From NCBI RefSeq assembly GCF_900079725.1, contig NZ_LT599032.1:1518209-1582208 (forward strand): 64,000 nt of DNA, given 5' to 3'. Source of the stretch: an uncultured Dysgonomonas sp. Its GTDB lineage: Bacteria > Bacteroidota > Bacteroidia > Bacteroidales > Dysgonomonadaceae. Shown here one piece after another: positions 1 through 64,000 of this stretch. Positions within the stretch are counted from its first letter, which is position 1, and each line of letters opens with the position of its first letter. The notes under the pieces are model-generated. The model ran no database searches. It saw only the letters and a program-made list of their open reading frames with translations, and was not told where the DNA came from. Both the position numbers and the translations under genes were made by a program.

Positions 1-1798
1 TGTGTATTTTGTTGAACACTTTATTGAAAGTCAACATCGATTCGGTTGTCGTATGCGAACGCCTGTTATCACTCCAACCTCCCCTGCCGTTTGTCGTACC
101 TAATCGACCTTCCCCCGTGTCACGATTATAATAGGTACTTCGTTCATTGAAAAAGTTGTTTAATCCGAGATTTTGACGAAATGTTAACCCTTTCATCAAA
201 TTTACACTCAAGTATGAGGATGCAAATATGTTTGAACTGGCCAATTCGTTTTTGGCTGATTCAACATATGTCCGTGGATTGGCCGACAACCACAATAAAT
301 CTTCACTTTGCGAATAATCGCCATAGTATATTGTTGAAGGGTAAAGTAGAGCTGAACGAAGTATGCTATAATCAAGGGAGTTTCCTTTAGCAAAGTCGGT
401 AACCGAGTTCGTATAGTTGAGATTAAGCCCTACAGTAATATTTCTTGTTATTTTTTGCCCTATGTTTGCTCTAAGGGTATAACGGTCGAAACCTGTATTT
501 TCAATAATTCCATCTTGTGTTGTATAGTTACCTGAGAAAGAGTAATTACCACGATCGTTGGCTCCCGATATTTGTAAGTTATACTCTTGGGATATACCTG
601 TCTGGAAAATCTGATCCTGCCAGTCGGTTCCTTCTACCCATTGGTTCCATACACCTCCTGCCGGGTCTGTTCCGCTATACCATCCCGGACTCAAAAAATC
701 TTCAGGTGAAGGAGTATATTCTCCGTTTACTACAGTTCCATTGTTGGTGGTGTACTTCCAGATACCCGGTGTGGGATAAGTATATTGTGTGAATGAACCT
801 CCGTCATAAAAGGCTCCATTATCCTGTTGCTCGTTGCGATATCGTGCATAATGGTAAGCATCCAACACTTCGACTTTCTTCCTCAGCGACGAAATACTGA
901 TATTTGTGGTAAATTCTATTTTTGGTTTTCCTTTTTCTCCCTGTTTAGTCGTAATTATAACAACTCCGTTTGCCCCACGTGACCCGTAGATGGCTGTAGC
1001 TGAGGCGTCTTTCAGGACTTCAATGGATGCTATGTCGTGAGGATTGATAAACGATAGGGCATTTCCTGTCGGTTCGACACTGTTGTCTCTGTTTTCGGCA
1101 CTCTGAGGTGAAGTCGGCGGAACAAAAGGTATTCCATCCACAATGTATAATGGTTGAGAATCTGTTGAGAATGAGTTGATGCCACGTACCTGCAAATTAA
1201 TCCCCCCTCCCGGAGCTCCATCGTCTTGTGTTACGGATACGCCGGCTAAGCGTCCTTGGAGAGCTTGATTGATACTCGATGACGGATTTCCGGCTAATAA
1301 TTCGTCTGCTTTTACTTGGACTACTGCTCCTGATAAATCACTCTTCTTCATTGTTCCGTATCCGACAACGACTACTTCATCCAGCATTTTCGTATTTTCG
1401 TCAAGAGTTACATTAATTGTATTCTTGTTGCCAACTTTTATCTCCTGATTAAGATACCCCAAATAAGAAAATACGAGAATTGCATCCGTATTCTTTACAT
1501 TAATTTTATACGAACCATCTAGTTCTGTAATAGTTCCCGTTTTTTCATTTTTTACAGTGACACTCACTCCGATTAGAGGTTCTCCGGTTTTATCCACTAC
1601 TTTTCCTGTAATAGTTATCGGACTCTGAGCAATTCCTTCTGAACCTGTCACTTTTATCGTATTCTCAGCTGAGTTTATCGTATTATTGCCTAACACAAAT
1701 AGGAAAAGCATTAAACTTAATACCAAGGTCGTTTTGCCAGACAGATATGTCAGGCAGAACCTCTTCCGATCCTTTCTCGATAAATAGTCTTTTGTCAT
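1..1798 (-). CDS. SusC/RagA-family TonB-linked outer membrane protein (3' end outside window)
   Basis: The reading frame is open from the ATG at 1798 to the window edge, giving about 599 residues of what is normally a protein of about 1000. Visible in order: a basic N-terminus with a hydrophobic signal segment (about residues 22-38), a carboxypeptidase-regulatory-like beta domain starting ITGKVVDKTGEPLIGVSV (about 61-135), the DEVVVVGYGT segment that precedes the plug in SusC proteins (about 140-149), then a plug domain with LQGRLAGVSV and YIVDGIPF, followed by the start of the barrel. The family imports oligosaccharides through the outer membrane together with a SusD lipoprotein. No SusD gene is in the window; it would be expected downstream, beyond position 1. 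The AraC, isomerase and transporter genes upstream suggest a shared sugar pathway, which is an inference. Confidence 0.95.
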   Translation of the reverse strand, partial: MTKDYLSRKDRKRFCLTYLSGKTTLVLSLMLFLFVLGNNTINSAENTIKVTGSEGIAQSPITITGKVVDKTGEPLIGVSVTVKNEKTGTITELDGSYKINVKNTDAILVFSYLGYLNQEIKVGNKNTINVTLDENTKMLDEVVVVGYGTMKKSDLSGAVVQVKADELLAGNPSSSINQALQGRLAGVSVTQDDGAPGGGINLQVRGINSFSTDSQPLYIVDGIPFVPPTSPQSAENRDNSVEPTGNALSFINPHDIASIEVLKDASATAIYGSRGANGVVIITTKQGEKGKPKIEFTTNISISSLRKKVEVLDAYHYARYRNEQQDNGAFYDGGSFTQYTYPTPGIWKYTTNNGTVVNGEYTPSPEDFLSPGWYSGTDPAGGVWNQWVEGTDWQDQIFQTGISQEYNLQISGANDRGNYSFSGNYTTQDGIIENTGFDRYTLRANIGQKITRNITVGLNLNYTNSVTDFAKGNSLDYSILRSALLYPSTIYYGDYSQSEDLLWLSANPRTYVESAKNELASSNIFASSYLSVNLMKGLTFRQNLGLNNFFNERSTYYNRDTGEGRLGTTNGRGGWSDNRRSHTTTESMLTFNKVFNKIH

Positions 1799-2166
1799 AA
1801 ATTTGTTTTTATTAATTATGAATATTAGATTTGGTTGTGAACTTCATTTTCATTTTTTTAGAAAAAAATGTGTTGAAATTTATTCACATGATGAGAGGTT
1901 AGTCATTACAAGATATTAGTTACGGTTATCCTAATATAATTCTAATACGTATCTTTCATTGTACAAATATACTTGGTAATAGCATCTACAATCAAGTAGT
2001 TTTTATCCTATTATTGGTATTTTATTGCGGCTACAGAGAAGGGCGTATATGTATATAATCCATTGTAAATCACCAGCATATTGGAAAAACAATCTTTCCT
2101 TTAGAAAATCGTCAAACAATGTTTTTATTTTCAATCAGTTATAGCACAGTCGAGGATTTCATAGGA
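1799..2166 (-). promoter_or_regulatory. SusC upstream region with candidate promoter
   Basis: No gene is seen in these 368 bases. On the minus strand TATATTTG (1964-1971) matches the Bacteroidetes -7 consensus TAnnTTTG. About 20 bases further upstream there is only a weak TTG-like -33 element. A start near 1959 would leave a leader of about 160 bases before the SusC ATG, long for an ordinary leader. I see no clear operator or riboswitch fold. Confidence 0.4.
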
Positions 2167-3051
2167 TTACAACAAGATCCGTGTACCTTGATAATTTTCG
2201 CGAAATTCGCTAGGGGTACAATTTTTCTTCTTCCTGAATACTCTATTAAAGTTTGACAGATTATTAAAGCCGCAAGCAAAACATATTTCAGCAACATTGT
2301 TTGTAGTGTCAATAAGCATACGGCATGCATATCCTAAACGTATATCATTAAGTAAATCGACATAATTGCGTCCTCCTGTAGATCTTTTTACAAAACGGCT
2401 AAAAGCTGTTTCTGACATATTCAAAAGACCAGCAACATTTTTGTGCCGTAACGGTTTATTATAATTATCCTGTAAATATTTGTATACTTTATCGATATTT
2501 ATCGAGTCGGAAGAAAAATCATAGTCAGCAAAAGAAGAACTTGATAAAATAATAATGTTGGTGGATAAGGATAAATCATACAGAATAGAGAATAAATTCA
2601 AAACAGAATGCCCTCCATCACGTCTACTTGCTAGGTCTAACAATCTGCTTCTTACTTTTAGAATAGTATCTTTCGAGAATGTAACACCTTTTTTTGCATT
2701 CTCAAACAATACCTTCATTGATTTGAACTGATTTCTTTGCAATAGATCTTTATCTATCAAATCGGGATGAAATTGAATTGTTATTTCTTTTATTTCCTTC
2801 GTTCTACATTTACCATTTAGCCATGCATGGCTTAAGTTCGAGCCAGTAATAAGAGTTAATTCCATGTCATCTATACTCTCTATACTGTCTCCAACAACTC
2901 GTCTAGCCCCTTTTGCATTCTCAATATAATTGAGCTCATATTCGATATGCGTATGAATAGGATATGTAAATTCTTTTTTTATCCGTGAAAAGATAGTAAA
3001 ACAGTCTTCCTTAGATAAGGGCGTTAGCTCTCTTAATATGGCATTTTTCAT
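2167..3051 (-). CDS. AraC-family transcriptional regulator
   Basis: A 294-residue protein with an N-terminal cupin-like sensing region (the HTHIEYELNYIENAKG stretch near residue 33 is typical) and a C-terminal pair of helix-turn-helix units (about 187-287), including LNMSETAFSRFVKRSTG and the signature CGFNNLSNFNRVFRKKK followed by PSEFR. AraC proteins of this shape bind a small sugar-like ligand and activate nearby catabolic genes. It lies between the SusC receptor and the isomerase on the same strand, 76 bases downstream of the isomerase stop, so it may be part of that transcript. The ligand cannot be told from the sequence. Confidence 0.93.
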   Translation of the reverse strand: MKNAILRELTPLSKEDCFTIFSRIKKEFTYPIHTHIEYELNYIENAKGARRVVGDSIESIDDMELTLITGSNLSHAWLNGKCRTKEIKEITIQFHPDLIDKDLLQRNQFKSMKVLFENAKKGVTFSKDTILKVRSRLLDLASRRDGGHSVLNLFSILYDLSLSTNIIILSSSSFADYDFSSDSINIDKVYKYLQDNYNKPLRHKNVAGLLNMSETAFSRFVKRSTGGRNYVDLLNDIRLGYACRMLIDTTNNVAEICFACGFNNLSNFNRVFRKKKNCTPSEFRENYQGTRILL

Positions 3052-3127
3052 ATTCAGCTAATTTTAAATTTAGAACCAATTGAGAATAACAAATTGCTAT
3101 TTTCACACTAAAAAGAGCAACGGTCCT

Positions 3128-4627
3128 TTAATCCTTATGAACTATTGCATATTCAATATTCAAGATATTGGCTATTTTAGCAATTGTCGATGCATGGTGT
3201 CCAATACCTAAGGCAAAGTGATGTGTAGGGCCCTCGTTTACCCATTTCTTGAGAAAACTCCTTATATCTGATCCAAAGAAACCACGTGTATTTGTATTTC
3301 CGGTTGGTGGTATCGGGCCACTGACAGATTCTCCTTCTGCTATAACAAATTTAAACTTCCCGTTGTAAGTTGAATTTATAGATAGTATGGTTATAGGACC
3401 TTCCTTTATTTTAAATTCCACTCCGGCTCCATACCCTGGTTTTCCATGATATTTCTTCAGGCTTCGCAATACCGGCTTCCCATCTGCAATAGATATATTA
3501 TGTGGTCCGTCATGACCGACAAGAACGAAACCCTCCTTGAAATCGACCGGATGAAATTCAGCAAAACTGCCACCGATATCTAATCTGTCCATTATCATAA
3601 GAGCAATTAATGTCTTCAGATCCGATTCTCCACACATAGGGATATGTCGGGCTGTAAGAAGAGAGTTTCCAACGATCAAATTAGACATTACCCGACGCAA
3701 CTCACTGTTGGCCGCTCCATCGTAATAATAGGCTAATCCATCCAGTCTGTGTTTCGCAATGAAATTTTCAAGTGCAACGCTTACCTTTGCAGCGATAAAC
3801 AAATCTTCTTTCTTTAATTTAATCGCAATTGGGTCTGATTCTGGATCAGGGGTATCGAAGAAATTTAATATTTGCTCTTCTTTTTCGGAAATATCTTTTT
3901 CTTTTACATCCTCATAGCATGCCATTAGTTGATTCGGTTCGCATGCTACGATATGACATCCAAAAAAAGACGTTAACATTGTGGGGTCAGTATGCATATC
4001 GAGCATTGAATTAAGAGGATGTCCGATGTGTCCTAACTGTGCATTCTTTAAATCATGCAATACTTTTGCAATCTTACAGTACTCGTTTATTTCATTATCT
4101 ACAAGGCTATCATCATACAGTGTTCCAATAATCGTATATGGTGCCTTTTTTCCAAGACGTAATGCTACTCCTGTAAATTCAGGGAGTGCACATATGTCAT
4201 CATTCATTAATTGCATATAGGTTGATGCTTTGGTGTAATCCATTGCTTCAAGAGGTTGTAGTGCCACAAGGACTATCGGCACATTTATATTTCTCGCAAT
4301 CGTAGCAAAAGTGCCCGATGTACCGTAAGTCAGCATATCGCAGAATAAGAGGTCGACATTGCTTGCCTTCATATTTTTCACTACTTCATATGCTTTTTCC
4401 GGAGAATCTATCATTCCAAAGTTTTGGACACATATGTCATCTGGTATCTTTTTTATAAAGACTTCCAGTTTTTCCATCATTTCGTCTAACAATCCCTCAA
4501 ATTGACTCCAATAAACATCATATCCAATACCAAAGACTCCTATATTGGCAGTTTGTGGATGATGTAATTTCATTTGAGAATTCAATGTCTGTTCTAAGAC
4601 TTTCTCTTCTTTTACAACTTCATTCAT
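3128..4627 (-). CDS. L-arabinose isomerase-like protein (FucI/AraA fold)
   Basis: A 499-residue protein with the fold of L-arabinose/L-fucose isomerases. The N-terminal part starts NIGVFGIGYDVYWSQF, and the LLFCDMLTYGTSGTF and IPIVLVALQP stretches match the substrate-cleft strands of that superfamily. Candidate metal and catalytic residues are Glu334 in CGESDLKT, Glu357 in FAEFHPVDF, His376 in GHDGPHN and His470 in THHFALGIGHH, in the order seen for AraA. It is diverged from classical AraA, so the substrate may be another aldose. The gene is followed by the AraC regulator, and the MFS transporter gene lies just upstream. A 14-base motif also found before the transporter starts 15 bases ahead of its ATG. 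The fold call is firm; the substrate is not known. Confidence 0.8.
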   Translation of the reverse strand: MNEVVKEEKVLEQTLNSQMKLHHPQTANIGVFGIGYDVYWSQFEGLLDEMMEKLEVFIKKIPDDICVQNFGMIDSPEKAYEVVKNMKASNVDLLFCDMLTYGTSGTFATIARNINVPIVLVALQPLEAMDYTKASTYMQLMNDDICALPEFTGVALRLGKKAPYTIIGTLYDDSLVDNEINEYCKIAKVLHDLKNAQLGHIGHPLNSMLDMHTDPTMLTSFFGCHIVACEPNQLMACYEDVKEKDISEKEEQILNFFDTPDPESDPIAIKLKKEDLFIAAKVSVALENFIAKHRLDGLAYYYDGAANSELRRVMSNLIVGNSLLTARHIPMCGESDLKTLIALMIMDRLDIGGSFAEFHPVDFKEGFVLVGHDGPHNISIADGKPVLRSLKKYHGKPGYGAGVEFKIKEGPITILSINSTYNGKFKFVIAEGESVSGPIPPTGNTNTRGFFGSDIRSFLKKWVNEGPTHHFALGIGHHASTIAKIANILNIEYAIVHKD

Positions 4628-4642
4628 GCTCTCTGTTTTTAA

Positions 4643-4656
4643 GTTAACGCACTAAG
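4643..4656. promoter_or_regulatory. Candidate operator, copy 1 (GTTAACGCACTAAG)
   Basis: GTTAACGCACTAAG lies 15 bases before the isomerase ATG. The same 14 bases occur at 5911-5924 before the transporter. The core is partly palindromic (TTA at one end, TAA at the other, GC in the middle). Its place near the expected transcription start fits a repressor site, possibly for the divergent GntR protein. Confidence 0.55.
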
Positions 4657-4673
4657 TTTTTTTTGAAAAAAAA

Positions 4674-5900
4674 TTATATTTTCAATTTTATTTTTGGTAT
4701 AAACAAGACAAATATTATAAATGCTATCGGATACATTAATCCGGCATATATCCATAATACAGTGTAAGAATAAGTAATAATATAGCCTGTAAGAGGATTG
4801 ATTATAAGCGATGATATTGCTCCTGCAGAGCCTGACAGACCGACAATAGTCGATGTAGATTTTTTACCAAATGTGTCACCTATGCATGTTATGTAATTCG
4901 TAATCCATAAACCATGTGCAAAAAATGCAAGAGACATGACTACAATAACAATTGTTGTAGATTCAATCCAACTAATAAAAAATACCGGCACAGTCAACAC
5001 CGCGGCAATTCCCATAACCAATCTCCTTGAGTAACTGAGTTTTTTAGTCTTATTGTAAATAACATCTGAAAATACTCCTCCAAGAACATTGGCTATCCCT
5101 AGAGCCAAAAATGGTATCCAGGTAATGTATCCGATAACATCCAGACTTAATCCCCGATCGTCGCTTAGGTATTTCGGTATCCAGAACATATAAAAGTAAA
5201 AGATAGGATCAAGCAGGAAACGCATGATTATATATACTTTGGCCTCTTTTGATTTCATCGAACTTTTCAACTCTTTCCAGCTAAAAGAATTACCTCCTTT
5301 TTCTTGAACTTTTCCCTGACTATATTTGTAATAAAGTTTGTCGCGAGTTAGCAAATACCACGCTAAAACCCAAATCAATCCAAAGAGACCACAACCAAAA
5401 AATATGTACCGCCAATCAGCATAATTGAGGAGATATGCACATAATGGCAATGCGATGACTGAACCAATGGCAGACCCACCGATAGCAATACCAACGCCAA
5501 TGGCTTGTTTATTCTCGGGAGCACATTCTTGCACAGCTTTAACTGCACCAGGGAAACAACCTCCTTCACCGACTCCTAATAAGAATCGAAAGAACCCAAA
5601 ATGAAAAGCTTTTGTCGCAAATCCATGGAGTAACGTTGCAAAAGACCAAAATCCAACAGAATATGACAGCCCTTTGCGACTACCAAATCTATCCATAAAT
5701 ATTCCTGAAAGAGAAAACATTAACGCATAGCTAACTAAAAAACCCGAATTGATAAAACCATATTCAACATCTGTTATACCTAAATCCTCTTTGATTCTTA
5801 TTATTGATATAGACAACACTTGCCTATCCATATAACTTAAAGCTGTTGCTAATAAAAGCATTACGATGATTATCCAAAAATATGTTGTTTTCAGTTTCAT
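4674..5900 (-). CDS. MFS transporter, ACS (anion:cation symporter)-like
   Basis: A 408-residue membrane protein with about 12 hydrophobic spans. The first span is followed by SYMDRQVLSISII, and the loop between spans 2 and 3 has MDRFGSRKG, the MFS signature. FLLGVGEGGCFPGAVKAVQE is characteristic of the ACS family, which includes the hexuronate transporters ExuT and UxuT and many sugar-acid importers. It sits upstream of the isomerase on the same strand with 46 bases between them, so import and isomerisation of one sugar or sugar acid is likely. A copy of the candidate operator begins 10 bases before its ATG. The precise substrate is unknown. Confidence 0.88.
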   Translation of the reverse strand: MKLKTTYFWIIIVMLLLATALSYMDRQVLSISIIRIKEDLGITDVEYGFINSGFLVSYALMFSLSGIFMDRFGSRKGLSYSVGFWSFATLLHGFATKAFHFGFFRFLLGVGEGGCFPGAVKAVQECAPENKQAIGVGIAIGGSAIGSVIALPLCAYLLNYADWRYIFFGCGLFGLIWVLAWYLLTRDKLYYKYSQGKVQEKGGNSFSWKELKSSMKSKEAKVYIIMRFLLDPIFYFYMFWIPKYLSDDRGLSLDVIGYITWIPFLALGIANVLGGVFSDVIYNKTKKLSYSRRLVMGIAAVLTVPVFFISWIESTTIVIVVMSLAFFAHGLWITNYITCIGDTFGKKSTSTIVGLSGSAGAISSLIINPLTGYIITYSYTVLWIYAGLMYPIAFIIFVLFIPKIKLKI

Positions 5901-5910
5901 GATATAAATG

Positions 5911-5924
5911 GTTAACGCACTAAG
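5911..5924. promoter_or_regulatory. Candidate operator, copy 2 (GTTAACGCACTAAG)
   Basis: Identical to the motif at 4643-4656 and placed 10 bases before the transporter ATG. On the minus strand it directly follows TATTCTTAG, a weak -7-like sequence, so it would overlap the transcription start. The divergent GntR gene begins 110 bases to the right; I see no third copy before that gene. Confidence 0.55.
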
Positions 5925-6034
5925 AATAGACTGTAAAAATATAAATAAAATTTTGATATAAAAATATTCTTTGTTTTTTTCTACTACTTTTGTTATATTT
6001 ACTGTTTATAGACAAATAGATAATCAAAAAAATC

Positions 6035-6796
6035 ATGAAAAAAAAAATAGCGAAATATCTTGAGATTAGTAAAGATATAATATCTGAAATAGAATCCGGA
6101 TATCTACAACCGGGAGACAAGATTCTGTCTGAAAATGAATTAATTAAAAAATATAAAATAAGCAATACTACTGCACGAAAAATACTATTGGAAATCGAAT
6201 TAAAAGGTTACGTATTACGGCTCAAAGGCAAAGGAACCTTTGTTGTCAATCGGTCTGAAGATATGCACTTAACGCGTATACTTGGATCGTTTGACACAAT
6301 GAAAGATAGTTTCAGTAATAATTTGATAAAAGAAGGCCTAACTCCCCGGAATTTAATGATGGAGAAAGTTATTCTTGAAAATGGTATTTCTACAAACGTC
6401 AATGGTCGTAACTATTCAATAGAAGGGCCAGTTCTTAAATTACATCGGCTAAGATATGCTAATGATATATTAATGAAAGATGAGACAAAATATGTTTCAA
6501 TGACCATATGTAAAAAAATACATTTACAAGATCTTGATAAATCCTCTTTATTTCAACTTTATGAAGACAAATACAATCTGCAGATAGAAAATGTTCAACG
6601 GACGATAGGGACAACAGTCCAATATCCAGATACCCTGAATAACTTTTTCGAAAATGAAATACCGTTAGCTATGTTTATCTTAAATGGAATATGTACTGTT
6701 GGAAAAGGTAAAATAGTAGAAATAGAATATTCCCTTTACAGAGGAGACAAATATCGGTTCGCGATCAATACCAAACCTGAATTATTATTATCTTAA
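6035..6796 (+). CDS. GntR-family transcriptional regulator (UTRA-type)
   Basis: A 253-residue protein. Residues 1-75 form a GntR winged helix: YLQPGDKILSENELIKKYKI, then SNTTARKILLEIELKGYVL and the wing GKGTFVVNR. The remaining residues (about 85-250) look like the HutC-type UTRA ligand-binding fold. These regulators usually repress a neighbouring uptake or catabolic operon until a sugar or sugar phosphate binds. It is divergent from the transporter-isomerase pair, a classical arrangement for a local repressor. A TATATTTA sequence near 5994 is a possible -7 element for it. Confidence 0.9.
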   Translation: MKKKIAKYLEISKDIISEIESGYLQPGDKILSENELIKKYKISNTTARKILLEIELKGYVLRLKGKGTFVVNRSEDMHLTRILGSFDTMKDSFSNNLIKEGLTPRNLMMEKVILENGISTNVNGRNYSIEGPVLKLHRLRYANDILMKDETKYVSMTICKKIHLQDLDKSSLFQLYEDKYNLQIENVQRTIGTTVQYPDTLNNFFENEIPLAMFILNGICTVGKGKIVEIEYSLYRGDKYRFAINTKPELLLS

Positions 6797-7385
6797 CCCA
6801 AAACAACTCTTTCACCAATTCATAGCCGCGGAAGACCCAAACCGGCATACTTTCATCTCGCTTCGCAAAAGGCATATATGATGGATTCCACATCGGATAA
6901 CGAAGTATAACAACTGAAAAGAAAGTCCCACCAATCTGTGTTAAGAGATATTCTGGATCTGATCCATAAGGGTGTATTTAAAGAAACAGACCAAGCTGGG
7001 TGAAGTGTCAATTACGAATTAGTTGAAAAATAGCTTTATTATATTGAACAAAACCGGAACAGTTTCTTACCATGCATATTACAAGAAATTATTGGAAGTA
7101 AAAAGAATTATTAAAAGTTGTATATTAACGTCTGTTTATTAATGATTTAAAATATCTGACACAAAGAGGATTTTAAATTATTTGGAAGTAATGGAATTTG
7201 GATTTATTTTTGCATAAATTCCTATCAAAGGATTTATAATACGATTCATTTGAGCCCTGTCCAGGGCATGTGCGAGTGATTAAAATCCTCCAAAGATTAT
7301 AAGCTGATAAACAAACAGTGGAATCCGAACCTGTTTGTTGTTGTTTAGACTACTTCGGCAATAATTAATCATCGCAATATTCACT
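6797..7385. other. Non-coding stretch with gene relics
   Basis: No intact gene is seen here. It contains the Fic-like tail described separately (6911-7033) and a hairpin with arms ACAAACAG and CTGTTTGT at about 7312-7339, 47 bases before the next start codon. Several stop-riddled frames with plausible amino-acid content directly follow the GntR stop, consistent with decayed coding DNA. Confidence 0.5.
6911..7033 (+). pseudogene. Relic of a Fic-family protein C-terminal end
   Basis: The frame from 6911 reads QLKRKSHQSVLRDILDLIHK, then GVFKETDQAG, a TGA stop at 7001-7003, then SVNYELVEK and a TAG. This resembles the C-terminal winged helix of Fic/DUF4172 proteins, where a GRSTxYEL-like sequence is usual. 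The TGA stands exactly where the Arg of that motif would be, and CGA to TGA is one base change. Another stop (6908-6910) lies just upstream and no start or Fic motif (HPFxxGNGR) is visible, so only the tail survives. The family call comes from pattern memory. Confidence 0.35.
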
Positions 7386-8639
7386 ATGCAAGAAGAACAA
7401 AAAAATGAAGCTCCCGGCACGAACGAAATGTCGGTGGAAGAAATTTTCCTGAAATCCCAGGTGTCTTACGAGGAAGCACAACGACAAGCTATTGAGGAAA
7501 GCACCTCATTCAACAAAACAGAATTTTTCCGGATGGATAAACTCGGAACTTACCGTTTACGGGTAATGCCTTTGGCTCCGAATGCAGATGGTACACTGGA
7601 TCGTAAAAGTTTCCGTATCCCGGTGCATCACCTTTTAATGGAATTAGAAAAACCGTCTACCGGCAACAAACCATCCTTTGTGTACGTGAGTGTTCCGAGG
7701 GCTACGCAAGCAGGCTATGAAACAGACCTGATTGATACCTACCGTAAACTTGCGGTTGATGTTTCCACTGAGAACGGTGACGAAAAACTTGCAGATAAGA
7801 TTAAAGGAGGTTCCTATGGCGGAGGCCTGAAATTTAACTATGAACATGCCCTCTATATCCTGGACATGCATGAAAGGGCAAAAAGCTTACAACTCCTGTA
7901 CCTGTCACATGCCCAGTATTGCGACCTGAACGAAAGACGCATGAAACTGTGGCAAAAGAAACTGGATAAAAACCCCAATTATCCTTGCCCGATCTCTTCT
8001 GTTTACAACGCTTATCCTGTTGAAATAGAGAAAAAGAAAAACGGTGGGAAAACTGAATATATTATTGGGATCGATAATGAGGCAGACAATGATGCACTAA
8101 ATCTCGACGAACTGAACAAGTTGTTATCAGCCCCCCGTATTCCTGAAGTAGTCTATCGCTATTCGCGTTATCATTTCGAGGCAACATTGGAATTCTTAAA
8201 ACAATGTGATGCCAAGTATGATCTTCATATTATGGAGACAGACGAAATGATAAAGGTTATCGAGAAAATGAAGCTGGACATTCCAAAGGATGACAAAAGT
8301 ACATTTTCTTTCGATAAACGCGCCAAAGACTCCAAAGAAAATGCCGATGAGAATGAGTTGTCTATTGATGTGCTTGTCAATAAATACGATGAACTGCAAA
8401 GCCAATCTCTCGGAGACAAAACTGAAGAAGGTCAGGAACTGCGTGCTCAAATACGTGCGTTCATTGAACAGGAAGGTTTACCGGTACATGTTACCCGTTC
8501 GACAACAAACTCCGAGCTTCTCGATTTAATTGAGGAAGCCCTTCAAAACACTGAAGAAGAGAAACAGAATCCGGGTAATGAATCCGGGGCTGATGAACCC
8601 GAACCGGAAGACCCTAATACAGGACGTCGCAGAAGATAA
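7386..8639 (+). CDS. Phage T4 gp32-like single-stranded DNA-binding protein (putative)
   Basis: A 417-residue soluble protein without a signal peptide. Residues about 45-80 (FFRMDKLGTYRLRVMPLAPN, then a VHHLLMEL stretch) resemble the entry to the OB-fold of T4 gp32-type ssDNA-binding proteins, where a LRVMP- or IRFLP-like strand precedes a His-containing strand. The middle holds YEHALYILDMHER and a SRYHFEATLEFL stretch. The last 40 residues are strongly acidic (EEALQNTEEEKQ onward) and end in GRRRR; an acidic tail is typical of SSB proteins. The next gene is an SbcD/gp47-like phosphoesterase, which supports a T4-like replication and recombination module. No zinc-binding Cys cluster like that of T4 gp32 is seen, so the family assignment is an inference. 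Confidence 0.5.
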   Translation: MQEEQKNEAPGTNEMSVEEIFLKSQVSYEEAQRQAIEESTSFNKTEFFRMDKLGTYRLRVMPLAPNADGTLDRKSFRIPVHHLLMELEKPSTGNKPSFVYVSVPRATQAGYETDLIDTYRKLAVDVSTENGDEKLADKIKGGSYGGGLKFNYEHALYILDMHERAKSLQLLYLSHAQYCDLNERRMKLWQKKLDKNPNYPCPISSVYNAYPVEIEKKKNGGKTEYIIGIDNEADNDALNLDELNKLLSAPRIPEVVYRYSRYHFEATLEFLKQCDAKYDLHIMETDEMIKVIEKMKLDIPKDDKSTFSFDKRAKDSKENADENELSIDVLVNKYDELQSQSLGDKTEEGQELRAQIRAFIEQEGLPVHVTRSTTNSELLDLIEEALQNTEEEKQNPGNESGADEPEPEDPNTGRRRR

Positions 8640-8675
8640 TCTGAATTCATTCTTATAAATTTAATTGTGATTTTT

Positions 8676-8702
8676 GGAGCGTGGTTTTATTGGCTGCGCT
8701 CC
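8676..8702 (+). terminator. Short hairpin between the gp32-like and phosphoesterase genes
   Basis: Arms GGAGCG (8676-8681) and CGCTCC (8697-8702) enclose a 15-base loop. There is no long T run after it, so it is a weak terminator or an RNA-processing hairpin. Confidence 0.3.
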
Positions 8703-8723
8703 TTAAATTAATCTTACGTGCAT

Positions 8724-9266
8724 ATGAACAAGATGGAAACCCTATGTGCATTATTACTCAATGATATGCACATATCAAAAGATAACATATCCGAATTCAA
8801 TATCAACTGGGACGAGGCTTTGGATCTCTGTAAGGCAAGATGCGTTAGCCATATTATTCTTGGCGGCGACCTGTTTCAATCGAGGTCTTCTCAAACGCTG
8901 GATGTGTTGTTGGCTGTATATGATGCTTTTCTGAATGCAGGCAAGCTGGGTATCCTTGTTATTTTGGCTAATGGAAATCACGACAAGGTAAACCAGGAAG
9001 CCATAAGAGGTTATTGCCATGTATATGGTGAACACAGCAATGTAAGGGTGATAGACGAGTTTTTAACCTTGCAGGATGAAAAGTGGGCATTTGACTTACA
9101 TATCATACCTTATTTTCCTGAAAACGGAAGTTTCACAGAAAAGCTCGGCGTTATCAATTCGTCTTATCTGTCCTCCCAAAAGATGAACTACCTCTACCTG
9201 GAAATAACAGTAAAAGAGCCCCCCATCCGCCAATCTAAATTGACCCCTTGGAAAGTTTTTGTTTAG
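8724..9266 (+). pseudogene. SbcD/T4 gp47-like metallophosphoesterase, truncated by IS21 element
   Basis: Calcineurin-like phosphoesterase motifs are clear: NDMH (D-x-H) near residue 15, GGDLF near residue 50 and NGNHD near residue 88. This is the nuclease half of SbcCD/Mre11/T4 gp46-gp47 type DNA-end processing enzymes. ATG at 8724 is preferred over the GTG six bases upstream. Native sequence stops at about 9216 after about 164 residues, whereas the family is about 330-400. The remaining codons to 9266 are IS21 end sequence. Beyond the other IS end (after about 11823) I see no continuation, so the 3' half was lost. Histidine motifs of the C-terminal half are absent, so the product is almost certainly inactive. 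Confidence 0.75.
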
Positions 9267-9335
9267 GAGTAAAAAAAGCAGTCATATTTTGTTTGTAAAA
9301 AGCCATCATTTTTGTCGGTTTTCACTAATTAAATT

Positions 9336-10082
9336 TCACAAATATAAACATTCCTGATTAGATTTTTTACGTCTGAGCGACTCTCCATGTAACTCTACCC
9401 TCAGTGATTGATGTACTATCCTGTCCAGAACAGCATCAGCAATAGTTTTCTCCCCTATAATATCATACCATTCCTTGACTGGTATCTGAGATGTAATCAG
9501 AGTAGACCTTTTACCATGCCTGTCTTCTATAATATCCAGCAGGGTAACTCTTGCCTGGGAGTCAAAAGGTTGTAAGCCAAAATCATCCAAAATAAGCAGG
9601 TCTGTTCTCTCTATTCTTTTAAGTTCTGTCAGGTTAGTACCTTTAGCTTTAGCCAGTTTAAGCTGTCCCATCAACTTGGCTGTTGAAGCATATAGTACTC
9701 TGTATCCCATCTGACAGGCATGAAAGCCCAATGCTGATGCCAGATAGCTTTTGCCTGTTCCTGTACTGCCTGTAATAAACAGATCCTTGTGTTCCTTTAT
9801 AAAATCCAAAGAGGCCAGCCTGTGTACTTCATTCTTATCGAGTCCCCTTTCTACAGAGTAATCCAGTTGTTCCAGCGATGCTTTGTAGCGGAAGTTAGCC
9901 AGTTTAATAAGCCTGGATATAGACTTGTTCTTACGGTCATCCCATTCACTGTTTACCAGCATGGCGATGAACTGGTCGGGTGTTAATGTCTCTTTAATGG
10001 AGCCTTCCAGATTAGTCCTAAAAGCTTCATACATGCCAAATAAACGCATCTGGCGTAACTTGTCCAATGTTTGATTGTTCAT
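9336..10082 (-). CDS. istB: IS21-family helper ATPase IstB
   Basis: A 248-residue AAA+ protein of normal IstB length. Walker A is GSTGTGKS (residues 105-112) and Walker B is LLILDDFG (near 166). The sequence DAVLDRIVHQSLRVELHGES near the end is the typical IstB C-terminus. IstB remodels target DNA and activates the IstA transposase. It lies 22 bases downstream of istA, as usual in the family. No frameshift or stop is seen, so it is probably functional. Confidence 0.96.
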   Translation of the reverse strand: MNNQTLDKLRQMRLFGMYEAFRTNLEGSIKETLTPDQFIAMLVNSEWDDRKNKSISRLIKLANFRYKASLEQLDYSVERGLDKNEVHRLASLDFIKEHKDLFITGSTGTGKSYLASALGFHACQMGYRVLYASTAKLMGQLKLAKAKGTNLTELKRIERTDLLILDDFGLQPFDSQARVTLLDIIEDRHGKRSTLITSQIPVKEWYDIIGEKTIADAVLDRIVHQSLRVELHGESLRRKKSNQECLYL

Positions 10083-10104
10083 GATTTATTTTTGGTTTAA
10101 ATGT

Positions 10105-11646
10105 TTACTGATAATAATCTTTACCTCTGATATTTTTATGGTTGGGTATGCGTGCAGCTTCATCCTCAAGCTTTAACCTGTCCAGGCGCTTGTTCAGGAT
10201 CTCTTCTATTACTCTGTAACCGTATTGCCCGAAGGATTGGGCGCAGCGGCAGGCATCTATCAGCCGTTCGTTACCCACCCGCCTGGAGAAACTCAGTATG
10301 CCCGAACAAGACTTGTAGGCCTGCTCAGGGTATGTTTTTTCCTCCAGTAATTTGGCGATGTACTCTGCCACATCCTCATGTATATCCATAGCCTGGGAGA
10401 TGAACTTCTCGGCAGACCACTCGGTCAGGAACTGATGTTGGGAGGCCAGGTGTTCGGTGTTGGTCGTATATTGGTATTTACGCCTGTTACGCACATGCTG
10501 GGCTATAAGCTCATGACGGTAGTAAACCTCTACTGACTGCGATGAGTAAAGGACTTTGACTGTTTTACCGATGTATTTATAGGGTACACTGTAATAATGG
10601 GTATCCACTCCTAAACGTATATATCCGTTCTTCCAGACGGTTAGTTGAGCCTGTTCCTTTAACTCATAACGGATCGGGTTCAGGTCCTGCAACACATCAC
10701 GCTCAATCTCCTCGAACTGCTGACGGCGGCTGTATTCCCGTTTATACATAGGAGTGTTGTTGTGTATCTCCAGGGCGACCCTGATAGCAGCATTTAATGA
10801 ACTTAAATCATAGAAGATACGCTTGTCCAGCTTGGTAAAGATTGTTTTATATATCAGCTTTACCGCACCTTCGACCAGGGACTTGTCTCGCGGTTTATAG
10901 GCTCTTGCCGGAAGGACGGTCATCGAGTAATGTTCGGCAAAGCAGGCGAAGGACTCGTTGAGTACCGCTTCATATTTACTGCCCTTGATTACGGCTGCTC
11001 GCAGGTTATCGGGCACAACAACCAAAGGTACTCCCTCAAAATAAATCAGCGAGTTCTCACAAACCCGTATCAGGTCTTCCTTCTTCTGGCTGGCTACAGC
11101 TTCCACATAGGTTAGCTGGCTGCAGCCCAAAATGGCTACAAAGACTTCTACTTCGGTCTTGGTACCATCTCCATTATCCAGGTGGAGTTTTTGTCCTGTA
11201 AAGTCAATGTACATCTTATCACCGGCTTTATGCTCAATATGCATGACCGGACGATGCTGAGCTAAATACAGACGGATAAAACCGCAGAAGCGGGAGATAC
11301 CGTAACCTTCAGGATACTTCTCTATATACTGCCTGTAGAGCATCTCTTTGGTGACTCCCTTACGTTTGAGCTCCCTGCATATACCCGGAAGCAGAGCCTC
11401 CAGGTCTATCTGGCGCTGACTTTTCTCCGGATGGGTAGCCACCAGAAACTTCTGGGATAACTCCAGGTCGCTCATCGCTGAAAAGGCATCGTAGCTAAGA
11501 CCCGAACTAAGGAAAATGTGCAGGTACTTCTTGATGGTGTTGCGTGAGATAAACAACATGCCGGCAATGGCTTTGGTGCCTTTGCCTTGATTGTAAAGAC
11601 GGATTACTTGTCGTAGTTTTAACATACTAATGGTTTTGTTTGACAT
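10105..11646 (-). CDS. istA: IS21-family transposase IstA
   Basis: A 513-residue transposase with an N-terminal helix-turn-helix (about residues 9-45, with IAGMLFISRNTIKKYLHIF) and an rve-type DDE catalytic core. Candidate catalytic residues are Asp148 (MYIDFTGQ), Asp213 (VVVPDNLRAAV) and Glu259 (DKSLVEGAVK). A C-terminal Mu-type beta domain follows (YSVPYKYIGKTVKVLYSSQ). The length is normal and all catalytic residues are present, so the element may still be mobile. It forms an operon with istB. Confidence 0.96.
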   Translation of the reverse strand: MSNKTISMLKLRQVIRLYNQGKGTKAIAGMLFISRNTIKKYLHIFLSSGLSYDAFSAMSDLELSQKFLVATHPEKSQRQIDLEALLPGICRELKRKGVTKEMLYRQYIEKYPEGYGISRFCGFIRLYLAQHRPVMHIEHKAGDKMYIDFTGQKLHLDNGDGTKTEVEVFVAILGCSQLTYVEAVASQKKEDLIRVCENSLIYFEGVPLVVVPDNLRAAVIKGSKYEAVLNESFACFAEHYSMTVLPARAYKPRDKSLVEGAVKLIYKTIFTKLDKRIFYDLSSLNAAIRVALEIHNNTPMYKREYSRRQQFEEIERDVLQDLNPIRYELKEQAQLTVWKNGYIRLGVDTHYYSVPYKYIGKTVKVLYSSQSVEVYYRHELIAQHVRNRRKYQYTTNTEHLASQHQFLTEWSAEKFISQAMDIHEDVAEYIAKLLEEKTYPEQAYKSCSGILSFSRRVGNERLIDACRCAQSFGQYGYRVIEEILNKRLDRLKLEDEAARIPNHKNIRGKDYYQ

Positions 11647-11822
11647 GATGATAAATTTTTGTTGCTCAGCTTTTAAGTAACAAAAATTTTAACACTTTAA
11701 AACAAAATTGACAAGCTTCTGTTTTACTCTTCTTTCACGGGGTCAATTTAAACTGCAACCAAGGGGTCAGTTTAGATTGTTACATGGGGGGCAATTTGGA
11801 TTGGCGGGATGGGGTCAATTTT

Positions 11823-11843
11823 AGCTAATTTTTCCAATTAGCT
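11823..11843. repeat. Inverted repeat at the IS21 right junction
   Basis: AGCTAATT (11823-11830) and AATTAGCT (11836-11843) flank a 5-base loop right at the IS boundary. A further AGCTAAT-like copy occurs at about 11851. The remaining bases up to 12112 hold no gene that I can see. Confidence 0.4.
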
Positions 11844-12112
11844 ACCTATCAGCTAATCCCTTATTTTCTATTGTGAGAGTTATTTTTCAAAGTCTTCCTC
11901 TATAGTTCTATTATCTGTTTAATTAATATCATCTTAATAAAGATTCTTATGCCCTTAGCGATTATATATAATAGTGAACTAAAATATCATCAAATACAAA
12001 ACATATTTCATGTACTCTATTTTAGAAAATTTATTAACGCAATAATGAATCATGTCGTGCAGTTTTTTTGTTTCCAAGATAAACGGATTTATAATAATAA
12101 AATTTAATTCAT

Positions 12113-12568
12113 ATGAGAGATGTAAGTATTTCAGAAAAAAAGTTTGCTCAGGTTGATGATCTACTGTGGGAAATCATCACGTTACTAACAAGAAAGAAAA
12201 CAGAGATATTGGATGAATTCGACCTCACGATGGCTCAATATGATATATTGGTTGCAATATGCCATTTTTCTGATAATAAGGAAGAGATTATACAAATAGA
12301 CTTGGCCGAAAAAGCCCATAAAAATCCGATGACAACATCAACCATATTAAAAAATTTAGAACAGAGAAAATTTATAAAAAGACAAAGAGGACTTGTAAAT
12401 ACACGTACTGTTAAGGTAAATCTGACACAAGCCGGGAAAAACTTTTATATTTCAGTGAAACAAAGAATAGATGAAGTTAGTGCGGAGCTTTTTAAAAACA
12501 TCAATCATAAACATTTTACATCTCAGCTATTAATATTGTCTGATGAATTAAACAAACTAAATAATTAG
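12113..12568 (+). CDS. MarR-family transcriptional regulator
   Basis: A 151-residue protein with the MarR winged-helix layout: a helical N-terminus, LTMAQYDILVAICHF (about residues 38-52), the recognition-helix region KAHKNPMTTSTILKNLEQRK (about 70-90) and the wing KRQRGLVNTRTVKVNLTQAGK. MarR proteins are small dimeric repressors that sense phenolics, oxidants or other small molecules. No obvious target gene is adjacent: the next gene is phage-like and the previous one is the IS element. It may control only itself. Confidence 0.88.
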   Translation: MRDVSISEKKFAQVDDLLWEIITLLTRKKTEILDEFDLTMAQYDILVAICHFSDNKEEIIQIDLAEKAHKNPMTTSTILKNLEQRKFIKRQRGLVNTRTVKVNLTQAGKNFYISVKQRIDEVSAELFKNINHKHFTSQLLILSDELNKLNN

Positions 12569-12649
12569 TTCCTATGTTTAAAATCGGAAGCGACGGATAG
12601 GTAGCGAAGAAATAAGTGTTACGACATTTATAAAATTGCTGGTTCCAGT

Positions 12650-12676
12650 CCTGCAAAGCATTTTTGCAGGGCTTTC
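12650..12676 (+). terminator. Terminator-like hairpin after marR
   Basis: Stem CCTGCAAA (12650-12657) with TTTGCAGG (12663-12670), a 5-base loop, then GCTTTCT. It lies about 80 bases beyond the marR stop. Confidence 0.45.
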
Positions 12677-12761
12677 TACTGATCTGTTATAATATTATTC
12701 TTTATCCCTTAATCATTGAGCCTCCTTTAAGACTATTCTTCTATAAATAATTTATTATGTT

Positions 12762-13781
12762 ATGTATAGAAGGTTCTTAACCAACAATGATTATTTAGGA
12801 ATAATCTCACAGGAAGCTTTAGACCAGATGACACGAGGAAATCAAAATCGTTTTATTCAGGCCGAGGAATCCGCAGAGATGAGTATTACAGAATACCTAA
12901 GCGAAAATTTTGAGATAGAGAAAGAATTAGCTAAAGGGAAATATATTGCAGAATATGAAAGTCAAATCACATATCCCGTAGGTGCTCATATCTATGTGGA
13001 TGGACAAATATATGAAGTAATACGCTCCATAAGCGGATTCAAAACACCTTCTGATATTTTGTTCTGGGAAGAGCATACAGACTTAAATCTAATAGTTGAG
13101 AAAACCCCATGTTATTCGCAATTTAAAACATACTATCCTGGAGATATTGTTATCTATAATGGAGATTTATTTAAATGTTTACATGAAAACGGATATAAAT
13201 TTAACGATATACGGATTCCTTTAACTACAGGCTGGATAGAAGCCGATTTTGAAGAATGGCAACCGACAGATTATGACGTGTGGGATGTAGTCCGGTTTGA
13301 TGGAGTATTCTATGCATTACTTTCACTTGCTGCTTTTGACAATAATATTAATCCATTCGAATCTGATAACTGGGGGGCTATTGCGGATTACACATCGAAT
13401 TATAATGAATATGAACTATCGAATCATGAGTATGTAGTGTACAGTGGTAAGGTATTTTATCCTGAGATTGACGTAAATGCCGATATCGTAGAGATAGGCA
13501 AACATATATCATTACATGATCCTCGAAATTACAATCTAAAAAAGCATATGGTAAGATTAGCAATCTATGAATTAACTAAGCTAATTGCACCAAACAATAT
13601 CAGTGTAGTACGAATCAGGGATTATGAAGATTCTATGAAGTGGCTTTCGGATGCAGCAAAGCTTAAGCTAAATCCTCAAATACCGAGAAAGCTGGATAAA
13701 GAAGAGAAGCCGGTTTTAGACTGGCAGTTAGCCACATTCCAAACAGACTACGACCCGAATAAGAATCCTTGGTTGACGTAA
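12762..13781 (+). CDS. Phage gp36-like (DUF1320-type) protein with CBM5/12-like repeats (putative)
   Basis: A 339-residue protein. The N-terminus (residues 1-55, NDYLGIISQEALDQMTRG, then helices ending ITEYLSENF) and the C-terminal MVRLAIYELTKLI...RIRDYEDSMKWLSDAAK resemble the two halves of Mu-like phage gp36/DUF1320 head-tail adaptor proteins. Between them are about four repeats of the CBM5/12 type, each a Y-x-x-G-x-x-V-x-Y-x-G-x-x-Y pattern: YPVGAHIYVDGQIYEV, YYPGDIVIYNGDLFKC, YDVWDVVRFDGVFYAL and YELSNHEYVVYSGKVFYP, several followed by a Trp. This suggests a virion protein with sugar- or surface-binding modules. No other head or tail gene is nearby, so it is an orphan. Both family calls are inferences from pattern. 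Confidence 0.5.
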   Translation: MYRRFLTNNDYLGIISQEALDQMTRGNQNRFIQAEESAEMSITEYLSENFEIEKELAKGKYIAEYESQITYPVGAHIYVDGQIYEVIRSISGFKTPSDILFWEEHTDLNLIVEKTPCYSQFKTYYPGDIVIYNGDLFKCLHENGYKFNDIRIPLTTGWIEADFEEWQPTDYDVWDVVRFDGVFYALLSLAAFDNNINPFESDNWGAIADYTSNYNEYELSNHEYVVYSGKVFYPEIDVNADIVEIGKHISLHDPRNYNLKKHMVRLAIYELTKLIAPNNISVVRIRDYEDSMKWLSDAAKLKLNPQIPRKLDKEEKPVLDWQLATFQTDYDPNKNPWLT

Positions 13782-13849
13782 AAAGATGTATTATATAGTA
13801 ACTTTATTGATGCCAAATCTTAGTCCTAATGACAAAATTATTCAAGTAT

Positions 13850-13880
13850 TTTGCACGTTAAAAACATCGGGCTATCTTTG
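13850..13880 (+). promoter_or_regulatory. Bacteroidetes-type promoter for the histone-like gene
   Basis: TTTG (13850-13853) and TATCTTTG (13873-13880) are 19 bases apart, matching the -33/-7 consensus of the Bacteroidetes primary sigma factor. The start codon at 13907 is 26 bases downstream of the -7 element. Confidence 0.75.
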
Positions 13881-13906
13881 TCCGCATAATTTTAAAAATA
13901 AAGAAA

Positions 13907-14080
13907 ATGAAAAATTTAGTAGAGACATTAAAAACAAACTTCGAAGCATTTGCAAAAGATGCAGAGTCACAAATCGAAAACGGAAATAAAGCCGCTGGCC
14001 AACGTGCACGCAAAGTGTCACTTGAAATAGAGAAAGCTTTAAAGGACTTCCGCAAGAAGTCTATCGATGCAGGTAAATAA
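13907..14080 (+). CDS. Histone H1-like DNA-associated protein, 57 residues
   Basis: The protein reads MKNLVETLKTNFEAFAKDAE and continues SQIENGNKAAGQRARKVSLE to its end at DAGK. It is a small, helical, Lys/Arg-rich protein that matches the Bacteroidetes family usually annotated as histone H1, with the GNKAAGxRARK core at residues 26-36. It probably coats or bends DNA or modulates transcription. A textbook promoter precedes it and a strong terminator follows, so it is a single-gene unit. A longer frame upstream of it (13786-13989, another reading frame) is not a gene. Confidence 0.85.
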   Translation: MKNLVETLKTNFEAFAKDAESQIENGNKAAGQRARKVSLEIEKALKDFRKKSIDAGK

Positions 14081-14102
14081 TATGCATTTATTAAAAGATA
14101 TT

Positions 14103-14142
14103 GGAGCTATACAAAAGTGGATAGCTCCTTTTATTTATTTTT
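14103..14142 (+). terminator. Intrinsic terminator of the histone-like gene
   Basis: GGAGCTAT (14103-14110) and ATAGCTCC (14121-14128) form a perfect 8-bp stem with a 10-base loop, followed by TTTTATTTATTTTT. It lies 23 bases beyond the stop codon and also separates this gene from the convergent integrase. Confidence 0.85.
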
Positions 14143-14150
14143 AAAACATC

Positions 14151-15446
14151 TTATCTGAAATTCAATGTCTGCTCATTTGCTTGACGCACTTCATTTGGCT
14201 TAGTCATCTTATAATAATGCTTTTCTATCATCTGAGCACTATTTCCTGCCTGAACAGCTACAAGAGAAACCGGATAACCGGCATCTATCAAGGCTGTAAT
14301 AAAACTGCCGCGTGCTGAATACCATGTTATCTTTTCCGGATACCCAATAATCTCGCAGACTTTCTCTAGTGTATTATTTAAGCGGTATGAGAAACTTTCT
14401 ACACGGTTTCTTTTTTGCTCCTCTGTCTGGTGCTTATGTGTCAGTATCGGGAATACATAATTGCCATAACTTAGACCTTCATATTTATCGATAATAGCTT
14501 TAGCCTTATTGATCAGAGGCACTATTGCATCTTTAGGGACTTTCATGCGCTCATATTCTATTATGCCGTCATTTATCCTGTCCTTAGTCAGGTTTATCAG
14601 GTCAATATTGGAAATACCGCCTGAGTAGAAACTGAAAAGAAAAATGTCGATGTGAAAGTTTTGATTCCTGGTAAGCAGTGAACGGTCAATATTTTCAATT
14701 TTTTTGATAATATCCGTTGACACTGCCCTCGATTCAAACTTACCGTGCTGCATAAACTTGCTGAAGTTGTCGAATATCCGTATGTCAGCTCCCGGAACAC
14801 TCAACTTAATGCCATAATTGCAGACTGCCCTTAATTTTCTCACCCGATGGCTTACTGCACCATTATTGCCTTTCTTTTTCCCACGCTGTTGCAGAAACTG
14901 GACAAAGTCTGTAAGTAACTTTTAGTCAATGTCTGCAAAATAAATACGATTCAAAGCCGTTTTGTACTTTTTCGTAGTGAATTCTGTAAGTACGCGTTTA
15001 AGTATCTCGTACTCCTTAACGTTAGAAGAGCTCTTCACAATCTCACCGTTCTTTATCCTTTCTTTTTGGTTAAATTTTTCGATGAGATAATCGAGCATCT
15101 GTGAAAGGGACTTCATTTTTGTTTCGTTTGCCTTGTTACTTTTATTCAAAGCACTAAAACAATACTTCCACTGGACAGGCGTCCAGTCTATTCCTTTAGC
15201 TTCCCACTCAACAGCTACTCGTTCGTACTGTTCTTTGATTTCGAATAAAATCTTGTTTTTCTTCTGATGCTCGTCGTCCTTTGGTTTGAAGGATTGTGTT
15301 GCATCATCCCAGTCTTTTAAATACCCTGTGACATCCTTCAAAGATTTTGTCACGCGAGAATAACCAGACCTGTAAAAAACCACCTCAATTTTAACCAGTT
15401 TTTCGTTCTTAGGGTTTGGTGCCCCTTTAAAGTTGATTGAGAACAT
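14151..15446 (-). pseudogene. Tyrosine-type integrase with an in-frame stop
   Basis: Two open stretches (15446-14922 and 14843-14151) are in the same frame and are separated by one TAA at 14922-14924. Reading through gives 431 residues, a normal length for a Bacteroidetes integrase. The N-terminal part holds the arm-binding and SAM-like domains (VTGYLKDWDDATQSFKP). The C-terminal part is the catalytic domain, with TWYSARGSFITALID and the Tyr region MIEKHYYK. The box I region reads YSGGISNIDL, where an Arg is normally expected, and box II has ARG instead of ARH. The gene therefore carries a nonsense change and perhaps missing catalytic residues. It marks the decayed island to its left. Confidence 0.8.
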
Positions 15447-15654
15447 TTTAGTTGGTTTAATGAGTCTATATTACGTTCTTTTTTTTGCCACATTTTTTTG
15501 CGACATGAACGAATAGTGGTAAGTGGGTTTTAGGGTTTATAAATCATAGGAAGTTTTCAAAAAAGTGATTTTTAGGGTATATAACCCATCTTTTACATTA
15601 GTATAACTCACTTATTTTGTGCCGTTTATTAGAAAATAAGTCTGTATATATAAA

Positions 15655-15723
15655 AAAGAAAAGGTTGTCATCCCGACAACCAATCTTCATTGTTAACCTT
15701 AAATCTAATACCATGAAAAACAC
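15655..15723 (-). ncRNA. Candidate small RNA, copy A
   Basis: On the minus strand TATCTTTG (15735 down to 15728) is a -7 element. The expected transcript of about 70 bases ends in a hairpin GGTTGTC/GACAACC (15663-15681, loop of 5), followed by TTTTCTTTTTTA. An upstream palindrome AAAACATGTTTT (15754-15765) overlaps the -33 region. The whole 123-bp block 15656-15778 recurs inverted at 39257-39379 with three differences. No reading frame of useful size is conserved, so a non-coding RNA is the simplest reading. The transcript would run toward the integrase pseudogene but terminates about 210 bases before it. Confidence 0.7.
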
Positions 15724-15778
15724 AGTACAAAGATAATGGAATTTTTATGTTGTAAAACATGTTTTGATGTTTTTCTTT
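15656..15778. repeat. 123-bp inverted repeat, copy A (partner 39257-39379)
   Basis: By eye 120 of 123 positions match the reverse complement of 39257-39379. One difference lies in the terminator loop and two lie upstream of the palindrome. Sequence similarity stops at both ends, so the unit is bounded exactly by an upstream site and a terminator. The rest of the gap 15447-15876 holds no gene I recognise. Confidence 0.9.
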
Positions 15779-15876
15779 CGTGATTAATATAATTTAACCA
15801 TAGGGTTTTTCTTTCCTTAATAAAATGCAGCTTAATGACCCTCTCTTGATACTGAATAGGAGGTGTTATAAACGCT

Positions 15877-16122
15877 CTACTTTACAGGTCTGAAGTTCGA
15901 ATTCTTCAAGTAGTTCTTTATTCGCTTTGCACGGTCTTCTTCCGACATACTGGCAGGTACTTCTATCGATGTTCTTTCATCTATTTTAATACATACAACC
16001 TTACCCAGACTTTTCTTATGATCGTCTAAAATCTGCTTCAGGATTTCTTCCTGCGTAAGACGTTCAATTTTTTTCATACTGCGTCCTCTCCCTTTTGAGG
16101 GAGCTTTGTTTTGTACATTCAT
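15877..16122 (-). CDS. Hypothetical protein, 81 residues
   Basis: A small basic protein beginning MNVQNKAPSKGRGRSMKKIE. Residues about 22-40 (LTQEEILKQILDDHKKSLGK) are probably helical, followed by a beta-like VVCIKIDERTSIEVP segment and a helical basic end. An internal Met at residue 16 could be the true start. I do not recognise a family. It lies upstream of the integrase pseudogene on the same strand, so it may belong to the same mobile element. Confidence 0.5.
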   Translation of the reverse strand: MNVQNKAPSKGRGRSMKKIERLTQEEILKQILDDHKKSLGKVVCIKIDERTSIEVPASMSEEDRAKRIKNYLKNSNFRPVK

Positions 16123-16580
16123 TTTGTAATGATTTTAATTTTTACGGATTGTTGAAAATCCTTTATATTATACAATTACTGATATAGAGCATTATCTTTA
16201 CATAGACAGCGGAGCTCATTTTTAGCGATTTAGATAAACATAAGCCTTAAAGTATGGATTACCAAACATTTTATAGATACTTCACAAATAAGAGTATAAT
16301 CAGCCGATTAGTAACAAATCTTATACATTGGTTACTAGACAATACTTTAGTGGGAAGAAGGGGAATTTCGTAGCAAAACAAGAATAAAAGGTTCTTGCTA
16401 ATGACAAAACTCTAAAGACCTATATAATATTGATTCTAGTTGTCCATATTGGATTTCAGCCTAAGGCCCATCAGAGGGAATTATATTATACAGAAGTGCT
16501 TATCTGCAAAGAAATCTATCAAAGACATTAATGTCCTCTAAAGTTTTTCACAAACTTCGATCTATTATATTAATAGCAGG
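16123..16580. other. Gene-poor gap
   Basis: These 458 bases have no recognisable gene. A plus-strand frame of 39 codons (16254-16373) and a TTATCTTTAC promoter-like sequence near 16190 are present, but I see no further support for a product. Confidence 0.4.
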
Positions 16581-17084
16581 CTAAAACTCCGGCTTATCTT
16601 TATAGTTACGTGAATTCGGATGTGGAACACCAAAAACCTTTGTGGAAACACTTTCGATTTCAACTTTCCATATCCGAACATTATTTACAGATGGTATGGA
16701 ATACGTAAATTTTCTTTCGGTATATTGCTGCATTATGATATCCAATGCCTTTATCTTTTCTTCAAAATTCTCTTCGAAAACAACACGACCGCGACATATA
16801 ACACTACTACCTTTTACCCTATAGCTACAGGCTACTTCCTTGTTCTGATATGTTAATACAGGCTCTGTGCAGAAAGTTATGCATACATTCGAATTCTTCT
16901 CCAAAGCCTTGATGCTACCACCCTCTTGAGCTGAATGCAGATAAATAATATCGTTCTGATAACCAAAGTTCATCGGTATAACATATGGCATACCATCAAT
17001 ATCAATCATACCGACATAACATATTTGGTTCTTTAGAATAATTTCATTTATCAGGGTACGTTCCTCAACAGTCACTGTCATCAT
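16581..17084 (-). CDS. Pyridoxamine 5'-phosphate oxidase-like (NimA-type) flavin protein
   Basis: About 167 residues from the ATG at 17084. The split-barrel FMN-binding fold is shown by CYVGMIDIDGMPYVIPMNFGY (first two strands), IIYLHSAQEGGSIKALEKN and VCRGRVVFEENFEEK. Nim-type nitroimidazole reductases and many general FMN oxidoreductases share this layout. A longer frame starts at a TTG (17120), but on the minus strand TATCTTTA at about 17109-17116 looks like a -7 element inside that extension, so the internal ATG pair (17084 or 17081) is preferred. The true substrate is unknown. Confidence 0.82.
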   Translation of the reverse strand: MMTVTVEERTLINEIILKNQICYVGMIDIDGMPYVIPMNFGYQNDIIYLHSAQEGGSIKALEKNSNVCITFCTEPVLTYQNKEVACSYRVKGSSVICRGRVVFEENFEEKIKALDIIMQQYTERKFTYSIPSVNNVRIWKVEIESVSTKVFGVPHPNSRNYKDKPEF

Positions 17085-17150
17085 AGCATGCCAAACTTTA
17101 TTTTGAGGTAAAGATAGCAAGAATATGCTTTCAGAAAAAGGGACTTATTC

Positions 17151-19442
17151 CTAATTCTTCACAGACAGTATATAATTACCTGCCGGAAAAGCCAGTGTAT
17201 GCTTTGTTTGATGTTTATAAATCTCTTTTGGCTTATATTGTCCAAGGGAAAGTTTCTTTCCATTTACTGTAATTGTTTTGTCACGGCTTTCAGGCAGATA
17301 AACGACGGCCTGAGTTCCATGAGGGACGGAGAATTTTAACAAAAATTCATTATCTGTGTTTACAAAGCCGGATTTTATTTTGCCTGCTATAGATGGTATT
17401 GTAATAGATGCATCTGAGAGGGATGCCGGATTTGGCTCTATCTTAAAGACTTTATATCCGGGCTCTAACGGATAAACACCACAAAGATACTGAGCCAACA
17501 CAGTCAAAGCACCTCCGCTCCAAGCATGATTTGTGCTACCGCCCCCATATCCGCCGACATCCCAACCTTCAAATAAAGTAGTATACCCCTTGTAATCCAC
17601 CATATTAGAGAAACGATTCTTAGTCCTCTCCATAGCATATTTACCTTCTCCCATTATAAACAGAGCTTCCATGACATATTTCTCCATATAAGGACTTGCA
17701 TAAAATTGCGTATTAAGCAGCTTAATTATATCCGGATATTTAGTTCTGTCAGCAATACCCGCTATAACAGCCAGTGCCTGCACACGATCGTCGGTACTAT
17801 CCTTATAATCATGATGCCTGTATTCCAATCCGTTCCAACATGAATTATAACCTGCCTTCACTCTATCCATAATAGCCCTGTATCCCTCAGCATCATCAAC
17901 AAACCCCAGTTCATCAGCCATCAGGGCCGCTCCTTTCAATGCAAGGTAATGCCATCCTGCAAATATCAATCGGATATCCTTGTTATCACCCCAATCGCCC
18001 CAAGTCCAGCCTCCTGCACGGAAATCCGTTAAGCCTGTATTGTCCTGCGACCATAATGAAAGATATTTTTTAACGGCAGGGTAAACCGCTTTTATCGTTT
18101 CTTTGTCTCCGGTATTCATATAGTAATTCCAGAAACCATAATATCCTATACTAGCCAGCATTTGTCCGGGAAGTTCGCTGTTGTAATTTCCTGCCGGAAT
18201 AGGAGAAAACAGAGTCCCGTCATTTTTCTGCCAGGCGGCAAGTTCTTTTATTGCTTTACTCATTAATGAGTGCGTAGAAGGTGAGTATGTATAGAAACTC
18301 TGCCCCATAAGCACCACTACATCACCCCACCACTGAGCACGCTCCCTATCTGGGCAATCGAAATATGTATCCCGCATGTTTATGTAAAGTGTACGAAGGG
18401 CTTTATCCCAAAAACGCATATAAAAAGTATCACTACATGAAAATGCCCCTTCCATTTCTGTATCATAGCCGGTTTCCCGGTATCTTACCCCATCTATCTT
18501 TACACCTGACGGTACTGTTACGTATATCTTTTGTCCATTGAGCCAACCAAGTGATTCATAGTTTTGACTTCCTTTCTTTGTGATATATTCAGCTCTCAGG
18601 TTTATATCTCCGCCAGCCTCCATATGATCTGTAAAAATAGAGATCAGATTACCTCCATCTTTATCAGAAATATCTACAATAGGCGTCATCTGCATATTGT
18701 ACGGAAGGCAAGCTATAACCGTATCACGTTCTACACCCTTTACCCGTTGCAGTTTGGAAGCTTTTTTAAGACCGAAATCCTTCCAGAATGGGATTGGTCT
18801 TTTTATCAGGTTATTCCATGGGGCATCCCCCCAATTACCTAGTTCAACTGCATTTTCGAAGCCATACAAGCTCTGGCAATCTGCTGTTTGCCAATCATCA
18901 ATATCCTCCCGCGCATCGAAACGGATATTTGACTCAGGCAGACGATAATTAGGGAAAGGTTCTCCCGTATTACCATAAGCAGGATGTCTCTTGCACAACC
19001 ACGAAGCATCGCTTACCAAATTCTGAGTACCCAATTTTGCATCAAAAATGAGTCCTGCTTTACCACTACTCTTATGAGAAAATCCGTCTTTGCCAAAATA
19101 CCATAAAAGAACGGCTATTTTATTTTCACCGCTTTTAAGGAAAGGAGCTATATTCACCTCGTCATAGTATGTGTCTATCGGGTTAGGCCCACGTTTAAGT
19201 CCCCCTTCAAAAACAACCATTTTTCCATTAATCCAAAGCCAGTATTTACTGTCAACGGCAATCCTGGCTATAACTGCAGCAGGTACTTTCTCAACCGATA
19301 CGTCTTTTCGGTAAGCAATCCAGGTATTCGGTTCATTTATGGTTTCATCTGTCGATGTTATCCATCTGGATTGGGCATTTGTAATTTGAGAGCTAGTTAA
19401 ATAGCAAACAAGCAATAAGAAAATGTTAATAATATTTTTCAT
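17151..19442 (-). CDS. Secreted GH78-type alpha-L-rhamnosidase
   Basis: A 763-residue protein with an N-terminal signal peptide (IINIFLLLVCYLTSSQITNA). Two beta domains follow (IAVDSKYWLWINGKMVVFEG is a GH78 N-domain signature), then an (alpha/alpha)6 barrel from about residue 345. The catalytic motif is DCPDRERAQWWGD near residue 360. TLFEGWD and the NHAWSGGAL motif (near 645) are also typical of the family. A beta-sandwich ends the protein. It would release terminal L-rhamnose from plant or bacterial glycans in the periplasm. No rhamnose catabolic genes are adjacent, so it stands alone. Confidence 0.9.
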   Translation of the reverse strand: MKNIINIFLLLVCYLTSSQITNAQSRWITSTDETINEPNTWIAYRKDVSVEKVPAAVIARIAVDSKYWLWINGKMVVFEGGLKRGPNPIDTYYDEVNIAPFLKSGENKIAVLLWYFGKDGFSHKSSGKAGLIFDAKLGTQNLVSDASWLCKRHPAYGNTGEPFPNYRLPESNIRFDAREDIDDWQTADCQSLYGFENAVELGNWGDAPWNNLIKRPIPFWKDFGLKKASKLQRVKGVERDTVIACLPYNMQMTPIVDISDKDGGNLISIFTDHMEAGGDINLRAEYITKKGSQNYESLGWLNGQKIYVTVPSGVKIDGVRYRETGYDTEMEGAFSCSDTFYMRFWDKALRTLYINMRDTYFDCPDRERAQWWGDVVVLMGQSFYTYSPSTHSLMSKAIKELAAWQKNDGTLFSPIPAGNYNSELPGQMLASIGYYGFWNYYMNTGDKETIKAVYPAVKKYLSLWSQDNTGLTDFRAGGWTWGDWGDNKDIRLIFAGWHYLALKGAALMADELGFVDDAEGYRAIMDRVKAGYNSCWNGLEYRHHDYKDSTDDRVQALAVIAGIADRTKYPDIIKLLNTQFYASPYMEKYVMEALFIMGEGKYAMERTKNRFSNMVDYKGYTTLFEGWDVGGYGGGSTNHAWSGGALTVLAQYLCGVYPLEPGYKVFKIEPNPASLSDASITIPSIAGKIKSGFVNTDNEFLLKFSVPHGTQAVVYLPESRDKTITVNGKKLSLGQYKPKEIYKHQTKHTLAFPAGNYILSVKN

Positions 19443-19584
19443 GTTCCATAAATTAGTGAAGCATATATAAGTTTAGTCTCCGAACTTCTATCTAAGGGCA
19501 TTAATATAGAGCAACGAACTATTATATATTGTATCAGAAAAAGGGAAGTCGGGCATATTATTCACATCCCTCAATCTCTGATTT

Positions 19585-20538
19585 TTAAAGCATATCTACA
19601 ATGCTACGTTGATAGTAAAAATATTCATTTCTCTGCAGTTCTCCAGATACAGAGATTAAAGTTGAAAACCGTATCAATGATTTTATCCAACGTTTGTGGT
19701 TCTCACATACTACAGGATTGTCGCAAGACAGAAAATCGACACAATACAAGCCTATTGCTCCAGCTTCATAACCAGCCCCGGACATATAGGTATAAGTACA
19801 GTCAAAAGAAATATGGGATATATAAATATCGAGCTTCTTTCCATATAACGATAGTCCCGAGATGGCACATTTCTCCATGTCGTTCAGCATCATATGAAGT
19901 TCCTTTTTTATCTGTGCAGTCTCGTCATTAGAAATCATTTCCATGCTCTGAAAATATTTCACAATCTCTACAAAATCAGTAAAAATATGCTTATCGAAAA
20001 TCAGAACTGAATTGACACGATGAACTGCAGTTATCGCTTTCTTTTGCAATACATGAACTTCATTCGGAATCTGAACTTTTGAAAATTCCTTTGGTACAGA
20101 TTGCGGATATAACTGATACAGTAAAATATAAAGATATACTTTCCCTAATAGTTGATATTTGAATAAGAATTCTTGCGGTAATGCTTTATAGGCCATATAC
20201 AGAAAACATGCCGGATCTTTTTTTATATATTCTATTCCATCAGTCACCTCTCTCATCATACGGCAATACTCAGCCATAGGTTCTTCGGTAAAGACAGCAC
20301 CCAGATGAAAAGCATAAGTATTATCATGTTTCACCCCTATCAGGAGATCCAGTGATACGTTCATTTTTCTGCAAATGTTTACGGCTTCATCTAATGTGAA
20401 AGGTATTTCACCCCGGAGTCTGCGGTATGCAGCTTCCTTCCCCAAGGGAATGATACTCATCAATAGATCTACAGTATTTTGATCTTCAGTAGTATTTCTC
20501 TTTAACGCTCTAATTAATTCTTCTGTTATTACATCCAT
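19585..20538 (-). CDS. Putative helix-turn-helix regulator, 317 residues
   Basis: The first about 70 residues resemble an XRE/BetR-like DNA-binding region (LGKEAAYRRLRGEIPFTLDE, then ICRKMNVSLDLLIG). The remaining 240 residues are mainly helical with no motif I know. Proteins of this shape recur in gut Bacteroidales and are usually annotated only as helix-turn-helix proteins. It is 142 bases upstream of the rhamnosidase on the same strand, so it could regulate it. That is an inference. Confidence 0.6.
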   Translation of the reverse strand: MDVITEELIRALKRNTTEDQNTVDLLMSIIPLGKEAAYRRLRGEIPFTLDEAVNICRKMNVSLDLLIGVKHDNTYAFHLGAVFTEEPMAEYCRMMREVTDGIEYIKKDPACFLYMAYKALPQEFLFKYQLLGKVYLYILLYQLYPQSVPKEFSKVQIPNEVHVLQKKAITAVHRVNSVLIFDKHIFTDFVEIVKYFQSMEMISNDETAQIKKELHMMLNDMEKCAISGLSLYGKKLDIYISHISFDCTYTYMSGAGYEAGAIGLYCVDFLSCDNPVVCENHKRWIKSLIRFSTLISVSGELQRNEYFYYQRSIVDML

Positions 20539-20678
20539 AAGATTAATCTAAGATATATTTATTGGGCAATCTCACTAAGCACAACTAAATTACTACGTTT
20601 TACCTAGATGGCAAAATTAAAAGCCCGAAAACTCGAAGAAAGTTTACGAACCATGCTTTCGAGGCTCTATAAGGGATA

Positions 20679-20714
20679 CAAAAAAAAACTTCCGGCACAA
20701 TTTTGTGCCGGAAG
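20679..20714 (-). terminator. Intrinsic terminator of typA
   Basis: On the minus strand a perfect stem, CTTCCGGCACAA with its complement (20689-20714), is followed by nine or ten Ts (20679-20688). It lies about 42 bases past the typA stop codon. Confidence 0.92.
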
Positions 20715-20756
20715 AATATATATAAGTTAGTTTTATCGAATCAAAATGTTTTATTC

Positions 20757-22562
20757 TTAATTGGCGTTTTTTGTCATACGCTTACGGTCATTCTCATCAA
20801 GATATATCTTCCTCAAACGGATAGAATTAGGAGTAACCTCTACATATTCATCTTCCTTAATATATTCCAAAGCATCTTCAAGGCTAAAAATAATGGCTGG
20901 AGCCAATCGTACCTTATCATCTGTACCGGATGCACGCACATTTGTTAATTTCTTAGATTTTGTGAGATTCACAACCAGATCGCCATCCTTATTGTGCTCA
21001 CCTACAATTTGCCCCATATAAATATCCGTTTGTGGCTCAACAAAGAAGCGTCCCCGATCTTGTAGTTTATCTATGGCATAGGCAAAGGCATTGCCCGATT
21101 CGCTGGCAATAATAGATCCGTTCGCACGCTTTTCGATATCACCCTTCCATGGTTGGAATTCAAGAAAACGATGTGCTATAACAGCTTCTCCTGCCGATAG
21201 TGTAAGAGCTGTATTATTCAACCCTATTATACCTCTCGACGGTATGGTAAATTCGAGATACACACGATCTTTTTTACTTCCCATCATTGTCAGCTCACCC
21301 CGGCGACGTGTTACCAGATCGATAATCTTACTGGAGTATTCCTCCGGAAGGTTAATAGTCAACTCTTCTACCGGTTCATGTTTAACGCCGTTTATTTCCT
21401 TTATAATTACTTTTGGTTGTCCTACCTGTAATTCATATCCCTCGCGACGCATTGTCTCTATCAGGATAGATAAGTGAAGGATACCACGTCCGAATACCAG
21501 CCAGCTATCGGCACTTGCAGTAGATTCTACACGCAAAGCCAGATTACGGTCAAGTTCCCTCATCAGACGGTCATGTATATGGCGCGATGTCACAAACTTA
21601 CCATCCTTTCCGAAGAAAGGAGAATCATTGATTGTGAAAAGCATTGACATTGTTGGCTCATCAATATCGATAGTCGGTAATGGCTCCGGATTTTCTATAC
21701 TAGCAATTGAATCTCCAATTTCGAAACCCTCTATTCCTACAAGGGCACATATATCTCCGCATTGAACAACAGGGACTTTTGTACGTCCCAGTCCTTCAAA
21801 TGTATTTATTTCTTTTATCTTAGTCTTAATTATGCTCCCATCCCTTTTGCAAAGAGAAACATCCATATTCTCTTTCAATTCGCCACGATGAACACGTCCT
21901 ACAGCTATACGTCCTACATATTTGGAGTAATCGAGCGATGTAATCAGCATTTGCGGGGTACCTTCCAAAATTTCGGGGGCAGGTATATGCTTTACAATAG
22001 CATCGAGAAGCGGGGCGATATCTTCGGTGGGTTTACGCCAATCATCAGACATCCACCCTTGTTTGGCCGAACCATATATGGTAGGGAAATCTAACTGTTC
22101 CTCAGAAGCGTCCAGACTGAACATAAGGTCAAAAACCATTTCATGTACTTCATCAGGACGGCAATTCGGTTTATCTACTTTATTGATAACCACAATCGGT
22201 TTCAGTCCCATCTGAATAGCTTTCTGTAAAACAAAACGCGTTTGCGGCATAGGCCCCTCAAAGGCATCGACCAACAACAAACAACCGTCAGCCATATTCA
22301 ATACCCGTTCTACCTCACCTCCGAAGTCGGCGTGTCCGGGAGTATCTATTATATTGATCTTTGTTCCTTTATAATTGATGGAAACGTTCTTGGATAGGAT
22401 AGTGATTCCACGCTCACGCTCCAGATCATTATTATCGAGAATAAGTTCTCCTGCTGATTGATTCCCTCTGAAGAGTTGTCCGGCAAGCAGCATCTTATCT
22501 ACAAGGGTAGTCTTACCGTGGTCTACGTGCGCGATAATCGCAATATTTCTAATATTTTGCAT
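20757..22562 (-). CDS. typA: Translational GTPase TypA/BipA
   Basis: About 601 residues from the ATG at 22562. The frame opens upstream at a TTG (22583), but [19 protein letters not shown] is the normal start. G-domain motifs are all present: AHVDHGKT (P-loop), RERGIT (switch I), [12 protein letters not shown] (G3) and NKVDK (G4). Domains II and III and the BipA-specific C-terminal domain follow. The protein binds ribosomes and supports 50S assembly and stress growth. It is a single-gene unit with its own terminator. The length is normal for the family. Confidence 0.97.
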
Positions 22563-22685
22563 ATATATGATTTGAGGGTGCAAAGGTACTACTTTTTAAT
22601 AACATACAATCAAAAATAGCATTAAAAGAGAAGCGATACTTCCAATAAAATAGGATACCATTTACCTGCTATATTTAGGATATAA

Positions 22686-23450
22686 TCAGGATAAGGCTTT
22701 ACCCTGGGGATGTATAAACAAAAAGTCACCCGATAATTTTCTTAGAGCCTCTTCATCAGAGGTGAGGAGACTGCCTTGCAATTTATGAGGGATGTAACCA
22801 AGTCTCTTAAATAAGTTTTTTACGGGTTCTTCGTTTTCTCCCCATACTTCTACCTGAACTACCGGCCTAAACTTATTTATAATATTTTCCATATCGGACA
22901 AGACAACGTGTTCAAATCCTTCTATATCACATTTTATATAGTCCAGTCTTTTTATGGATGAAAATAACTTTGACGGAATTTTCATTTTAGCGTCAAATGT
23001 AAATTCCTGAGTCCGAATATCCCCATCTCTCCGGGAATCATATACATGAGGCAAACCCGTCCTTAAATATCCGACGTTAGGAGAACAGACCAATGTGACA
23101 TCCTTTTCTTCTTTTCCTAATGCGTAGGGATACAATACGATATTCTTTCTTTTATGGGCTTTTTCATTAAATATCTTATTATACAAAGCGATGGGCTCCA
23201 CCGAATATACCATCCCCGATTTTCCTACCCACGAAGACATCAATATGGAGTAATAGCCAAGGTTAGCTCCGATGTCTATTACAATATCTCCTTCGTGTAT
23301 TAGATTTCTTATATAATAATGATATTCGTATTCCTTCTTATTCTTTAGCAACCCCCATCTATACATTACAAAAAATAATCTTTGCAACAGCCGTAAGTAG
23401 TTTTCAATACTCAGGTAGCGAAAGATTATTTTTTGTATGCTATTTTTCAT
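22686..23450 (-). CDS. FkbM-family methyltransferase
   Basis: A 254-residue SAM-dependent methyltransferase. Motif I is VIDIGANLGYYSILMSSWVG (about residues 57-76), with VEP after the next strand, and the FkbM signature DYIKCDIEGFEHVVL near residue 167. The protein has a basic, hydrophobic N-terminus. FkbM enzymes O-methylate sugars or other hydroxyl groups. It is the last gene after the lipid A cluster (69 bases after lpxA), so a lipid A, LPS or capsule sugar target is plausible but unproven. Confidence 0.88.
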   Translation of the reverse strand: MKNSIQKIIFRYLSIENYLRLLQRLFFVMYRWGLLKNKKEYEYHYYIRNLIHEGDIVIDIGANLGYYSILMSSWVGKSGMVYSVEPIALYNKIFNEKAHKRKNIVLYPYALGKEEKDVTLVCSPNVGYLRTGLPHVYDSRRDGDIRTQEFTFDAKMKIPSKLFSSIKRLDYIKCDIEGFEHVVLSDMENIINKFRPVVQVEVWGENEEPVKNLFKRLGYIPHKLQGSLLTSDEEALRKLSGDFLFIHPQGKALS

Positions 23451-23519
23451 ATGTTACGTAGATTTGACTATTTACAGGACTTTATTCGTAAAGCCTTTTA
23501 TAATCAAAAAAGAGATTAA

Positions 23520-24305
23520 TTACCCCATGTATCCTCTAACGATTCCGCGAGGTGAGTTTTTCACAAAATCTACGATTAATCTCATCTCGGGAGTTTCTTC
23601 AAACTCTTTCTCAATTTTGCTTATGGCATCAGAGAAATTGAAACCCGACTGATAGATAATCCGGTATATTTCCTGTATTTCATTTATTTTCTCATTGGAA
23701 TAACCATTCCGTCTCAGTCCGACAAGGTTTACACCGGAATAACAAACAGGCTCACGTCCTGCAATAATATATGGAGGAATATCTTTACCTAAACGGGTAC
23801 CTCCCTGAATCATTACATGTGCTCCGATACGTGTAAACTGATGTACCAATGTACCTCCACTCAAGATAGCATGATGATCGACCTCTACCTCTCCGGCCAG
23901 CTGTGTTGCATTTCCAACTATTGCATAATCGTTTATCACACAGTCGTGCGCAATATGGCTATATGCCATTAACAAACAATTACTGCCAACTTTTGTATAT
24001 CCCTTCGATGCTGTTCCACGATTTACGGTAACACACTCTCTAACGGTAGTATTATCTCCCACAATAGCAAGACTGTCCTCTCCTCTGAATTTTAGATCCT
24101 GAGGATGACCTCCTATCACAGCTCCCGGAAATATGCGGCAACCTTTCCCTATACGGGCTCCATAACGTATATTAGCGCCGGACATGACTAGCGTGCCATC
24201 TCCTATTTCTACATTTTTATCGACAAAAGCGAATGGTTCTATTACTACATTCTCTCCTAATATTGCCTCAGGATGTACATATGCCTGATGAGATATATTT
24301 GACAT
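23520..24305 (-). CDS. lpxA: UDP-N-acetylglucosamine acyltransferase LpxA
   Basis: A 261-residue left-handed beta-helix enzyme. Hexapeptide repeats run through residues about 5-190 (LGENVVIEPFAFVDKNVEIG), with the catalytic His in MAYSHIAHDC (near residue 122). A helical C-terminal domain follows. It adds the 3-O acyl chain to UDP-GlcNAc, the first step of lipid A synthesis. It lies downstream of lpxC/fabZ in the order lpxD-lpxC/fabZ-lpxA usual in Bacteroidales. Length and motifs are complete. Confidence 0.97.
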   Translation of the reverse strand: MSNISHQAYVHPEAILGENVVIEPFAFVDKNVEIGDGTLVMSGANIRYGARIGKGCRIFPGAVIGGHPQDLKFRGEDSLAIVGDNTTVRECVTVNRGTASKGYTKVGSNCLLMAYSHIAHDCVINDYAIVGNATQLAGEVEVDHHAILSGGTLVHQFTRIGAHVMIQGGTRLGKDIPPYIIAGREPVCYSGVNLVGLRRNGYSNEKINEIQEIYRIIYQSGFNFSDAISKIEKEFEETPEMRLIVDFVKNSPRGIVRGYMG

Positions 24306-24407
24306 GATATACTATAATTAAGATCTTAGATCTATTTATAACTTTTGTATCAACTGCAACTATAGTCAACTACGATCTAATAATGTTGCATCAATACTTT
24401 ATTTTAC

Positions 24408-25793
24408 TTATTTATTTTTTACAATTTGGGCTGTAAATTCCGCTTCAGAAACGAGCTTATCACCAATAAAAGCATATCCTTTCATATTAGCAATCCCCCT
24501 GCGTATTTCCGACATGAGGTTTAGTCTGAAAATAAGCGTATCTCCCGGCACTGCTTTGTTTCTGAATTTAACATTGTCTATTTTCAGGAAATATGTCGAA
24601 TATCTCTCTGGCTCATCAACCTGTGAAAGAACCAGCAGCCCTCCTATTTGTGCCATAGCTTCTATCTGGAGTACTCCCGGCATAACAGGTTCTTGAGGGA
24701 AGTGACCTTGAAAAAAAAGCTCATTCACACTAAGATTTTTAATGCCGACAATATACTTTTGTCCGATTTCAATTACCTTATCTACCATCAAGAATGGATA
24801 TCGGTGAGGTAAAAGCTCTTTTATTCTGTTTATATCAAATACAGGCTCTTTGTTTGGCTCGTATACTGGTGGTTGCACTTCGTTGAGCTTAATCTGTTTA
24901 CGAACTAAACGTGCCAGTTTGTTATTTATTTTATGTCCCGGACGAGTTGCGATTATCCGCCCCTTAATCGGTTTGCCTATCAGAGCCATATCTCCTATGA
25001 TATCGAGGAGTTTATGTCTGGCCGGTTCATTTGGATACTGAATCTGTTTGTTGTTAAGATAACCTAGTTCCGACGCGTTTTTATGCGGCACACCCAACAA
25101 ATCGGCAAGACTATCCAAATCTTGCTGAGAGATCTGGCGTTCGTATATAACGATTGCATTATCCAGATCTCCTCCTTTTATCAATCCGGCATCACGCAAC
25201 TTCTGTACTTCACGAACAAAAACAAAGGTACGGGCGCTTGCAATCTCTTTAGTAAAATCTTCCAGATTATCAAGAGATGCAGATTGATTCGGTATATATT
25301 TTGATTCGAATTCAATGAATGAGTTTATGCAGAAGCGGTCGTCCGGCAGCAAAGTCAGCTTAGATCCGGTCTCTTCGTCTACTACCTCCATTTTCTGACG
25401 AACAACAAAATAATCTCTTTCTTCAGTCTGCTCTACGATTCCTACTCCATATATCGCCTGAACATATTGTATAGAACTTCCGTCCAGGATAGGAAATTCA
25501 GGAGCATTCACTTCGATAAGACAATTGTCTATTCTCAAAGCATACAAAGCAGCCATAGCATGCTCTATAGTGCTTATCTGTACTCCGTCTTTTGTGAGTA
25601 CTGTTCCACGTTGAGTATTACCAACATTTTCGGCCAGAGCGTCTATTACAGGCTGGTTTTCCAGATCTACTCTTTTAATTTTATATCCGTGGTTTTCAGG
25701 AGCCGGATTAAATGTTATCGTAATTGGTAGTCCTGTATGTAAACCTTTTCCCTGTAAAGTGAAACTGCCTTTCAGCGTATGTTGCTTGCTCAT
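24408..25793 (-). CDS. lpxC/fabZ: Bifunctional LpxC deacetylase / FabZ dehydratase
   Basis: A 461-residue fusion. Residues 1-305 are LpxC: STIEHAMAALYALR carries the first zinc His and RHKLLDIIGDMALIG the other ligands. Residues about 315-461 are FabZ: HRYPFLMVDKV with the active His and GHFPQEPVMPGVLQIEAMAQ with the active Glu. LpxC removes the N-acetyl group in the committed step of lipid A synthesis. FabZ dehydrates beta-hydroxyacyl-ACP and competes for the same acyl pool. The fusion is standard in Bacteroidetes. It is 20 bases downstream of lpxD. Confidence 0.97.
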   Translation of the reverse strand: MSKQHTLKGSFTLQGKGLHTGLPITITFNPAPENHGYKIKRVDLENQPVIDALAENVGNTQRGTVLTKDGVQISTIEHAMAALYALRIDNCLIEVNAPEFPILDGSSIQYVQAIYGVGIVEQTEERDYFVVRQKMEVVDEETGSKLTLLPDDRFCINSFIEFESKYIPNQSASLDNLEDFTKEIASARTFVFVREVQKLRDAGLIKGGDLDNAIVIYERQISQQDLDSLADLLGVPHKNASELGYLNNKQIQYPNEPARHKLLDIIGDMALIGKPIKGRIIATRPGHKINNKLARLVRKQIKLNEVQPPVYEPNKEPVFDINRIKELLPHRYPFLMVDKVIEIGQKYIVGIKNLSVNELFFQGHFPQEPVMPGVLQIEAMAQIGGLLVLSQVDEPERYSTYFLKIDNVKFRNKAVPGDTLIFRLNLMSEIRRGIANMKGYAFIGDKLVSEAEFTAQIVKNK

Positions 25794-25813
25794 TATTAAT
25801 TAATAAATGGTTC

Positions 25814-26860
25814 TTATTTGTTTTGGTTAGATTTTAATTCTTCTACTTCCTTCTGTAGCTGGGCCAATTGACGATACATATCGGGCAACTTAGGAAATAC
25901 AACACTTGATTTGAAGAAATTCTTGACAGGTATGGCGGGAGATCCTAAGATTTTGGAATCTGATTCAATATTGCTTATAATTCCGGATTGGGCACCCACA
26001 CTGGAATTATCTCCGATAGTAATATGTCCTCCAAGCCCTACTTGTCCTCCAAACACACAATGCTTCCCTATTTTTGTAGAGCCGGATACGCCGACCTGGG
26101 CTGCCATTACCGTATTTTCTCCAATTTCTACATTGTGGGCTATCTGGATAAGGTTATCCAACTTAACGCCTCTGTGCACCACAGTAGCGTCCATCACAGC
26201 ACGGTCTATGGTTGTATTTGCCCCTATCTCAACATCATCTTCGATGATTACAATACCCATCTGCGGAATCTTTTTATATATTCCGTCTTCAGGAGCAAAC
26301 CCAAAGCCATCGCTGCCTATTACAGCTCCGGCATGAATTATACAATTATTGCCAATGGTACATCCCTGATATACCTTTGCGCCGGGGTATATGATAGTAT
26401 TATCCCCTATAGTAACATTTTCTCCAATGTATACCTGAGGGTATATTTTAGTGTTATTTCCTATTTTTACATTTTCTGCAATATAAGCAAATGCTCCTAC
26501 GTATATATTCTCCCCGTATTTAACATTCGAGGCAATATAAGACATGGCTTCTATCCCTGTTTTCTGAGGCTTCGTCTTCTCTACCATATCTAACAGGATA
26601 GCCAATGCTGCATATGCATTAAAACAACGGATAAGAGTCGCCTTTACAGGCTGATCGGCTACAAAATCGTTATTTACCAGAACAATACTGGCATCTGTAC
26701 TATATATATAGTGCGTATATTTGGGATTCGCTAAAAAAGTCAGCGTTCCCGGCTTACCGTCTTCTATTCTGGAAAAATTATTCACCACAACTGAAGAATC
26801 ACCTTCAATTGTACCATTTAATACTGTAGCAATTTGCTCTGCAGTGAAGGATATTTGCAT
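25814..26860 (-). CDS. lpxD: UDP-3-O-acylglucosamine N-acyltransferase LpxD
   Basis: A 348-residue enzyme with an N-terminal uridine-binding domain (residues 1-100, containing [20 protein letters not shown]) and a left-handed beta-helix of hexapeptide repeats. The catalytic His is in [13 protein letters not shown] final coiled-coil-like helix ([20 protein letters not shown]) promotes trimerisation. It adds the 2-N acyl chain after LpxC. It is the first gene of the lipid A block. Confidence 0.97.
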
Positions 26861-26978
26861 AAATAAATATTCAAAAGTATTTGGCGTCCCTTTAAGAGAT
26901 GCGAAATAAATAATAATTTTCCAAATATATGACTTTTATACTTAAAAAAACAGTTGCCAAAGGTGAAATATTATATAT

Positions 26979-27449
26979 TTATTCTATCTTTCCATAAAAA
27001 CTTATGGTCTGGCGATTCGTATCCTGCACTGTCAGAGTAGCATATCCGGTATTCCCTATTTGTAATGTGAGAGTGTATCTTTTGGCATTATCCCGCGGTT
27101 TTATCACAACCTCCCACATATCTTTCTTTCCTTTGATCTGTGTATATTCAAAATCTGTACAGACAAACTTTATGCCCCCTTCATCCGTCGAGATCGGAGC
27201 CACATATGCCCGGCCAAAGTAAGGTAAATATGAATCTACCGTATCTTTGGAAATGTCTAACGAATATGAATAATTAAGATTTATCGATTTACCGGATGCT
27301 GGTAGAGCTGCAGTAGGGACAAATTTATAATTCTGACTTTCTACTTTATCCGTAATCTGCGATATAGTTTCTTCTTTAGACAGGCCTTCTCCCGATTTAC
27401 AACTAATCATAAATAATGCAATCAGTGCAGTTGCTATGAGTGTTTTCAT
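26979..27449 (-). CDS. DUF4251 family lipoprotein
   Basis: A 156-residue lipoprotein with lipobox LFMISC (Cys17). Features that fit DUF4251 are GKSINLNYSYSLDISKDTVDSYLPYFGRAY and a beta-rich end, GNTGYATLTVQDTNRQTISFYG. The family is common and uncharacterised in Bacteroidetes. It is expected to be an envelope protein. No operon partner is evident. Confidence 0.85.
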   Translation of the reverse strand: MKTLIATALIALFMISCKSGEGLSKEETISQITDKVESQNYKFVPTAALPASGKSINLNYSYSLDISKDTVDSYLPYFGRAYVAPISTDEGGIKFVCTDFEYTQIKGKKDMWEVVIKPRDNAKRYTLTLQIGNTGYATLTVQDTNRQTISFYGKIE

Positions 27450-27537
27450 GCTGAAATTCCTCCTTTATTAGTTTATGTTTCAATTTGTGAATCCAGTTCA
27501 CTAAATAGAAACGTGTAAAAGGTTACAAATGTTTTAT

Positions 27538-28545
27538 TTATAGGGATAAAAAAGGTAAAAAACAGACAAGAATATAAAAAAGCATCGAAACATAAAAGAG
27601 AATAACACTTCCCCTCTTTTCGGCCAAAGCAAAAAAATGCGATAATAAAAAGGCGCCGGCAACCAAAGCTATAAATAAATATACAATAAAGTCAATGCTT
27701 AAAAAGAGGTAGGCCAATATACAGAAAACCACTGTAAAAGTGAGCAGTCTCAGATAAGCCCGTGTTTTTATCTTATCCTTATGGCGATTGATATAATTAT
27801 CGCTCACAATCACAGCTAATAGAATGAGTGAAAATCCAAGAATGATCCAGTTTCCTGCATTTAATTGATAGAATGAGAAATCTGCCAGTTTCTGTACGTT
27901 CACAGATACGAAAGGGATAAGGAATGTGTCCAGGCTGTCGGTCAGAAAATAATAGGAAAATGCCGGAAAGTATAATATAGATACACCCAAAAAGGATGCC
28001 AAGAGTGATTTGAAATTAAAGCATCGCATCATACCCAAAACAATCCATAGCACGGGTAGATATACCAGTAGTGCAGGCGTAAACAGGCTACCCAGAGCCA
28101 GCATAAAACTTACTTTAAAAGCGTATATCTGCTTGCTTGTACTGTTATATGCCCCAAATAACATATATATTATAATAAGAAAAAGCAAGGCACTTATACA
28201 CTCGGCAGACATCAGCATAAACCGGGGATGACAACTAAATAATAAAATAACAACAGCCGGCAACAATATGGTTTTCCTACGGATAAATACGTGTGTTGTA
28301 TTTATATGTGTAGCCAGAATAGCCATACCTGCAATAAACAGGCTGCTACATATCAAAGAAACCAGATGATTGGTAAAAATAGTTGATAAAGGTATCCACA
28401 GATAACCGTTTGCCGGGCTACTATGGGTAAAATCAAAATATAGAAAATAAACAAGACGAATGATAATAGCAAACACAATGGAAAAAACAAGCATTCCATT
28501 TCCATCTGCAACATTCTTCTTATATGATTTTGGTACTGCCGTCAT
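27538..28545 (-). CDS. Polytopic membrane protein, unknown function
   Basis: A 335-residue protein with about nine or ten hydrophobic spans and no recognisable catalytic motif. The start is directly adjacent to the purD stop (stop 28546-28548, start 28545), so it is co-transcribed with purD. Its layout, with a PRFMLMSAECISALLFLII span and scattered small loops, resembles DUF6427-type Bacteroidetes proteins, but that comparison is from memory only. Confidence 0.7.
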   Translation of the reverse strand: MTAVPKSYKKNVADGNGMLVFSIVFAIIIRLVYFLYFDFTHSSPANGYLWIPLSTIFTNHLVSLICSSLFIAGMAILATHINTTHVFIRRKTILLPAVVILLFSCHPRFMLMSAECISALLFLIIIYMLFGAYNSTSKQIYAFKVSFMLALGSLFTPALLVYLPVLWIVLGMMRCFNFKSLLASFLGVSILYFPAFSYYFLTDSLDTFLIPFVSVNVQKLADFSFYQLNAGNWIILGFSLILLAVIVSDNYINRHKDKIKTRAYLRLLTFTVVFCILAYLFLSIDFIVYLFIALVAGAFLLSHFFALAEKRGSVILFYVSMLFYILVCFLPFLSL

Positions 28546-29817
28546 TTATTTCAGATCAAAGCCGATATCTTTTCTATAATATTTTTTCTCGTAAATTACT
28601 TTCTCTGCATTCTTGTAAGACTTAGCCAGTGCTTCGTCTTTCGTGTCCCCATAGGAACTGACAGCAATAACGCGTCCTCCACTGGTCAGTACTTTATCAC
28701 CTGCTAATTTTGTTCCTGCATGAAAGAGTATACTATCCGAAACAGAATCCACCCCTGTCATTTCCTTGTTCTTATCATAATCTCCGGGATAACCTCCCGA
28801 TACAAGCATGACAGTGACAGCATAACGATTATCTATCTCCATTGTTTTTTCTCCGAGTGTGTTTGTAGCCACGCCTTCCAGCAATGACACAAAATCCGAT
28901 TTGATACGTAACATCACGGCTTCCGTCTCAGGATCTCCCATACGTACATTGTATTCTATTACCATCGGCTCGCCTTTTACCTCTATCAATCCTAGGAAAA
29001 TAAAGCCTTTGTAAACAATATTGTCTTTCTTCAATCCCTCAACTGTAGGGATGACAATGCGTTCCTCAACCTTCTTCATAAACACATCGTCGGCAAAAGA
29101 AACGGGAGAAACTGCTCCCATACCGCCTGTATTCAATCCGGTATCGCCCTCGCCTATACGTTTGTAATCTTTGGCCACAGGAAGTATTTTGTACGAATCA
29201 CCATCTGTAAGAACAAATACCGAACATTCTATACCCGAAAGGAACTCTTCAATGACAACAGTCTTACTGGCTTCGCCGAACATACCTCCAAGCATTTCTT
29301 TCAGTTCTGTCTTGGCTTCGTTCAGATTATTGAGAATAAGTACGCCTTTACCGGCTGCCAGCCCGTCAGCTTTCAGTACATAAGGAGCTTCCAGTTCTTC
29401 CAGAAAAGAATAAGCATCCTCAAGCTGCTCCAATGTAAAACTCCGGTAGCGGGCAGTAGGGATATTGTGACGCATCATGAACTGCTTTCCGAAATCCTTG
29501 CTGCCTTCCAGTTTAGCGCCTTCTTCCGAAGGTCCGATCACAGGTATGTGCTTAATCTCGGTATCGGTTACAAAATAATCATAAATCCCGCGTACCAACG
29601 GTTCTTCCGGCCCTACCACAACCATATCGATATTATTTTCCAACACAAACTGCTTTATTGCAGGAAAATCGGTAATAGACATTTCCACATTTTTTGCAAT
29701 CAGATGTGTGCCTGCGTTACCGGGTGCTACATACAGATTGTCGACTTTTGTACTTTGTACTATTTTCCATGCAAGCGCATTTTCGCGTCCTCCGCTCCCT
29801 AACAATAAAATGTTCAT
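28546..29817 (-). CDS. purD: Phosphoribosylamine-glycine ligase
   Basis: 423 residues from the ATG at 29817, the normal start MNILLLGSGGRENALAW. The frame is open to a TTG at 29859, but that extension is not family-like. ATP-grasp features are APYVLKADGLAAGKGVLIL, GGMGAVSP and VRMGDPETEAVMLRI. PurD makes glycinamide ribonucleotide, the second step of de novo purine synthesis. The gene is first in a two-gene unit with the membrane protein gene. Length is normal. Confidence 0.97.
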   Translation of the reverse strand: MNILLLGSGGRENALAWKIVQSTKVDNLYVAPGNAGTHLIAKNVEMSITDFPAIKQFVLENNIDMVVVGPEEPLVRGIYDYFVTDTEIKHIPVIGPSEEGAKLEGSKDFGKQFMMRHNIPTARYRSFTLEQLEDAYSFLEELEAPYVLKADGLAAGKGVLILNNLNEAKTELKEMLGGMFGEASKTVVIEEFLSGIECSVFVLTDGDSYKILPVAKDYKRIGEGDTGLNTGGMGAVSPVSFADDVFMKKVEERIVIPTVEGLKKDNIVYKGFIFLGLIEVKGEPMVIEYNVRMGDPETEAVMLRIKSDFVSLLEGVATNTLGEKTMEIDNRYAVTVMLVSGGYPGDYDKNKEMTGVDSVSDSILFHAGTKLAGDKVLTSGGRVIAVSSYGDTKDEALAKSYKNAEKVIYEKKYYRKDIGFDLK

Positions 29818-29952
29818 AGTTGTTATTAATAAGTGGTATCTCAAAACTTTGGACTGCAAAGATACATGATTATTTTCTTAACAGAATAATCAGAAATAAT
29901 TATTGTAAATTTGCACGCCGAAAAATTAAGAAAAAACAAGTAACTTAGATAT

Positions 29953-30720
29953 ATGCAAGAGGAAAAAGGAATATTTAAAAGAGCTGAATTGCTGCTCGGG
30001 AACACATTAATGAACCGAATTGCCGATACCCGGATTATATTATTCGGAATAGGCGGAGTCGGTAGCTGGTGTGCGGAGAGTCTTGTTCGCACCGGTGTAA
30101 AGCACCTTACAATAGTGGATTCAGATTTTGTTTGTGAAACGAATATCAACCGCCAGCTAATGGCCACAACCAAAACCGTAGGACTAAGAAAAGTAGATGT
30201 GCTGAAAGCCCGCTTGCTCGACATAAACCCCGATGCTGAAATTACAACAATCGCGGGAGTATACAGCGAAGAAACTTCGGCATCTTTCGACCTTGAAAGC
30301 TATGATTACATTATCGACGCCATAGACAGCCTCAAACACAAAGTGAACTTAATACTGACCGCCACCCGTACCAAAGCTAAAGTCTTTTCGTCGATGGGAG
30401 CGGCTTTGAAAATGGACCCTTCCCGCATAAAAACCGCCGAATTCTGGAAAGTAAAGGGCTGCCCTTTAGCTGCTGCCATCCGCCGGAAAATGAAACAAGG
30501 AGGAAAGCCTTCTAAAAAAGTGATGTGTGTTTACAGCGATGAAGTCCTCGATAACAAGGGGCTGAAATATGAAAACGATGAATCGAAAAGCTCTCAGTTA
30601 CTTAAACAGGATAATCCTAGTGTGAAAGCGCAAACAAATGGTACATTGGCACATATAACGGCTATATTCGGGTTTACGCTGGCCGGATTGATAATAAAAG
30701 ATATTTGCAAAGAAAAATAA
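29953..30720 (+). CDS. tcdA: tRNA threonylcarbamoyladenosine dehydratase (ThiF/MoeB-like)
   Basis: A 255-residue E1-like enzyme. The nucleotide-binding motif is FGIGGVGSWCAESLVRTGVK (about residues 35-54), followed by TIVDSDFVCETNINRQ, the region that contacts ATP. KVFSSMGAALKMDPSRI and GCPLAAAIRRKMKQGG are TcdA/CsdL signatures. The enzyme cyclises t6A at tRNA position 37 to ct6A. Divergent from purD with a 135-base gap. The family call is strong; its in vivo role is inherited from E. coli TcdA. Confidence 0.93.
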   Translation: MQEEKGIFKRAELLLGNTLMNRIADTRIILFGIGGVGSWCAESLVRTGVKHLTIVDSDFVCETNINRQLMATTKTVGLRKVDVLKARLLDINPDAEITTIAGVYSEETSASFDLESYDYIIDAIDSLKHKVNLILTATRTKAKVFSSMGAALKMDPSRIKTAEFWKVKGCPLAAAIRRKMKQGGKPSKKVMCVYSDEVLDNKGLKYENDESKSSQLLKQDNPSVKAQTNGTLAHITAIFGFTLAGLIIKDICKEK

Positions 30721-30784
30721 ATGGAAAGAATACACATTGATGATTGTTTACTATATTTGAAAATCTATTTAAACAACGATTCTT

Positions 30785-31468
30785 ATGATAAAATATACCC
30801 TGATACTTTTTAGTATATTAACTTCCCCTTTACTTACAACAGCCCAGACCTTAAAAACCGAGAGTGACACACATATCTTCTGGCAACCAAATCGTAAATT
30901 GACAGTAGCAGACTTTAAAGGCGAGTGCTGTACTGAAGAACGATTAAGAGATTTGTGCAAAGAAAAAAATATGTGTACAATGGCTTATACCGGATTTTTC
31001 TCGATACTGGATATACCTAAAAAGAAAAAAGACAGAGGCAAACTGATCGAAAAAGCATATTTTGCTCCCGCATTTGAAAAGAACACTTCGTATATGGTCT
31101 TCAAAAACGATACTCTGGGAATCGAAAAACAACAAATAGTATTCGACATATATGAATTAGCCGCACGAAAAGTTCGGAAAGATTTGGACGATGTTTATAA
31201 AACAACGAATGCATACGGCACTATTCACCTTATGTATGGTAAAGTGAAAGATAGTATTGATAAATATAGGACCACCCTGGTCGAATTGTTTGTAAAAGAT
31301 ACATATTTGGATAATAGGGAGGGTGCCTATAAAGAATGGAGAGAAAAAATTGACGAGGAACTAGACAAACTAAGAGCTTATGCCACGACTCCCGAAGATT
31401 GTTACAGGTTTGTCCTCAACAAACCAATGAATGAACAATATGTAATGGCAGAGGTTATTTATCCATAA
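30785..31468 (+). CDS. Secreted DUF922-like protein with altered active-site motif
   Basis: A 227-residue protein with a signal peptide ending TTAQ. The opening W-x-x-x-RKLTVADFKG is the DUF922 entry motif, normally a putative zinc-protease-like domain. Near residue 115 it has KQQIVFDIYELAARKVRKDL, aligning with the family's HEQ-x-HFDI-x-E-x-x-AR-x-x-R. Here both His residues are replaced (HEQ to KQQ, HFDI to VFDI). If the alignment is right it is a non-catalytic relative. The C-terminal half is helical and charged. Confidence 0.55.
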   Translation: MIKYTLILFSILTSPLLTTAQTLKTESDTHIFWQPNRKLTVADFKGECCTEERLRDLCKEKNMCTMAYTGFFSILDIPKKKKDRGKLIEKAYFAPAFEKNTSYMVFKNDTLGIEKQQIVFDIYELAARKVRKDLDDVYKTTNAYGTIHLMYGKVKDSIDKYRTTLVELFVKDTYLDNREGAYKEWREKIDEELDKLRAYATTPEDCYRFVLNKPMNEQYVMAEVIYP

Positions 31469-31515
31469 GTAATACTGATTTTGTAGTTTCGCAATTACAA
31501 ACTAAATATAAAAAT

Positions 31516-31971
31516 ATGAACGAGCTGAACATCAACTACGAAGGAATATCGTCAACCAGAAAGGTCGCGAATATAGTTACAGGTATATATCTGGCTGCCT
31601 TTACGCTGTATTTTACAGTTACGGAAGGAATTGCCAGCAGGTTCGGATTTTTTTTCTTCTGCGCTATTGTCGGGTTTATTCTTGCGGATATATTGATTTT
31701 AAGTAATACCCTATGGCTACAGGGTTCAATTCTCAAAATTGATACCGGTTCGGTTACATCCGCTTTACCCAAACAAAGTAAAGTGACAATTGACTGGACC
31801 AGTGTAAGCCGCGTAAATATCGGTATAAGCTATATCGTTTTCCTGATAAACGGGGAGAAAAAACAAAGACGGATCGACCTTGTAACCCTCAGATATGAGG
31901 ATGTACTTGCCACTAAAGCTAAAATAGTGGAAATATGCGAATATAAAAATATCCCGTATCAGAACGATTAA
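31516..31971 (+). CDS. Small membrane protein, PH-like, unknown function
   Basis: A 151-residue protein with two hydrophobic spans (about residues 20-36 and 43-60) joined by a short loop. A soluble part follows with KVTIDWTSVSRVNIGISYIVFLI and a helical end. The layout, two spans then a small beta-rich domain, resembles bacterial membrane PH-like proteins but no named family is recognised. It is 47 bases downstream of the DUF922-like gene and probably co-expressed. Confidence 0.65.
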   Translation: MNELNINYEGISSTRKVANIVTGIYLAAFTLYFTVTEGIASRFGFFFFCAIVGFILADILILSNTLWLQGSILKIDTGSVTSALPKQSKVTIDWTSVSRVNIGISYIVFLINGEKKQRRIDLVTLRYEDVLATKAKIVEICEYKNIPYQND

Positions 31972-32335
31972 CTGAAAAAACTTTATCTATGTATATAGCT
32001 TTTAGCCTTTAGCTATCAGCTGATAGCTCTTTGAAAAAATAATTAGCAGATTTGTAAATTAGCATATTAGCAAATGAGTGAAAAGGTGTAACCTTTGTTA
32101 CCTTTTTGTAAAAAGATACGAGTAGACAAAATATCGGATCAGGTTGTTAACTGATGACTGCTTACTGTTGACTGAAAATGTTGTTACCTTTGTTACTTTT
32201 TGACCGTTACGGGTTGTTTACTGAAAGATATCCGCTCCCGCTTTTTTCTTTCCGGGAAAAAAATGTAGTTTTGTATTGTCCAAAATTTAAGACATTCTGT
32301 CTTGAATCTTTTGTAACCGATAAAACAGCTAACGT
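31972..32335. repeat. Intergenic repeat region with GTTACC units and an 18-bp palindrome
   Basis: No gene is seen. Features are AACTTTATCTAT (31979-31990), the perfect palindrome AGCTATCAGCTGATAGCT (32011-32028), two AAAAGGTAACA-like blocks (32079-32112 and 32173-32198) and a GTTAACTGATGACTG stretch. Related modules occur at 46.9-47.3 kb in opposite orientation. Confidence 0.6.
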
Positions 32336-34339
32336 GTGAAAACAGAACATGAAGAGAAGGTGACCGGGCTACCTGAAAATGCCTTCCGTGAACTGAAGTC
32401 CGGCGAAGAATACAAGCCGGTAATGTCTCCCGACAAACAGTATAAAGAAGTAACTCCATGGTCGGTACTATGGGGGCTGGTAATGGCTGTACTCTTTAGT
32501 GCCGCTGCGGCTTACCTCGGGCTGAAAGTGGGCCAGGTTTTTGAAGCAGCCATCCCGATAGCCATTATTGCTGTGGGGTTATCGACAGCTACCAAGAGAA
32601 AGAATGCTCTGGGTGAAAATATAATTATCCAATCCATTGGAGCCAGCAGCGGGGTTATTGTGGCAGGTGCGATATTTACGCTTCCGGCTTTATATATCCT
32701 GCAATCCAAATATCCCGAAATTAGTGTCGACTTTTTTCAGGTATTTTTAAGCTCCTTATTGGGCGGTATATTGGGTATTCTCTTCCTTATCCCGTTCCGT
32801 AAGTACTTTGTATCCGATATGCATGGAAAATATCCTTTCCCTGAAGCTACAGCAACCACACAGGTACTTGTATCGGGAGAAAAAGGTGGCAGTCAGGCTA
32901 AGCCACTTATATTTGCCGGAATCATCGGGGGAGTTTACGATTTTGTTATTGCCACATTCGGCGCATGGTCGGAAACATTTACCACACGCGTTTTGCCTTT
33001 TGGCGAGGAAATTGCCGATAAAGCTAAAGTGGTATTCAAAGTAAACATAGGTGCCGCCGTTTTAGGGTTGGGCTATATAATAGGGCTGAAATACGCGGCA
33101 ATAATCTGTGCCGGTTCCGCATTGGTATGGTTCGTTATCGTTCCGCTTCTTCCTTTTCTGGGAGATACTATGCTGGCAACTTTAAATCCTACTTTTGCAG
33201 GAGTCATTTCTAGTATGACGCCGGAAGCAATATTCACTACTTTTGCCCGCCATATCGGTATCGGAGGTATTGCAATGGCCGGAGTTATCGGTATTATAAA
33301 ATCGTGGGGAATTATAAAAAGCGCAGTCGGTCTCGCTTCTAAAGAACTTAGAGGCGGAGCTGCTGATACAAAACAGATAGACAAGCGTACTCAATGCGAC
33401 CTGCCGATGAAGATTATCTCTATCGGTATCATTGTTGCACTGATTGTGACATTCCTTTTCTTCTACTTCGGAGTGATACATAACTTATTGTATGCAATAG
33501 TGGGTATTCTTGTTGTGGCCATTATAGCTTTCTTGTTTACTACGGTTGCTGCTAATGCAATTGCGATTGTAGGTACAAATCCGGTTTCGGGCATGACGCT
33601 GATGACTCTGATCTTAGCCTCAGTGGTTATGGTAGCCGTAGGATTGAAAGGGACATCGGGTATGGTTGCCGCCCTTATTATAGGGGGTGTGGTTTGTACG
33701 GCGTTGTCGATGGCGGGAGGTTTCATTACCGACCTTAAAATAGGTTACTGGCTGGGATCAACACCCGCGAAGCAACAGTCTTGGAAGTTTTTAGGCACAC
33801 TGGTTTCCGCAGCAACAGTAGGCGGTGTAATACTGATATTGAATAAAACATACGGATTTACAGGAGCCAATGCTCTGGTAGCACCACAGGCCAACGCCAT
33901 GGCAGCGGTTATAGAGCCATTGATGATGGGAGCCGGGGCCCCGTGGGTATTATATGCAGTAGGAGCTCTGATAGCCATTTTACTCACTTTATTACGCGTG
34001 CCTGCACTGGCATTTGCTTTAGGGATGTTTATTCCGATGGAACTGAACGCACCTTTGTTAATTGGTGGTGCTGTTAGTTGGTACGTTGGCAGTCGCAGTA
34101 AGGATGAAGCCCTGAATGCCGCACGGCTGGAGAAAGGTACATTATTAGCCTCCGGATTTATAGCGGGAGGTGCATTGATGGGTGTAGTCAGCGCTGCTAT
34201 GCGTTTTGGAGGTATAAACCTTGTGAATGAAGAATGGTTGGCTAACAGTGGTTCCGAATTACTGGCTCTGGCTATGTATCTGGTCATAATTGGTTATCTG
34301 GGTTATTCTTCGTTGAAAGCAAAGAAAGAAATGTTGTAA
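32336..34339 (+). CDS. OPT-family oligopeptide transporter
   Basis: A 667-residue membrane protein with about 15 hydrophobic spans. PWSVLWGLVMAVLFSAAAAY begins span 1. The conserved region GKYPFPEATATTQVLVSGEKGG is an OPT signature, and GANALVAPQANAMAAVIEPLM lies in the second half. OPT proteins import oligopeptides or metal-chelate peptides by proton coupling. The start is taken as GTG at 32336 because the first in-frame ATG lies beyond residue 25, close to the first span. No regulator is adjacent. Confidence 0.92.
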   Translation: MKTEHEEKVTGLPENAFRELKSGEEYKPVMSPDKQYKEVTPWSVLWGLVMAVLFSAAAAYLGLKVGQVFEAAIPIAIIAVGLSTATKRKNALGENIIIQSIGASSGVIVAGAIFTLPALYILQSKYPEISVDFFQVFLSSLLGGILGILFLIPFRKYFVSDMHGKYPFPEATATTQVLVSGEKGGSQAKPLIFAGIIGGVYDFVIATFGAWSETFTTRVLPFGEEIADKAKVVFKVNIGAAVLGLGYIIGLKYAAIICAGSALVWFVIVPLLPFLGDTMLATLNPTFAGVISSMTPEAIFTTFARHIGIGGIAMAGVIGIIKSWGIIKSAVGLASKELRGGAADTKQIDKRTQCDLPMKIISIGIIVALIVTFLFFYFGVIHNLLYAIVGILVVAIIAFLFTTVAANAIAIVGTNPVSGMTLMTLILASVVMVAVGLKGTSGMVAALIIGGVVCTALSMAGGFITDLKIGYWLGSTPAKQQSWKFLGTLVSAATVGGVILILNKTYGFTGANALVAPQANAMAAVIEPLMMGAGAPWVLYAVGALIAILLTLLRVPALAFALGMFIPMELNAPLLIGGAVSWYVGSRSKDEALNAARLEKGTLLASGFIAGGALMGVVSAAMRFGGINLVNEEWLANSGSELLALAMYLVIIGYLGYSSLKAKKEML

Positions 34340-34364
34340 TACTCTGTATTCTTAAATATAAGGA

Positions 34365-34400
34365 AAAGGATGGGGCGATTGTTCCATCCTTTCTTTTGTT
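34365..34400 (+). terminator. Terminator of the OPT transporter gene
   Basis: AAAGGATGG (34365-34373) pairs with CCATCCTTT (34384-34392), with a 10-base loop and CTTTTGTT after it. It lies 25 bases past the stop codon. The gap to the next gene (up to 34642) holds no other gene; it contains AACTTTATCTAT (34427-34438) and an ACCTT/AAGGT hairpin with six Ts near 34450. Confidence 0.82.
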
Positions 34401-34642
34401 AAAAAAAGTCCGTATTTTTTTCTGGAAACTTTATCTATGTTATAGATTACCTTATAAAGGTTTTTTGACTTTCTGGAAAAATTTATTTGTTTCTGATTGC
34501 AATTAAATGAATTTTGGTAAAAAAAATATCAGACAAACTAAACTATTCGTCGATAAAACTATCCCATTTGTCGAACATTCTTGTCGTATTCTTTGAATGG
34601 TAGTAATATTGAAAGCTCAAATTCACAAAAACTTATTAAAGT

Positions 34643-36607
34643 ATGAGAATCCATAAATTCGTTTTTAGTTTATTCTGTAGTATATGTCTATTTATCGTTT
34701 CATCCTGTAGTGATAGTACAGACGACATTATTACTGATGAAGATGGAGTTGACGATGATACTGAAGTTGTTATTGATGACGATTTTGAGACCAACTCCCG
34801 GGACTCTGTGTTCTCAAATGCAGTTACCATTACCTTTTCTGATAATGCAGCAATAATTACGAACCCGTATGAAAATGACGGAGTGAATATTACCCAAAGT
34901 GATGGCAATGTAGTTGTTACCTCTACAAATCTGGTGACAGAAATTAATTATGTCTTGTCAGGAAGCATACAAAACGGTTCATTTAAGATTTACAGCGATT
35001 ATAAATTCGGACTTATGATGAACGGGGTGGATATTACCAGTAGCGATGGCCCTGCCCTCAATGTTCAATCCGGGAAAAAAGTAACTGTAACTCTCGTAAA
35101 CGGAACAAACAGCAGACTTATCGACAGTAATACCTATACGGCATATGCTGATGAAGATATGAAAGCTGCATTCTTTAGTGAAGGGCAGTTGAACTTCGAA
35201 GGAGAAGGAAGCCTGCTTGTGTATGGAAGATATAAACATGCTATTTGCAGTGATGATTATATAAGAGTGAAAACGGGAAATATCACAGTAGCCACAGCCG
35301 TCAGCGATGGTATCCACGCCAAAGATTATTTCCGTATGGATGGTGGAACCCTGAATATTAAAGCTTCGAGCGATGGCATAGATTGCGATAAGGGATATAT
35401 CCGGATAGATGCCGGAAATATAACAATAAACAGTAGTGATGATGGTATAGTAGCTTCATATGAAGACACTGATACAACTATCGATCCATATATAACTGTA
35501 GGTGATGCCACCATAAATATTACTACCACAGGCCAAAAGGCTCAGGGTATAAAAAGCGACTTAGGTTCTTTGTCCGTTACTGCCGGAACAATCAACATAA
35601 CGACTAAAGGGACAGCTGCCAAGGCCTTCAAGACAGGGGGTGATATGAATATAAGCGGAGGTAATATTACATTGGTTACAACCGGAGATGCTTTTTATGA
35701 TACGGATGATAAAGATATATCATCTGCAGCAGGTATAAAATGTGACGGCAATCTGGCCATTGATAAAGGAACAATCACTATAGAAAGTTCCGGCGCAGGA
35801 GGAAAAGGCATCAGTGTAGATGGTGAACTTGTCATTAATGGAGGAACTATAAAAGTCACAACAACAGGGGGGCAGTTTAAATACGGTTCGGATGATACTG
35901 CCGCCAAAGCTATAAAAAGTGATGGAAACCTGACTGTCAATAGCGGAAATATCACGATCAAGACCTCCGGCGTGGAAGCTGAAGGACTGGAAAGTAAAAA
36001 GACCCTGACCATCAATGACGGCACAATAGAGATAGAGGCATATGATGACTGTATCAATGCATCCAATCACATAGGGATCAATGGTGGAAATATATACTGC
36101 TATAGTGAAAGTAATGACGGAATCGACTCTAACGGCACATTGACGGTTACAGGCGGGGTTGTTGTTTCGTCGGGTACAAAATCTCCTGAAGAGGGTTTCG
36201 ACTGCGATAACAACACGTTCAAGATTACAGGCGGAATACTTGTAGGCACCGGCGGAGCAACCAGCAACCCAACAGCGAGTGTCAGTACCCAACGGTCGGT
36301 TGTTTATGGAACTACGGGCACAGCCAACCAGATTATACATATAGAATCTGCGGATGGGAAGAGTGTACTAACTTATAAAATACCACGTACATATTCACCG
36401 CTGACGCTATTGTTCAGCAGTCCCGATCTGGCAGCAAATACGAGTTACACTATATATACAGGCGGAAGTGTTTCGGGCGGAAGCGATTTCCACGGACTAT
36501 ATACACGAACGACATATACAAAAGGTACGGCAGCTACGACTTTTACAACAAGTTCTATGCTGACAACTATCGGAACATCTTCAGGAGGGCCGGGAGGACG
36601 GCCCTGA
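34643..36607 (+). CDS. DUF4353 (Cthe_2159-like) carbohydrate-binding lipoprotein
   Basis: A 654-residue lipoprotein with lipobox IVSSC (Cys22), then an acidic Asp-rich linker ([20 protein letters not shown]). The body is a right-handed beta-helix built of about 20 repeats of the form GxINxTTxGxAAKAxK, for example [20 protein letters not shown] and [16 protein letters not shown]. This matches the Cthe_2159 family, which binds acidic plant polysaccharides and calcium. It is expected on the cell surface or in the periplasm. The C-terminus is Gly/Pro-rich (SSGGPGGRP). No sugar-degrading gene is adjacent. Confidence 0.85.
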
Positions 36608-36635
36608 TTAATACGTTTTTTAGGTTAATTGTAGG

Positions 36636-36675
36636 GAGCTATTCCGGGATGGAATGGCTCTTTATCTTTTTCAAA
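36636..36675 (+). terminator. Terminator of the DUF4353 gene
   Basis: GAGCTATTCC (36636-36645) pairs with GGAATGGCTC (36651-36660) with one G-T pair, followed by TTTATCTTTTTC. It starts 29 bases past the stop codon. Confidence 0.8.
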
Positions 36676-36823
36676 TAACTTTATCTATATATACAAACAG
36701 AGGTATAGACTGATTTTCCGGAGAGAACTATTAGTGAGATTAATCTAAAATGATAATTTGTATATATCGGATTTTAATAATATACTTGTATAAGAATAAT
36801 CGGTTTCTATAAAATCTAACCGT

Positions 36824-37648
36824 ATGAAACAAATAATCTGTTTTATAATAATTTTATTAGCTGCCACATCCTGTAGTTCTACTTACTTCTTTTCTACATT
36901 GAATACGAATAATGAATATGTAGAAAAAGTAGACAACGGAGACTTTCTTTTGGAAACAGACAGCTTATGGATTGCCTATTGTTTCAAGGGTGAAAGTGCT
37001 CCCATACAGATTACGGTTTTCAACAAGCTGCCTGTTCCCTTGTATGTAGACTGGCAACGCTCTGCACTTATACTGGATGGCACAGCATATTCTTATGCGA
37101 AAGACAAACTTAATTTCTCTGGAAGTGCTGAAGTATTCGTGGATAGTTATAATCTTTCGCCTGATCAGACATACAGTTTTGCAGACGGAAGTTTTGCCGG
37201 AGATATAGAATCGCCTCAAAATATAAGTTTCATACCTCCCAATACAATGATTAGCTATATTCCTTTAAGGCTGAATATGAATTTCGACAAATTGGACAAG
37301 AATCTATATCGAGACTCTTATCTAGGAGATAAAGACAATAATGCAATAAAAGTAAAGAGGATAGATTATTCCGAATCCGACAGCCCCTTACACTTCGAAA
37401 GTTATCTGACTGTTTATGCCCGACCGGAACATCCTATGACATTTCAGCAAAACTTCTATATGTCGAATTTAATCAAAACCCAGTCTATAAAGCCATCTAA
37501 CCTTCCAGGAGATATGGCCGAAAGAGGAGATTTCTTTTACATAGAAAAACCAGCTAACAACACTTTCTGGGAGATACTGTTGGGCACAACCCTCGTTGTT
37601 GGAGCTGTAGCAATTGAAGTTGCCGTAGACGCAAATACCAGATATTAG
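36824..37648 (+). CDS. Lipoprotein of unknown function, 274 residues
   Basis: A lipoprotein with a signal sequence ending in lipobox AATSC (Cys17). The mature part is beta-rich, with VFNKLPVPLYVDWQRSALI near residue 65 and FIPPNTMISYIPLRL near 140. The C-terminus is a hydrophobic span (FWEILLGTTLVVGAVAIEVA), unusual for a lipoprotein and consistent with a membrane-anchored tail. No known family is recognised. It is convergent with the oxidoreductase gene (stops 3 bases apart). Confidence 0.75.
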   Translation: MKQIICFIIILLAATSCSSTYFFSTLNTNNEYVEKVDNGDFLLETDSLWIAYCFKGESAPIQITVFNKLPVPLYVDWQRSALILDGTAYSYAKDKLNFSGSAEVFVDSYNLSPDQTYSFADGSFAGDIESPQNISFIPPNTMISYIPLRLNMNFDKLDKNLYRDSYLGDKDNNAIKVKRIDYSESDSPLHFESYLTVYARPEHPMTFQQNFYMSNLIKTQSIKPSNLPGDMAERGDFFYIEKPANNTFWEILLGTTLVVGAVAIEVAVDANTRY

Positions 37649-37651
37649 AAA

Positions 37652-38974
37652 TCACCCCTCCAACAGCTTTACAGCATCAATGTAGCGGGCTATTCCCCGC
37701 GCCACTTGCTTAGCTTCACGCATAGCTAAAACAACAGTCTGTGGCGTATGCACGACATCCCCTCCGGCAAAGACTCCTTTACGGGTGGTCATACCGTATG
37801 GATGTTCTTTAGTTATTACATAGCCGCTATCATTCACTTCAATACCCAAGGATGTAGACACTATACGGTTGGCTGGCTTTGAGCCGATAGCAATGAAAAC
37901 ACGTTCCATAGGCATTATCTTTTCCCCTTCGGGTGTTTCTACACGAATGGCTTTGAGTGTATTATTTTCACCGAGACATTCCACTGTCCGGCTCTCCCAA
38001 AGAAAATTCACTCCTTCCTCTACCGCTTCGTTATATTCAGTCTTTAGCGCAGGCAATTCATCTTCTGTCTTGCGATAAATGATGTTTACCGAATTCGCCC
38101 CCATTCTCAAGGCTGTGCGGGCAGCATCCATAGCTACATTTCCGGCACCAATAATAGCTACATTTTCCCCTTCCACCAATGGCACGGCATTACGGCTTAT
38201 GTCGCCGTTATTATAGAGATTAACCATCCGTAGAAAGTAAGATGATTGCAATACCTTATATAGATTGATACCCGGAATGTCTAATCTGTTTGGGACAGAC
38301 GTTCCTGAACCTATAAATACAGCATCGAATTCACGTGACAACATCTCGTCCACGGTCATCTTTTCACCAACAAGAAAGTCATTAATAAAGGTAACACCCA
38401 AAGCTTCTATTTTATTTATCTCCCTGCGGACAATATCTTTAGGCAACCGATACTCCGGTATACCATACATTAATACCCCTCCGGGTTCTTTTTGTCCTTC
38501 AAACACAACTACATTAAATCCCTCCCTGGCCAGGTCTCCGGCTACGGTCAGCCCAGCAGGTCCGGAGCCAACTACAGCAACCTTTCCTCGGGTTTTGGGT
38601 TTTAGTCGCTCTTTTATAAGATTCATATCACTGTCGAAGTCCGCGATAAAACGTTCCAATTTGCCGACTCTCACCGGATTGTCTTTTTTATTAAGAATAC
38701 AATGACCTTCGCATTGCTTTTCATGTGGGCAAACCCTTCCACATATAGCCGGAAGATTACTCTTCTCATTTATTATTTGCATTGCCGCGCCAATATTTCC
38801 CATTGACAACTGATTCACAAAACCAGGAATATTATGCTCTATAGGACAACCCTGTATACATAATGGGTTTTTACAGTTGAGACATCGTTTAGCCTCATCA
38901 ATAGCTTCTTTAGCGGTATAACTTACATTTATTTCAGCAAATTTATTACTTCTCATTTTTATTAAATTATCCAT
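37652..38974 (-). CDS. gltA: NADPH-dependent glutamate synthase-type oxidoreductase
   Basis: About 440 residues from the ATG at 38974 (a GTG two codons upstream is also in frame). The N-terminal ferredoxin-like part has a Cys cluster EAKRCLNCKNPLCIQGCP and ICGRVCPHEKQCEGHC for two iron-sulfur centres. FAD-binding GSGPAGLTVAGDLAREG and NADPH-binding IGAGNVAMDAARTALRMG follow. Such proteins are the small subunit of glutamate synthase or the NADP-reducing partner of related enzymes. No large GltB subunit is in the window. The upstream palindrome suggests regulated expression. gltA follows the homotetrameric-family naming and is tentative. Confidence 0.88.
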   Translation of the reverse strand: MDNLIKMRSNKFAEINVSYTAKEAIDEAKRCLNCKNPLCIQGCPIEHNIPGFVNQLSMGNIGAAMQIINEKSNLPAICGRVCPHEKQCEGHCILNKKDNPVRVGKLERFIADFDSDMNLIKERLKPKTRGKVAVVGSGPAGLTVAGDLAREGFNVVVFEGQKEPGGVLMYGIPEYRLPKDIVRREINKIEALGVTFINDFLVGEKMTVDEMLSREFDAVFIGSGTSVPNRLDIPGINLYKVLQSSYFLRMVNLYNNGDISRNAVPLVEGENVAIIGAGNVAMDAARTALRMGANSVNIIYRKTEDELPALKTEYNEAVEEGVNFLWESRTVECLGENNTLKAIRVETPEGEKIMPMERVFIAIGSKPANRIVSTSLGIEVNDSGYVITKEHPYGMTTRKGVFAGGDVVHTPQTVVLAMREAKQVARGIARYIDAVKLLEG

Positions 38975-38985
38975 AAGCACAGTTT

Positions 38986-39010
38986 TTGCAATGTTAACAT
39001 TGCAAATATA
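38986..39010 (-). promoter_or_regulatory. Promoter with 20-bp palindromic operator
   Basis: On the minus strand TATATTTG (39003-39010) is a -7 element and runs into the perfect palindrome TTGCAATGTTAACATTGCAA (38986-39005). The palindrome ends 11 bases before the oxidoreductase ATG, covers the expected transcription start and could bind a repressor dimer. A further TTGCA half-site lies near 39034. Confidence 0.7.
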
Positions 39011-39256
39011 TGTACTTTTTTGCTATATACATATTGCAAAATAAGTTTTTATAAAAAATAAAAGAGAATTACAGAAATAGAATTTTATTAAAAAAGAAAT
39101 AAAATCAACCTGCTCTATCCTTTCTATATAGATAATTCTTTTAGAATAAAATAATAAATCAGAGTGTAAAGTTTATAAAATAATGATTTCAAGACTTAAA
39201 GTGGATAGATTTAAAGAAAAACCTCACCAGGGCAAGTTAAATAAAGTTAACAAAAT

Positions 39257-39379
39257 AAAGAAAAGCACCAAAACATGTTTTACAACATAAAAATTCCATT
39301 ATCTTTGTACTGTGTTTTTCATGGTATTAGATTTAAGGTTAACAATGAAGATTGGTTGTCGTGATGACAACCTTTTCTT
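39257..39379. repeat. 123-bp inverted repeat, copy B (partner 15656-15778)
   Basis: Reverse complement of the copy at 15656-15778 at 120 of 123 positions by eye. It contains the palindrome AAAACATGTTTT (39270-39281), TATCTTTG (39300-39307), the transcribed part and a terminator. Similarity stops at both ends. The gap 38975-39382 has no other gene. Confidence 0.9.
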
Positions 39380-39386
39380 ATTTTAT
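39313..39386 (+). ncRNA. Candidate small RNA, copy B
   Basis: A transcript of about 70 bases is expected to start a few bases after TATCTTTG (39300-39307). It would include TTCAT...ATGAA, a possible weak stem, and end at a hairpin GGTTGTC (39354-39360)/GACAACC (39366-39372) followed by TTTTCTTATTTTA. The terminator lies in the last bases of the convergent rsmD gene. The copy at 15.7 kb is nearly identical. It may match a known Bacteroidales RNA family; I cannot check that here. Confidence 0.7.
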
Positions 39387-39928
39387 AGAAGTACCTTTCT
39401 GAAGATACTGAAATTCACGCTTCCATATACTCTTTTATCCTCAAATAAAGGTAACCCGGAAAAATCATGATCTTTCGGATGCTCCAGTATAAATATGCCT
39501 CCTGGCTTTATTAAATCCTTTTCAAAGACAATACGCGGGACATCCACAAAGTTTTTCATATCATAAGGAGGGTCTGCAAATATAAGATCAAACTGCTCCT
39601 TGCATCTTTCCAAATAACTGAAAACATCCATTTTGAGCAATAATAATTCTGATTTTATCTTCAATTCCTCTTTCGTTTTTTCAATGAAAGATGCATGATT
39701 GAAGTTTTTCTCAATACATGTGACCTGTGGACAGCCTCTCGATACCAACTCAAGACTTATACCTCCTGTTCCTCCGAATAAATCGAGAGCAACGGTATCT
39801 TCCCAATCTATAGTGTTATTCAGCACATTGAAAAGATTCTCTTTTGCAAAGTCCGTCGTAGGCCGTGCTTTAAAACTTTTAGGCAGATCGAATCTGCGTC
39901 CCTTATATTTTCCGCTGATAATTCTCAT
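39383..39928 (-). CDS. rsmD: 16S rRNA (guanine(966)-N2)-methyltransferase RsmD
   Basis: A 181-residue methyltransferase beginning MRIISGKYKGRRFDLP. SAM motif I is LDLFGGTGGISLELVSRG (about residues 48-66), and the catalytic motif is FADPPYD (near 115). It methylates G966 in 16S rRNA. It overlaps the upstream DUF3822 gene by four bases, the usual Bacteroidetes pair. Length is normal. Confidence 0.95.
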   Translation of the reverse strand: MRIISGKYKGRRFDLPKSFKARPTTDFAKENLFNVLNNTIDWEDTVALDLFGGTGGISLELVSRGCPQVTCIEKNFNHASFIEKTKEELKIKSELLLLKMDVFSYLERCKEQFDLIFADPPYDMKNFVDVPRIVFEKDLIKPGGIFILEHPKDHDFSGLPLFEDKRVYGSVNFSIFRKVLL

Positions 39929-40734
39929 AATACTAATGCCAATAAATCGAGTGGAGCCTTTTGAGCATCCTCATTCCATAAATATACTTCGCTTGGAGTA
40001 TTCATCCTTTCTATATTCTTAATATATTCCTGTAACCGGATAACAACCAGTTCGTCAGGTTTCCCGCTTATATATATATAATCTTCCAATTGATTAAAAC
40101 CACAATTTTCCCATAATTTAAGAATATAGTAAACCTGATTGGCTGCCGGTTCATTTTCATAAGTTAAACAATGAACAAGCTTTGAACCTGAAAAACAAAT
40201 AACATCCATAAAATTACCATGAAAATTCAAACACACCTTCGACCTTAAATTTGTTACTCCTCCCCTGCCCTCTAATAAATTAATAAGCAGATTGGAATGG
40301 TGAAAAAAGTGAGGATTCCATAAATTACGCAAAAGAAACTCAAAAATATCTTTCTCTACGTTAAACAAGCTTATAATATCCTGTTTTTCAATCAATCCTG
40401 ACATCAATTGTCCGGCTTCCTGATTATGGGTAAAATTATACAATCTCTCTCTCTCCTTTATATTGAAATAAGATGCAGGAACCAGCTCATAGTCAGAAGA
40501 AACAATAATAACATTTGTCCGTTTAAATTCCTGGGTAAGAAAATTCAGATCAAAAATAATTCGCTGAATATTGCCTAATAGATTATCATTAGTCGAAAAT
40601 GTAGTTTCACGCAGACAATATCCTTTTCCATTCTCCGGATCGGAAATAGAAAACATAAATTCATCCGTTTTTATACGAATGGATAAAACATATTTTTCTG
40701 ACTGTCCAAGATCTATATTTTCCGGTAAGAACAT
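39925..40734 (-). CDS. DUF3822 family protein
   Basis: A 269-residue protein of the Bacteroidetes DUF3822 family, with an actin/ASKHA-like layout: beta strands VLSIRIKTDEFMFSISDP at the start, the NVIIVSSDYELVP stretch and KVCLNFHGNFMDVICFSGSKLVHC in the second half. Function unknown. It is translationally coupled to rsmD (ATGA-type overlap), a conserved arrangement that hints at a link with ribosome biogenesis. The family call rests on remembered sequence and on this context. Confidence 0.85.
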   Translation of the reverse strand: MFLPENIDLGQSEKYVLSIRIKTDEFMFSISDPENGKGYCLRETTFSTNDNLLGNIQRIIFDLNFLTQEFKRTNVIIVSSDYELVPASYFNIKERERLYNFTHNQEAGQLMSGLIEKQDIISLFNVEKDIFEFLLRNLWNPHFFHHSNLLINLLEGRGGVTNLRSKVCLNFHGNFMDVICFSGSKLVHCLTYENEPAANQVYYILKLWENCGFNQLEDYIYISGKPDELVVIRLQEYIKNIERMNTPSEVYLWNEDAQKAPLDLLALVL

Positions 40735-40930
40735 ATTTTATTTTTATATTGCAAAGTAAACAGAATAATATTCATTCATACATATTACCCAATATTTATT
40801 ACTCTTTCTCCAATCTATAGATAAATCTTTTTATAAAGATTGATACATTACCCTGATTTAATATGTACAAAGTTAGAAAAAGATATTTTTATCCACTATT
40901 TTTGAACTTCAATTCACTTAACCATCCATT

Positions 40931-42343
40931 ATGATCAATAAATTCTTCCTGGATAAGATAAAGCAGAATTTTCCATTCGAACCTACTTCCGAACAAGCTA
41001 CCGCTTTGGAAAAGATCGTGGATTTCCTTTTTTTACAGAAAGAAGAATCTTTATTCTTATTGAGAGGTTACGCTGGTACAGGTAAATCCTCCCTTTTAGG
41101 TGCATTGGTAAAAACCATGACCGAATTTAAGCAAAAAACCGTGCTGCTCGCCCCTACGGGACGTGCCGCCAAAGTTTTTTCTTCATACTCCAGCCACCCT
41201 GCGTTCACTATTCATAAGAAAATATACCGCCAGCAAAAGTATTCCGGCGACTTCGGTAGTTTCGGTATAATGGACAATCTGCACAAAGATACTTTATTCA
41301 TTGTCGATGAAGCTTCTATGATAAGCAACAATGGGCTTGATTCATCCATTTTCGGTACGGGGCGATTGCTGGATGATCTCATTCACTATGTCTATTCGGG
41401 AGAAAATTGCCGGTTATTATTGATCGGCGACTCTGCCCAGCTACCCCCTGTAGGAGAAGATGACAGTCCTGCATTACAAACCGATGTACTTACCGGATAC
41501 GGACTGGAAGTGCGTGAAGCCATGTTATCACAAATCGTCCGTCAGGCCGAAAGTTCCGGTATATTATATAATGCTACCAGTATCCGGAATGCGCTTAACA
41601 AGGGGAGAACAGAAGCTTATCCTAAGCTAAAGTTGAAAAAGTTCACAGACATTGTCCGTATATCAGGAGAAGACCTTATAGATGAAATATCGGCGGCCTA
41701 TGATCGCGATGGACTGGAGAATACTATGATTATTTCTCGTTCTAATAAACGTTCCAACATCTACAATCAGGGGGTAAGAAATCGCATACTCTACCGAGAA
41801 GAAGAACTCTCTGCCGGCGATATGCTGATGATTACCAAGAACAATTACTTCTGGACTGAGAATACTGAAGGTATTGACTTTCTTGCCAATGGCGAAATAG
41901 TAGAAGTACTGCGTGTCCGCGGCGAACAGGAGTTGTATGGCTTCCGTTTCCGCGATGTACTGGTAAAGAGCATCGATTACGACATAGAACTGGAGATAAA
42001 AATACTGATGGATACGCTTCATTCGGACGTGGCAGGACTTACACGTGAACGCTCCGAAGAGCTATTCGTGAATATAATGGAAGACTATGCCGATATATCT
42101 ACCCGTGCAGGCAAAATGAAGAAGCTGAAAGTAGATCCCTATTATAATGCGGTACAGGTTAAATTTGCCTATGCTGTAACCTGCCATAAAGCTCAGGGGG
42201 GAGAATGGTCTAATGTATTTCTCGACTTAGGCTATATCTCGGAAGAACATCTTGGCATAAACTTTTACCGGTGGCTATATACTGCAATCACCCGGGCCAG
42301 TGAAAAATTATATCTGGTTAACCTGCCCGATGAATTTGTGTAG
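40931..42343 (+). CDS. RecD-like ATP-dependent DNA helicase (single AAA protein)
   Basis: A 470-residue superfamily 1B helicase. Motif I is LLRGYAGTGKSSLLGAL (about residues 43-59), motif Ia VLLAPTGRAAKV, motif II LFIVDEASMISN, motif III LLLIGDSAQLPPVG and the C-terminal UvrD_C_2 part FAYAVTCHKAQGGEW. The final YRWLYTAITRASEKLYLV is motif VI. It is shorter than RecD2 and lacks the N-terminal HhH and OB parts. A role in DNA repair or replication-fork processing is expected. Confidence 0.9.
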   Translation: MINKFFLDKIKQNFPFEPTSEQATALEKIVDFLFLQKEESLFLLRGYAGTGKSSLLGALVKTMTEFKQKTVLLAPTGRAAKVFSSYSSHPAFTIHKKIYRQQKYSGDFGSFGIMDNLHKDTLFIVDEASMISNNGLDSSIFGTGRLLDDLIHYVYSGENCRLLLIGDSAQLPPVGEDDSPALQTDVLTGYGLEVREAMLSQIVRQAESSGILYNATSIRNALNKGRTEAYPKLKLKKFTDIVRISGEDLIDEISAAYDRDGLENTMIISRSNKRSNIYNQGVRNRILYREEELSAGDMLMITKNNYFWTENTEGIDFLANGEIVEVLRVRGEQELYGFRFRDVLVKSIDYDIELEIKILMDTLHSDVAGLTRERSEELFVNIMEDYADISTRAGKMKKLKVDPYYNAVQVKFAYAVTCHKAQGGEWSNVFLDLGYISEEHLGINFYRWLYTAITRASEKLYLVNLPDEFV

Positions 42344-42527
42344 GAGAAAATGGTATGAGCAGACATTTATAGCAGATTTCAACCAACGAAAGGTAATTTC
42401 TGGTCAATCTTAGTCACCCATATTCATTTGTGTACAAATGGCTTCTGTTCTTCAAAATATATGCATTATATTTGAAGTATACGGAACAATTATCCGTTCC
42501 TATTTAAAGAAATCCAATTTGTATATT

Positions 42528-43523
42528 ATGAAGAAAACTGAACCACTATTACTTTCCATTATCCTTTTTCTAATACAATCTATCTGTATTAATACATCAG
42601 CTCAGAACTCCAATACATACCAAAATCCGGTAATCAATACCAGCTTACCCGATCCTACTATCATCAAGACCAAAGATGGTAGCTTTTACTTATATGCAAC
42701 CGAAAATACCCGCAATATACCTATCTACAAGTCTGATAATCTCACCGACTGGACATTCACCGGCACTGCCTTTACCAACGATACCCGCCCTAATTTCGAA
42801 CCGAAAGGCGGATTATGGGCACCCGATATCAACTACATCAATGGAAAATATGTCCTATACTATTCCATGTCGGTATGGGGAGGCGAATGGACATGCGGCA
42901 TCGGTGTGGCTGTATCCGATAAACCGGAAGGACCCTTCTTCGATAAAGGAAAGCTTTTCCAAAGCAAGGATATAGACGTCCAGAACTCCATCGACCAGTT
43001 CTATATAGAAGACAAAGGCAAGAAATACCTTTTCTGGGGCAGCTTCAGAGGTATTTATGCCACTGAACTCAGCAAGGATGGCCTAAGCCTGAAACCGGAC
43101 GCCGCCAAAAAGCGGATAGCGGGAACTGCTTTCGAAGGAACATATATCTATAAGAAAGGAAAGTACTATTATATGTTCGCATCCATTGGCACTTGTTGTG
43201 AAGGAGTAAAGAGTACCTACCAACTTGTTGTAGGACGATCCAAATCTCTATTTGGCCCATATGTGGATAAATCAGGAAAAGACATGATGGATAACGGATA
43301 TTCAGTTGTCATTGGCTCCAATTCCCGGTTCGTAGGCAATGGCCATTGTTCCGAGATAGTACAGGACAAGAAAGGAAACGACTGGATCTTCTATCATGGA
43401 GTAGATCTGGAGAATCCTAAAGGCCGTGTATTATTGCTGGACCAGATAAAATGGGATAAAGAAGGATGGCCATACACAGAAGGTGGAATCCCCTCATTGT
43501 CAGCCGACAAGCCTGTATTTTAA
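42528..43523 (+). CDS. Secreted GH43-family glycosidase (arabinan-degrading type)
   Basis: About 331 residues from the ATG at 42528. The frame is open to 42438, but the preferred start gives a signal peptide (LLLSIILFLIQSICINTSAQ). The five-bladed beta-propeller of GH43 is visible, with catalytic Asp in SLPDPTI, pKa-modulating Asp in LWAPDI and catalytic Glu in AFEGTYIYKKGKYYYMFAS. Members hydrolyse arabinan or xylan side chains. It stands next to an esterase gene but in convergent orientation. Confidence 0.88.
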   Translation: MKKTEPLLLSIILFLIQSICINTSAQNSNTYQNPVINTSLPDPTIIKTKDGSFYLYATENTRNIPIYKSDNLTDWTFTGTAFTNDTRPNFEPKGGLWAPDINYINGKYVLYYSMSVWGGEWTCGIGVAVSDKPEGPFFDKGKLFQSKDIDVQNSIDQFYIEDKGKKYLFWGSFRGIYATELSKDGLSLKPDAAKKRIAGTAFEGTYIYKKGKYYYMFASIGTCCEGVKSTYQLVVGRSKSLFGPYVDKSGKDMMDNGYSVVIGSNSRFVGNGHCSEIVQDKKGNDWIFYHGVDLENPKGRVLLLDQIKWDKEGWPYTEGGIPSLSADKPVF

Positions 43524-43553
43524 AAGAAATACTTCTTTAGAACAAGGGATCTG

Positions 43554-44495
43554 TCACTTAAAATTGGTCTTTATATAGTCTGTCATCTCAAAGTCTTTCT
43601 TCATTTCCGGTTTACCGATCTGCTGTACTTCCGTATGAATCATCAGTGGCTGCTTGCCAGCCACATATTTTTCCAGAAAACTGTCTATTTCGTGTAAGTT
43701 GGAAGTCATCGGACTCTCTGATATTTCGTGCGCCGCATTTTTCACATCAAAGAAATAATAAGGCGAAGCTATCTTATTTAGCTGTCCTTCAATATATTTC
43801 GATCCGTAAAAGCTGTAGTTATAAAGCTCTATCTTATCATAAGGTACATTACTATCGGCATCGCCATGGAACAACTGCATCGGAGCCGGAGGCGTCTGCC
43901 ACTGCAACTCCCCGTCGATACTGAATATTGCGCCGGCAAAAGAGATAATCCCGGCATAATTAAACCCAACAGGAAGTTTCCCTGTTACTTTTGCCCGGGT
44001 ACAGATAGCATATTCGCCGTGTAAAACAGATACGGCACCTGCGCTGGAACCATTGGCAACAATCATATCCTTATCAATATTCCAATCTCTGGCATTATCC
44101 ACTACAAAAGCCGTGGCATCGAAGAGGTCTTCCACTGCCATAGATATACTTTTATTAAGAGCGGCTACGATACGCATCGGGTCTTGGGTATCCAGGCTCT
44201 TCATTCCCAGCCTGTAATCAATAGAAACTACGGTAAAGCCTTTATCTGCCAAATGATTGAAATACCCAATGTAATTCTTATTATCACGAACCCCTCCGAC
44301 AAAACCTCCTCCAAACATAAAAACAATGCATGGCTTTTCTTTTTCCGGCCCGGGCAAATCATATTTATCGAGACGAAGGGTGTCTGTCCCTTTTATGGAA
44401 TAGATATATGTCTCCTTCCTTAGCGGGTCATTTGCTCTAATAGTGATACTTAGCAATAATAAGACCGACAAAATGAATACAAGGCTCTTTCTCAT
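43554..44495 (-). CDS. Secreted alpha/beta-hydrolase (esterase)
   Basis: A 313-residue protein with a signal peptide (LVFILSVLLLLSITIRA). The oxyanion-hole region FMFGGGFVGGVRD is followed by the nucleophile motif NGSSAGA (Ser near residue 150), the acid HGDADSNVPYDK and the His in NAAHEIS. It resembles BD-FAE-type acetyl or feruloyl esterases of Bacteroidetes, which act on plant polysaccharides. Beside the convergent GH43 gene this fits hemicellulose breakdown, though the substrate is unproven. Confidence 0.82.
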   Translation of the reverse strand: MRKSLVFILSVLLLLSITIRANDPLRKETYIYSIKGTDTLRLDKYDLPGPEKEKPCIVFMFGGGFVGGVRDNKNYIGYFNHLADKGFTVVSIDYRLGMKSLDTQDPMRIVAALNKSISMAVEDLFDATAFVVDNARDWNIDKDMIVANGSSAGAVSVLHGEYAICTRAKVTGKLPVGFNYAGIISFAGAIFSIDGELQWQTPPAPMQLFHGDADSNVPYDKIELYNYSFYGSKYIEGQLNKIASPYYFFDVKNAAHEISESPMTSNLHEIDSFLEKYVAGKQPLMIHTEVQQIGKPEMKKDFEMTDYIKTNFK

Positions 44496-44503
44496 AAGGC
44501 AGA

Positions 44504-45508
44504 CTAATGTGTTATTTTATACAGTAACTCTTTTAACAATTCCCCATCGGGCGTAGATACATTATCCACCCCTTTGCATTTAGCGTCGTATGTTCTCAGT
44601 AGACTAAGTATCTCCATACATTTAAAAGCATTGTAATTGCGTATTGCCGCAACATAATCTTTTGCCTGATATGGATTCCTGAATCCCAGTTCGGCGGCGA
44701 TACCCTGCTCTGTTTTATTCTTTGCCCAGTAGCATATCATCAGATTGCTGAAGAAATTGAAAAGAACTACCAATGTCACAATCAAAGGATTGTTCTTTGG
44801 ATTCTTCTCAAAATAATCCGCTATCTGGTTCACTTTGAATGTATTCTTTTCTATAACAGCCTTTAGCAACTCGAAGTTGTTAAAATCCTTGCTTATACCA
44901 ATATTCTCTTCTATCAGATTAGGAGTAATCTGTACCTGGCCTTTCGGCATAGCAATCAGCAACTTAGCTATCTCATTGGTTAGTTTGCTCAGGTCGTTTC
45001 CCAGATAATCGGATAGCATCTGTGCCGATTTCGCATCTATAGCCAGCCCTTTTTGTTGCATGTAAGAAGAAATGAAGGCCGGTATTTTATATTCCGGTAT
45101 CTTCTTCGACTCGAACACTATACCGTTCTTATCTATTTCCGCATACAGCTTCTTACGTTTATCCAGCGTCCCGTTCTTGTAGTTGAGTACAAGGACGGTT
45201 GTATGAAGCGGATTCTTTGCATAAACCTCCAGTTCCTCTATTTTAGTCAGGTTTTGAGCTTCTTTTATAACAATCAGCTGATAATCGGACATCATCGGAA
45301 AACTACGCGCCATAGTAATAACAGAAGCCACATCTGTCTCCATTCCATAACGGATAGTTTGGTTAAAGTCCTTTTCCTCCTCAGGCAGGACGGTGCTTAC
45401 CAGCATATCTGTTATCTCGTCGATGTAATACGGCTCGTCACCCATCAATAAGTAAACAGGCTTAAATTTACGGGCTTTTATATCGGCTATAATTTGCTCA
45501 AAAGTCAT
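44504..45508 (-). CDS. holA: DNA polymerase III delta subunit
   Basis: A 334-residue clamp-loader subunit. The N-terminal AAA-like domain starts KPVYLLMGDEPYYIDEITDM and contains the degenerate SFPMMSDYQLIVIKEAQN stretch. A helical lid and collar follow, with NDLSKLTNEIAKLLI. Delta opens the beta clamp during replication. It is 5 bases downstream of the AMP nucleosidase stop codon and forms a two-gene unit with it, with the HsdR_N gene divergent. This neighbourhood is common in Bacteroidales. Confidence 0.95.
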   Translation of the reverse strand: MTFEQIIADIKARKFKPVYLLMGDEPYYIDEITDMLVSTVLPEEEKDFNQTIRYGMETDVASVITMARSFPMMSDYQLIVIKEAQNLTKIEELEVYAKNPLHTTVLVLNYKNGTLDKRKKLYAEIDKNGIVFESKKIPEYKIPAFISSYMQQKGLAIDAKSAQMLSDYLGNDLSKLTNEIAKLLIAMPKGQVQITPNLIEENIGISKDFNNFELLKAVIEKNTFKVNQIADYFEKNPKNNPLIVTLVVLFNFFSNLMICYWAKNKTEQGIAAELGFRNPYQAKDYVAAIRNYNAFKCMEILSLLRTYDAKCKGVDNVSTPDGELLKELLYKITH

Positions 45509-45513
45509 AGTCC

Positions 45514-46287
45514 TTATTCGAATTTCAGGTGTTTAACGGTTTGCCCGTTGTTTATCAGTGTTGTAAGAGACTCTATACCTATAAGCACATGTTCATCCAC
45601 AAAGCTTTTAGTGACCAGGCTGTCACTTTTTTCAGTTTTCACACCGTCCGAAATCATTGGCTGGTCAGACACCAACAGCAACGCTCCGGTCGGGATCTGG
45701 TTAGCAAACCCGCAGGTAAACAATGTCGCTGTTTCCATATCCACAGCCATTGTACGAATCCGCCTCAGGTAGTCTTTGAATACATCGTCATATTCCCACA
45801 CCCGGCGATTGGTGGTATATACTGTCCCCGTCCAGTAATCTCGGTTGTGATTACGGATAGTGGACGACACCGACCTCAACAGGCTGAAAGCCGGCAAAGA
45901 CGGCACTTCGGGCGGAAAATAATCGTTCGATGTTCCTTCTCCCCGGATAGCCGCGATAGGCAATATATAATCTCCCAGATTGTTATGCTTCTTTATCCCT
46001 CCGCATTTACCTAAAAACAATACGGCTTCGGGTTCAATCGCGCTCAGTAAGTCCATTATGGTGGCCGCATTGGCGCTTCCCATACCAAAATTAATAATGG
46101 TAATACCATTAGCCGATGCATTCGGCATATTGCCGTCGAGCCCTACAATAGGCACGTTGAAATGACTGGCAAACACCTCTACATACTTTGCAAAATTGGT
46201 AAGTAATATATGTTTGGTAAACTGTTCTAATGGCCTTTTGGTATACCTTGGAAGCCAATTGTCTACAATTTCTTGTTTTGTTTTCAT
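45514..46287 (-). CDS. amn: AMP nucleosidase
   Basis: A 257-residue phosphorylase-fold enzyme. TIINFGMGSANAATIMDLLS and EAVLFLGKCGGIKKHNNLGD are nucleoside-phosphorylase-like glycine-rich loops. MAVDMETATLFTCGFA is the ribose-binding region with the conserved Glu pattern. ALLLVSDQPM carries the catalytic Asp. It hydrolyses AMP to adenine and ribose 5-phosphate. The length fits the short Bacteroidetes AMP nucleosidases, which lack the extra N-terminal domain of E. coli Amn. Confidence 0.92.
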   Translation of the reverse strand: MKTKQEIVDNWLPRYTKRPLEQFTKHILLTNFAKYVEVFASHFNVPIVGLDGNMPNASANGITIINFGMGSANAATIMDLLSAIEPEAVLFLGKCGGIKKHNNLGDYILPIAAIRGEGTSNDYFPPEVPSLPAFSLLRSVSSTIRNHNRDYWTGTVYTTNRRVWEYDDVFKDYLRRIRTMAVDMETATLFTCGFANQIPTGALLLVSDQPMISDGVKTEKSDSLVTKSFVDEHVLIGIESLTTLINNGQTVKHLKFE

Positions 46288-46362
46288 ATTAACTTTACTT
46301 TTGTTTTAAGATACAACAAGTATCTTTTATTTTTTGTTGTACAGGATTAACAAAGGTAACAA

Positions 46363-46812
46363 ATGTTGGATTTAAATCTGCCCCCTTTCAATATAAATGT
46401 AAAAAAAACGGACGGAAGACTTAGCGTTTTCGACAGGCTACGTCGTAAGTTTGTGACACTTACACCCGAAGAATGGGTACGCCAGCACTTCATTAATTAC
46501 CTGATCACAGAGAAGGGGTATCCGCAGGCTTTAATAGCTAACGAGATACAAATCAACCTGAATAATCAGAAGCGCAGGTGCGATTCCATCGTTTACGATA
46601 AAACGATTTCCCCTCTGGTCATAGTCGAATATAAATCACCGGATGTGGAAATCACTCAGGCTGTTTTCGACCAGATAGTAAGATACAACATCGTACTGAA
46701 AGTAAAATACCTGATTGTATCCAACGGACTCAGCCATTACTGTTGCCGGATGGATTACAGCACGCAAACATTCGAATATCTTGCCGATATACCGACATAT
46801 AAAGAATTATAA
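46363..46812 (+). CDS. HsdR_N-type nuclease-domain protein
   Basis: A 149-residue protein matching the HSDR_N_2 domain. The PD-(D/E)xK core is KRRCDSIVYDKTISPLVIVEYKSPD: Asp in RCDSIVYD, Glu and Lys in VEYKSPD. Despite the name, no type I restriction genes are near, and stand-alone copies next to holA are usual in Bacteroidales. A DNA repair or maintenance role is likely but untested. A GGTAACAAATG sequence directly covers its ribosome-binding region. Confidence 0.85.
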   Translation: MLDLNLPPFNINVKKTDGRLSVFDRLRRKFVTLTPEEWVRQHFINYLITEKGYPQALIANEIQINLNNQKRRCDSIVYDKTISPLVIVEYKSPDVEITQAVFDQIVRYNIVLKVKYLIVSNGLSHYCCRMDYSTQTFEYLADIPTYKEL

Positions 46813-47400
46813 CCCTCTGTAAAATTACATATTTTAACCATATACAGTTAAAATCTGACACATCTGACAGGTTTTTCATTATTTCCGTCTTACAATTTCA
46901 TATTAGTTAACTCTATTTAGTTAAAAGGTAACAAAGGTAACAGATATACCAGTTATCAGTGAACAGTCATCAGTTAGCAACTTGTATCTTATATTTTGTA
47001 TTTTGTCTACTTGTAACTTTTTCAAAAGGTAACACATGTAACAGTTTTTTATCCTTTGTGATTTCCTTCGTGTATTTGGTGGCTAAAACTCTTTACCGCA
47101 AGGTAAACAGATAGTTACACAAAAGATGCTATATAAAAGGTAACAAAGGTAACAAAGGTAACAGATATATTAGCAAACAGTCAACAGTTAGCAGTCAACA
47201 ATATTTCACGCAGAGACGCTAAGGCGCAAAAGGTAACAAAGGTTACACTTTTTTACTTATTACTTTTACCTTCATTGTAAGTCCCCCTTGGGGAAACAAC
47301 ATTCGGCAGAGCCAATTATGGGGCCATCAATCTTTCAAAGAGCTCATAAAAACCGTATAGATAAATATATCCGGCAAATACACGCACCTATATCGCAAAA
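46813..47400. repeat. Intergenic repeat region (GGTAACAAAGG modules)
   Basis: No gene is seen in about 590 bases. AAAAGGTAACAAAGGTAACA-like blocks start near 46922, 47027, 47137 and 47229, with up to three tandem GGTAACAAA units. Between them are AGTCATCAGTTAGCAAC and ACAGTCAACAGTTAGCAGTC stretches and a GTATTTTGTCTACTTG stretch. The same modules occur reversed at 32.1 kb. Confidence 0.65.
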
Positions 47401-47424
47401 AAGGCTTCTCGTACGAGAAGCCTT
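47396..47424 (-). terminator. Terminator of secG
   Basis: AAGGCTTCTCGT (47401-47412) and its complement ACGAGAAGCCTT (47413-47424) form a perfect self-complementary stem. On the minus strand it is followed by TTTTT. It lies 29 bases past the secG stop codon. Confidence 0.9.
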
Positions 47425-47453
47425 CAATATCTTAATTATATTCTAGTCTGAGA

Positions 47454-47816
47454 TTATTCAGCAGGAGGTGTTGCAGGCTGCTCTGTAGCAGGCGCAGTGT
47501 TGCTTGGTATTGCAGGCAGTGTTGTCGACATATCAGGAGCACCTGTATTAACAGGAGCAGGAGCACCTACTTCCGGTTGAAGAGTAGTTGTCGCTTTCGG
47601 CCTGATCATAACACAAACTATACTCATCACCATGATGAAACTGGCTAGTCCCCAAGTTGCTTTTTCAAGGAAATCGGTAGTTTTACGAACACCCATAATG
47701 GCGTTTGATGATGAGAAACCTGATGAAAGGCCACCACCTTTAGAATTTTGAACAAGAACTATCAGTACTAAGGCAATCGCTGCAATTACAATTAATACAG
47801 TAATAAGTGTAATCAT
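47454..47816 (-). CDS. secG: Preprotein translocase subunit SecG
   Basis: A 120-residue protein with two spans (about residues 3-22 and 55-75) and the SecG core LVLIVLVQNSKGGGLSSGF, then ATWGLASFIMVMSIVCVM. A Pro/Ala/Thr-rich tail (about residues 79-120) follows, which is common in Bacteroidetes. It supports SecYE in protein export. It is the last gene of the run sigma-54 regulator, lptE, TPR, secG, overlapping the upstream gene by four bases. Confidence 0.93.
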   Translation of the reverse strand: MITLITVLIVIAAIALVLIVLVQNSKGGGLSSGFSSSNAIMGVRKTTDFLEKATWGLASFIMVMSIVCVMIRPKATTTLQPEVGAPAPVNTGAPDMSTTLPAIPSNTAPATEQPATPPAE

Positions 47817-48592
47817 TTTGTATCTTTAAATTTCGAATTTATAATCAGTTTTTCCAAAAAACTCAATTGGTCTGCAAAGTAAATATTTTTTTTCGGATAA
47901 TTCAAACTTAAGTGTTTAATAATTTTGTATGCTTTCTCATACTTTTTCTGTTTTATGTAGATTTTAGCCAATGTTTCGGTAAAAAATACATCTTCGTCCA
48001 GCTCATCATCTTTTTCATCCGTTTTTTCCGTATCATCCGACAAAGGCTCGTCGTCTCCACTCATTTGTATGCGGATACCGCCTTCCATCTCCGAACGGGT
48101 AATGAATGTATCTATGATATTCTGATGCTTGAGGCTTGACGGCTCTTTATCTGCAGGGACATCTTCACTCTCTACTACAGAAGTCACCTGCATATAAGTA
48201 AAGTAATCTGTAGTAGCGAGACTTGAATGCGATATACTATACTCCAATTCCATATCTGAATTATTGTCTCCCTTCGATTCGAAAAAAGCATTCAGCAACA
48301 AGCTGGTCTTATCCTCACTCACTTCTGCCTTTCCCGTCTGACGGAAAAACGAGTCGTACTCATCACTCAAAATATAATAAAATAAAGCCTTACGGTCATT
48401 TACAAAAATACTTAATCTTCCAAGTTCTTCCTGAAAACTTTCAGACTCAAATAAATATACAGACTTCAGATAAGTAAATATACCCGTCTGCGAATATGGA
48501 TATTCTTCAACAAAAGCCTTTAAAGGCTGTATATCCTCTTGCGAAGGATTTACGCCTTTTCCGGTTAATTTATAGAATTGTTGAATATCCAC
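47813..48592 (-). CDS. TPR-like protein upstream of secG
   Basis: A 259-residue, mostly helical, acidic protein. The C-terminal part FFTETLAKIYIKQKKYEKAY begins a TPR unit continuing IIKHLSLNYPKKNIYFADQL. The middle (about residues 150-205) is very acidic and probably disordered. Members of this uncharacterised Bacteroidetes family sit between lptE and secG, so a link with envelope assembly or secretion is an inference. The start overlaps nothing; the stop overlaps the secG start. Confidence 0.8.
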   Translation of the reverse strand: MDIQQFYKLTGKGVNPSQEDIQPLKAFVEEYPYSQTGIFTYLKSVYLFESESFQEELGRLSIFVNDRKALFYYILSDEYDSFFRQTGKAEVSEDKTSLLLNAFFESKGDNNSDMELEYSISHSSLATTDYFTYMQVTSVVESEDVPADKEPSSLKHQNIIDTFITRSEMEGGIRIQMSGDDEPLSDDTEKTDEKDDELDEDVFFTETLAKIYIKQKKYEKAYKIIKHLSLNYPKKNIYFADQLSFLEKLIINSKFKDTK

Positions 48593-48600
48593 TTTTTTAA

Positions 48601-48705
48601 TTAAAAATGATGAATTAAGAATGATGAATTATTCAGAAATATAGGATATAAAATCTCAATTGATTTGAAATTCTTAATTCATCATTCTTAATTATTAATT
48701 ACTTT
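48601..48705. repeat. AATTAAGAATGATG inverted tandem repeat inside the operon
   Basis: Two copies of GATGAATTAAGAATGATGAA-type sequence (about 48607-48635 and, inverted, about 48670-48700) flank a less conserved AT-rich centre. They would form a long hairpin in the lptE-TPR spacer. It might uncouple expression of the two gene pairs. Confidence 0.6.
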
Positions 48706-48708
48706 TTT

Positions 48709-49212
48709 CTACCAATTAGACATTGTCGCATTAAAAATCTGGTCTACAATATCTTTCGTCAACTCATCAATCAATCCATCCTGTACATCGGTAAGCATCA
48801 GGCTACTGGAGAAATCACGGTAAGCTGTAATCGTTTCCTCCTTGTCTTCCTGAGGATTTTTATTATTTCTGAATCGCATTTTCACTCCTAATGTCAGACG
48901 TGTTTCCGCGGAGAAGTTATCTTCTTTTACCGACAAAGGTGTCAATTCATATGTAACAATCTCCCCTTCAATCTCGAGCGACGGATTAATCGAGGTGAAT
49001 TGCAATTTCGTATTACGGGTAAATACATCCTTCATTCGCTCATTGAAGACCTGTGTCAACGGAGGATATACATAAGGTGCCTGATTCTGGAAATCACGTA
49101 TATCGATTGTTGGCGTTTCTGCATAGTTGATAGATGCCCCATTAAATTTATAAGACACCGTACAGCCGACAAACAATGCGACAAAGAAAAGTGACAATAA
49201 TACCTTTTTCAT
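48709..49212 (-). CDS. lptE: LptE-family LPS-assembly lipoprotein
   Basis: A 167-residue lipoprotein with lipobox LFVGC (Cys17). YKFNGASINYAETPTIDIRDF at the start of the mature part and LEIEGEIVTYELTPL are typical of Bacteroidetes LptE. The protein plugs the LptD barrel for LPS delivery to the outer leaflet. The start overlaps the regulator's stop by four bases, so translation is coupled. Alternative label: LptE-like hypothetical lipoprotein. Confidence 0.88.
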   Translation of the reverse strand: MKKVLLSLFFVALFVGCTVSYKFNGASINYAETPTIDIRDFQNQAPYVYPPLTQVFNERMKDVFTRNTKLQFTSINPSLEIEGEIVTYELTPLSVKEDNFSAETRLTLGVKMRFRNNKNPQEDKEETITAYRDFSSSLMLTDVQDGLIDELTKDIVDQIFNATMSNW

Positions 49213-50483
49213 AAATTTTCCAGATTATATTCTTTTATTTTTCTATACAATGTACGCTCCGATATTTTTAGATCCTGAGCTGCATTCTTGCGTTTCCCGT
49301 TATGCCGCTCCAGTGCCTTTATAATCATATCTCTTTCTACATCTTGTAACGAAAGCGTTTCCTCCTCATACTCCGGAGCCTCGATCACATCGGCATCGGC
49401 AATTGTAGATGCAGGTATTATCGTATGCCCGTCATCCTTGATAGGCAAAGAAGATGTCCTGTCTGCCTGATTTACAACCATTGGCGTAAGAGGTTTTTCA
49501 CTACTATTTACCACAGAAGAAGATATAATATCGCCGGGCTTCATATTTCCGGCCACGATATCATGAACGATCTTTTTCAGCTCGTTCATATCCTTCTTCA
49601 TATCGAACAATACCTGATATAATATTTCCCGCTCGTTATTGAAATTCTTCTGTTCACTCGCATTTATTGTACCTACAGGGATAAGCCCTACCTCATTAGC
49701 CGGAAGATATAATTTCAGTATATCAGGAGTTATATCCCTCGTTTGCTCAATTATCGAAATCTGTTCTGTAATATTCTTTAACTGGCGGATATTGCCGGGC
49801 CAGTAATATTCTTTTAGCATTTGTCTTGCAGAATCGGTTAGCACGATCGGAGGCATACTATACTTTTCGGCACAATCGCTTGCAAATTTCCTGAATAACA
49901 AGGGGATATCATCCTTCCGGTCCCTAAGTGCCGGAATACGGATAGGTACTGTGTTAAGACGATAGTACAAATCTTCACGGAAACGCCCGTTACGGGTAGC
50001 AGTCACCATATCCAGATTGGTAGCGGCAACAACACGTACATCGGTTTTCTCCACTTTAGATGAACCCACTTTTATAAACTCTCCTGTTTCCAGTACGCGT
50101 AATAAGCGAGCCTGAGTAGACAGAGGCAACTCCCCTACCTCATCGAGAAATAAAGTACCTCCGTTAGCTACCTCAAAATATCCTTTCCGCTCACCTGTTG
50201 CTCCGGTAAAAGACCCTTTCTCATGCCCGAAAAGTTCGGAATCGATCGTTCCTTCGGGAATAGAGCCGCAATTGACCGCGATATATGTCCCGTGTTTACG
50301 ATGACTGAACTGATGAATAATCTGTGGAAAATTCTCTTTCCCTACTCCGCTCTCCCCGGTCACCAATACCGACATATCGGTAGGAGCCACCTGAAGGGCA
50401 ATATCTATAGCCCGGTTCAGATCGGGACTATTCCCGATGATACCGAAGCGTTGCTTCACTTGTTGGATGTCCGGTTTTGCCAT
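49209..50483 (-). CDS. Sigma-54-dependent AAA+ regulator without receiver domain
   Basis: A 424-residue protein. The AAA+ core spans residues about 15-240: Walker A GESGVGKE, the sigma-54 contact motif GSFTGA (a GAFTGA variant), Walker B GGTLFLDEVGEL and R-finger-containing later motifs. A Gly/Ser/Asp-rich linker precedes a Fis-type helix-turn-helix (about 378-424, RKNAAQDLKISERTLYRKIK). There is no N-terminal receiver or PAS domain, so the regulator may be controlled by level or partners. It is the first gene of the lptE-TPR-secG run, a conserved Bacteroidetes order. Confidence 0.93.
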   Translation of the reverse strand: MAKPDIQQVKQRFGIIGNSPDLNRAIDIALQVAPTDMSVLVTGESGVGKENFPQIIHQFSHRKHGTYIAVNCGSIPEGTIDSELFGHEKGSFTGATGERKGYFEVANGGTLFLDEVGELPLSTQARLLRVLETGEFIKVGSSKVEKTDVRVVAATNLDMVTATRNGRFREDLYYRLNTVPIRIPALRDRKDDIPLLFRKFASDCAEKYSMPPIVLTDSARQMLKEYYWPGNIRQLKNITEQISIIEQTRDITPDILKLYLPANEVGLIPVGTINASEQKNFNNEREILYQVLFDMKKDMNELKKIVHDIVAGNMKPGDIISSSVVNSSEKPLTPMVVNQADRTSSLPIKDDGHTIIPASTIADADVIEAPEYEEETLSLQDVERDMIIKALERHNGKRKNAAQDLKISERTLYRKIKEYNLENL

Positions 50484-50718
50484 TATAATTACAAGTTTAT
50501 AGGTTATATATCTTAAGTATTCAATATATTAGAATATAAATACAACTAACAATTGCCTACTATCAACTGTTAAACAGTAATAAAACCTGACAAAATTACA
50601 TATTAATTCCCATTTTGTCAGTCTTTTTTAGTGAAGATTTGCAAAGAATAAAAATAAGTTATCATACTTATAAGTTATATTCCAAATTGGTTTTCGGAAA
50701 AATAACAACCTGATTAAC

Positions 50719-50760
50719 GAACGTGAAAAAAGATAAACAATTCTTATCTTTTTAACGTTC
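50719..50760. promoter_or_regulatory. Long hairpin in the divergent promoter region
   Basis: GAACGTGAAAAAAGATAA (50719-50736) pairs with TTATCTTTTTAACGTTC (50744-50760) except at one or two positions. It lies between two divergent start codons, so it is not a terminator of either gene. A TATCTTTG -7 element for the permease is at 50798-50805. Confidence 0.55.
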
Positions 50761-50857
50761 TTATTTAAAAGTATTCGCTTTGAGCTAAAGGATTCTTTAT
50801 CTTTGTATACATTGGAAAAAACAAACTGCTTAATATATCATAATAATATATTTAAAT

Positions 50858-52714
50858 ATGGAATTATCCACCTTACTGTCCCCTATCAATATCACATTAG
50901 CAATTCTGATTACGGCATCTATCTTCTTCATGCGAGGAAAGATCCGCTCCGACCTTGTTGCTGTATGTGCCTTGCTGGCATTGGTTCTTTTCGGAATACT
51001 GGATACATCAGAAGCATTGGCCGGATTTTCGAATCCTGTTGTCATAATGATGATCGGGCTCTTCATAGTAGGCGCCGGAATCTTCCGGACCGGATTAGCC
51101 AAGGTAATCAGTAGTAAGATACTGCAAACGGCGGGAAGCAACGAAAATAAACTATTCATACTTGTAATGCTTGTAACAGCATCGATCGGGGCTTTTGTGA
51201 GCAATACAGGTACTGTAGCCGTGATGATGCCGATTATTGTCAGCATGACCGCAAGTGCTAATATCAATCCACGCAGATACCTGATGCCGTTAGCCTTTGC
51301 CAGTAGTATGGGTATGTTTACGCTAATCAGTACTCCTCCCAATCTGGTAATTAATAACGCGTTGGTAGAAGCTGGACATAAGGCGCTCTCGTTCTTTTCT
51401 TTTGCTCCTATCGGTTTTGTTGCACTGGGTGTCGGGGTTATTATTTTATTTTTCCTAAGTAAATTGCTAATATCTAAAAGCGATGCGTCTGCAACAAAAA
51501 AGAAACAAGGAAAATCGCTAGTCGAATTAGCTATGGAATATGAACTGCAAAACCAATCATACAGGATAGAGGTAAAGAATGACACTCCATTATCGGACAA
51601 AACTCTTGCCGAACTAAAAATAGCGACACATTACAATGTAAGTATCAGTAAGATAGTACGGAAAGTAGGCAATTCAAGGTTCAGGAAGAATGTTATTGAA
51701 GAAGTTGCAGGTCCGAAGTCAACGATACAGAAAGGTGATATATTATATTGCCATGGAAATCTGGAAGATATAGAGAGATTCGTTTCCGAAAATCATCTGC
51801 ATCTGGAGGAAACAAATGGAGATTATCCTTTTGCTGATTTTCAGGAATCAGGTATCGCTGAGATATTTATCATGCCTAACTCTAAACTTATAAATCGGAC
51901 AATCTCTGAGATTCAGTTCAGAGAGGAATATAATGTAAATGTACTTGGTATTCAGCGGCAGAATGAATATCGCATGCATGATATTAAAGATGCAAAATTG
52001 CATTCGGGAGATGCACTCTTGATACAGGGTACGTGGAAAGACCTTGCAAACCTCGATGACAGGCAGGACGACCTCGTACTGGTGGGACAACCCCTGAAGG
52101 AAGCTGCAAAGGTGACACTAGATCAGAAAGCACCTATAGCTGCCGCGATTATGATACTAATGGTAATAGCTATGGTATTTGAAATTGTACCGTCTGTGAT
52201 AGCGATTCTACTGGCAGCAGTGGCAATGGTGGTTACAGGCTGTTTAAGAAACATGGAAGAAGCCTATGGCAGTATCAATTGGGAAAGTGTAGTACTCATC
52301 GGAGCTATGCTGCCTATGGCTACAGCATTTCAGAATACGGGAGTAGATACACTGATTTCCGGTGGGCTGGTTGATAAGTTAGGAGACTTTGGACCTTACG
52401 CCCTGTTAGCAGGAATATACTTCTGTACATCATTGCTCACCATGTTTATTAGCAACACAGCAACAGCCGTGCTGTTCACCCCTATAGCCCTCAAAGCTGC
52501 GGTAAGCATGAGCGTCAGTCCATATCCGTTCCTGTTTGCTGTTGCAGTAGCTGCGAGTATGTGTTTCGCATCTCCATTCTCAACACCACCAAATGCATTG
52601 GTGATGAGTGCCGGGCGTTATACATTCATGGATTATATAAAGGTGGGATTGCCTCTACAATTAATTATGGGAATAGTAATGATATTAGTACTACCGCTAT
52701 TGTTCCCTTTCTGA
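50858..52714 (+). CDS. SLC13/DASS-type permease with TrkA_C domains
   Basis: A 618-residue membrane protein. ILDTSEALAGFSNPVVIMMI and FVSNTGTVAVMMPIIVSMTA (helical hairpin with the SNT motif) are DASS signatures; ISNTATAVLFTPIAL is the second SNT copy in the C-terminal half. Between the halves are two TrkA_C/RCK_C domains (about residues 215-290 and 300-375), common in bacterial members. The family carries sulfate, phosphate or dicarboxylates with sodium. The substrate is not readable from the sequence. Confidence 0.92.
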   Translation: MELSTLLSPINITLAILITASIFFMRGKIRSDLVAVCALLALVLFGILDTSEALAGFSNPVVIMMIGLFIVGAGIFRTGLAKVISSKILQTAGSNENKLFILVMLVTASIGAFVSNTGTVAVMMPIIVSMTASANINPRRYLMPLAFASSMGMFTLISTPPNLVINNALVEAGHKALSFFSFAPIGFVALGVGVIILFFLSKLLISKSDASATKKKQGKSLVELAMEYELQNQSYRIEVKNDTPLSDKTLAELKIATHYNVSISKIVRKVGNSRFRKNVIEEVAGPKSTIQKGDILYCHGNLEDIERFVSENHLHLEETNGDYPFADFQESGIAEIFIMPNSKLINRTISEIQFREEYNVNVLGIQRQNEYRMHDIKDAKLHSGDALLIQGTWKDLANLDDRQDDLVLVGQPLKEAAKVTLDQKAPIAAAIMILMVIAMVFEIVPSVIAILLAAVAMVVTGCLRNMEEAYGSINWESVVLIGAMLPMATAFQNTGVDTLISGGLVDKLGDFGPYALLAGIYFCTSLLTMFISNTATAVLFTPIALKAAVSMSVSPYPFLFAVAVAASMCFASPFSTPPNALVMSAGRYTFMDYIKVGLPLQLIMGIVMILVLPLLFPF

Positions 52715-52729
52715 TAAAGTAACCGGAAT

Positions 52730-53206
52730 TTAAGATTCCAACAGTTTAACTATCTGTTGAAGATATTGCGCATCCGTTTCATCGAAGTGATTCAGATGCT
52801 CGCTGTCTATATCGAGTACAGCAATAACTTCATCGTGATGGAACAGGGGTACTACTATTTCGGATTGAGAAGCGGCATCGCAGGCAATATGTCCGGGAAA
52901 CTGATTTACATCTTCTACTATAACTGTTCTCTTTTCCTTCCATGCTGTTCCGCAGACTCCTTTTCCGTATTTAATACGGGTACAGGCTATTGTCCCCTGA
53001 AATGGTCCGAGAACGAGTTCCTCTTTTTTTACGATATAAAAGCCAACCCAGAAGAAGCCAAAAGTCATCTTCAATGCTGCTGATACATTGGCAAAATTGG
53101 CAATGGTATCGGTTTCACCTTCCAGTAATGCTTTTAGTTGGGGAAGGAGGGACCTGTAGGCTTCGTCTTTGGAAGAGGGAGAGGTGAGGTGGAGGGTGTG
53201 GGACAT
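52730..53206 (-). CDS. msrC: Free methionine (R)-sulfoxide reductase, GAF type
   Basis: A 158-residue GAF-fold protein with the three cysteines of fRMsr: IACTRIKYGKGVCGTAW holds two, and HIACDAASQSEIVVPLFH the third. FFWVGFYIVKKEELVLGPFQG precedes them. The enzyme reduces free Met-R-sulfoxide with thioredoxin. Its start codon is well inside a soluble, cytosolic-type sequence. The gene runs convergent with the permease (stop 16 bases away). Confidence 0.92.
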   Translation of the reverse strand: MSHTLHLTSPSSKDEAYRSLLPQLKALLEGETDTIANFANVSAALKMTFGFFWVGFYIVKKEELVLGPFQGTIACTRIKYGKGVCGTAWKEKRTVIVEDVNQFPGHIACDAASQSEIVVPLFHHDEVIAVLDIDSEHLNHFDETDAQYLQQIVKLLES

Positions 53207-53227
53207 AAAAAGCTTTTTTAAACGATC

Positions 53228-54292
53228 TTATCGACCTTTATACATTTCATTATAATATCTCTCATAATCTCCGGAAGTTATATTATTCATCCATTCCTGA
53301 TTATCCAAATACCATCGAACGGTCTTTTCAATCCCTTCTTCGAACTGCAAGGACGGCTCCCATCCTAATTCATTTTTCAACTTTGAAGAATCAATAGCAT
53401 AACGAAGATCATGACCTGCCCTGTCTGTGACATAAGTTATCAAATGATCGGATGTACCGTCAGGATTACCTAATAATTTATCTACCGTTTTGATAATAAC
53501 TTTAATCAAATCTATATTTTTCCACTCATTGAATCCTCCAATATTGTATGTATCCGCAATCTTACCATTATGAAAGATTGTATCAATTGCACGCGCATGA
53601 TCTACCACATAAAGCCAGTCCCTGACATTTTCGCCTTTACCGTATACAGGTAGGGGTTTTCCTTGACGAATATTATTGATAAACAGAGGTATTAATTTCT
53701 CCGGAAACTGATATGGCCCATAATTATTCGAGCAATTAGTCACAATTACACGCATTCCATAAGTATCATGATATGCTCGTACAAAATGATCGGAGGAAGC
53801 TTTACTCGCCGAATAAGGAGAATGAGGATCGTATTTGGTGGTCTCAGTAAAGTACGTTCCATCAAAGTCTAAACTGCCATATACTTCATCTGTAGAAATA
53901 TGATAGAAAAGTTTATCTTCCCAATCTCCGTTCCAAAATAGTCTGGCTACCTGAAGTAGAGATAAAGTTCCCATCACATTTGTTTGAGCAAAAGTGAATG
54001 GATCTTTGATGCTACGGTCAACATGGCTTTCAGCCGCCAGATGGATTATATTGTCAACGTTATAAGTTTCAAGAATATCTTTCATTTTCTCAAAGTCACA
54101 GATATCCGCCTTAACAAAAGTATAGTTAGAAGCTCCCTCTATATCTTTAAGATTTTCCAGATTTCCGGCATAAGTCAGTTTATCCAGATTAATTATATGA
54201 TATTCTGGATATTTATTTACAAATAATCTTACAACATGAGAACCTATAAACCCGGCTCCCCCTGTGATTAGTATATTCTTTTTAAAATTCAT
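53228..54292 (-). CDS. rfbB: dTDP-glucose 4,6-dehydratase
   Basis: A 354-residue extended SDR. NAD-binding motif GGAGFIGSHVVRLF is at the N-terminus; HLAAESHVDRSI and the catalytic STDEVYG with YSASKASSD (YxxxK) follow. It converts dTDP-glucose to dTDP-4-keto-6-deoxyglucose, the second step of dTDP-L-rhamnose synthesis. It overlaps rfbD by 11 bases and is the last gene of rfbACDB. Confidence 0.97.
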   Translation of the reverse strand: MNFKKNILITGGAGFIGSHVVRLFVNKYPEYHIINLDKLTYAGNLENLKDIEGASNYTFVKADICDFEKMKDILETYNVDNIIHLAAESHVDRSIKDPFTFAQTNVMGTLSLLQVARLFWNGDWEDKLFYHISTDEVYGSLDFDGTYFTETTKYDPHSPYSASKASSDHFVRAYHDTYGMRVIVTNCSNNYGPYQFPEKLIPLFINNIRQGKPLPVYGKGENVRDWLYVVDHARAIDTIFHNGKIADTYNIGGFNEWKNIDLIKVIIKTVDKLLGNPDGTSDHLITYVTDRAGHDLRYAIDSSKLKNELGWEPSLQFEEGIEKTVRWYLDNQEWMNNITSGDYERYYNEMYKGR

Positions 54293-55151
54293 TTGTTTGC
54301 GCTTTTAATTCTTTTATACATTGCGTTAAGGACTCTTCCCAATACGGAATCTTTATATTAAATGTTTCTTTAACTTTAGTTTTATCCAGAACAGAAAAAC
54401 TAGGACGTCTGACTTTACTCGGAAATTCATCACTATGACAAGGTTGAATATCACAAATATTTTCTGAAAGGTCGCATATTTTTTTTGCAAAATCATACCA
54501 GGAACATACGCCCTCGTTACTAAAATGATAAGTACCTTGTTTATGATATATATCCTCTTCAATTATTTTATATATAAGAGAGGCCAGGTCTGCGGCATAG
54601 GTAGGAGTTCCAACCTGATCAAATACAACATTAAGAGTATCTCGTTCTGAAGTTAACCGCTGCATAGTTTTTACAAAGTTATTGCCATATTGAGAATAAA
54701 GCCAAGACGTGCGAAATATCAAATATTTACATCCTATCTCTTGTATACTCAGTTCTCCTGCTAATTTAGTTTTTCCATATACTCCGATCGGATTCGTTCT
54801 GCAAGTTTCCTGATAAGGTATACAAGACTCCCCGTTAAATACGTAGTCTGTCGATACATGAATCAGAGTAGCTCCAGTCTCTTTAGCAATGACAGCAATA
54901 TTTCTTACAGCCTTATTGTTTATAAGGTCTGCCATATCATAGTCATCTTCTGCCTTATCTACATTGGTATATGCAGCGCAATTTACTATAATGCTCAGTT
55001 TTTCCCCTATTGCCAGTTGACGAATAGCATCTAAATCTGTAATATCTAATTCTGCAACATCTGTAAAGATATAGTTATTCTTACTATCTCCGGTTATCCG
55101 GCGAATCTCATTACCTAGTTGTCCGTTAGCACCTGTAATCAGTATGTTCAT
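54282..55151 (-). CDS. rfbD: dTDP-4-dehydrorhamnose reductase
   Basis: A 289-residue reductase. ILITGANGQLGNEIRRI is the NADP-binding loop; STDYVFNGESC and the YGKTKLAGE (YxxxK) motif are present. It makes dTDP-L-rhamnose, the final step. It starts 2 bases after the rfbC stop codon, so the genes are translationally coupled. Confidence 0.96.
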   Translation of the reverse strand: MNILITGANGQLGNEIRRITGDSKNNYIFTDVAELDITDLDAIRQLAIGEKLSIIVNCAAYTNVDKAEDDYDMADLINNKAVRNIAVIAKETGATLIHVSTDYVFNGESCIPYQETCRTNPIGVYGKTKLAGELSIQEIGCKYLIFRTSWLYSQYGNNFVKTMQRLTSERDTLNVVFDQVGTPTYAADLASLIYKIIEEDIYHKQGTYHFSNEGVCSWYDFAKKICDLSENICDIQPCHSDEFPSKVRRPSFSVLDKTKVKETFNIKIPYWEESLTQCIKELKAQTNEF

Positions 55152-55153
55152 TA

Positions 55154-55723
55154 TTAATATAAATTTTCTTTATAATCAAATAACCATTCTGCATGTTTCA
55201 ATGGTTTATTCTCTTTATCTTTTCCAGATAAAATAACTTTATCTGTAGATATTTTCCAATCAATATTTAGATCGGGATCGTCCCAAGCGATAGCACCTTC
55301 ACTTTGAGGTGCATAATAATTATCACATTTATACTGAAAAATAACGTTTTCGCTCAACACAACAAAGCCATGAGCAAATCCCCGTGGGACGAAAAGTTGT
55401 AGATGGTTTTCTTCGGATAACTCCACGGCCACATATTGACCAAAAGAGGGAGAACCTTTTCTTATATCAACGGCAACATCAAGAACTTTCCCTTTTATAA
55501 CCCGGACTAATTTACTCTGAGCATGAGGCGGCTTCTGGAAATGTAATCCTCGTAGGACACCAAAAGTAGATTTACTTTCATTATCTTGGACAAAAGTTGT
55601 TTTACACACCTTTTCTTCGAATATCTGCTGACTGAAAGATTCAAAGAAATAGCCTCGCGCATCTTCAAAAATACGAGGTTCGATAATAACGACCTCTTCA
55701 ATATCTGTTTTTATTATATTCAT
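55154..55723 (-). CDS. rfbC: dTDP-4-dehydrorhamnose 3,5-epimerase
   Basis: A 189-residue cupin epimerase. Signature motifs are [36 protein letters not shown] with catalytic His, and [16 protein letters not shown]. It inverts C3 and C5. The start overlaps the rfbA stop by four bases. Length and motifs are complete. Confidence 0.96.
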
Positions 55724-56601
55724 CTTTTTTCGTTTGCTAGTTTATTTAAGTATTGCCCATACTGATTTTTAATCATTGGCTTTGCGACCTCAAGCAATCT
55801 CTCTCTCGCAATCCATCCCTGGTTATACGCAATAGCTTCTAAACATGCTATTTTCAGTCCTTGCCGTTTCTCAATTACCTCTACAAAAGTAGAGGCTTCA
55901 CTCAATGAATCATGCGTACCGGTATCTAACCATGCAAAGCCTCTTCCTAAGGTCTGAACCTTTAACTCTTTATCTTGAAGGAACTGTTGATTCACTGTTG
56001 TAATTTCTAATTCCCCCCTTGCTGATGGTTTTATATTTTTTGCAATATTTACAACCTTATTGGGATAGAAATATAAACCTACAACGGCATAATGTGATTT
56101 TGGCTTTTCAGGTTTTTCTTCTATTGATAGACAGTTGCCTTCTTTATCAAACTCTGCAACTCCATAACGTTCAGGATCGCTTACCCAATATCCGAAAACT
56201 GTCGCATTCTGATCTTCTTCAGCTTGATAAACAGACTCTTTCAACATAGCAGTAAATCCTTGTCCATGAAATATATTATCACCTAATACAAGGCAAACAG
56301 AGTCGTCTCCGATAAAATTCTCCCCTATAAGAAAAGCTTGGGCTAAACCGTCGGGGGAAGGCTGTACTGCATACTGAAGCCTTATCCCATAATCGGAGCC
56401 ATCTCCCAACAGTCTTTGGAAAGACGGTAAATCGTCTGGCGTAGAGATTATCAGTATATCCCTGATTCCTGCAAGCATTAACACTGAAATAGGATAATAA
56501 ACCATTGGCTTATCATAAACGGGTAATAACTGCTTACTTACTCCTTTAGTAATAGGATAAAGACGAGTGCCAGAGCCTCCGGCTAAGACGATTCCTTTCA
56601 T
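55720..56601 (-). CDS. rfbA: Glucose-1-phosphate thymidylyltransferase
   Basis: A 293-residue nucleotidyltransferase. [20 protein letters not shown] is the nucleotide-binding signature, and [13 protein letters not shown] the catalytic metal-binding region. [15 protein letters not shown] is typical of the C-terminal part. It makes dTDP-glucose from glucose-1-phosphate and opens the rhamnose pathway. The 188 bases upstream hold no gene. Confidence 0.96.
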
Positions 56602-56789
56602 TTTATTATCTTTTTTGTTTCAGCATCCATTGATAACTTTTTGGTACGTCATATAGAAGATCTAATTCATATTATTTTTAGATATAAAATAGAAAACTTT
56701 TTTGAGATAGCAATTATATCAAGTAATAAACATAGAAAAAACTTTTGTGTAGAAAGAATCCTCTGTACAACAAACAAATTATGATACAT

Positions 56790-57257
56790 TTATCTAAACT
56801 GGCTCATTATTGAATATAAAATATTATTTGAGTTTTGCTCTCTTTTCCTCTTTAATGGAGTTAAATCTTGGGAATACAATAATTCTTTCAGTTGTTTTTT
56901 ATCATAAGCTACATATGCATATTCCTTCTCATTTATAGCCATTGCCGTTGCTATTTGATGATCATTCCGATGCTCGCCAAGTGATACCAATCGAGGGAAT
57001 ATAATTATAGGCTTTTCATAATCTATAGCAGTCAGAATGCTGCCCATTCCCGCATGGCTGACAATCAATCTAGCTTTTTGTACAATTTCATTAAATTCAT
57101 CAGGTGAAATAAAATTTACAATCTTAAAATTCTGAGGTGAGTAATTACCATTCAATGCCTGCACAACAAAGGTTTCATCTATTCCCCCTGCAAGTTCATC
57201 AACTATTTTAATGAAGCGATCAAATGGTATCTGTGTCCCAACTGTAACAAATATCAT
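56790..57257 (-). CDS. Glycosyltransferase, PssE/Alg13-like (catalytic half)
   Basis: About 155 residues from the ATG at 57257. The frame opens upstream at a TTG (57272), but MIFVTVGTQIPFDRFIKIVD is the standard Alg13 start. VSHAGMGSILTAIDYEKPII is the donor-binding motif, with FPRLVSLGEHRNDHQIATAM following. It pairs with the Alg14-like product of the upstream gene; together they form one UDP-sugar-dependent transferase. The likely role is an early step of polysaccharide assembly on an undecaprenyl carrier. Confidence 0.9.
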   Translation of the reverse strand: MIFVTVGTQIPFDRFIKIVDELAGGIDETFVVQALNGNYSPQNFKIVNFISPDEFNEIVQKARLIVSHAGMGSILTAIDYEKPIIIFPRLVSLGEHRNDHQIATAMAINEKEYAYVAYDKKQLKELLYSQDLTPLKRKREQNSNNILYSIMSQFR

Positions 57258-57268
57258 AACTCTAATTT

Positions 57269-57754
57269 TCAATCAAAAACATTTCCTTTATATAAAACCT
57301 TGTCTGATGCTAACTCCTGCCATTGAGTATAAGCTTGTGTTACAAATTTTGATGCGATACGACCACTCAATGACAATCCTTGAATATTGGCAACACTATC
57401 TACCCAAAAAGTTTTTATCCCAAATAGTTTTGCTGCAAACAATGTAATTAATCCAGGAGCCGCACCTGTTGTTATAACAGCGCAGGGTTTCTCTTTGCGC
57501 AGAATCTTTATTGCCTGAAAAAAGACAGGTACAACTTTATACGCATTCCAACGACTAAAATCATCTATTGAATAAAATCTATTGCCTTCGACCATTATAG
57601 CACATTTGGGGTGTGTAGATACATATACTATTTCAATATCATTGAAAGTTTGTGGTACTATGCACAATAATTGTTTCCAATGTCCACCGATAGAGGCTAT
57701 GGCTAGTATTTTCTTAATTGGAGTTTTCATTCTCGTTTTTACATTCTTTTCCAT
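57269..57754 (-). CDS. Glycosyltransferase, PssD/Alg14-like (acceptor half)
   Basis: A 161-residue protein with the Alg14/PssD layout: ILAIASIGGHWKQLLCIVP (GGH motif), VITTGAAPGLITLFAAKLFG and KTFWVDSVANIQGLSLSGR. A Met at residue 9 (57730) is an alternative start. The gene overlaps the end of the upstream glycosyltransferase gene by about 40 bases, and its stop overlaps nothing. It would anchor the Alg13-like catalytic partner to the membrane. Confidence 0.88.
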   Translation of the reverse strand: MEKNVKTRMKTPIKKILAIASIGGHWKQLLCIVPQTFNDIEIVYVSTHPKCAIMVEGNRFYSIDDFSRWNAYKVVPVFFQAIKILRKEKPCAVITTGAAPGLITLFAAKLFGIKTFWVDSVANIQGLSLSGRIASKFVTQAYTQWQELASDKVLYKGNVFD

Positions 57755-58736
57755 TAATTTTCTCTAATACTTGCATCGCCATTTTACACCATTTCTCATT
57801 CCTCTCTATTTTCAATATTCGAACTTCATTTTGAAGCCTATCAATATCATTCAAAGCTTTTTTTATTCCATTAGTGATGGAATCCGCATCAAGTGTTTCC
57901 ACATAGACAGCCCCCTTGTAAAACATATCGCGTAGTAATTGGGTATCAGAGAGTACCATTGGCATTTCTAATCCGGTAGCTTCGTTTGCAACACTCAATT
58001 GAATATGATCTTCTGTTGTAAGCCCCATAATCAGGTCTGACTGTCTAAATACGATTTCATATTCTTCTAAAGGTAAAAAGCCAATTAAACTTACATTATC
58101 TGGTATTTTATTATAATCGAACAGAGAAATACCTCTCTCCTTCGGGCCTGATATCAGAATATGAATGTCCGGAATCTGCCTGGCGGCTTCAAACACAACC
58201 TCTAAAGGTTCATCCTTTGAAAATCCACAAGGCATTAATACTTGACTTGTATACTTGCTCTCCTTTTTCGGCAGTGGAGTATCAATATTTTTTTCAGCAG
58301 GTTTATCTTCTAAAATAATAGTTTTTTCTGCATTTAACCCCATATCAATGGCAATACCTCGAATTACAGTATTGTGAACCACAATGATATCGCTCTTATT
58401 TAATAAATCCGGATCAAAATATTTCTTCCACTTCCCAAAAAAGACACCATTATGACAATCCGAAATTATAATTACTTCCTTGTTAAAATATTTCTTATAA
58501 AATAGCAATAAATTCAACAGAAAAATTGGAGGCAATTGTATCCATACGGTTTTAGGCTTTTCTTTACATAGAATTACAAAGGTCTTTATACTTTTTATTA
58601 TATAGTCCAATACTCTGAAATACTTATTTTTGAAACAAGAGGTAATATGTTTACAATTATAATCAAAGTATGATTGCATCGAAACAGCTCTTCGTTGAAA
58701 TTTAATCCACGCAAAATAAATATTCTGTTTTTCCAT
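57714..58736 (-). CDS. GT-B-type glycosyltransferase, unknown specificity
   Basis: A 340-residue protein. The N-terminal domain has FVILCKEKPKTVWIQLPPIFLLNLLLF; the C-terminal part has GPKERGISLFDYNKIPDNVSLIGFL and the donor-binding EATGLEMPMVLSDTQLL. This resembles GT4-like enzymes but lacks a perfect E(x)7E motif. It is adjacent (0 bases) to the polymerase-like gene upstream, so both are in one transcript. Substrate unknown. Confidence 0.78.
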   Translation of the reverse strand: MEKQNIYFAWIKFQRRAVSMQSYFDYNCKHITSCFKNKYFRVLDYIIKSIKTFVILCKEKPKTVWIQLPPIFLLNLLLFYKKYFNKEVIIISDCHNGVFFGKWKKYFDPDLLNKSDIIVVHNTVIRGIAIDMGLNAEKTIILEDKPAEKNIDTPLPKKESKYTSQVLMPCGFSKDEPLEVVFEAARQIPDIHILISGPKERGISLFDYNKIPDNVSLIGFLPLEEYEIVFRQSDLIMGLTTEDHIQLSVANEATGLEMPMVLSDTQLLRDMFYKGAVYVETLDADSITNGIKKALNDIDRLQNEVRILKIERNEKWCKMAMQVLEKINGKECKNENENSN

Positions 58737-59888
58737 TTAATATGGTCTGTAAAAATTATCGTTAAAGATTGAATAATAAGGGAAGTACATTTCTAAATAA
58801 CCACTGAAAAAGAGGGTATAGGAACGAAACAATATATAAAAAGTGAAAATATATGGAAATGCAAATTTATATTTTGGATATTTTTCCCTACCATACACAA
58901 TAAAAGCTGAGAACAAAACAGGAAATGCAAACATAAAATAGTTTTGCATCCTTTTTAATCCCAACATTTCATCACTAGAAAAAAGAATACCAATTATCAC
59001 AAAAACAAAATAAATATTGTAAATAAATCCATAATTAATTTCACCTTCTTTTTTTGAGAGATCTTTAGCCATCTTTCCAAAAGGTATAAGGGTGATTATA
59101 AATATAATCGAATTAAAGAAAGTTGATGCACCCTTTACAAACGATTCTCCACCTTTCGCTGCTATATCATATTCAAAATAATGTTCATATTTAGTCGCTA
59201 CATTCTCCCCACCCAATATATCCACATAAAGACTTAATGGCATAAGCAACTCTTGGACCTTATTGAGCTGGGCGATAATCAATGCTGCTAGAGAAATAGT
59301 AACTGCAAGCATTGTCGGAATACTTCTAAAGAAAATCAGAAAATACACAGGAATAAATACCAATGCTGATTTATGTATACTCACAGCCAGAAGAGTGCAT
59401 ATGATTATACGCATATATTTTCTGTCAGAGAAGCTACACAATCCCATCATAATAAAGGCAACTGCAATTCCCATACGAACCGGGAAAAATTGAGTACTGA
59501 ACATAATCAATACGAAAACATATATAGGAGTCTTAGAGTTTGTTTGAGCAAACTTCATGTATACAACTAGTATAAACAAGTTGGTAAGCAGCAAAAATAC
59601 AGTATAATTACCTCCAAGGTTCCTGACCAATGCATTAATGAACATATACCCTGGCTCCATTACAGCCACGCTATGAGTATAAGAAAATATATTATTCCAG
59701 TCTGCTGACTTAAACGTTTCATAATATAGTTCCCAATCGGTACCGGTTTCCCATCGCAAGCCTCTAAAAAGCGTAAAAATGACCACAAAGAAGAATAGTA
59801 TTTTCTTTTTTGTATAAGAATCAACATTTTCCTTCTCTTTACAAATGGAAAGGAATAAAAGTGTATATAATAATATATATATAAGCAT
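58737..59888 (-). CDS. EpsG-family O-antigen/exopolysaccharide polymerase-like protein
   Basis: A 383-residue membrane protein with about 10-11 spans. WETGTDWELYYETFKSADWN near residue 45 and GGNYTVFLLLTNLFILVVY are typical of EpsG/Wzy-like proteins. HKSALVFIPVYFLIFF carries the conserved His after the VSIHKSAL pattern. It would join repeat units in the periplasm. No Wzx flippase is in the window; it would be expected further upstream, beyond 64 kb. Confidence 0.85.
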   Translation of the reverse strand: MLIYILLYTLLFLSICKEKENVDSYTKKKILFFFVVIFTLFRGLRWETGTDWELYYETFKSADWNNIFSYTHSVAVMEPGYMFINALVRNLGGNYTVFLLLTNLFILVVYMKFAQTNSKTPIYVFVLIMFSTQFFPVRMGIAVAFIMMGLCSFSDRKYMRIIICTLLAVSIHKSALVFIPVYFLIFFRSIPTMLAVTISLAALIIAQLNKVQELLMPLSLYVDILGGENVATKYEHYFEYDIAAKGGESFVKGASTFFNSIIFIITLIPFGKMAKDLSKKEGEINYGFIYNIYFVFVIIGILFSSDEMLGLKRMQNYFMFAFPVLFSAFIVYGREKYPKYKFAFPYIFTFYILFRSYTLFFSGYLEMYFPYYSIFNDNFYRPY

Positions 59889-59961
59889 TTAATAAACTAT
59901 AAAACAGTATTTCATATCTGGTAAAGTCTATTTAAGACAGAACCAAGCATTCAGGTCCATT

Positions 59962-61053
59962 CTAAAATTCAATCTTTTTTATCAAGTAAGATTTTACTGC
60001 CTCTAAATACCCCTTCCCCCATTTTAGGTCAGGTTCCATATAATTCCCCTCCCCCCATTCATTCCATGATTTTAATATTACCAGCTTATTCTCCTTTTCC
60101 TCAACAACATCGAATACTTTTTTAACATGTTTTTGAAATAATTGCGGAGTAGATTTATGCAATACAATAGCTCTTTTTGCACTTCTTGGTGAATGATCCC
60201 AATTTGGTAAAATAAATGGGATTACATCCTCCTGTTTGTCTATATCTCTTGTAAACCCATCTATTACAGATGAATAATTGACAACAATAGGAACATTAAA
60301 CAACCGCCGAGCAACTTTACGAATAAATGTCACTATCTTCGACTTATAGATCATTCTGCTACTGGGATTTATAGTTACGGCGTCAAATCCTAGCTGCTTC
60401 AGTGCTAAATATTCATCCTCATTATAAGCATTGGCAACAAAATAAAACTTTTCGCCGACATTGTTCTTTTTCAGTAAAGCATTCCATTGTTTGATAAAAT
60501 CGGAAACTCCGGGAAACTGAAGCGGCTTATAGATCAAAAAGAAAGGATTACCATCTACTCGAATATACCTTTTATCCTGAAATGCAGGGAGTAATTCATA
60601 AAAATGATCTTCATTATCTTTCTCTCCCGGATATTTTTGTTCTATAAGAGTTCTATTTTCCCCAGCTTCTCTATTCCATACTTTAGCTTGCCAAGACTCA
60701 TTTGCCCAACCTAAGCAAAAAGGAAAATCTGGTTTACCTGAAGATACTACTTCATTGAAGGGCATTTCCAATAACCTTTTACCATCTCCAAACCAATAAT
60801 GCCAGTAACAAAAGCCCTCTATACCTGCTTCTTTTGCGAGTTTTGCCTGCTCTTCCCGAACTTCCGGAATCCGTAAATCATAATATCCCAAATCGGCAGG
60901 AACCAGAGGCTGATAATGACCTTTGAACAATGGCCGGGCTTTTCCGACATTTGTCCACTCTGTAAAACCTTTCCCCCACCATTCATCATTCTCTGGTATG
61001 GGGTGAAACTGTGGTAAATAGTACGCTATTACTCGTGCTTTATTACTCTCCAT
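59962..61053 (-). CDS. WbsX-type GH99-like protein
   Basis: A 363-residue protein starting ARVIAYYLPQFHPIPENDEWWG, with GFTEWTNVGKARPLFKGHYQ, GIEGFCYWHYWFGDGK and SWNEWGEGNYMEPD. These are the signatures of WbsX/GH99-like proteins found in many LPS and capsule clusters. Whether they transfer or cleave sugars is not established. Its start overlaps the stop of the pyruvyltransferase by about 11 bases. Function is inferred from context. Confidence 0.88.
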   Translation of the reverse strand: MESNKARVIAYYLPQFHPIPENDEWWGKGFTEWTNVGKARPLFKGHYQPLVPADLGYYDLRIPEVREEQAKLAKEAGIEGFCYWHYWFGDGKRLLEMPFNEVVSSGKPDFPFCLGWANESWQAKVWNREAGENRTLIEQKYPGEKDNEDHFYELLPAFQDKRYIRVDGNPFFLIYKPLQFPGVSDFIKQWNALLKKNNVGEKFYFVANAYNEDEYLALKQLGFDAVTINPSSRMIYKSKIVTFIRKVARRLFNVPIVVNYSSVIDGFTRDIDKQEDVIPFILPNWDHSPRSAKRAIVLHKSTPQLFQKHVKKVFDVVEEKENKLVILKSWNEWGEGNYMEPDLKWGKGYLEAVKSYLIKKIEF

Positions 61054-62215
61054 CTATATTATTTAGTTTTTCCTTTATTTCATTTCGCCGCTCATAAAAG
61101 CTTACTATTTCAGACAATAGTAAAGCAATATTTTCTCTCTCTAAATCGACAATATCAACAATATATTTATCAAGCCCATACTGATTGAAAGCATATTTAA
61201 ATTTATAACTATACGCTAACCCCAAAACAGGTGTCTGTGTATATATAGCAGCAAAACAAGCATGCATTCTTGTACCAATAAAAAAATCAAATTGTGAAAT
61301 CATATATTTTGTTTGTGGAGAAGTCAATTTTTTATCCACAAGATAAACACCTTTCTTATTCTTCAGTGAATGATATACTGCTTTGTTGGCCTCCAAATCA
61401 TCATTATTCGTTTCTGGAGTTATATAATTATATGAATGAGATACTAAATAAACAGGTATATTTTTCTCTTGAAACATATTTATTATTTTTTCAATAAAGA
61501 ATGGATAATTATCAAACTTATTTGATAAAGCGCGGAATTTATTTGAATATGCCAATCCACTCACATTCAGCCCAACAGATTTAGGTAATATTTCCAAATC
61601 ATCAATTTTCTCAGGTTGCATATAATATGAAAGATCTTTACACAATTCATACTGTACCCCCATCTTATCTAACTCTTGTTTAAAAGCTAAATCTCGCACA
61701 TATACTTTCGAAGAATATTTCAATATTCTTTCTGCTAATTTATAATTAGAAGGAGTGCTAAAAGGACCGAGAGTTTGTGGCAATTCTATCAGTGGAATCT
61801 TACATATCATTGCTAAATTTGTATCCATCAGCCTTGATTTAAATGTTTTAGTACCATATATATCCGAAAAGCCATCACCACCGTTTATAGCAGCCACATA
61901 TTCTGTTCTTTTTAAGATATCACTTAATCTTCCAAAAGGAGTTTTCTTTTTAAATAAAGAAATAAACCAATAATATAAAAAGAAAATATGTACAGTTTCT
62001 ACGTCAAAAATATCACCTCCTATTTTCACCTGCTGGACTACAGACTTTTTATTCCTATATCTCCAAAGATTTCTAAAAAAATTAATTTTTATAATTTTAT
62101 AATCAGACAACTGCTTCTCTATATTTAGAAAAGAAAACGCCCCATAGCCTAAAGCGGCAGTTCCTAGATTGTTATCATCTAAAATCAGTCCTGAAATAAT
62201 TACATAGTCTTTCAT
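61043..62215 (-). CDS. Polysaccharide pyruvyl transferase-family protein
   Basis: A 390-residue protein. GLILDDNNLGTAALGYGAFS at the start, INGGDGFSDIYGTKTFKSR with the family glycine motif, and FFIGTRMHACFAAIYTQTPV with RMH near residue 315 are family signatures. The family includes enzymes that add pyruvate ketals to sugars (CsaB-like), but many members have other roles. It fits a charged surface polysaccharide. Confidence 0.87.
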   Translation of the reverse strand: MKDYVIISGLILDDNNLGTAALGYGAFSFLNIEKQLSDYKIIKINFFRNLWRYRNKKSVVQQVKIGGDIFDVETVHIFFLYYWFISLFKKKTPFGRLSDILKRTEYVAAINGGDGFSDIYGTKTFKSRLMDTNLAMICKIPLIELPQTLGPFSTPSNYKLAERILKYSSKVYVRDLAFKQELDKMGVQYELCKDLSYYMQPEKIDDLEILPKSVGLNVSGLAYSNKFRALSNKFDNYPFFIEKIINMFQEKNIPVYLVSHSYNYITPETNNDDLEANKAVYHSLKNKKGVYLVDKKLTSPQTKYMISQFDFFIGTRMHACFAAIYTQTPVLGLAYSYKFKYAFNQYGLDKYIVDIVDLERENIALLLSEIVSFYERRNEIKEKLNNIDGE

Positions 62216-62224
62216 TATATTATT

Positions 62225-63946
62225 CTATTTCTTTAATATACTTTTTAATATATCAATACCTTTTTCACCTATCACTTTGCGTAATAAAGCTTTTGGACCG
62301 TCCTCCTGTTTGTTATTTGCAATAATTGATTTTAACACTTTTGATTCATCTTCTGCAGTTGTAAATATCTCAAAAACAATTGACTGGTCAGATTCATTTA
62401 TAAATTTATCTTTCAGTTGTATAAATTCATGTTTATTTCTTGCAGACAGATATTTAAAGCCATTTGCTTCTGTCCACCCTTTAGCATTATTGTAATGTCC
62501 AACTGCAGCAATATACGGATTTGCGTCCGTTCCCTCAATCTCAGATAACTTAAATTCCACCCCACAGCCATTATTTACCAAGAGAATACGAATATTGTTC
62601 TTCAAATGACGAATACCTAATGAATTCATATCATAAAAGAAACTCAAATCGCCAATAACCATAAAGCATAACCTATCAGTAGATACACTTTGGCCTAACA
62701 AGACCGACATACATCCATCAATGCCAAAAGCAGCAACGTTTGAGTAGCAAGTTATTGACGAATCAAGAGAGAAAAAACTCCAAACTCGTAAGCTATTCAA
62801 TATCGCAAAATTTAAAAAGCTATTTTTAGGTATTTCATTATGTAGCTGCTGTGCTAAATATGCATTAGAAAAAGGTAAATCTTCAGGTATTGAAATTGAC
62901 ATTTCTAATTCTTTCCATTGGTCATAATAAGAGTGCTGAACAGTATCCTTTCCTCCTAACCGGGAAAAAAACAAATCAAAAGGACACTCGAATATTTTGG
63001 TCAGTTTATCATAGGTATCAACAACCTTTCCATCTTCACTAACACGCCAATGCTCAAAGTCAAATTGACTCCCCGCTGATAGTTTCCCATATAAGGGATA
63101 ATCACCAGTCTGCCCACCTATGGTTATTAATATATCAGGCTTATAGTTCTGTATAAAAACATTACTCGACATACTGGCTAAAAATAAATTAGCTGAGACA
63201 GCATATTGACCGTGATAGTTAGATAAATGATTGACATAAACAAAAGCATTATGAGTTTGAGTAAATATTTCTAATGCTGCAGTCTGTTTCTCAGTGAATG
63301 GACGATGCTCACCTATAACAATCATTATTTTTTTATCTTTTAATGATACATCCCACTCTTCCCACTCCATATATCGCTTGATTGTACGAACTTGTGGTAA
63401 TTTAGATACTGATATCTTTTTGATTTCCGAGTCCAACATCGGCACATTCAATTGCACAGGTCCAGGCACCCGATGAGATAATTCCAGAATTGCTTCATTA
63501 ACCAAACGCATACAATGCAACTCGTCGTGTTGATTTGAAACATATGGTAAAGCGAAGGTTTGTTTCACTGTATCTACAGGCAAAGATATCTGATTAGGTG
63601 CCTGCATATATTCCTGGTAAGTAAATCGTGGATGCTTTGATGCTGTTATTGCTAATATAGGAACATGTTTGTAAAATGCCTCAGTAAGTCCAGGAATATA
63701 ATTGCGCGTTGCCTGCGCACTCGTACATGATGTAGCAATTGGTACGCCCAGTTCCAAATACAAACCTATTGCGAAATACATCGCACTTCGTTCATCCACA
63801 ACAGAATAACAAGTAAAAAATGGATCACTCTGAACTCCTTGAACAATTGGTATATTTGTAGCCCCGGGACTTATTACAATATGCCTAATATTGTGCTGCT
63901 TAAGCAATGCCAATACTATTTGGGCGTTTTTTGCGATTGTATACAT
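62225..63946 (-). CDS. MenD-like thiamine diphosphate-dependent enzyme
   Basis: A 573-residue ThDP enzyme. The N-terminal domain has VVDERSAMYFAIGLYLELG with the catalytic Glu. The C-terminal domain has IGDLSFFYDMNSLGIRHLK, then VNNGCGVEF (the GD-to-NN ThDP motif). Order and motifs fit MenD. However, the MenD start SPGSRS is SPGATN here, and the loop SCTSAQATRNYIPGLTEAFY differs from the MenD consensus. No other menaquinone gene is near and it lies in a polysaccharide locus, so a nucleotide-sugar or decorating acid synthesis role is more likely than menaquinone. This is an inference. Confidence 0.75.
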   Translation of the reverse strand: MYTIAKNAQIVLALLKQHNIRHIVISPGATNIPIVQGVQSDPFFTCYSVVDERSAMYFAIGLYLELGVPIATSCTSAQATRNYIPGLTEAFYKHVPILAITASKHPRFTYQEYMQAPNQISLPVDTVKQTFALPYVSNQHDELHCMRLVNEAILELSHRVPGPVQLNVPMLDSEIKKISVSKLPQVRTIKRYMEWEEWDVSLKDKKIMIVIGEHRPFTEKQTAALEIFTQTHNAFVYVNHLSNYHGQYAVSANLFLASMSSNVFIQNYKPDILITIGGQTGDYPLYGKLSAGSQFDFEHWRVSEDGKVVDTYDKLTKIFECPFDLFFSRLGGKDTVQHSYYDQWKELEMSISIPEDLPFSNAYLAQQLHNEIPKNSFLNFAILNSLRVWSFFSLDSSITCYSNVAAFGIDGCMSVLLGQSVSTDRLCFMVIGDLSFFYDMNSLGIRHLKNNIRILLVNNGCGVEFKLSEIEGTDANPYIAAVGHYNNAKGWTEANGFKYLSARNKHEFIQLKDKFINESDQSIVFEIFTTAEDESKVLKSIIANNKQEDGPKALLRKVIGEKGIDILKSILKK

Positions 63947-63967
63947 AATATAATTTTATAATCTCAT

Positions 63968-64000
63968 TTATTTTATAGTATATCCTCCATCACAGATTAT
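63968..64000 (-). CDS. C-terminal tail of a short-chain dehydrogenase (partial)
   Basis: The last 11 codons read IICDGGYTIK and a TAA stop (63968-63970). DGGYT is the usual C-terminal motif of short-chain dehydrogenase/reductases. The rest lies beyond the window. It is 21 bases upstream of the ThDP enzyme's start, so the two may form one pathway. Confidence 0.6.
   Translation of the reverse strand: MICDGGYTIK

Follow-up and report, generated by a model that had tools for sequence, protein, structure and literature searches.

In Bacteroides thetaiotaomicron, sRNAs of the previously described, multicopy FopS family base-pair around the start codon of SusC-type mRNAs and so repress translation of SusC (PMC11697453). 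The same study excludes sORFs for its FopS loci, puts conservation of the family within Bacteroidaceae and leaves its transcriptional regulator open (PMC11697453). The partner protein of FopS in Bacteroides is RbpB. FopS has seed R1 in common with the sRNA GibS (PMC11697453), which, unlike FopS, carries a seed R2 and a promoter of the motif 2 type, whose elements lie at -10 and -30 (PMC7366714). A second layer of sugar control is provided by Cur (BT4338), a Crp-family carbon regulator with the consensus wwwTATGTTnTAnAACATAwww (PMC3878776, PMC6989115) that is described as silenced by glucose and fructose (PMC10294740). In E. coli and Vibrionaceae, Spot 42 (spf) is an sRNA that a Crp-family protein represses in the absence of glucose; it is directed at the import and breakdown of carbon sources that are not favoured (PMC3295665). 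We liken FopS to Spot 42 in function and claim no sequence kinship between them: FopS is multicopy, and its partner in Bacteroides is RbpB. The partner protein of Spot 42 is Hfq.

Here we analysed a 64,000-nucleotide stretch of an uncultured Dysgonomonas genome (hereafter the window), in which two inverted blocks are, by covariance-model score, almost certainly FopS sRNA genes. Both score above the RF04319 gathering score of 56 bits (Table 1), so that the Rfam search proposed in a preliminary description of this DNA returns a known family. Block 15656-15778, read as its reverse complement, equals 39257-39379 at 120 of 123 positions, with the three mismatches where that description had put them, at 39265 and 39268 on the upstream edge and at 39362 in the terminator loop; its -7 element (TATCTTTG), its GGTTGTC/GACAACC hairpin with a T run and its roughly 70 transcribed bases (we count about 71-73) also recur in both copies. 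The likeness does not end exactly at the 123-bp borders, as had been thought, since a weaker resemblance (AAAGAAAAAC..., GTTAA) runs on upstream. The copies share with FopS of B. thetaiotaomicron the R1 seed, terminator, -7 box, multicopy state and a similar length (PMC11697453). Of the canonical sigma-ABfr promoter, both copies have the -7 element and lack a TTTG-like -33 box, with ATGTTTTACAACAT in its place. GibS promoter motif 2 was considered as an explanation for this arrangement and rejected, because its elements sit at -10 and -30, and the window promoters consist of a canonical -7 box below one palindrome.

Table 1. Features of the two FopS copies in the window (positions are those of the whole stretch).
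Feature	Position	Strand	Basis and remarks
FopS sRNA copy 1 (RF04319)	15651..15723	-	+1 ~15723; Rfam 81.2 bits, full model 1-71
Terminator hairpin GGTTGTC-loop-GACAACC, copy 1	15663..15681	-	sequence
-7 element TATCTTTG, copy 1	15728..15735	-	sequence; TAnnTTTG consensus from PMC7366714
Predicted Cur-type operator ATGTTTTACAACAT, copy 1	15747..15760	-	centre ~-30.5; consensus PMC3878776, PMC6989115
Predicted Cur-type operator ATGTTTTACAACAT, copy 2	39275..39288	+	centre ~-30.5
-7 element TATCTTTG, copy 2	39300..39307	+	sequence
FopS sRNA copy 2 (RF04319)	39312..39382	+	+1 ~39312; Rfam 78.5 bits, full model 1-71
Conserved 5' seed region (R1/R1') with TTCATGGTATTAGATTTAAGGTT, copy 2	39312..39341	+	exact-core matches; seed role PMC11697453
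Terminator hairpin GGTTGTC-GTGAT-GACAACC, copy 2	39354..39372	+	sequence; paired in MFE fold

The two copies had been taken for a duplicated gene, which holds for the inverted pair and understates its number: six FopS copies of the genome pass the Rfam cut-off and a seventh falls below it, so the pair in the window is not a unique duplication. RF04319 matches occur in all 18 Dysgonomonas genomes searched, with 3-8 per genome at E <= 0.001, compared with 12-15 copies in Bacteroides species (PMC11697453). Both window copies contain the 23-base 5' seed core without mismatch, as do at least 119 GTDB stretches and 16 IMG/VR contigs. Among the 122 GTDB copies with an exact core, 108 have a hairpin and T run after it, compared with 14 of 122 after shuffling, and the terminators comprise 42 different stems once nested ones are merged. 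A curated Rfam family, a widespread core and a conserved terminator support the idea that selection maintains an sRNA unit from promoter to terminator. Locus classing covered 80 of the at least 119 GTDB loci (85 hits) and left three without a class; four of the 85 hits were labelled 'target' for an antisense ORF of more than 60 aa, and all four carry a FopS promoter and/or terminator. By genome titles, and among the matches listed, the range of FopS widens past Bacteroidaceae to Dysgonomonas, Tannerella, Barnesiella, Muribaculaceae, Paludibacteraceae and others.

The conserved 5' seed of FopS reads GUGUUUUUCAUGGUAUUAGAUUUAAGG, and in a single MFE fold of copy 2 (no consensus fold) its bases 5-14 are paired with downstream bases. 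The predicted seed duplex averages -18.8 kcal/mol at SusC starts (n = 30 of 56 genes) and -18.7 at SusD starts (n = 28), compared with -14.1 kcal/mol for 45 hand-picked ORFs of the window; none of 150 shuffled seeds reached either the SusC or the SusD mean. SusC-specific pairing is therefore unsupported, as SusD starts are predicted to pair equally strongly. A whole-genome search for near-perfect complements in mRNAs (TTAAATCTAATACCATGAAAAA, at most three mismatches) returned only the six FopS genes themselves. The genome also holds three RRM_1 open frames of 101-112 aa.

A shared regulator had been suggested for the two copies on the strength of the palindrome AAAACATGTTTT; the suggestion of a regulator is supported, by way of an overlapping palindrome, ATGTTnTAnAACAT, which is the published core of the Cur consensus. 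AAAACATGTTTT itself occurs twice in the window (shuffled mean 0.02) and has three occurrences genome-wide, including those of the window copies, against six per strand for its reversed control. Among the FopS copies of this genome only the window pair has it, a third close copy (G000:1469126) reading AAATATGTTTT instead. Of 152 usable FopS copies, 13 contain it, each with an operator near -30: 13 of the 50 with an operator in that place (class A, nearest-site rule) and none of the 102 others. We accordingly reject AAAACATGTTTT as a conserved operator and regard it as a flank variant of the -30 site.

The Cur core ATGTTnTAnAACAT, by comparison, is exact at both window copies, with the outer T changed to C on one side. 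It is centred near -30, at the place of the -33 box, in 49 of the 152 copies (class A) and near -60 (~-60.5) in 20 (class B), when copies with two sites are assigned to the upstream one first (50 and 21 when the nearest site is taken). A TTTG-like -33 box is found in 0 of 48 class A promoters and is intact in 20 of 20 of class B. Of the 49 class A sites, 46 have the centre TA, which lay outside the selection criteria, and 26 carry C in place of T before ATGTT; the centre TA also occurs in 17 of the 20 class B sites. All 18 Dysgonomonas genomes have one or more FopS copies with a -30 site. In 138 exact-core upstream regions (122 GTDB, 16 viral), ATGTTnnnnAACAT is exact in 37 and has one mismatch in 17, against 0.0 and 1.5 per shuffled set; all 54 of these sites lie in GTDB copies and none in viral ones. 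We consider it probable, on these sequence matches, that Cur binds the ATGTTTTACAACAT site at FopS promoters. Such sites share the ATGTTnTAnAACAT core with the known Cur regulon and differ from regulon sites in lying over the -33 region and in the frequent C before ATGTT; the excerpts of the regulon studies drawn on here do not name FopS as a member (PMC3878776, PMC6989115). The main text of the FopS paper contains no word beginning 'palindrom' (PMC11697453).

It might be argued that the housekeeping sigma factor alone drives FopS and that the palindrome is an A+T-rich accident or a regulator-free variant of the -33 box. The site is indeed missing from 81 of the 152 copies (two more carry it at other positions) and is present in only three of the six in this genome, and at FopS genes PMC11697453 indicates no promoter other than the canonical one. 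Such a reading nonetheless appears improbable, given exact sites in 40 of 98 fetched Dysgonomonas copies (0.04 in shuffles) and in 18 of 56 fetched from elsewhere (0.01), and conservation of both the symmetric centre and the flanks. Furthermore, 39 of 45 operator-promoter matches across the 18 Dysgonomonas genomes precede FopS, and the reversed pattern gives two.

The copies might instead be spread mainly as mobile or phage-borne cargo, their duplication having no regulatory meaning; this seems very improbable to us. It draws on the exact core in 16 IMG/VR contigs, on similar DNA in five phage and 17 plasmid-collection records, and on a borderline phage-integrase-family ORF at 14151-14843, near copy 1. 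Both window copies, however, sit at equal places in a sister genome, with flanking blocks about 87-93% identical, which marks them as old residents. Gene conversion among copies is suggested by one sister genome and not by this one. One phage copy of the FopS seed lies a few bases behind a phage tRNA.

A candidate Cur homologue is encoded in this genome: L266, a protein of the Crp/Fnr family whose best relative in PDB is 2gau (E = 1.1e-63) and for which no NCBIfam model passes its cut-off. ATGTTTTGTAACAT lies 89 nt before its first ATG, with the ten core bases exact and a centre of TG, not TA. Six ATGTTnTAnAACAT sites lie outside FopS. Three of them have as neighbours, one each, a glyceraldehyde-3-phosphate dehydrogenase, a GH43 glycosidase and a class II aldolase whose gene adjoins that of an AraR/NrtR-type regulator; the other three adjoin an oxidoreductase, a chorismate-binding enzyme and a sigma factor, with no plain sugar role. 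Some of these sites stand beside sugar genes and a similar one precedes the candidate cur gene, in likeness to the Cur regulon. Reading the sign of Cur action from the non-FopS sites was dropped, their spacing to the -7 box being too uncertain.

Overall, a pair of FopS genes with Cur-repressed promoters and Spot 42-like logic is the explanation that we consider likely. When sugar is scarce, Cur would occupy the -33 region, FopS transcription would stop and outer-membrane glycan transporters would be translated; glucose or fructose would silence Cur, and the FopS then made would shut the transporters off by base-pairing around the start codons of SusC-type mRNAs, which would block translation, as inferred from B. 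thetaiotaomicron (PMC11697453). As to sign, we lean towards Cur repressing FopS, because the predicted site overlies the -33 region, glucose and fructose silence Cur, and B. thetaiotaomicron has roughly 3-fold less FopS when grown on high-mannose N-glycan than when grown on glucose (PMC11697453). Against this, the missing -33 box also fits an activator that substitutes for it, and Cur leaves the bile-salt induction of FopS in B. thetaiotaomicron unaccounted for.

Activation by Cur, which would replace the -33 box so that FopS is made when sugar is scarce and transporters without substrate are not worthwhile, is the less likely sign. It would explain the absence of the box from class A promoters and the position of class B sites upstream of an intact one. 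Class I Crp activators sit around -60.5. The sRNA MasB, too, is described as Cur-activated (PMC10994844), yet Cur is reported to act as both activator and repressor (PMC6989115); moreover, a site whose centre lies between about -28 and -31 fills the polymerase contact region, and the lower FopS level on N-glycan runs the wrong way.

A tentative extension, which we hold less firmly than simple repression, takes FopS as the Bacteroidales counterpart of Spot 42, wired to Cur by two promoter designs. Copies in which the Cur site replaces the -33 box (mostly seed CAUGG in the 152-copy set) would be repressed by Cur, and those with a site near -60 and an intact box (mostly CAUAG) activated, so that a change in sugar supply would exchange one set of paralogues for another with a slightly different seed; phages, in turn, may use the FopS seed to turn down SusC-type surface proteins. 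Seed and promoter class are associated in that set (48:1 versus 2:18, Fisher 2e-13, uncorrected for relatedness). The exact-core GTDB set consists by design of CATGG copies only, and 11 of its 54 sites are at the upstream position, so the association fails across the order.

That FopS acts as a brake on glycan uptake was already known; the Cur motif in its promoters appears to be new. As this is a published, named motif, the question of the regulator becomes testable with cur and fopS deletion strains and with existing Cur ChIP-seq data. If true, the proposed circuit would give FopS a named regulator and would join the two sugar-control layers of the order in one circuit.

The two inverted blocks singled out in the preliminary description hold up as near-identical (120 of 123 positions the same, with differences at 39265, 39268 and 39362), and a search with Rfam release 15 confirms one of the options it left standing, a known Bacteroidales RNA family. 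Both copies pass the curated cut-off of RF04319 (BTncRNA_FopS) and cover the model end to end. The pair belongs to an established sRNA family, here encoded by a genus other than Bacteroides. The gene had been taken as duplicated, and while the pair stands, the genome (one 5.22-Mb contig) carries six copies over the cut-off, plus one weaker, degenerate match. FopS is present in all 18 Dysgonomonas genomes examined, with 3-8 matches per genome at E <= 0.001 (99/106 exceeding the Rfam cut-off), at times in tight gene clusters. The new, testable part is a putative operator for Cur (BT4338), the Crp-family carbon regulator of Bacteroides, in two FopS promoter designs.

Coordinates of FopS copies, candidate Cur-type sites and associated features (G000, the window's genome; other G numbers, further Dysgonomonas genomes)
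Feature	Location	Strand	Basis or detail
FopS copy 1, RF04319 BTncRNA_FopS	window 15651-15723	-	Rfam match
FopS copy 2, RF04319 BTncRNA_FopS	window 39312-39382	+	Rfam match
Seventh FopS-like match (L013)	G000:C1:4996307-4996376		41.5 bits, cut-off 56
FopS cluster	G007:C250:99330-101177		4 copies in 1.8 kb
FopS cluster	G003:C3:58819-59478		3 copies in 0.7 kb
Phage-integrase-family ORF	window 14151-14843		26.7 bits, cut-off 27.1
Related short repeats	window 31977-32204, 46894-47293		G006 comparison
CATAG-seed FopS copies	G000:3244692 (L008), G001:C11:136039, G013:C80:7752
Non-FopS ATGTTNNNNAACATN{6,13}TANNTTTG matches	G009:C59, G013:C253, G013:C276, G016:C8, G016:C9, G017:C12
ATGTTNTANAACAT site adjoining class II aldolase next to AraR/NrtR-type regulator	G000		Pfam
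ATGTTNTANAACAT site adjoining GH43 glycosidase and sugar-acetyltransferase-like protein	G000		Pfam
ATGTTNTANAACAT site adjoining glyceraldehyde-3-phosphate dehydrogenase	G000		Pfam
ATGTTNTANAACAT site adjoining oxidoreductase	G000		Pfam
ATGTTNTANAACAT site adjoining chorismate-binding enzyme	G000		Pfam
ATGTTNTANAACAT site adjoining sigma-70-family gene, region 2 and 4 (L229)	G000:C1:4677491-4677504		Pfam
tRNA-Arg and FopS on viral contig	L019 3770-3935	-
FopS-like unit, phage record	PQ571285.1 44785-44863 (L389)		unannotated

Bacteroides thetaiotaomicron has 14 FopS genes; the seed R1' sits in the single-stranded 5' portion of the sRNA, which acts at the start codon to repress translation of a SusC-type transporter, is antagonised by the RNA-binding protein RbpB and is induced by bile salts (PMC11697453). 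The same paper reports that the family is conserved in Bacteroidaceae and that one Caudovirales phage carries the sequence, and states that the transcriptional regulator is unknown; in its available text, Cur enters only through a mutant-phenotype comparison and the reference list (PMC11697453). No FopS-Cur link was found in passages of open-access papers on the Cur regulon, BT4338 and sRNA, and supplements or subscription papers may print one. Some carbon-limitation-induced B. thetaiotaomicron sRNAs (BTnc140, BTnc195 and BTnc364) lie near Cur sites (PMC10294740), and FopS members may be among them.

The 23-base core within the conserved 5' seed region of FopS is exact in at least 119 GTDB stretches and, among the matches listed, occurs in genomes titled Prevotella, Tannerella, Barnesiella, Coprobacter, Odoribacter, Muribaculaceae, Paludibacteraceae, Dysgonomonas and Bacteroides, among others. 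Downstream, a hairpin and T run follow 108/122 exact-core GTDB copies, versus 14/122 in shuffled sequence. Counting G-U pairs and leaving relatedness of copies uncorrected, these hairpins comprise 53 distinct stem strings (42 once nested ones are merged), and in 37/108 neither arm carries the window stem's TTGTC/GACAA, so the hairpin persists through changes in its sequence; this is the compensatory pattern that the preliminary description had proposed to look for. The exact core also occurs in 16 IMG/VR viral contigs, and genes for portal, terminase-like or primase proteins lie on two of them (L018 and L030). Different promoters or processing seem to serve the phage copies: TAnnTTTG is missing from the 60 bases upstream in 10/16, one of 16 exceeds the Rfam cut-off, and 8/16 have a hairpin and T run under a strict rule. 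On viral contig L019, the FopS 5' end stands a few bases behind a tRNA-Arg and leads into a terminator-like hairpin, an arrangement in which processing of the tRNA 3' end might free the sRNA. An induced Bacteroides xylanisolvens phage (BX-TP2) carries a FopS-like unit with a CATAG seed and -33 and -7 boxes, and FopS-like DNA appears in 17 plasmid-collection records.

The sister genome G006 is mostly collinear with the window segment (blocks about 87-93% identical). The duplication evidently predates the split of the two genomes, because G006 has FopS at both places, the orthologues differ at 8 and 12 of 134 columns, and the window's own pair differs at 10/134 (end gaps counted). Gene conversion is suggested for the G006 pair, which differs at 2/134 columns on the same count; the 134-column comparison gave no suggestion of it in the window's genome. 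An integrase-like ORF lies close to copy 1, and two related short repeats accompany the segment.

A conserved palindrome had been read as pointing to a shared regulator, and this survives with another palindrome: AAAACATGTTTT was rejected as the unit common to FopS promoters, and ATGTTnnnnAACAT recurs instead. It stands upstream of 37/138 exact-core copies (0.0 per shuffled set) and, with one mismatch, of a further 17/138 (1.5 per shuffled set). All 54 sites belong to the 122 GTDB copies, 43 at -30 and 11 at -60; neither form occurs upstream of the 16 viral exact-core copies. We then classified 152 usable copies from 155 above the cut-off (121 newly retrieved, 34 already collected) in 28 genomes. 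Class A sites (49/152; 39 Dysgonomonas, 10 others) centre about -27.5 to -31.5 from Rfam position 1 and class B sites (20/152) about -60.5; 2/152 lie elsewhere and 81/152 copies have no site. Among copies with a recognisable -7 box, a TTTG-like -33 box is found in 0/48 class A, 20/20 class B and 50/62 site-less promoters. Some class A sites are spelled ATGTTGTA, which contains a bare TTG and may offer a weak -33 contact. The middle TA, which played no part in site selection, is present in 46/49 class A and 17/20 class B sites. Both window copies and G000:1469126 are class A, the remaining three copies in that genome being site-less. Across the 18 genomes, ATGTTNNNNAACATN{6,13}TANNTTTG has 45 matches (reversed, 2), 39 of them ending <=8 bases from a same-strand FopS gene. 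GTTAA occurs 51 times at -65 to -77 over the 49 class A copies, at near-fixed spacing. CATAG-seed Dysgonomonas copies have another near-palindrome, similar to TTTGGAATATTCCAAA, at the -33 box; it may serve a second regulator.

Judged by its letters, the FopS palindrome is the core of the consensus wwwTATGTTnTAnAACATAwww derived for BT4338, whose own gene is preceded by a similar site (Ravcheev 2013, PMC3878776). BT4338 both activates and represses, with binding confirmed at the fusA2 promoter (Townsend 2020, PMC6989115). ATGTTNTANAACAT occurs at 9 places in the window's genome (reversal, 0), three being FopS promoters; the other six have sugar-related neighbours at 3/6 and others at 3/6. For the site beside the sigma-70-family gene (L229), a similar one sharing its context letters occurs in G006 and in G011. 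One of the genome's three Crp-family genes, L266, is likely Cur: ATGTTTTGTAACAT lies 89 nt before its first ATG with ten core bases exact and centre TG, and its best solved relative is the Crp/Fnr regulator 2gau; an NCBIfam search of L266 returned no model over its cut-off.

FopS bases 1-45 were paired with start regions (-45 to +30, start codons script-assigned) of 30 of the 56 SusC found, 28 SusD and, as controls, 45 hand-picked window ORFs. Mean predicted duplex energies were -18.8, -18.7 and -14.1, respectively, versus -13.95, -13.04 and -13.89 for dinucleotide-shuffled seeds, which reached the real mean in 0/150, 0/150 and 52/150 cases. Because both SusC and SusD beat shuffled seeds, the seed seems fitted to the starts of both transport genes, and the SusD energies go against strict SusC-only targeting.

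In class B, the position near -60.5 with an intact -33 box suggests activation by Cur, and matches the location of a class I activator. In class A, the site covers the -33 region, which argues for repression by Cur. Cur-dependent activation of class A is kept as an alternative, since a missing -33 box would suit such a promoter too; we regard it as somewhat doubtful. B. thetaiotaomicron has about 3-fold less FopS when grown on high-mannose N-glycan instead of glucose (PMC11697453), and Cur is silenced by glucose and fructose (PMC10294740), which is consistent with Cur as repressor. Under repression, Cur would hold the FopS promoter down until glucose or fructose silences Cur and FopS is made. 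The circuit would then be that of Spot 42, where cAMP-CRP represses the sRNA gene (PMC3295665).
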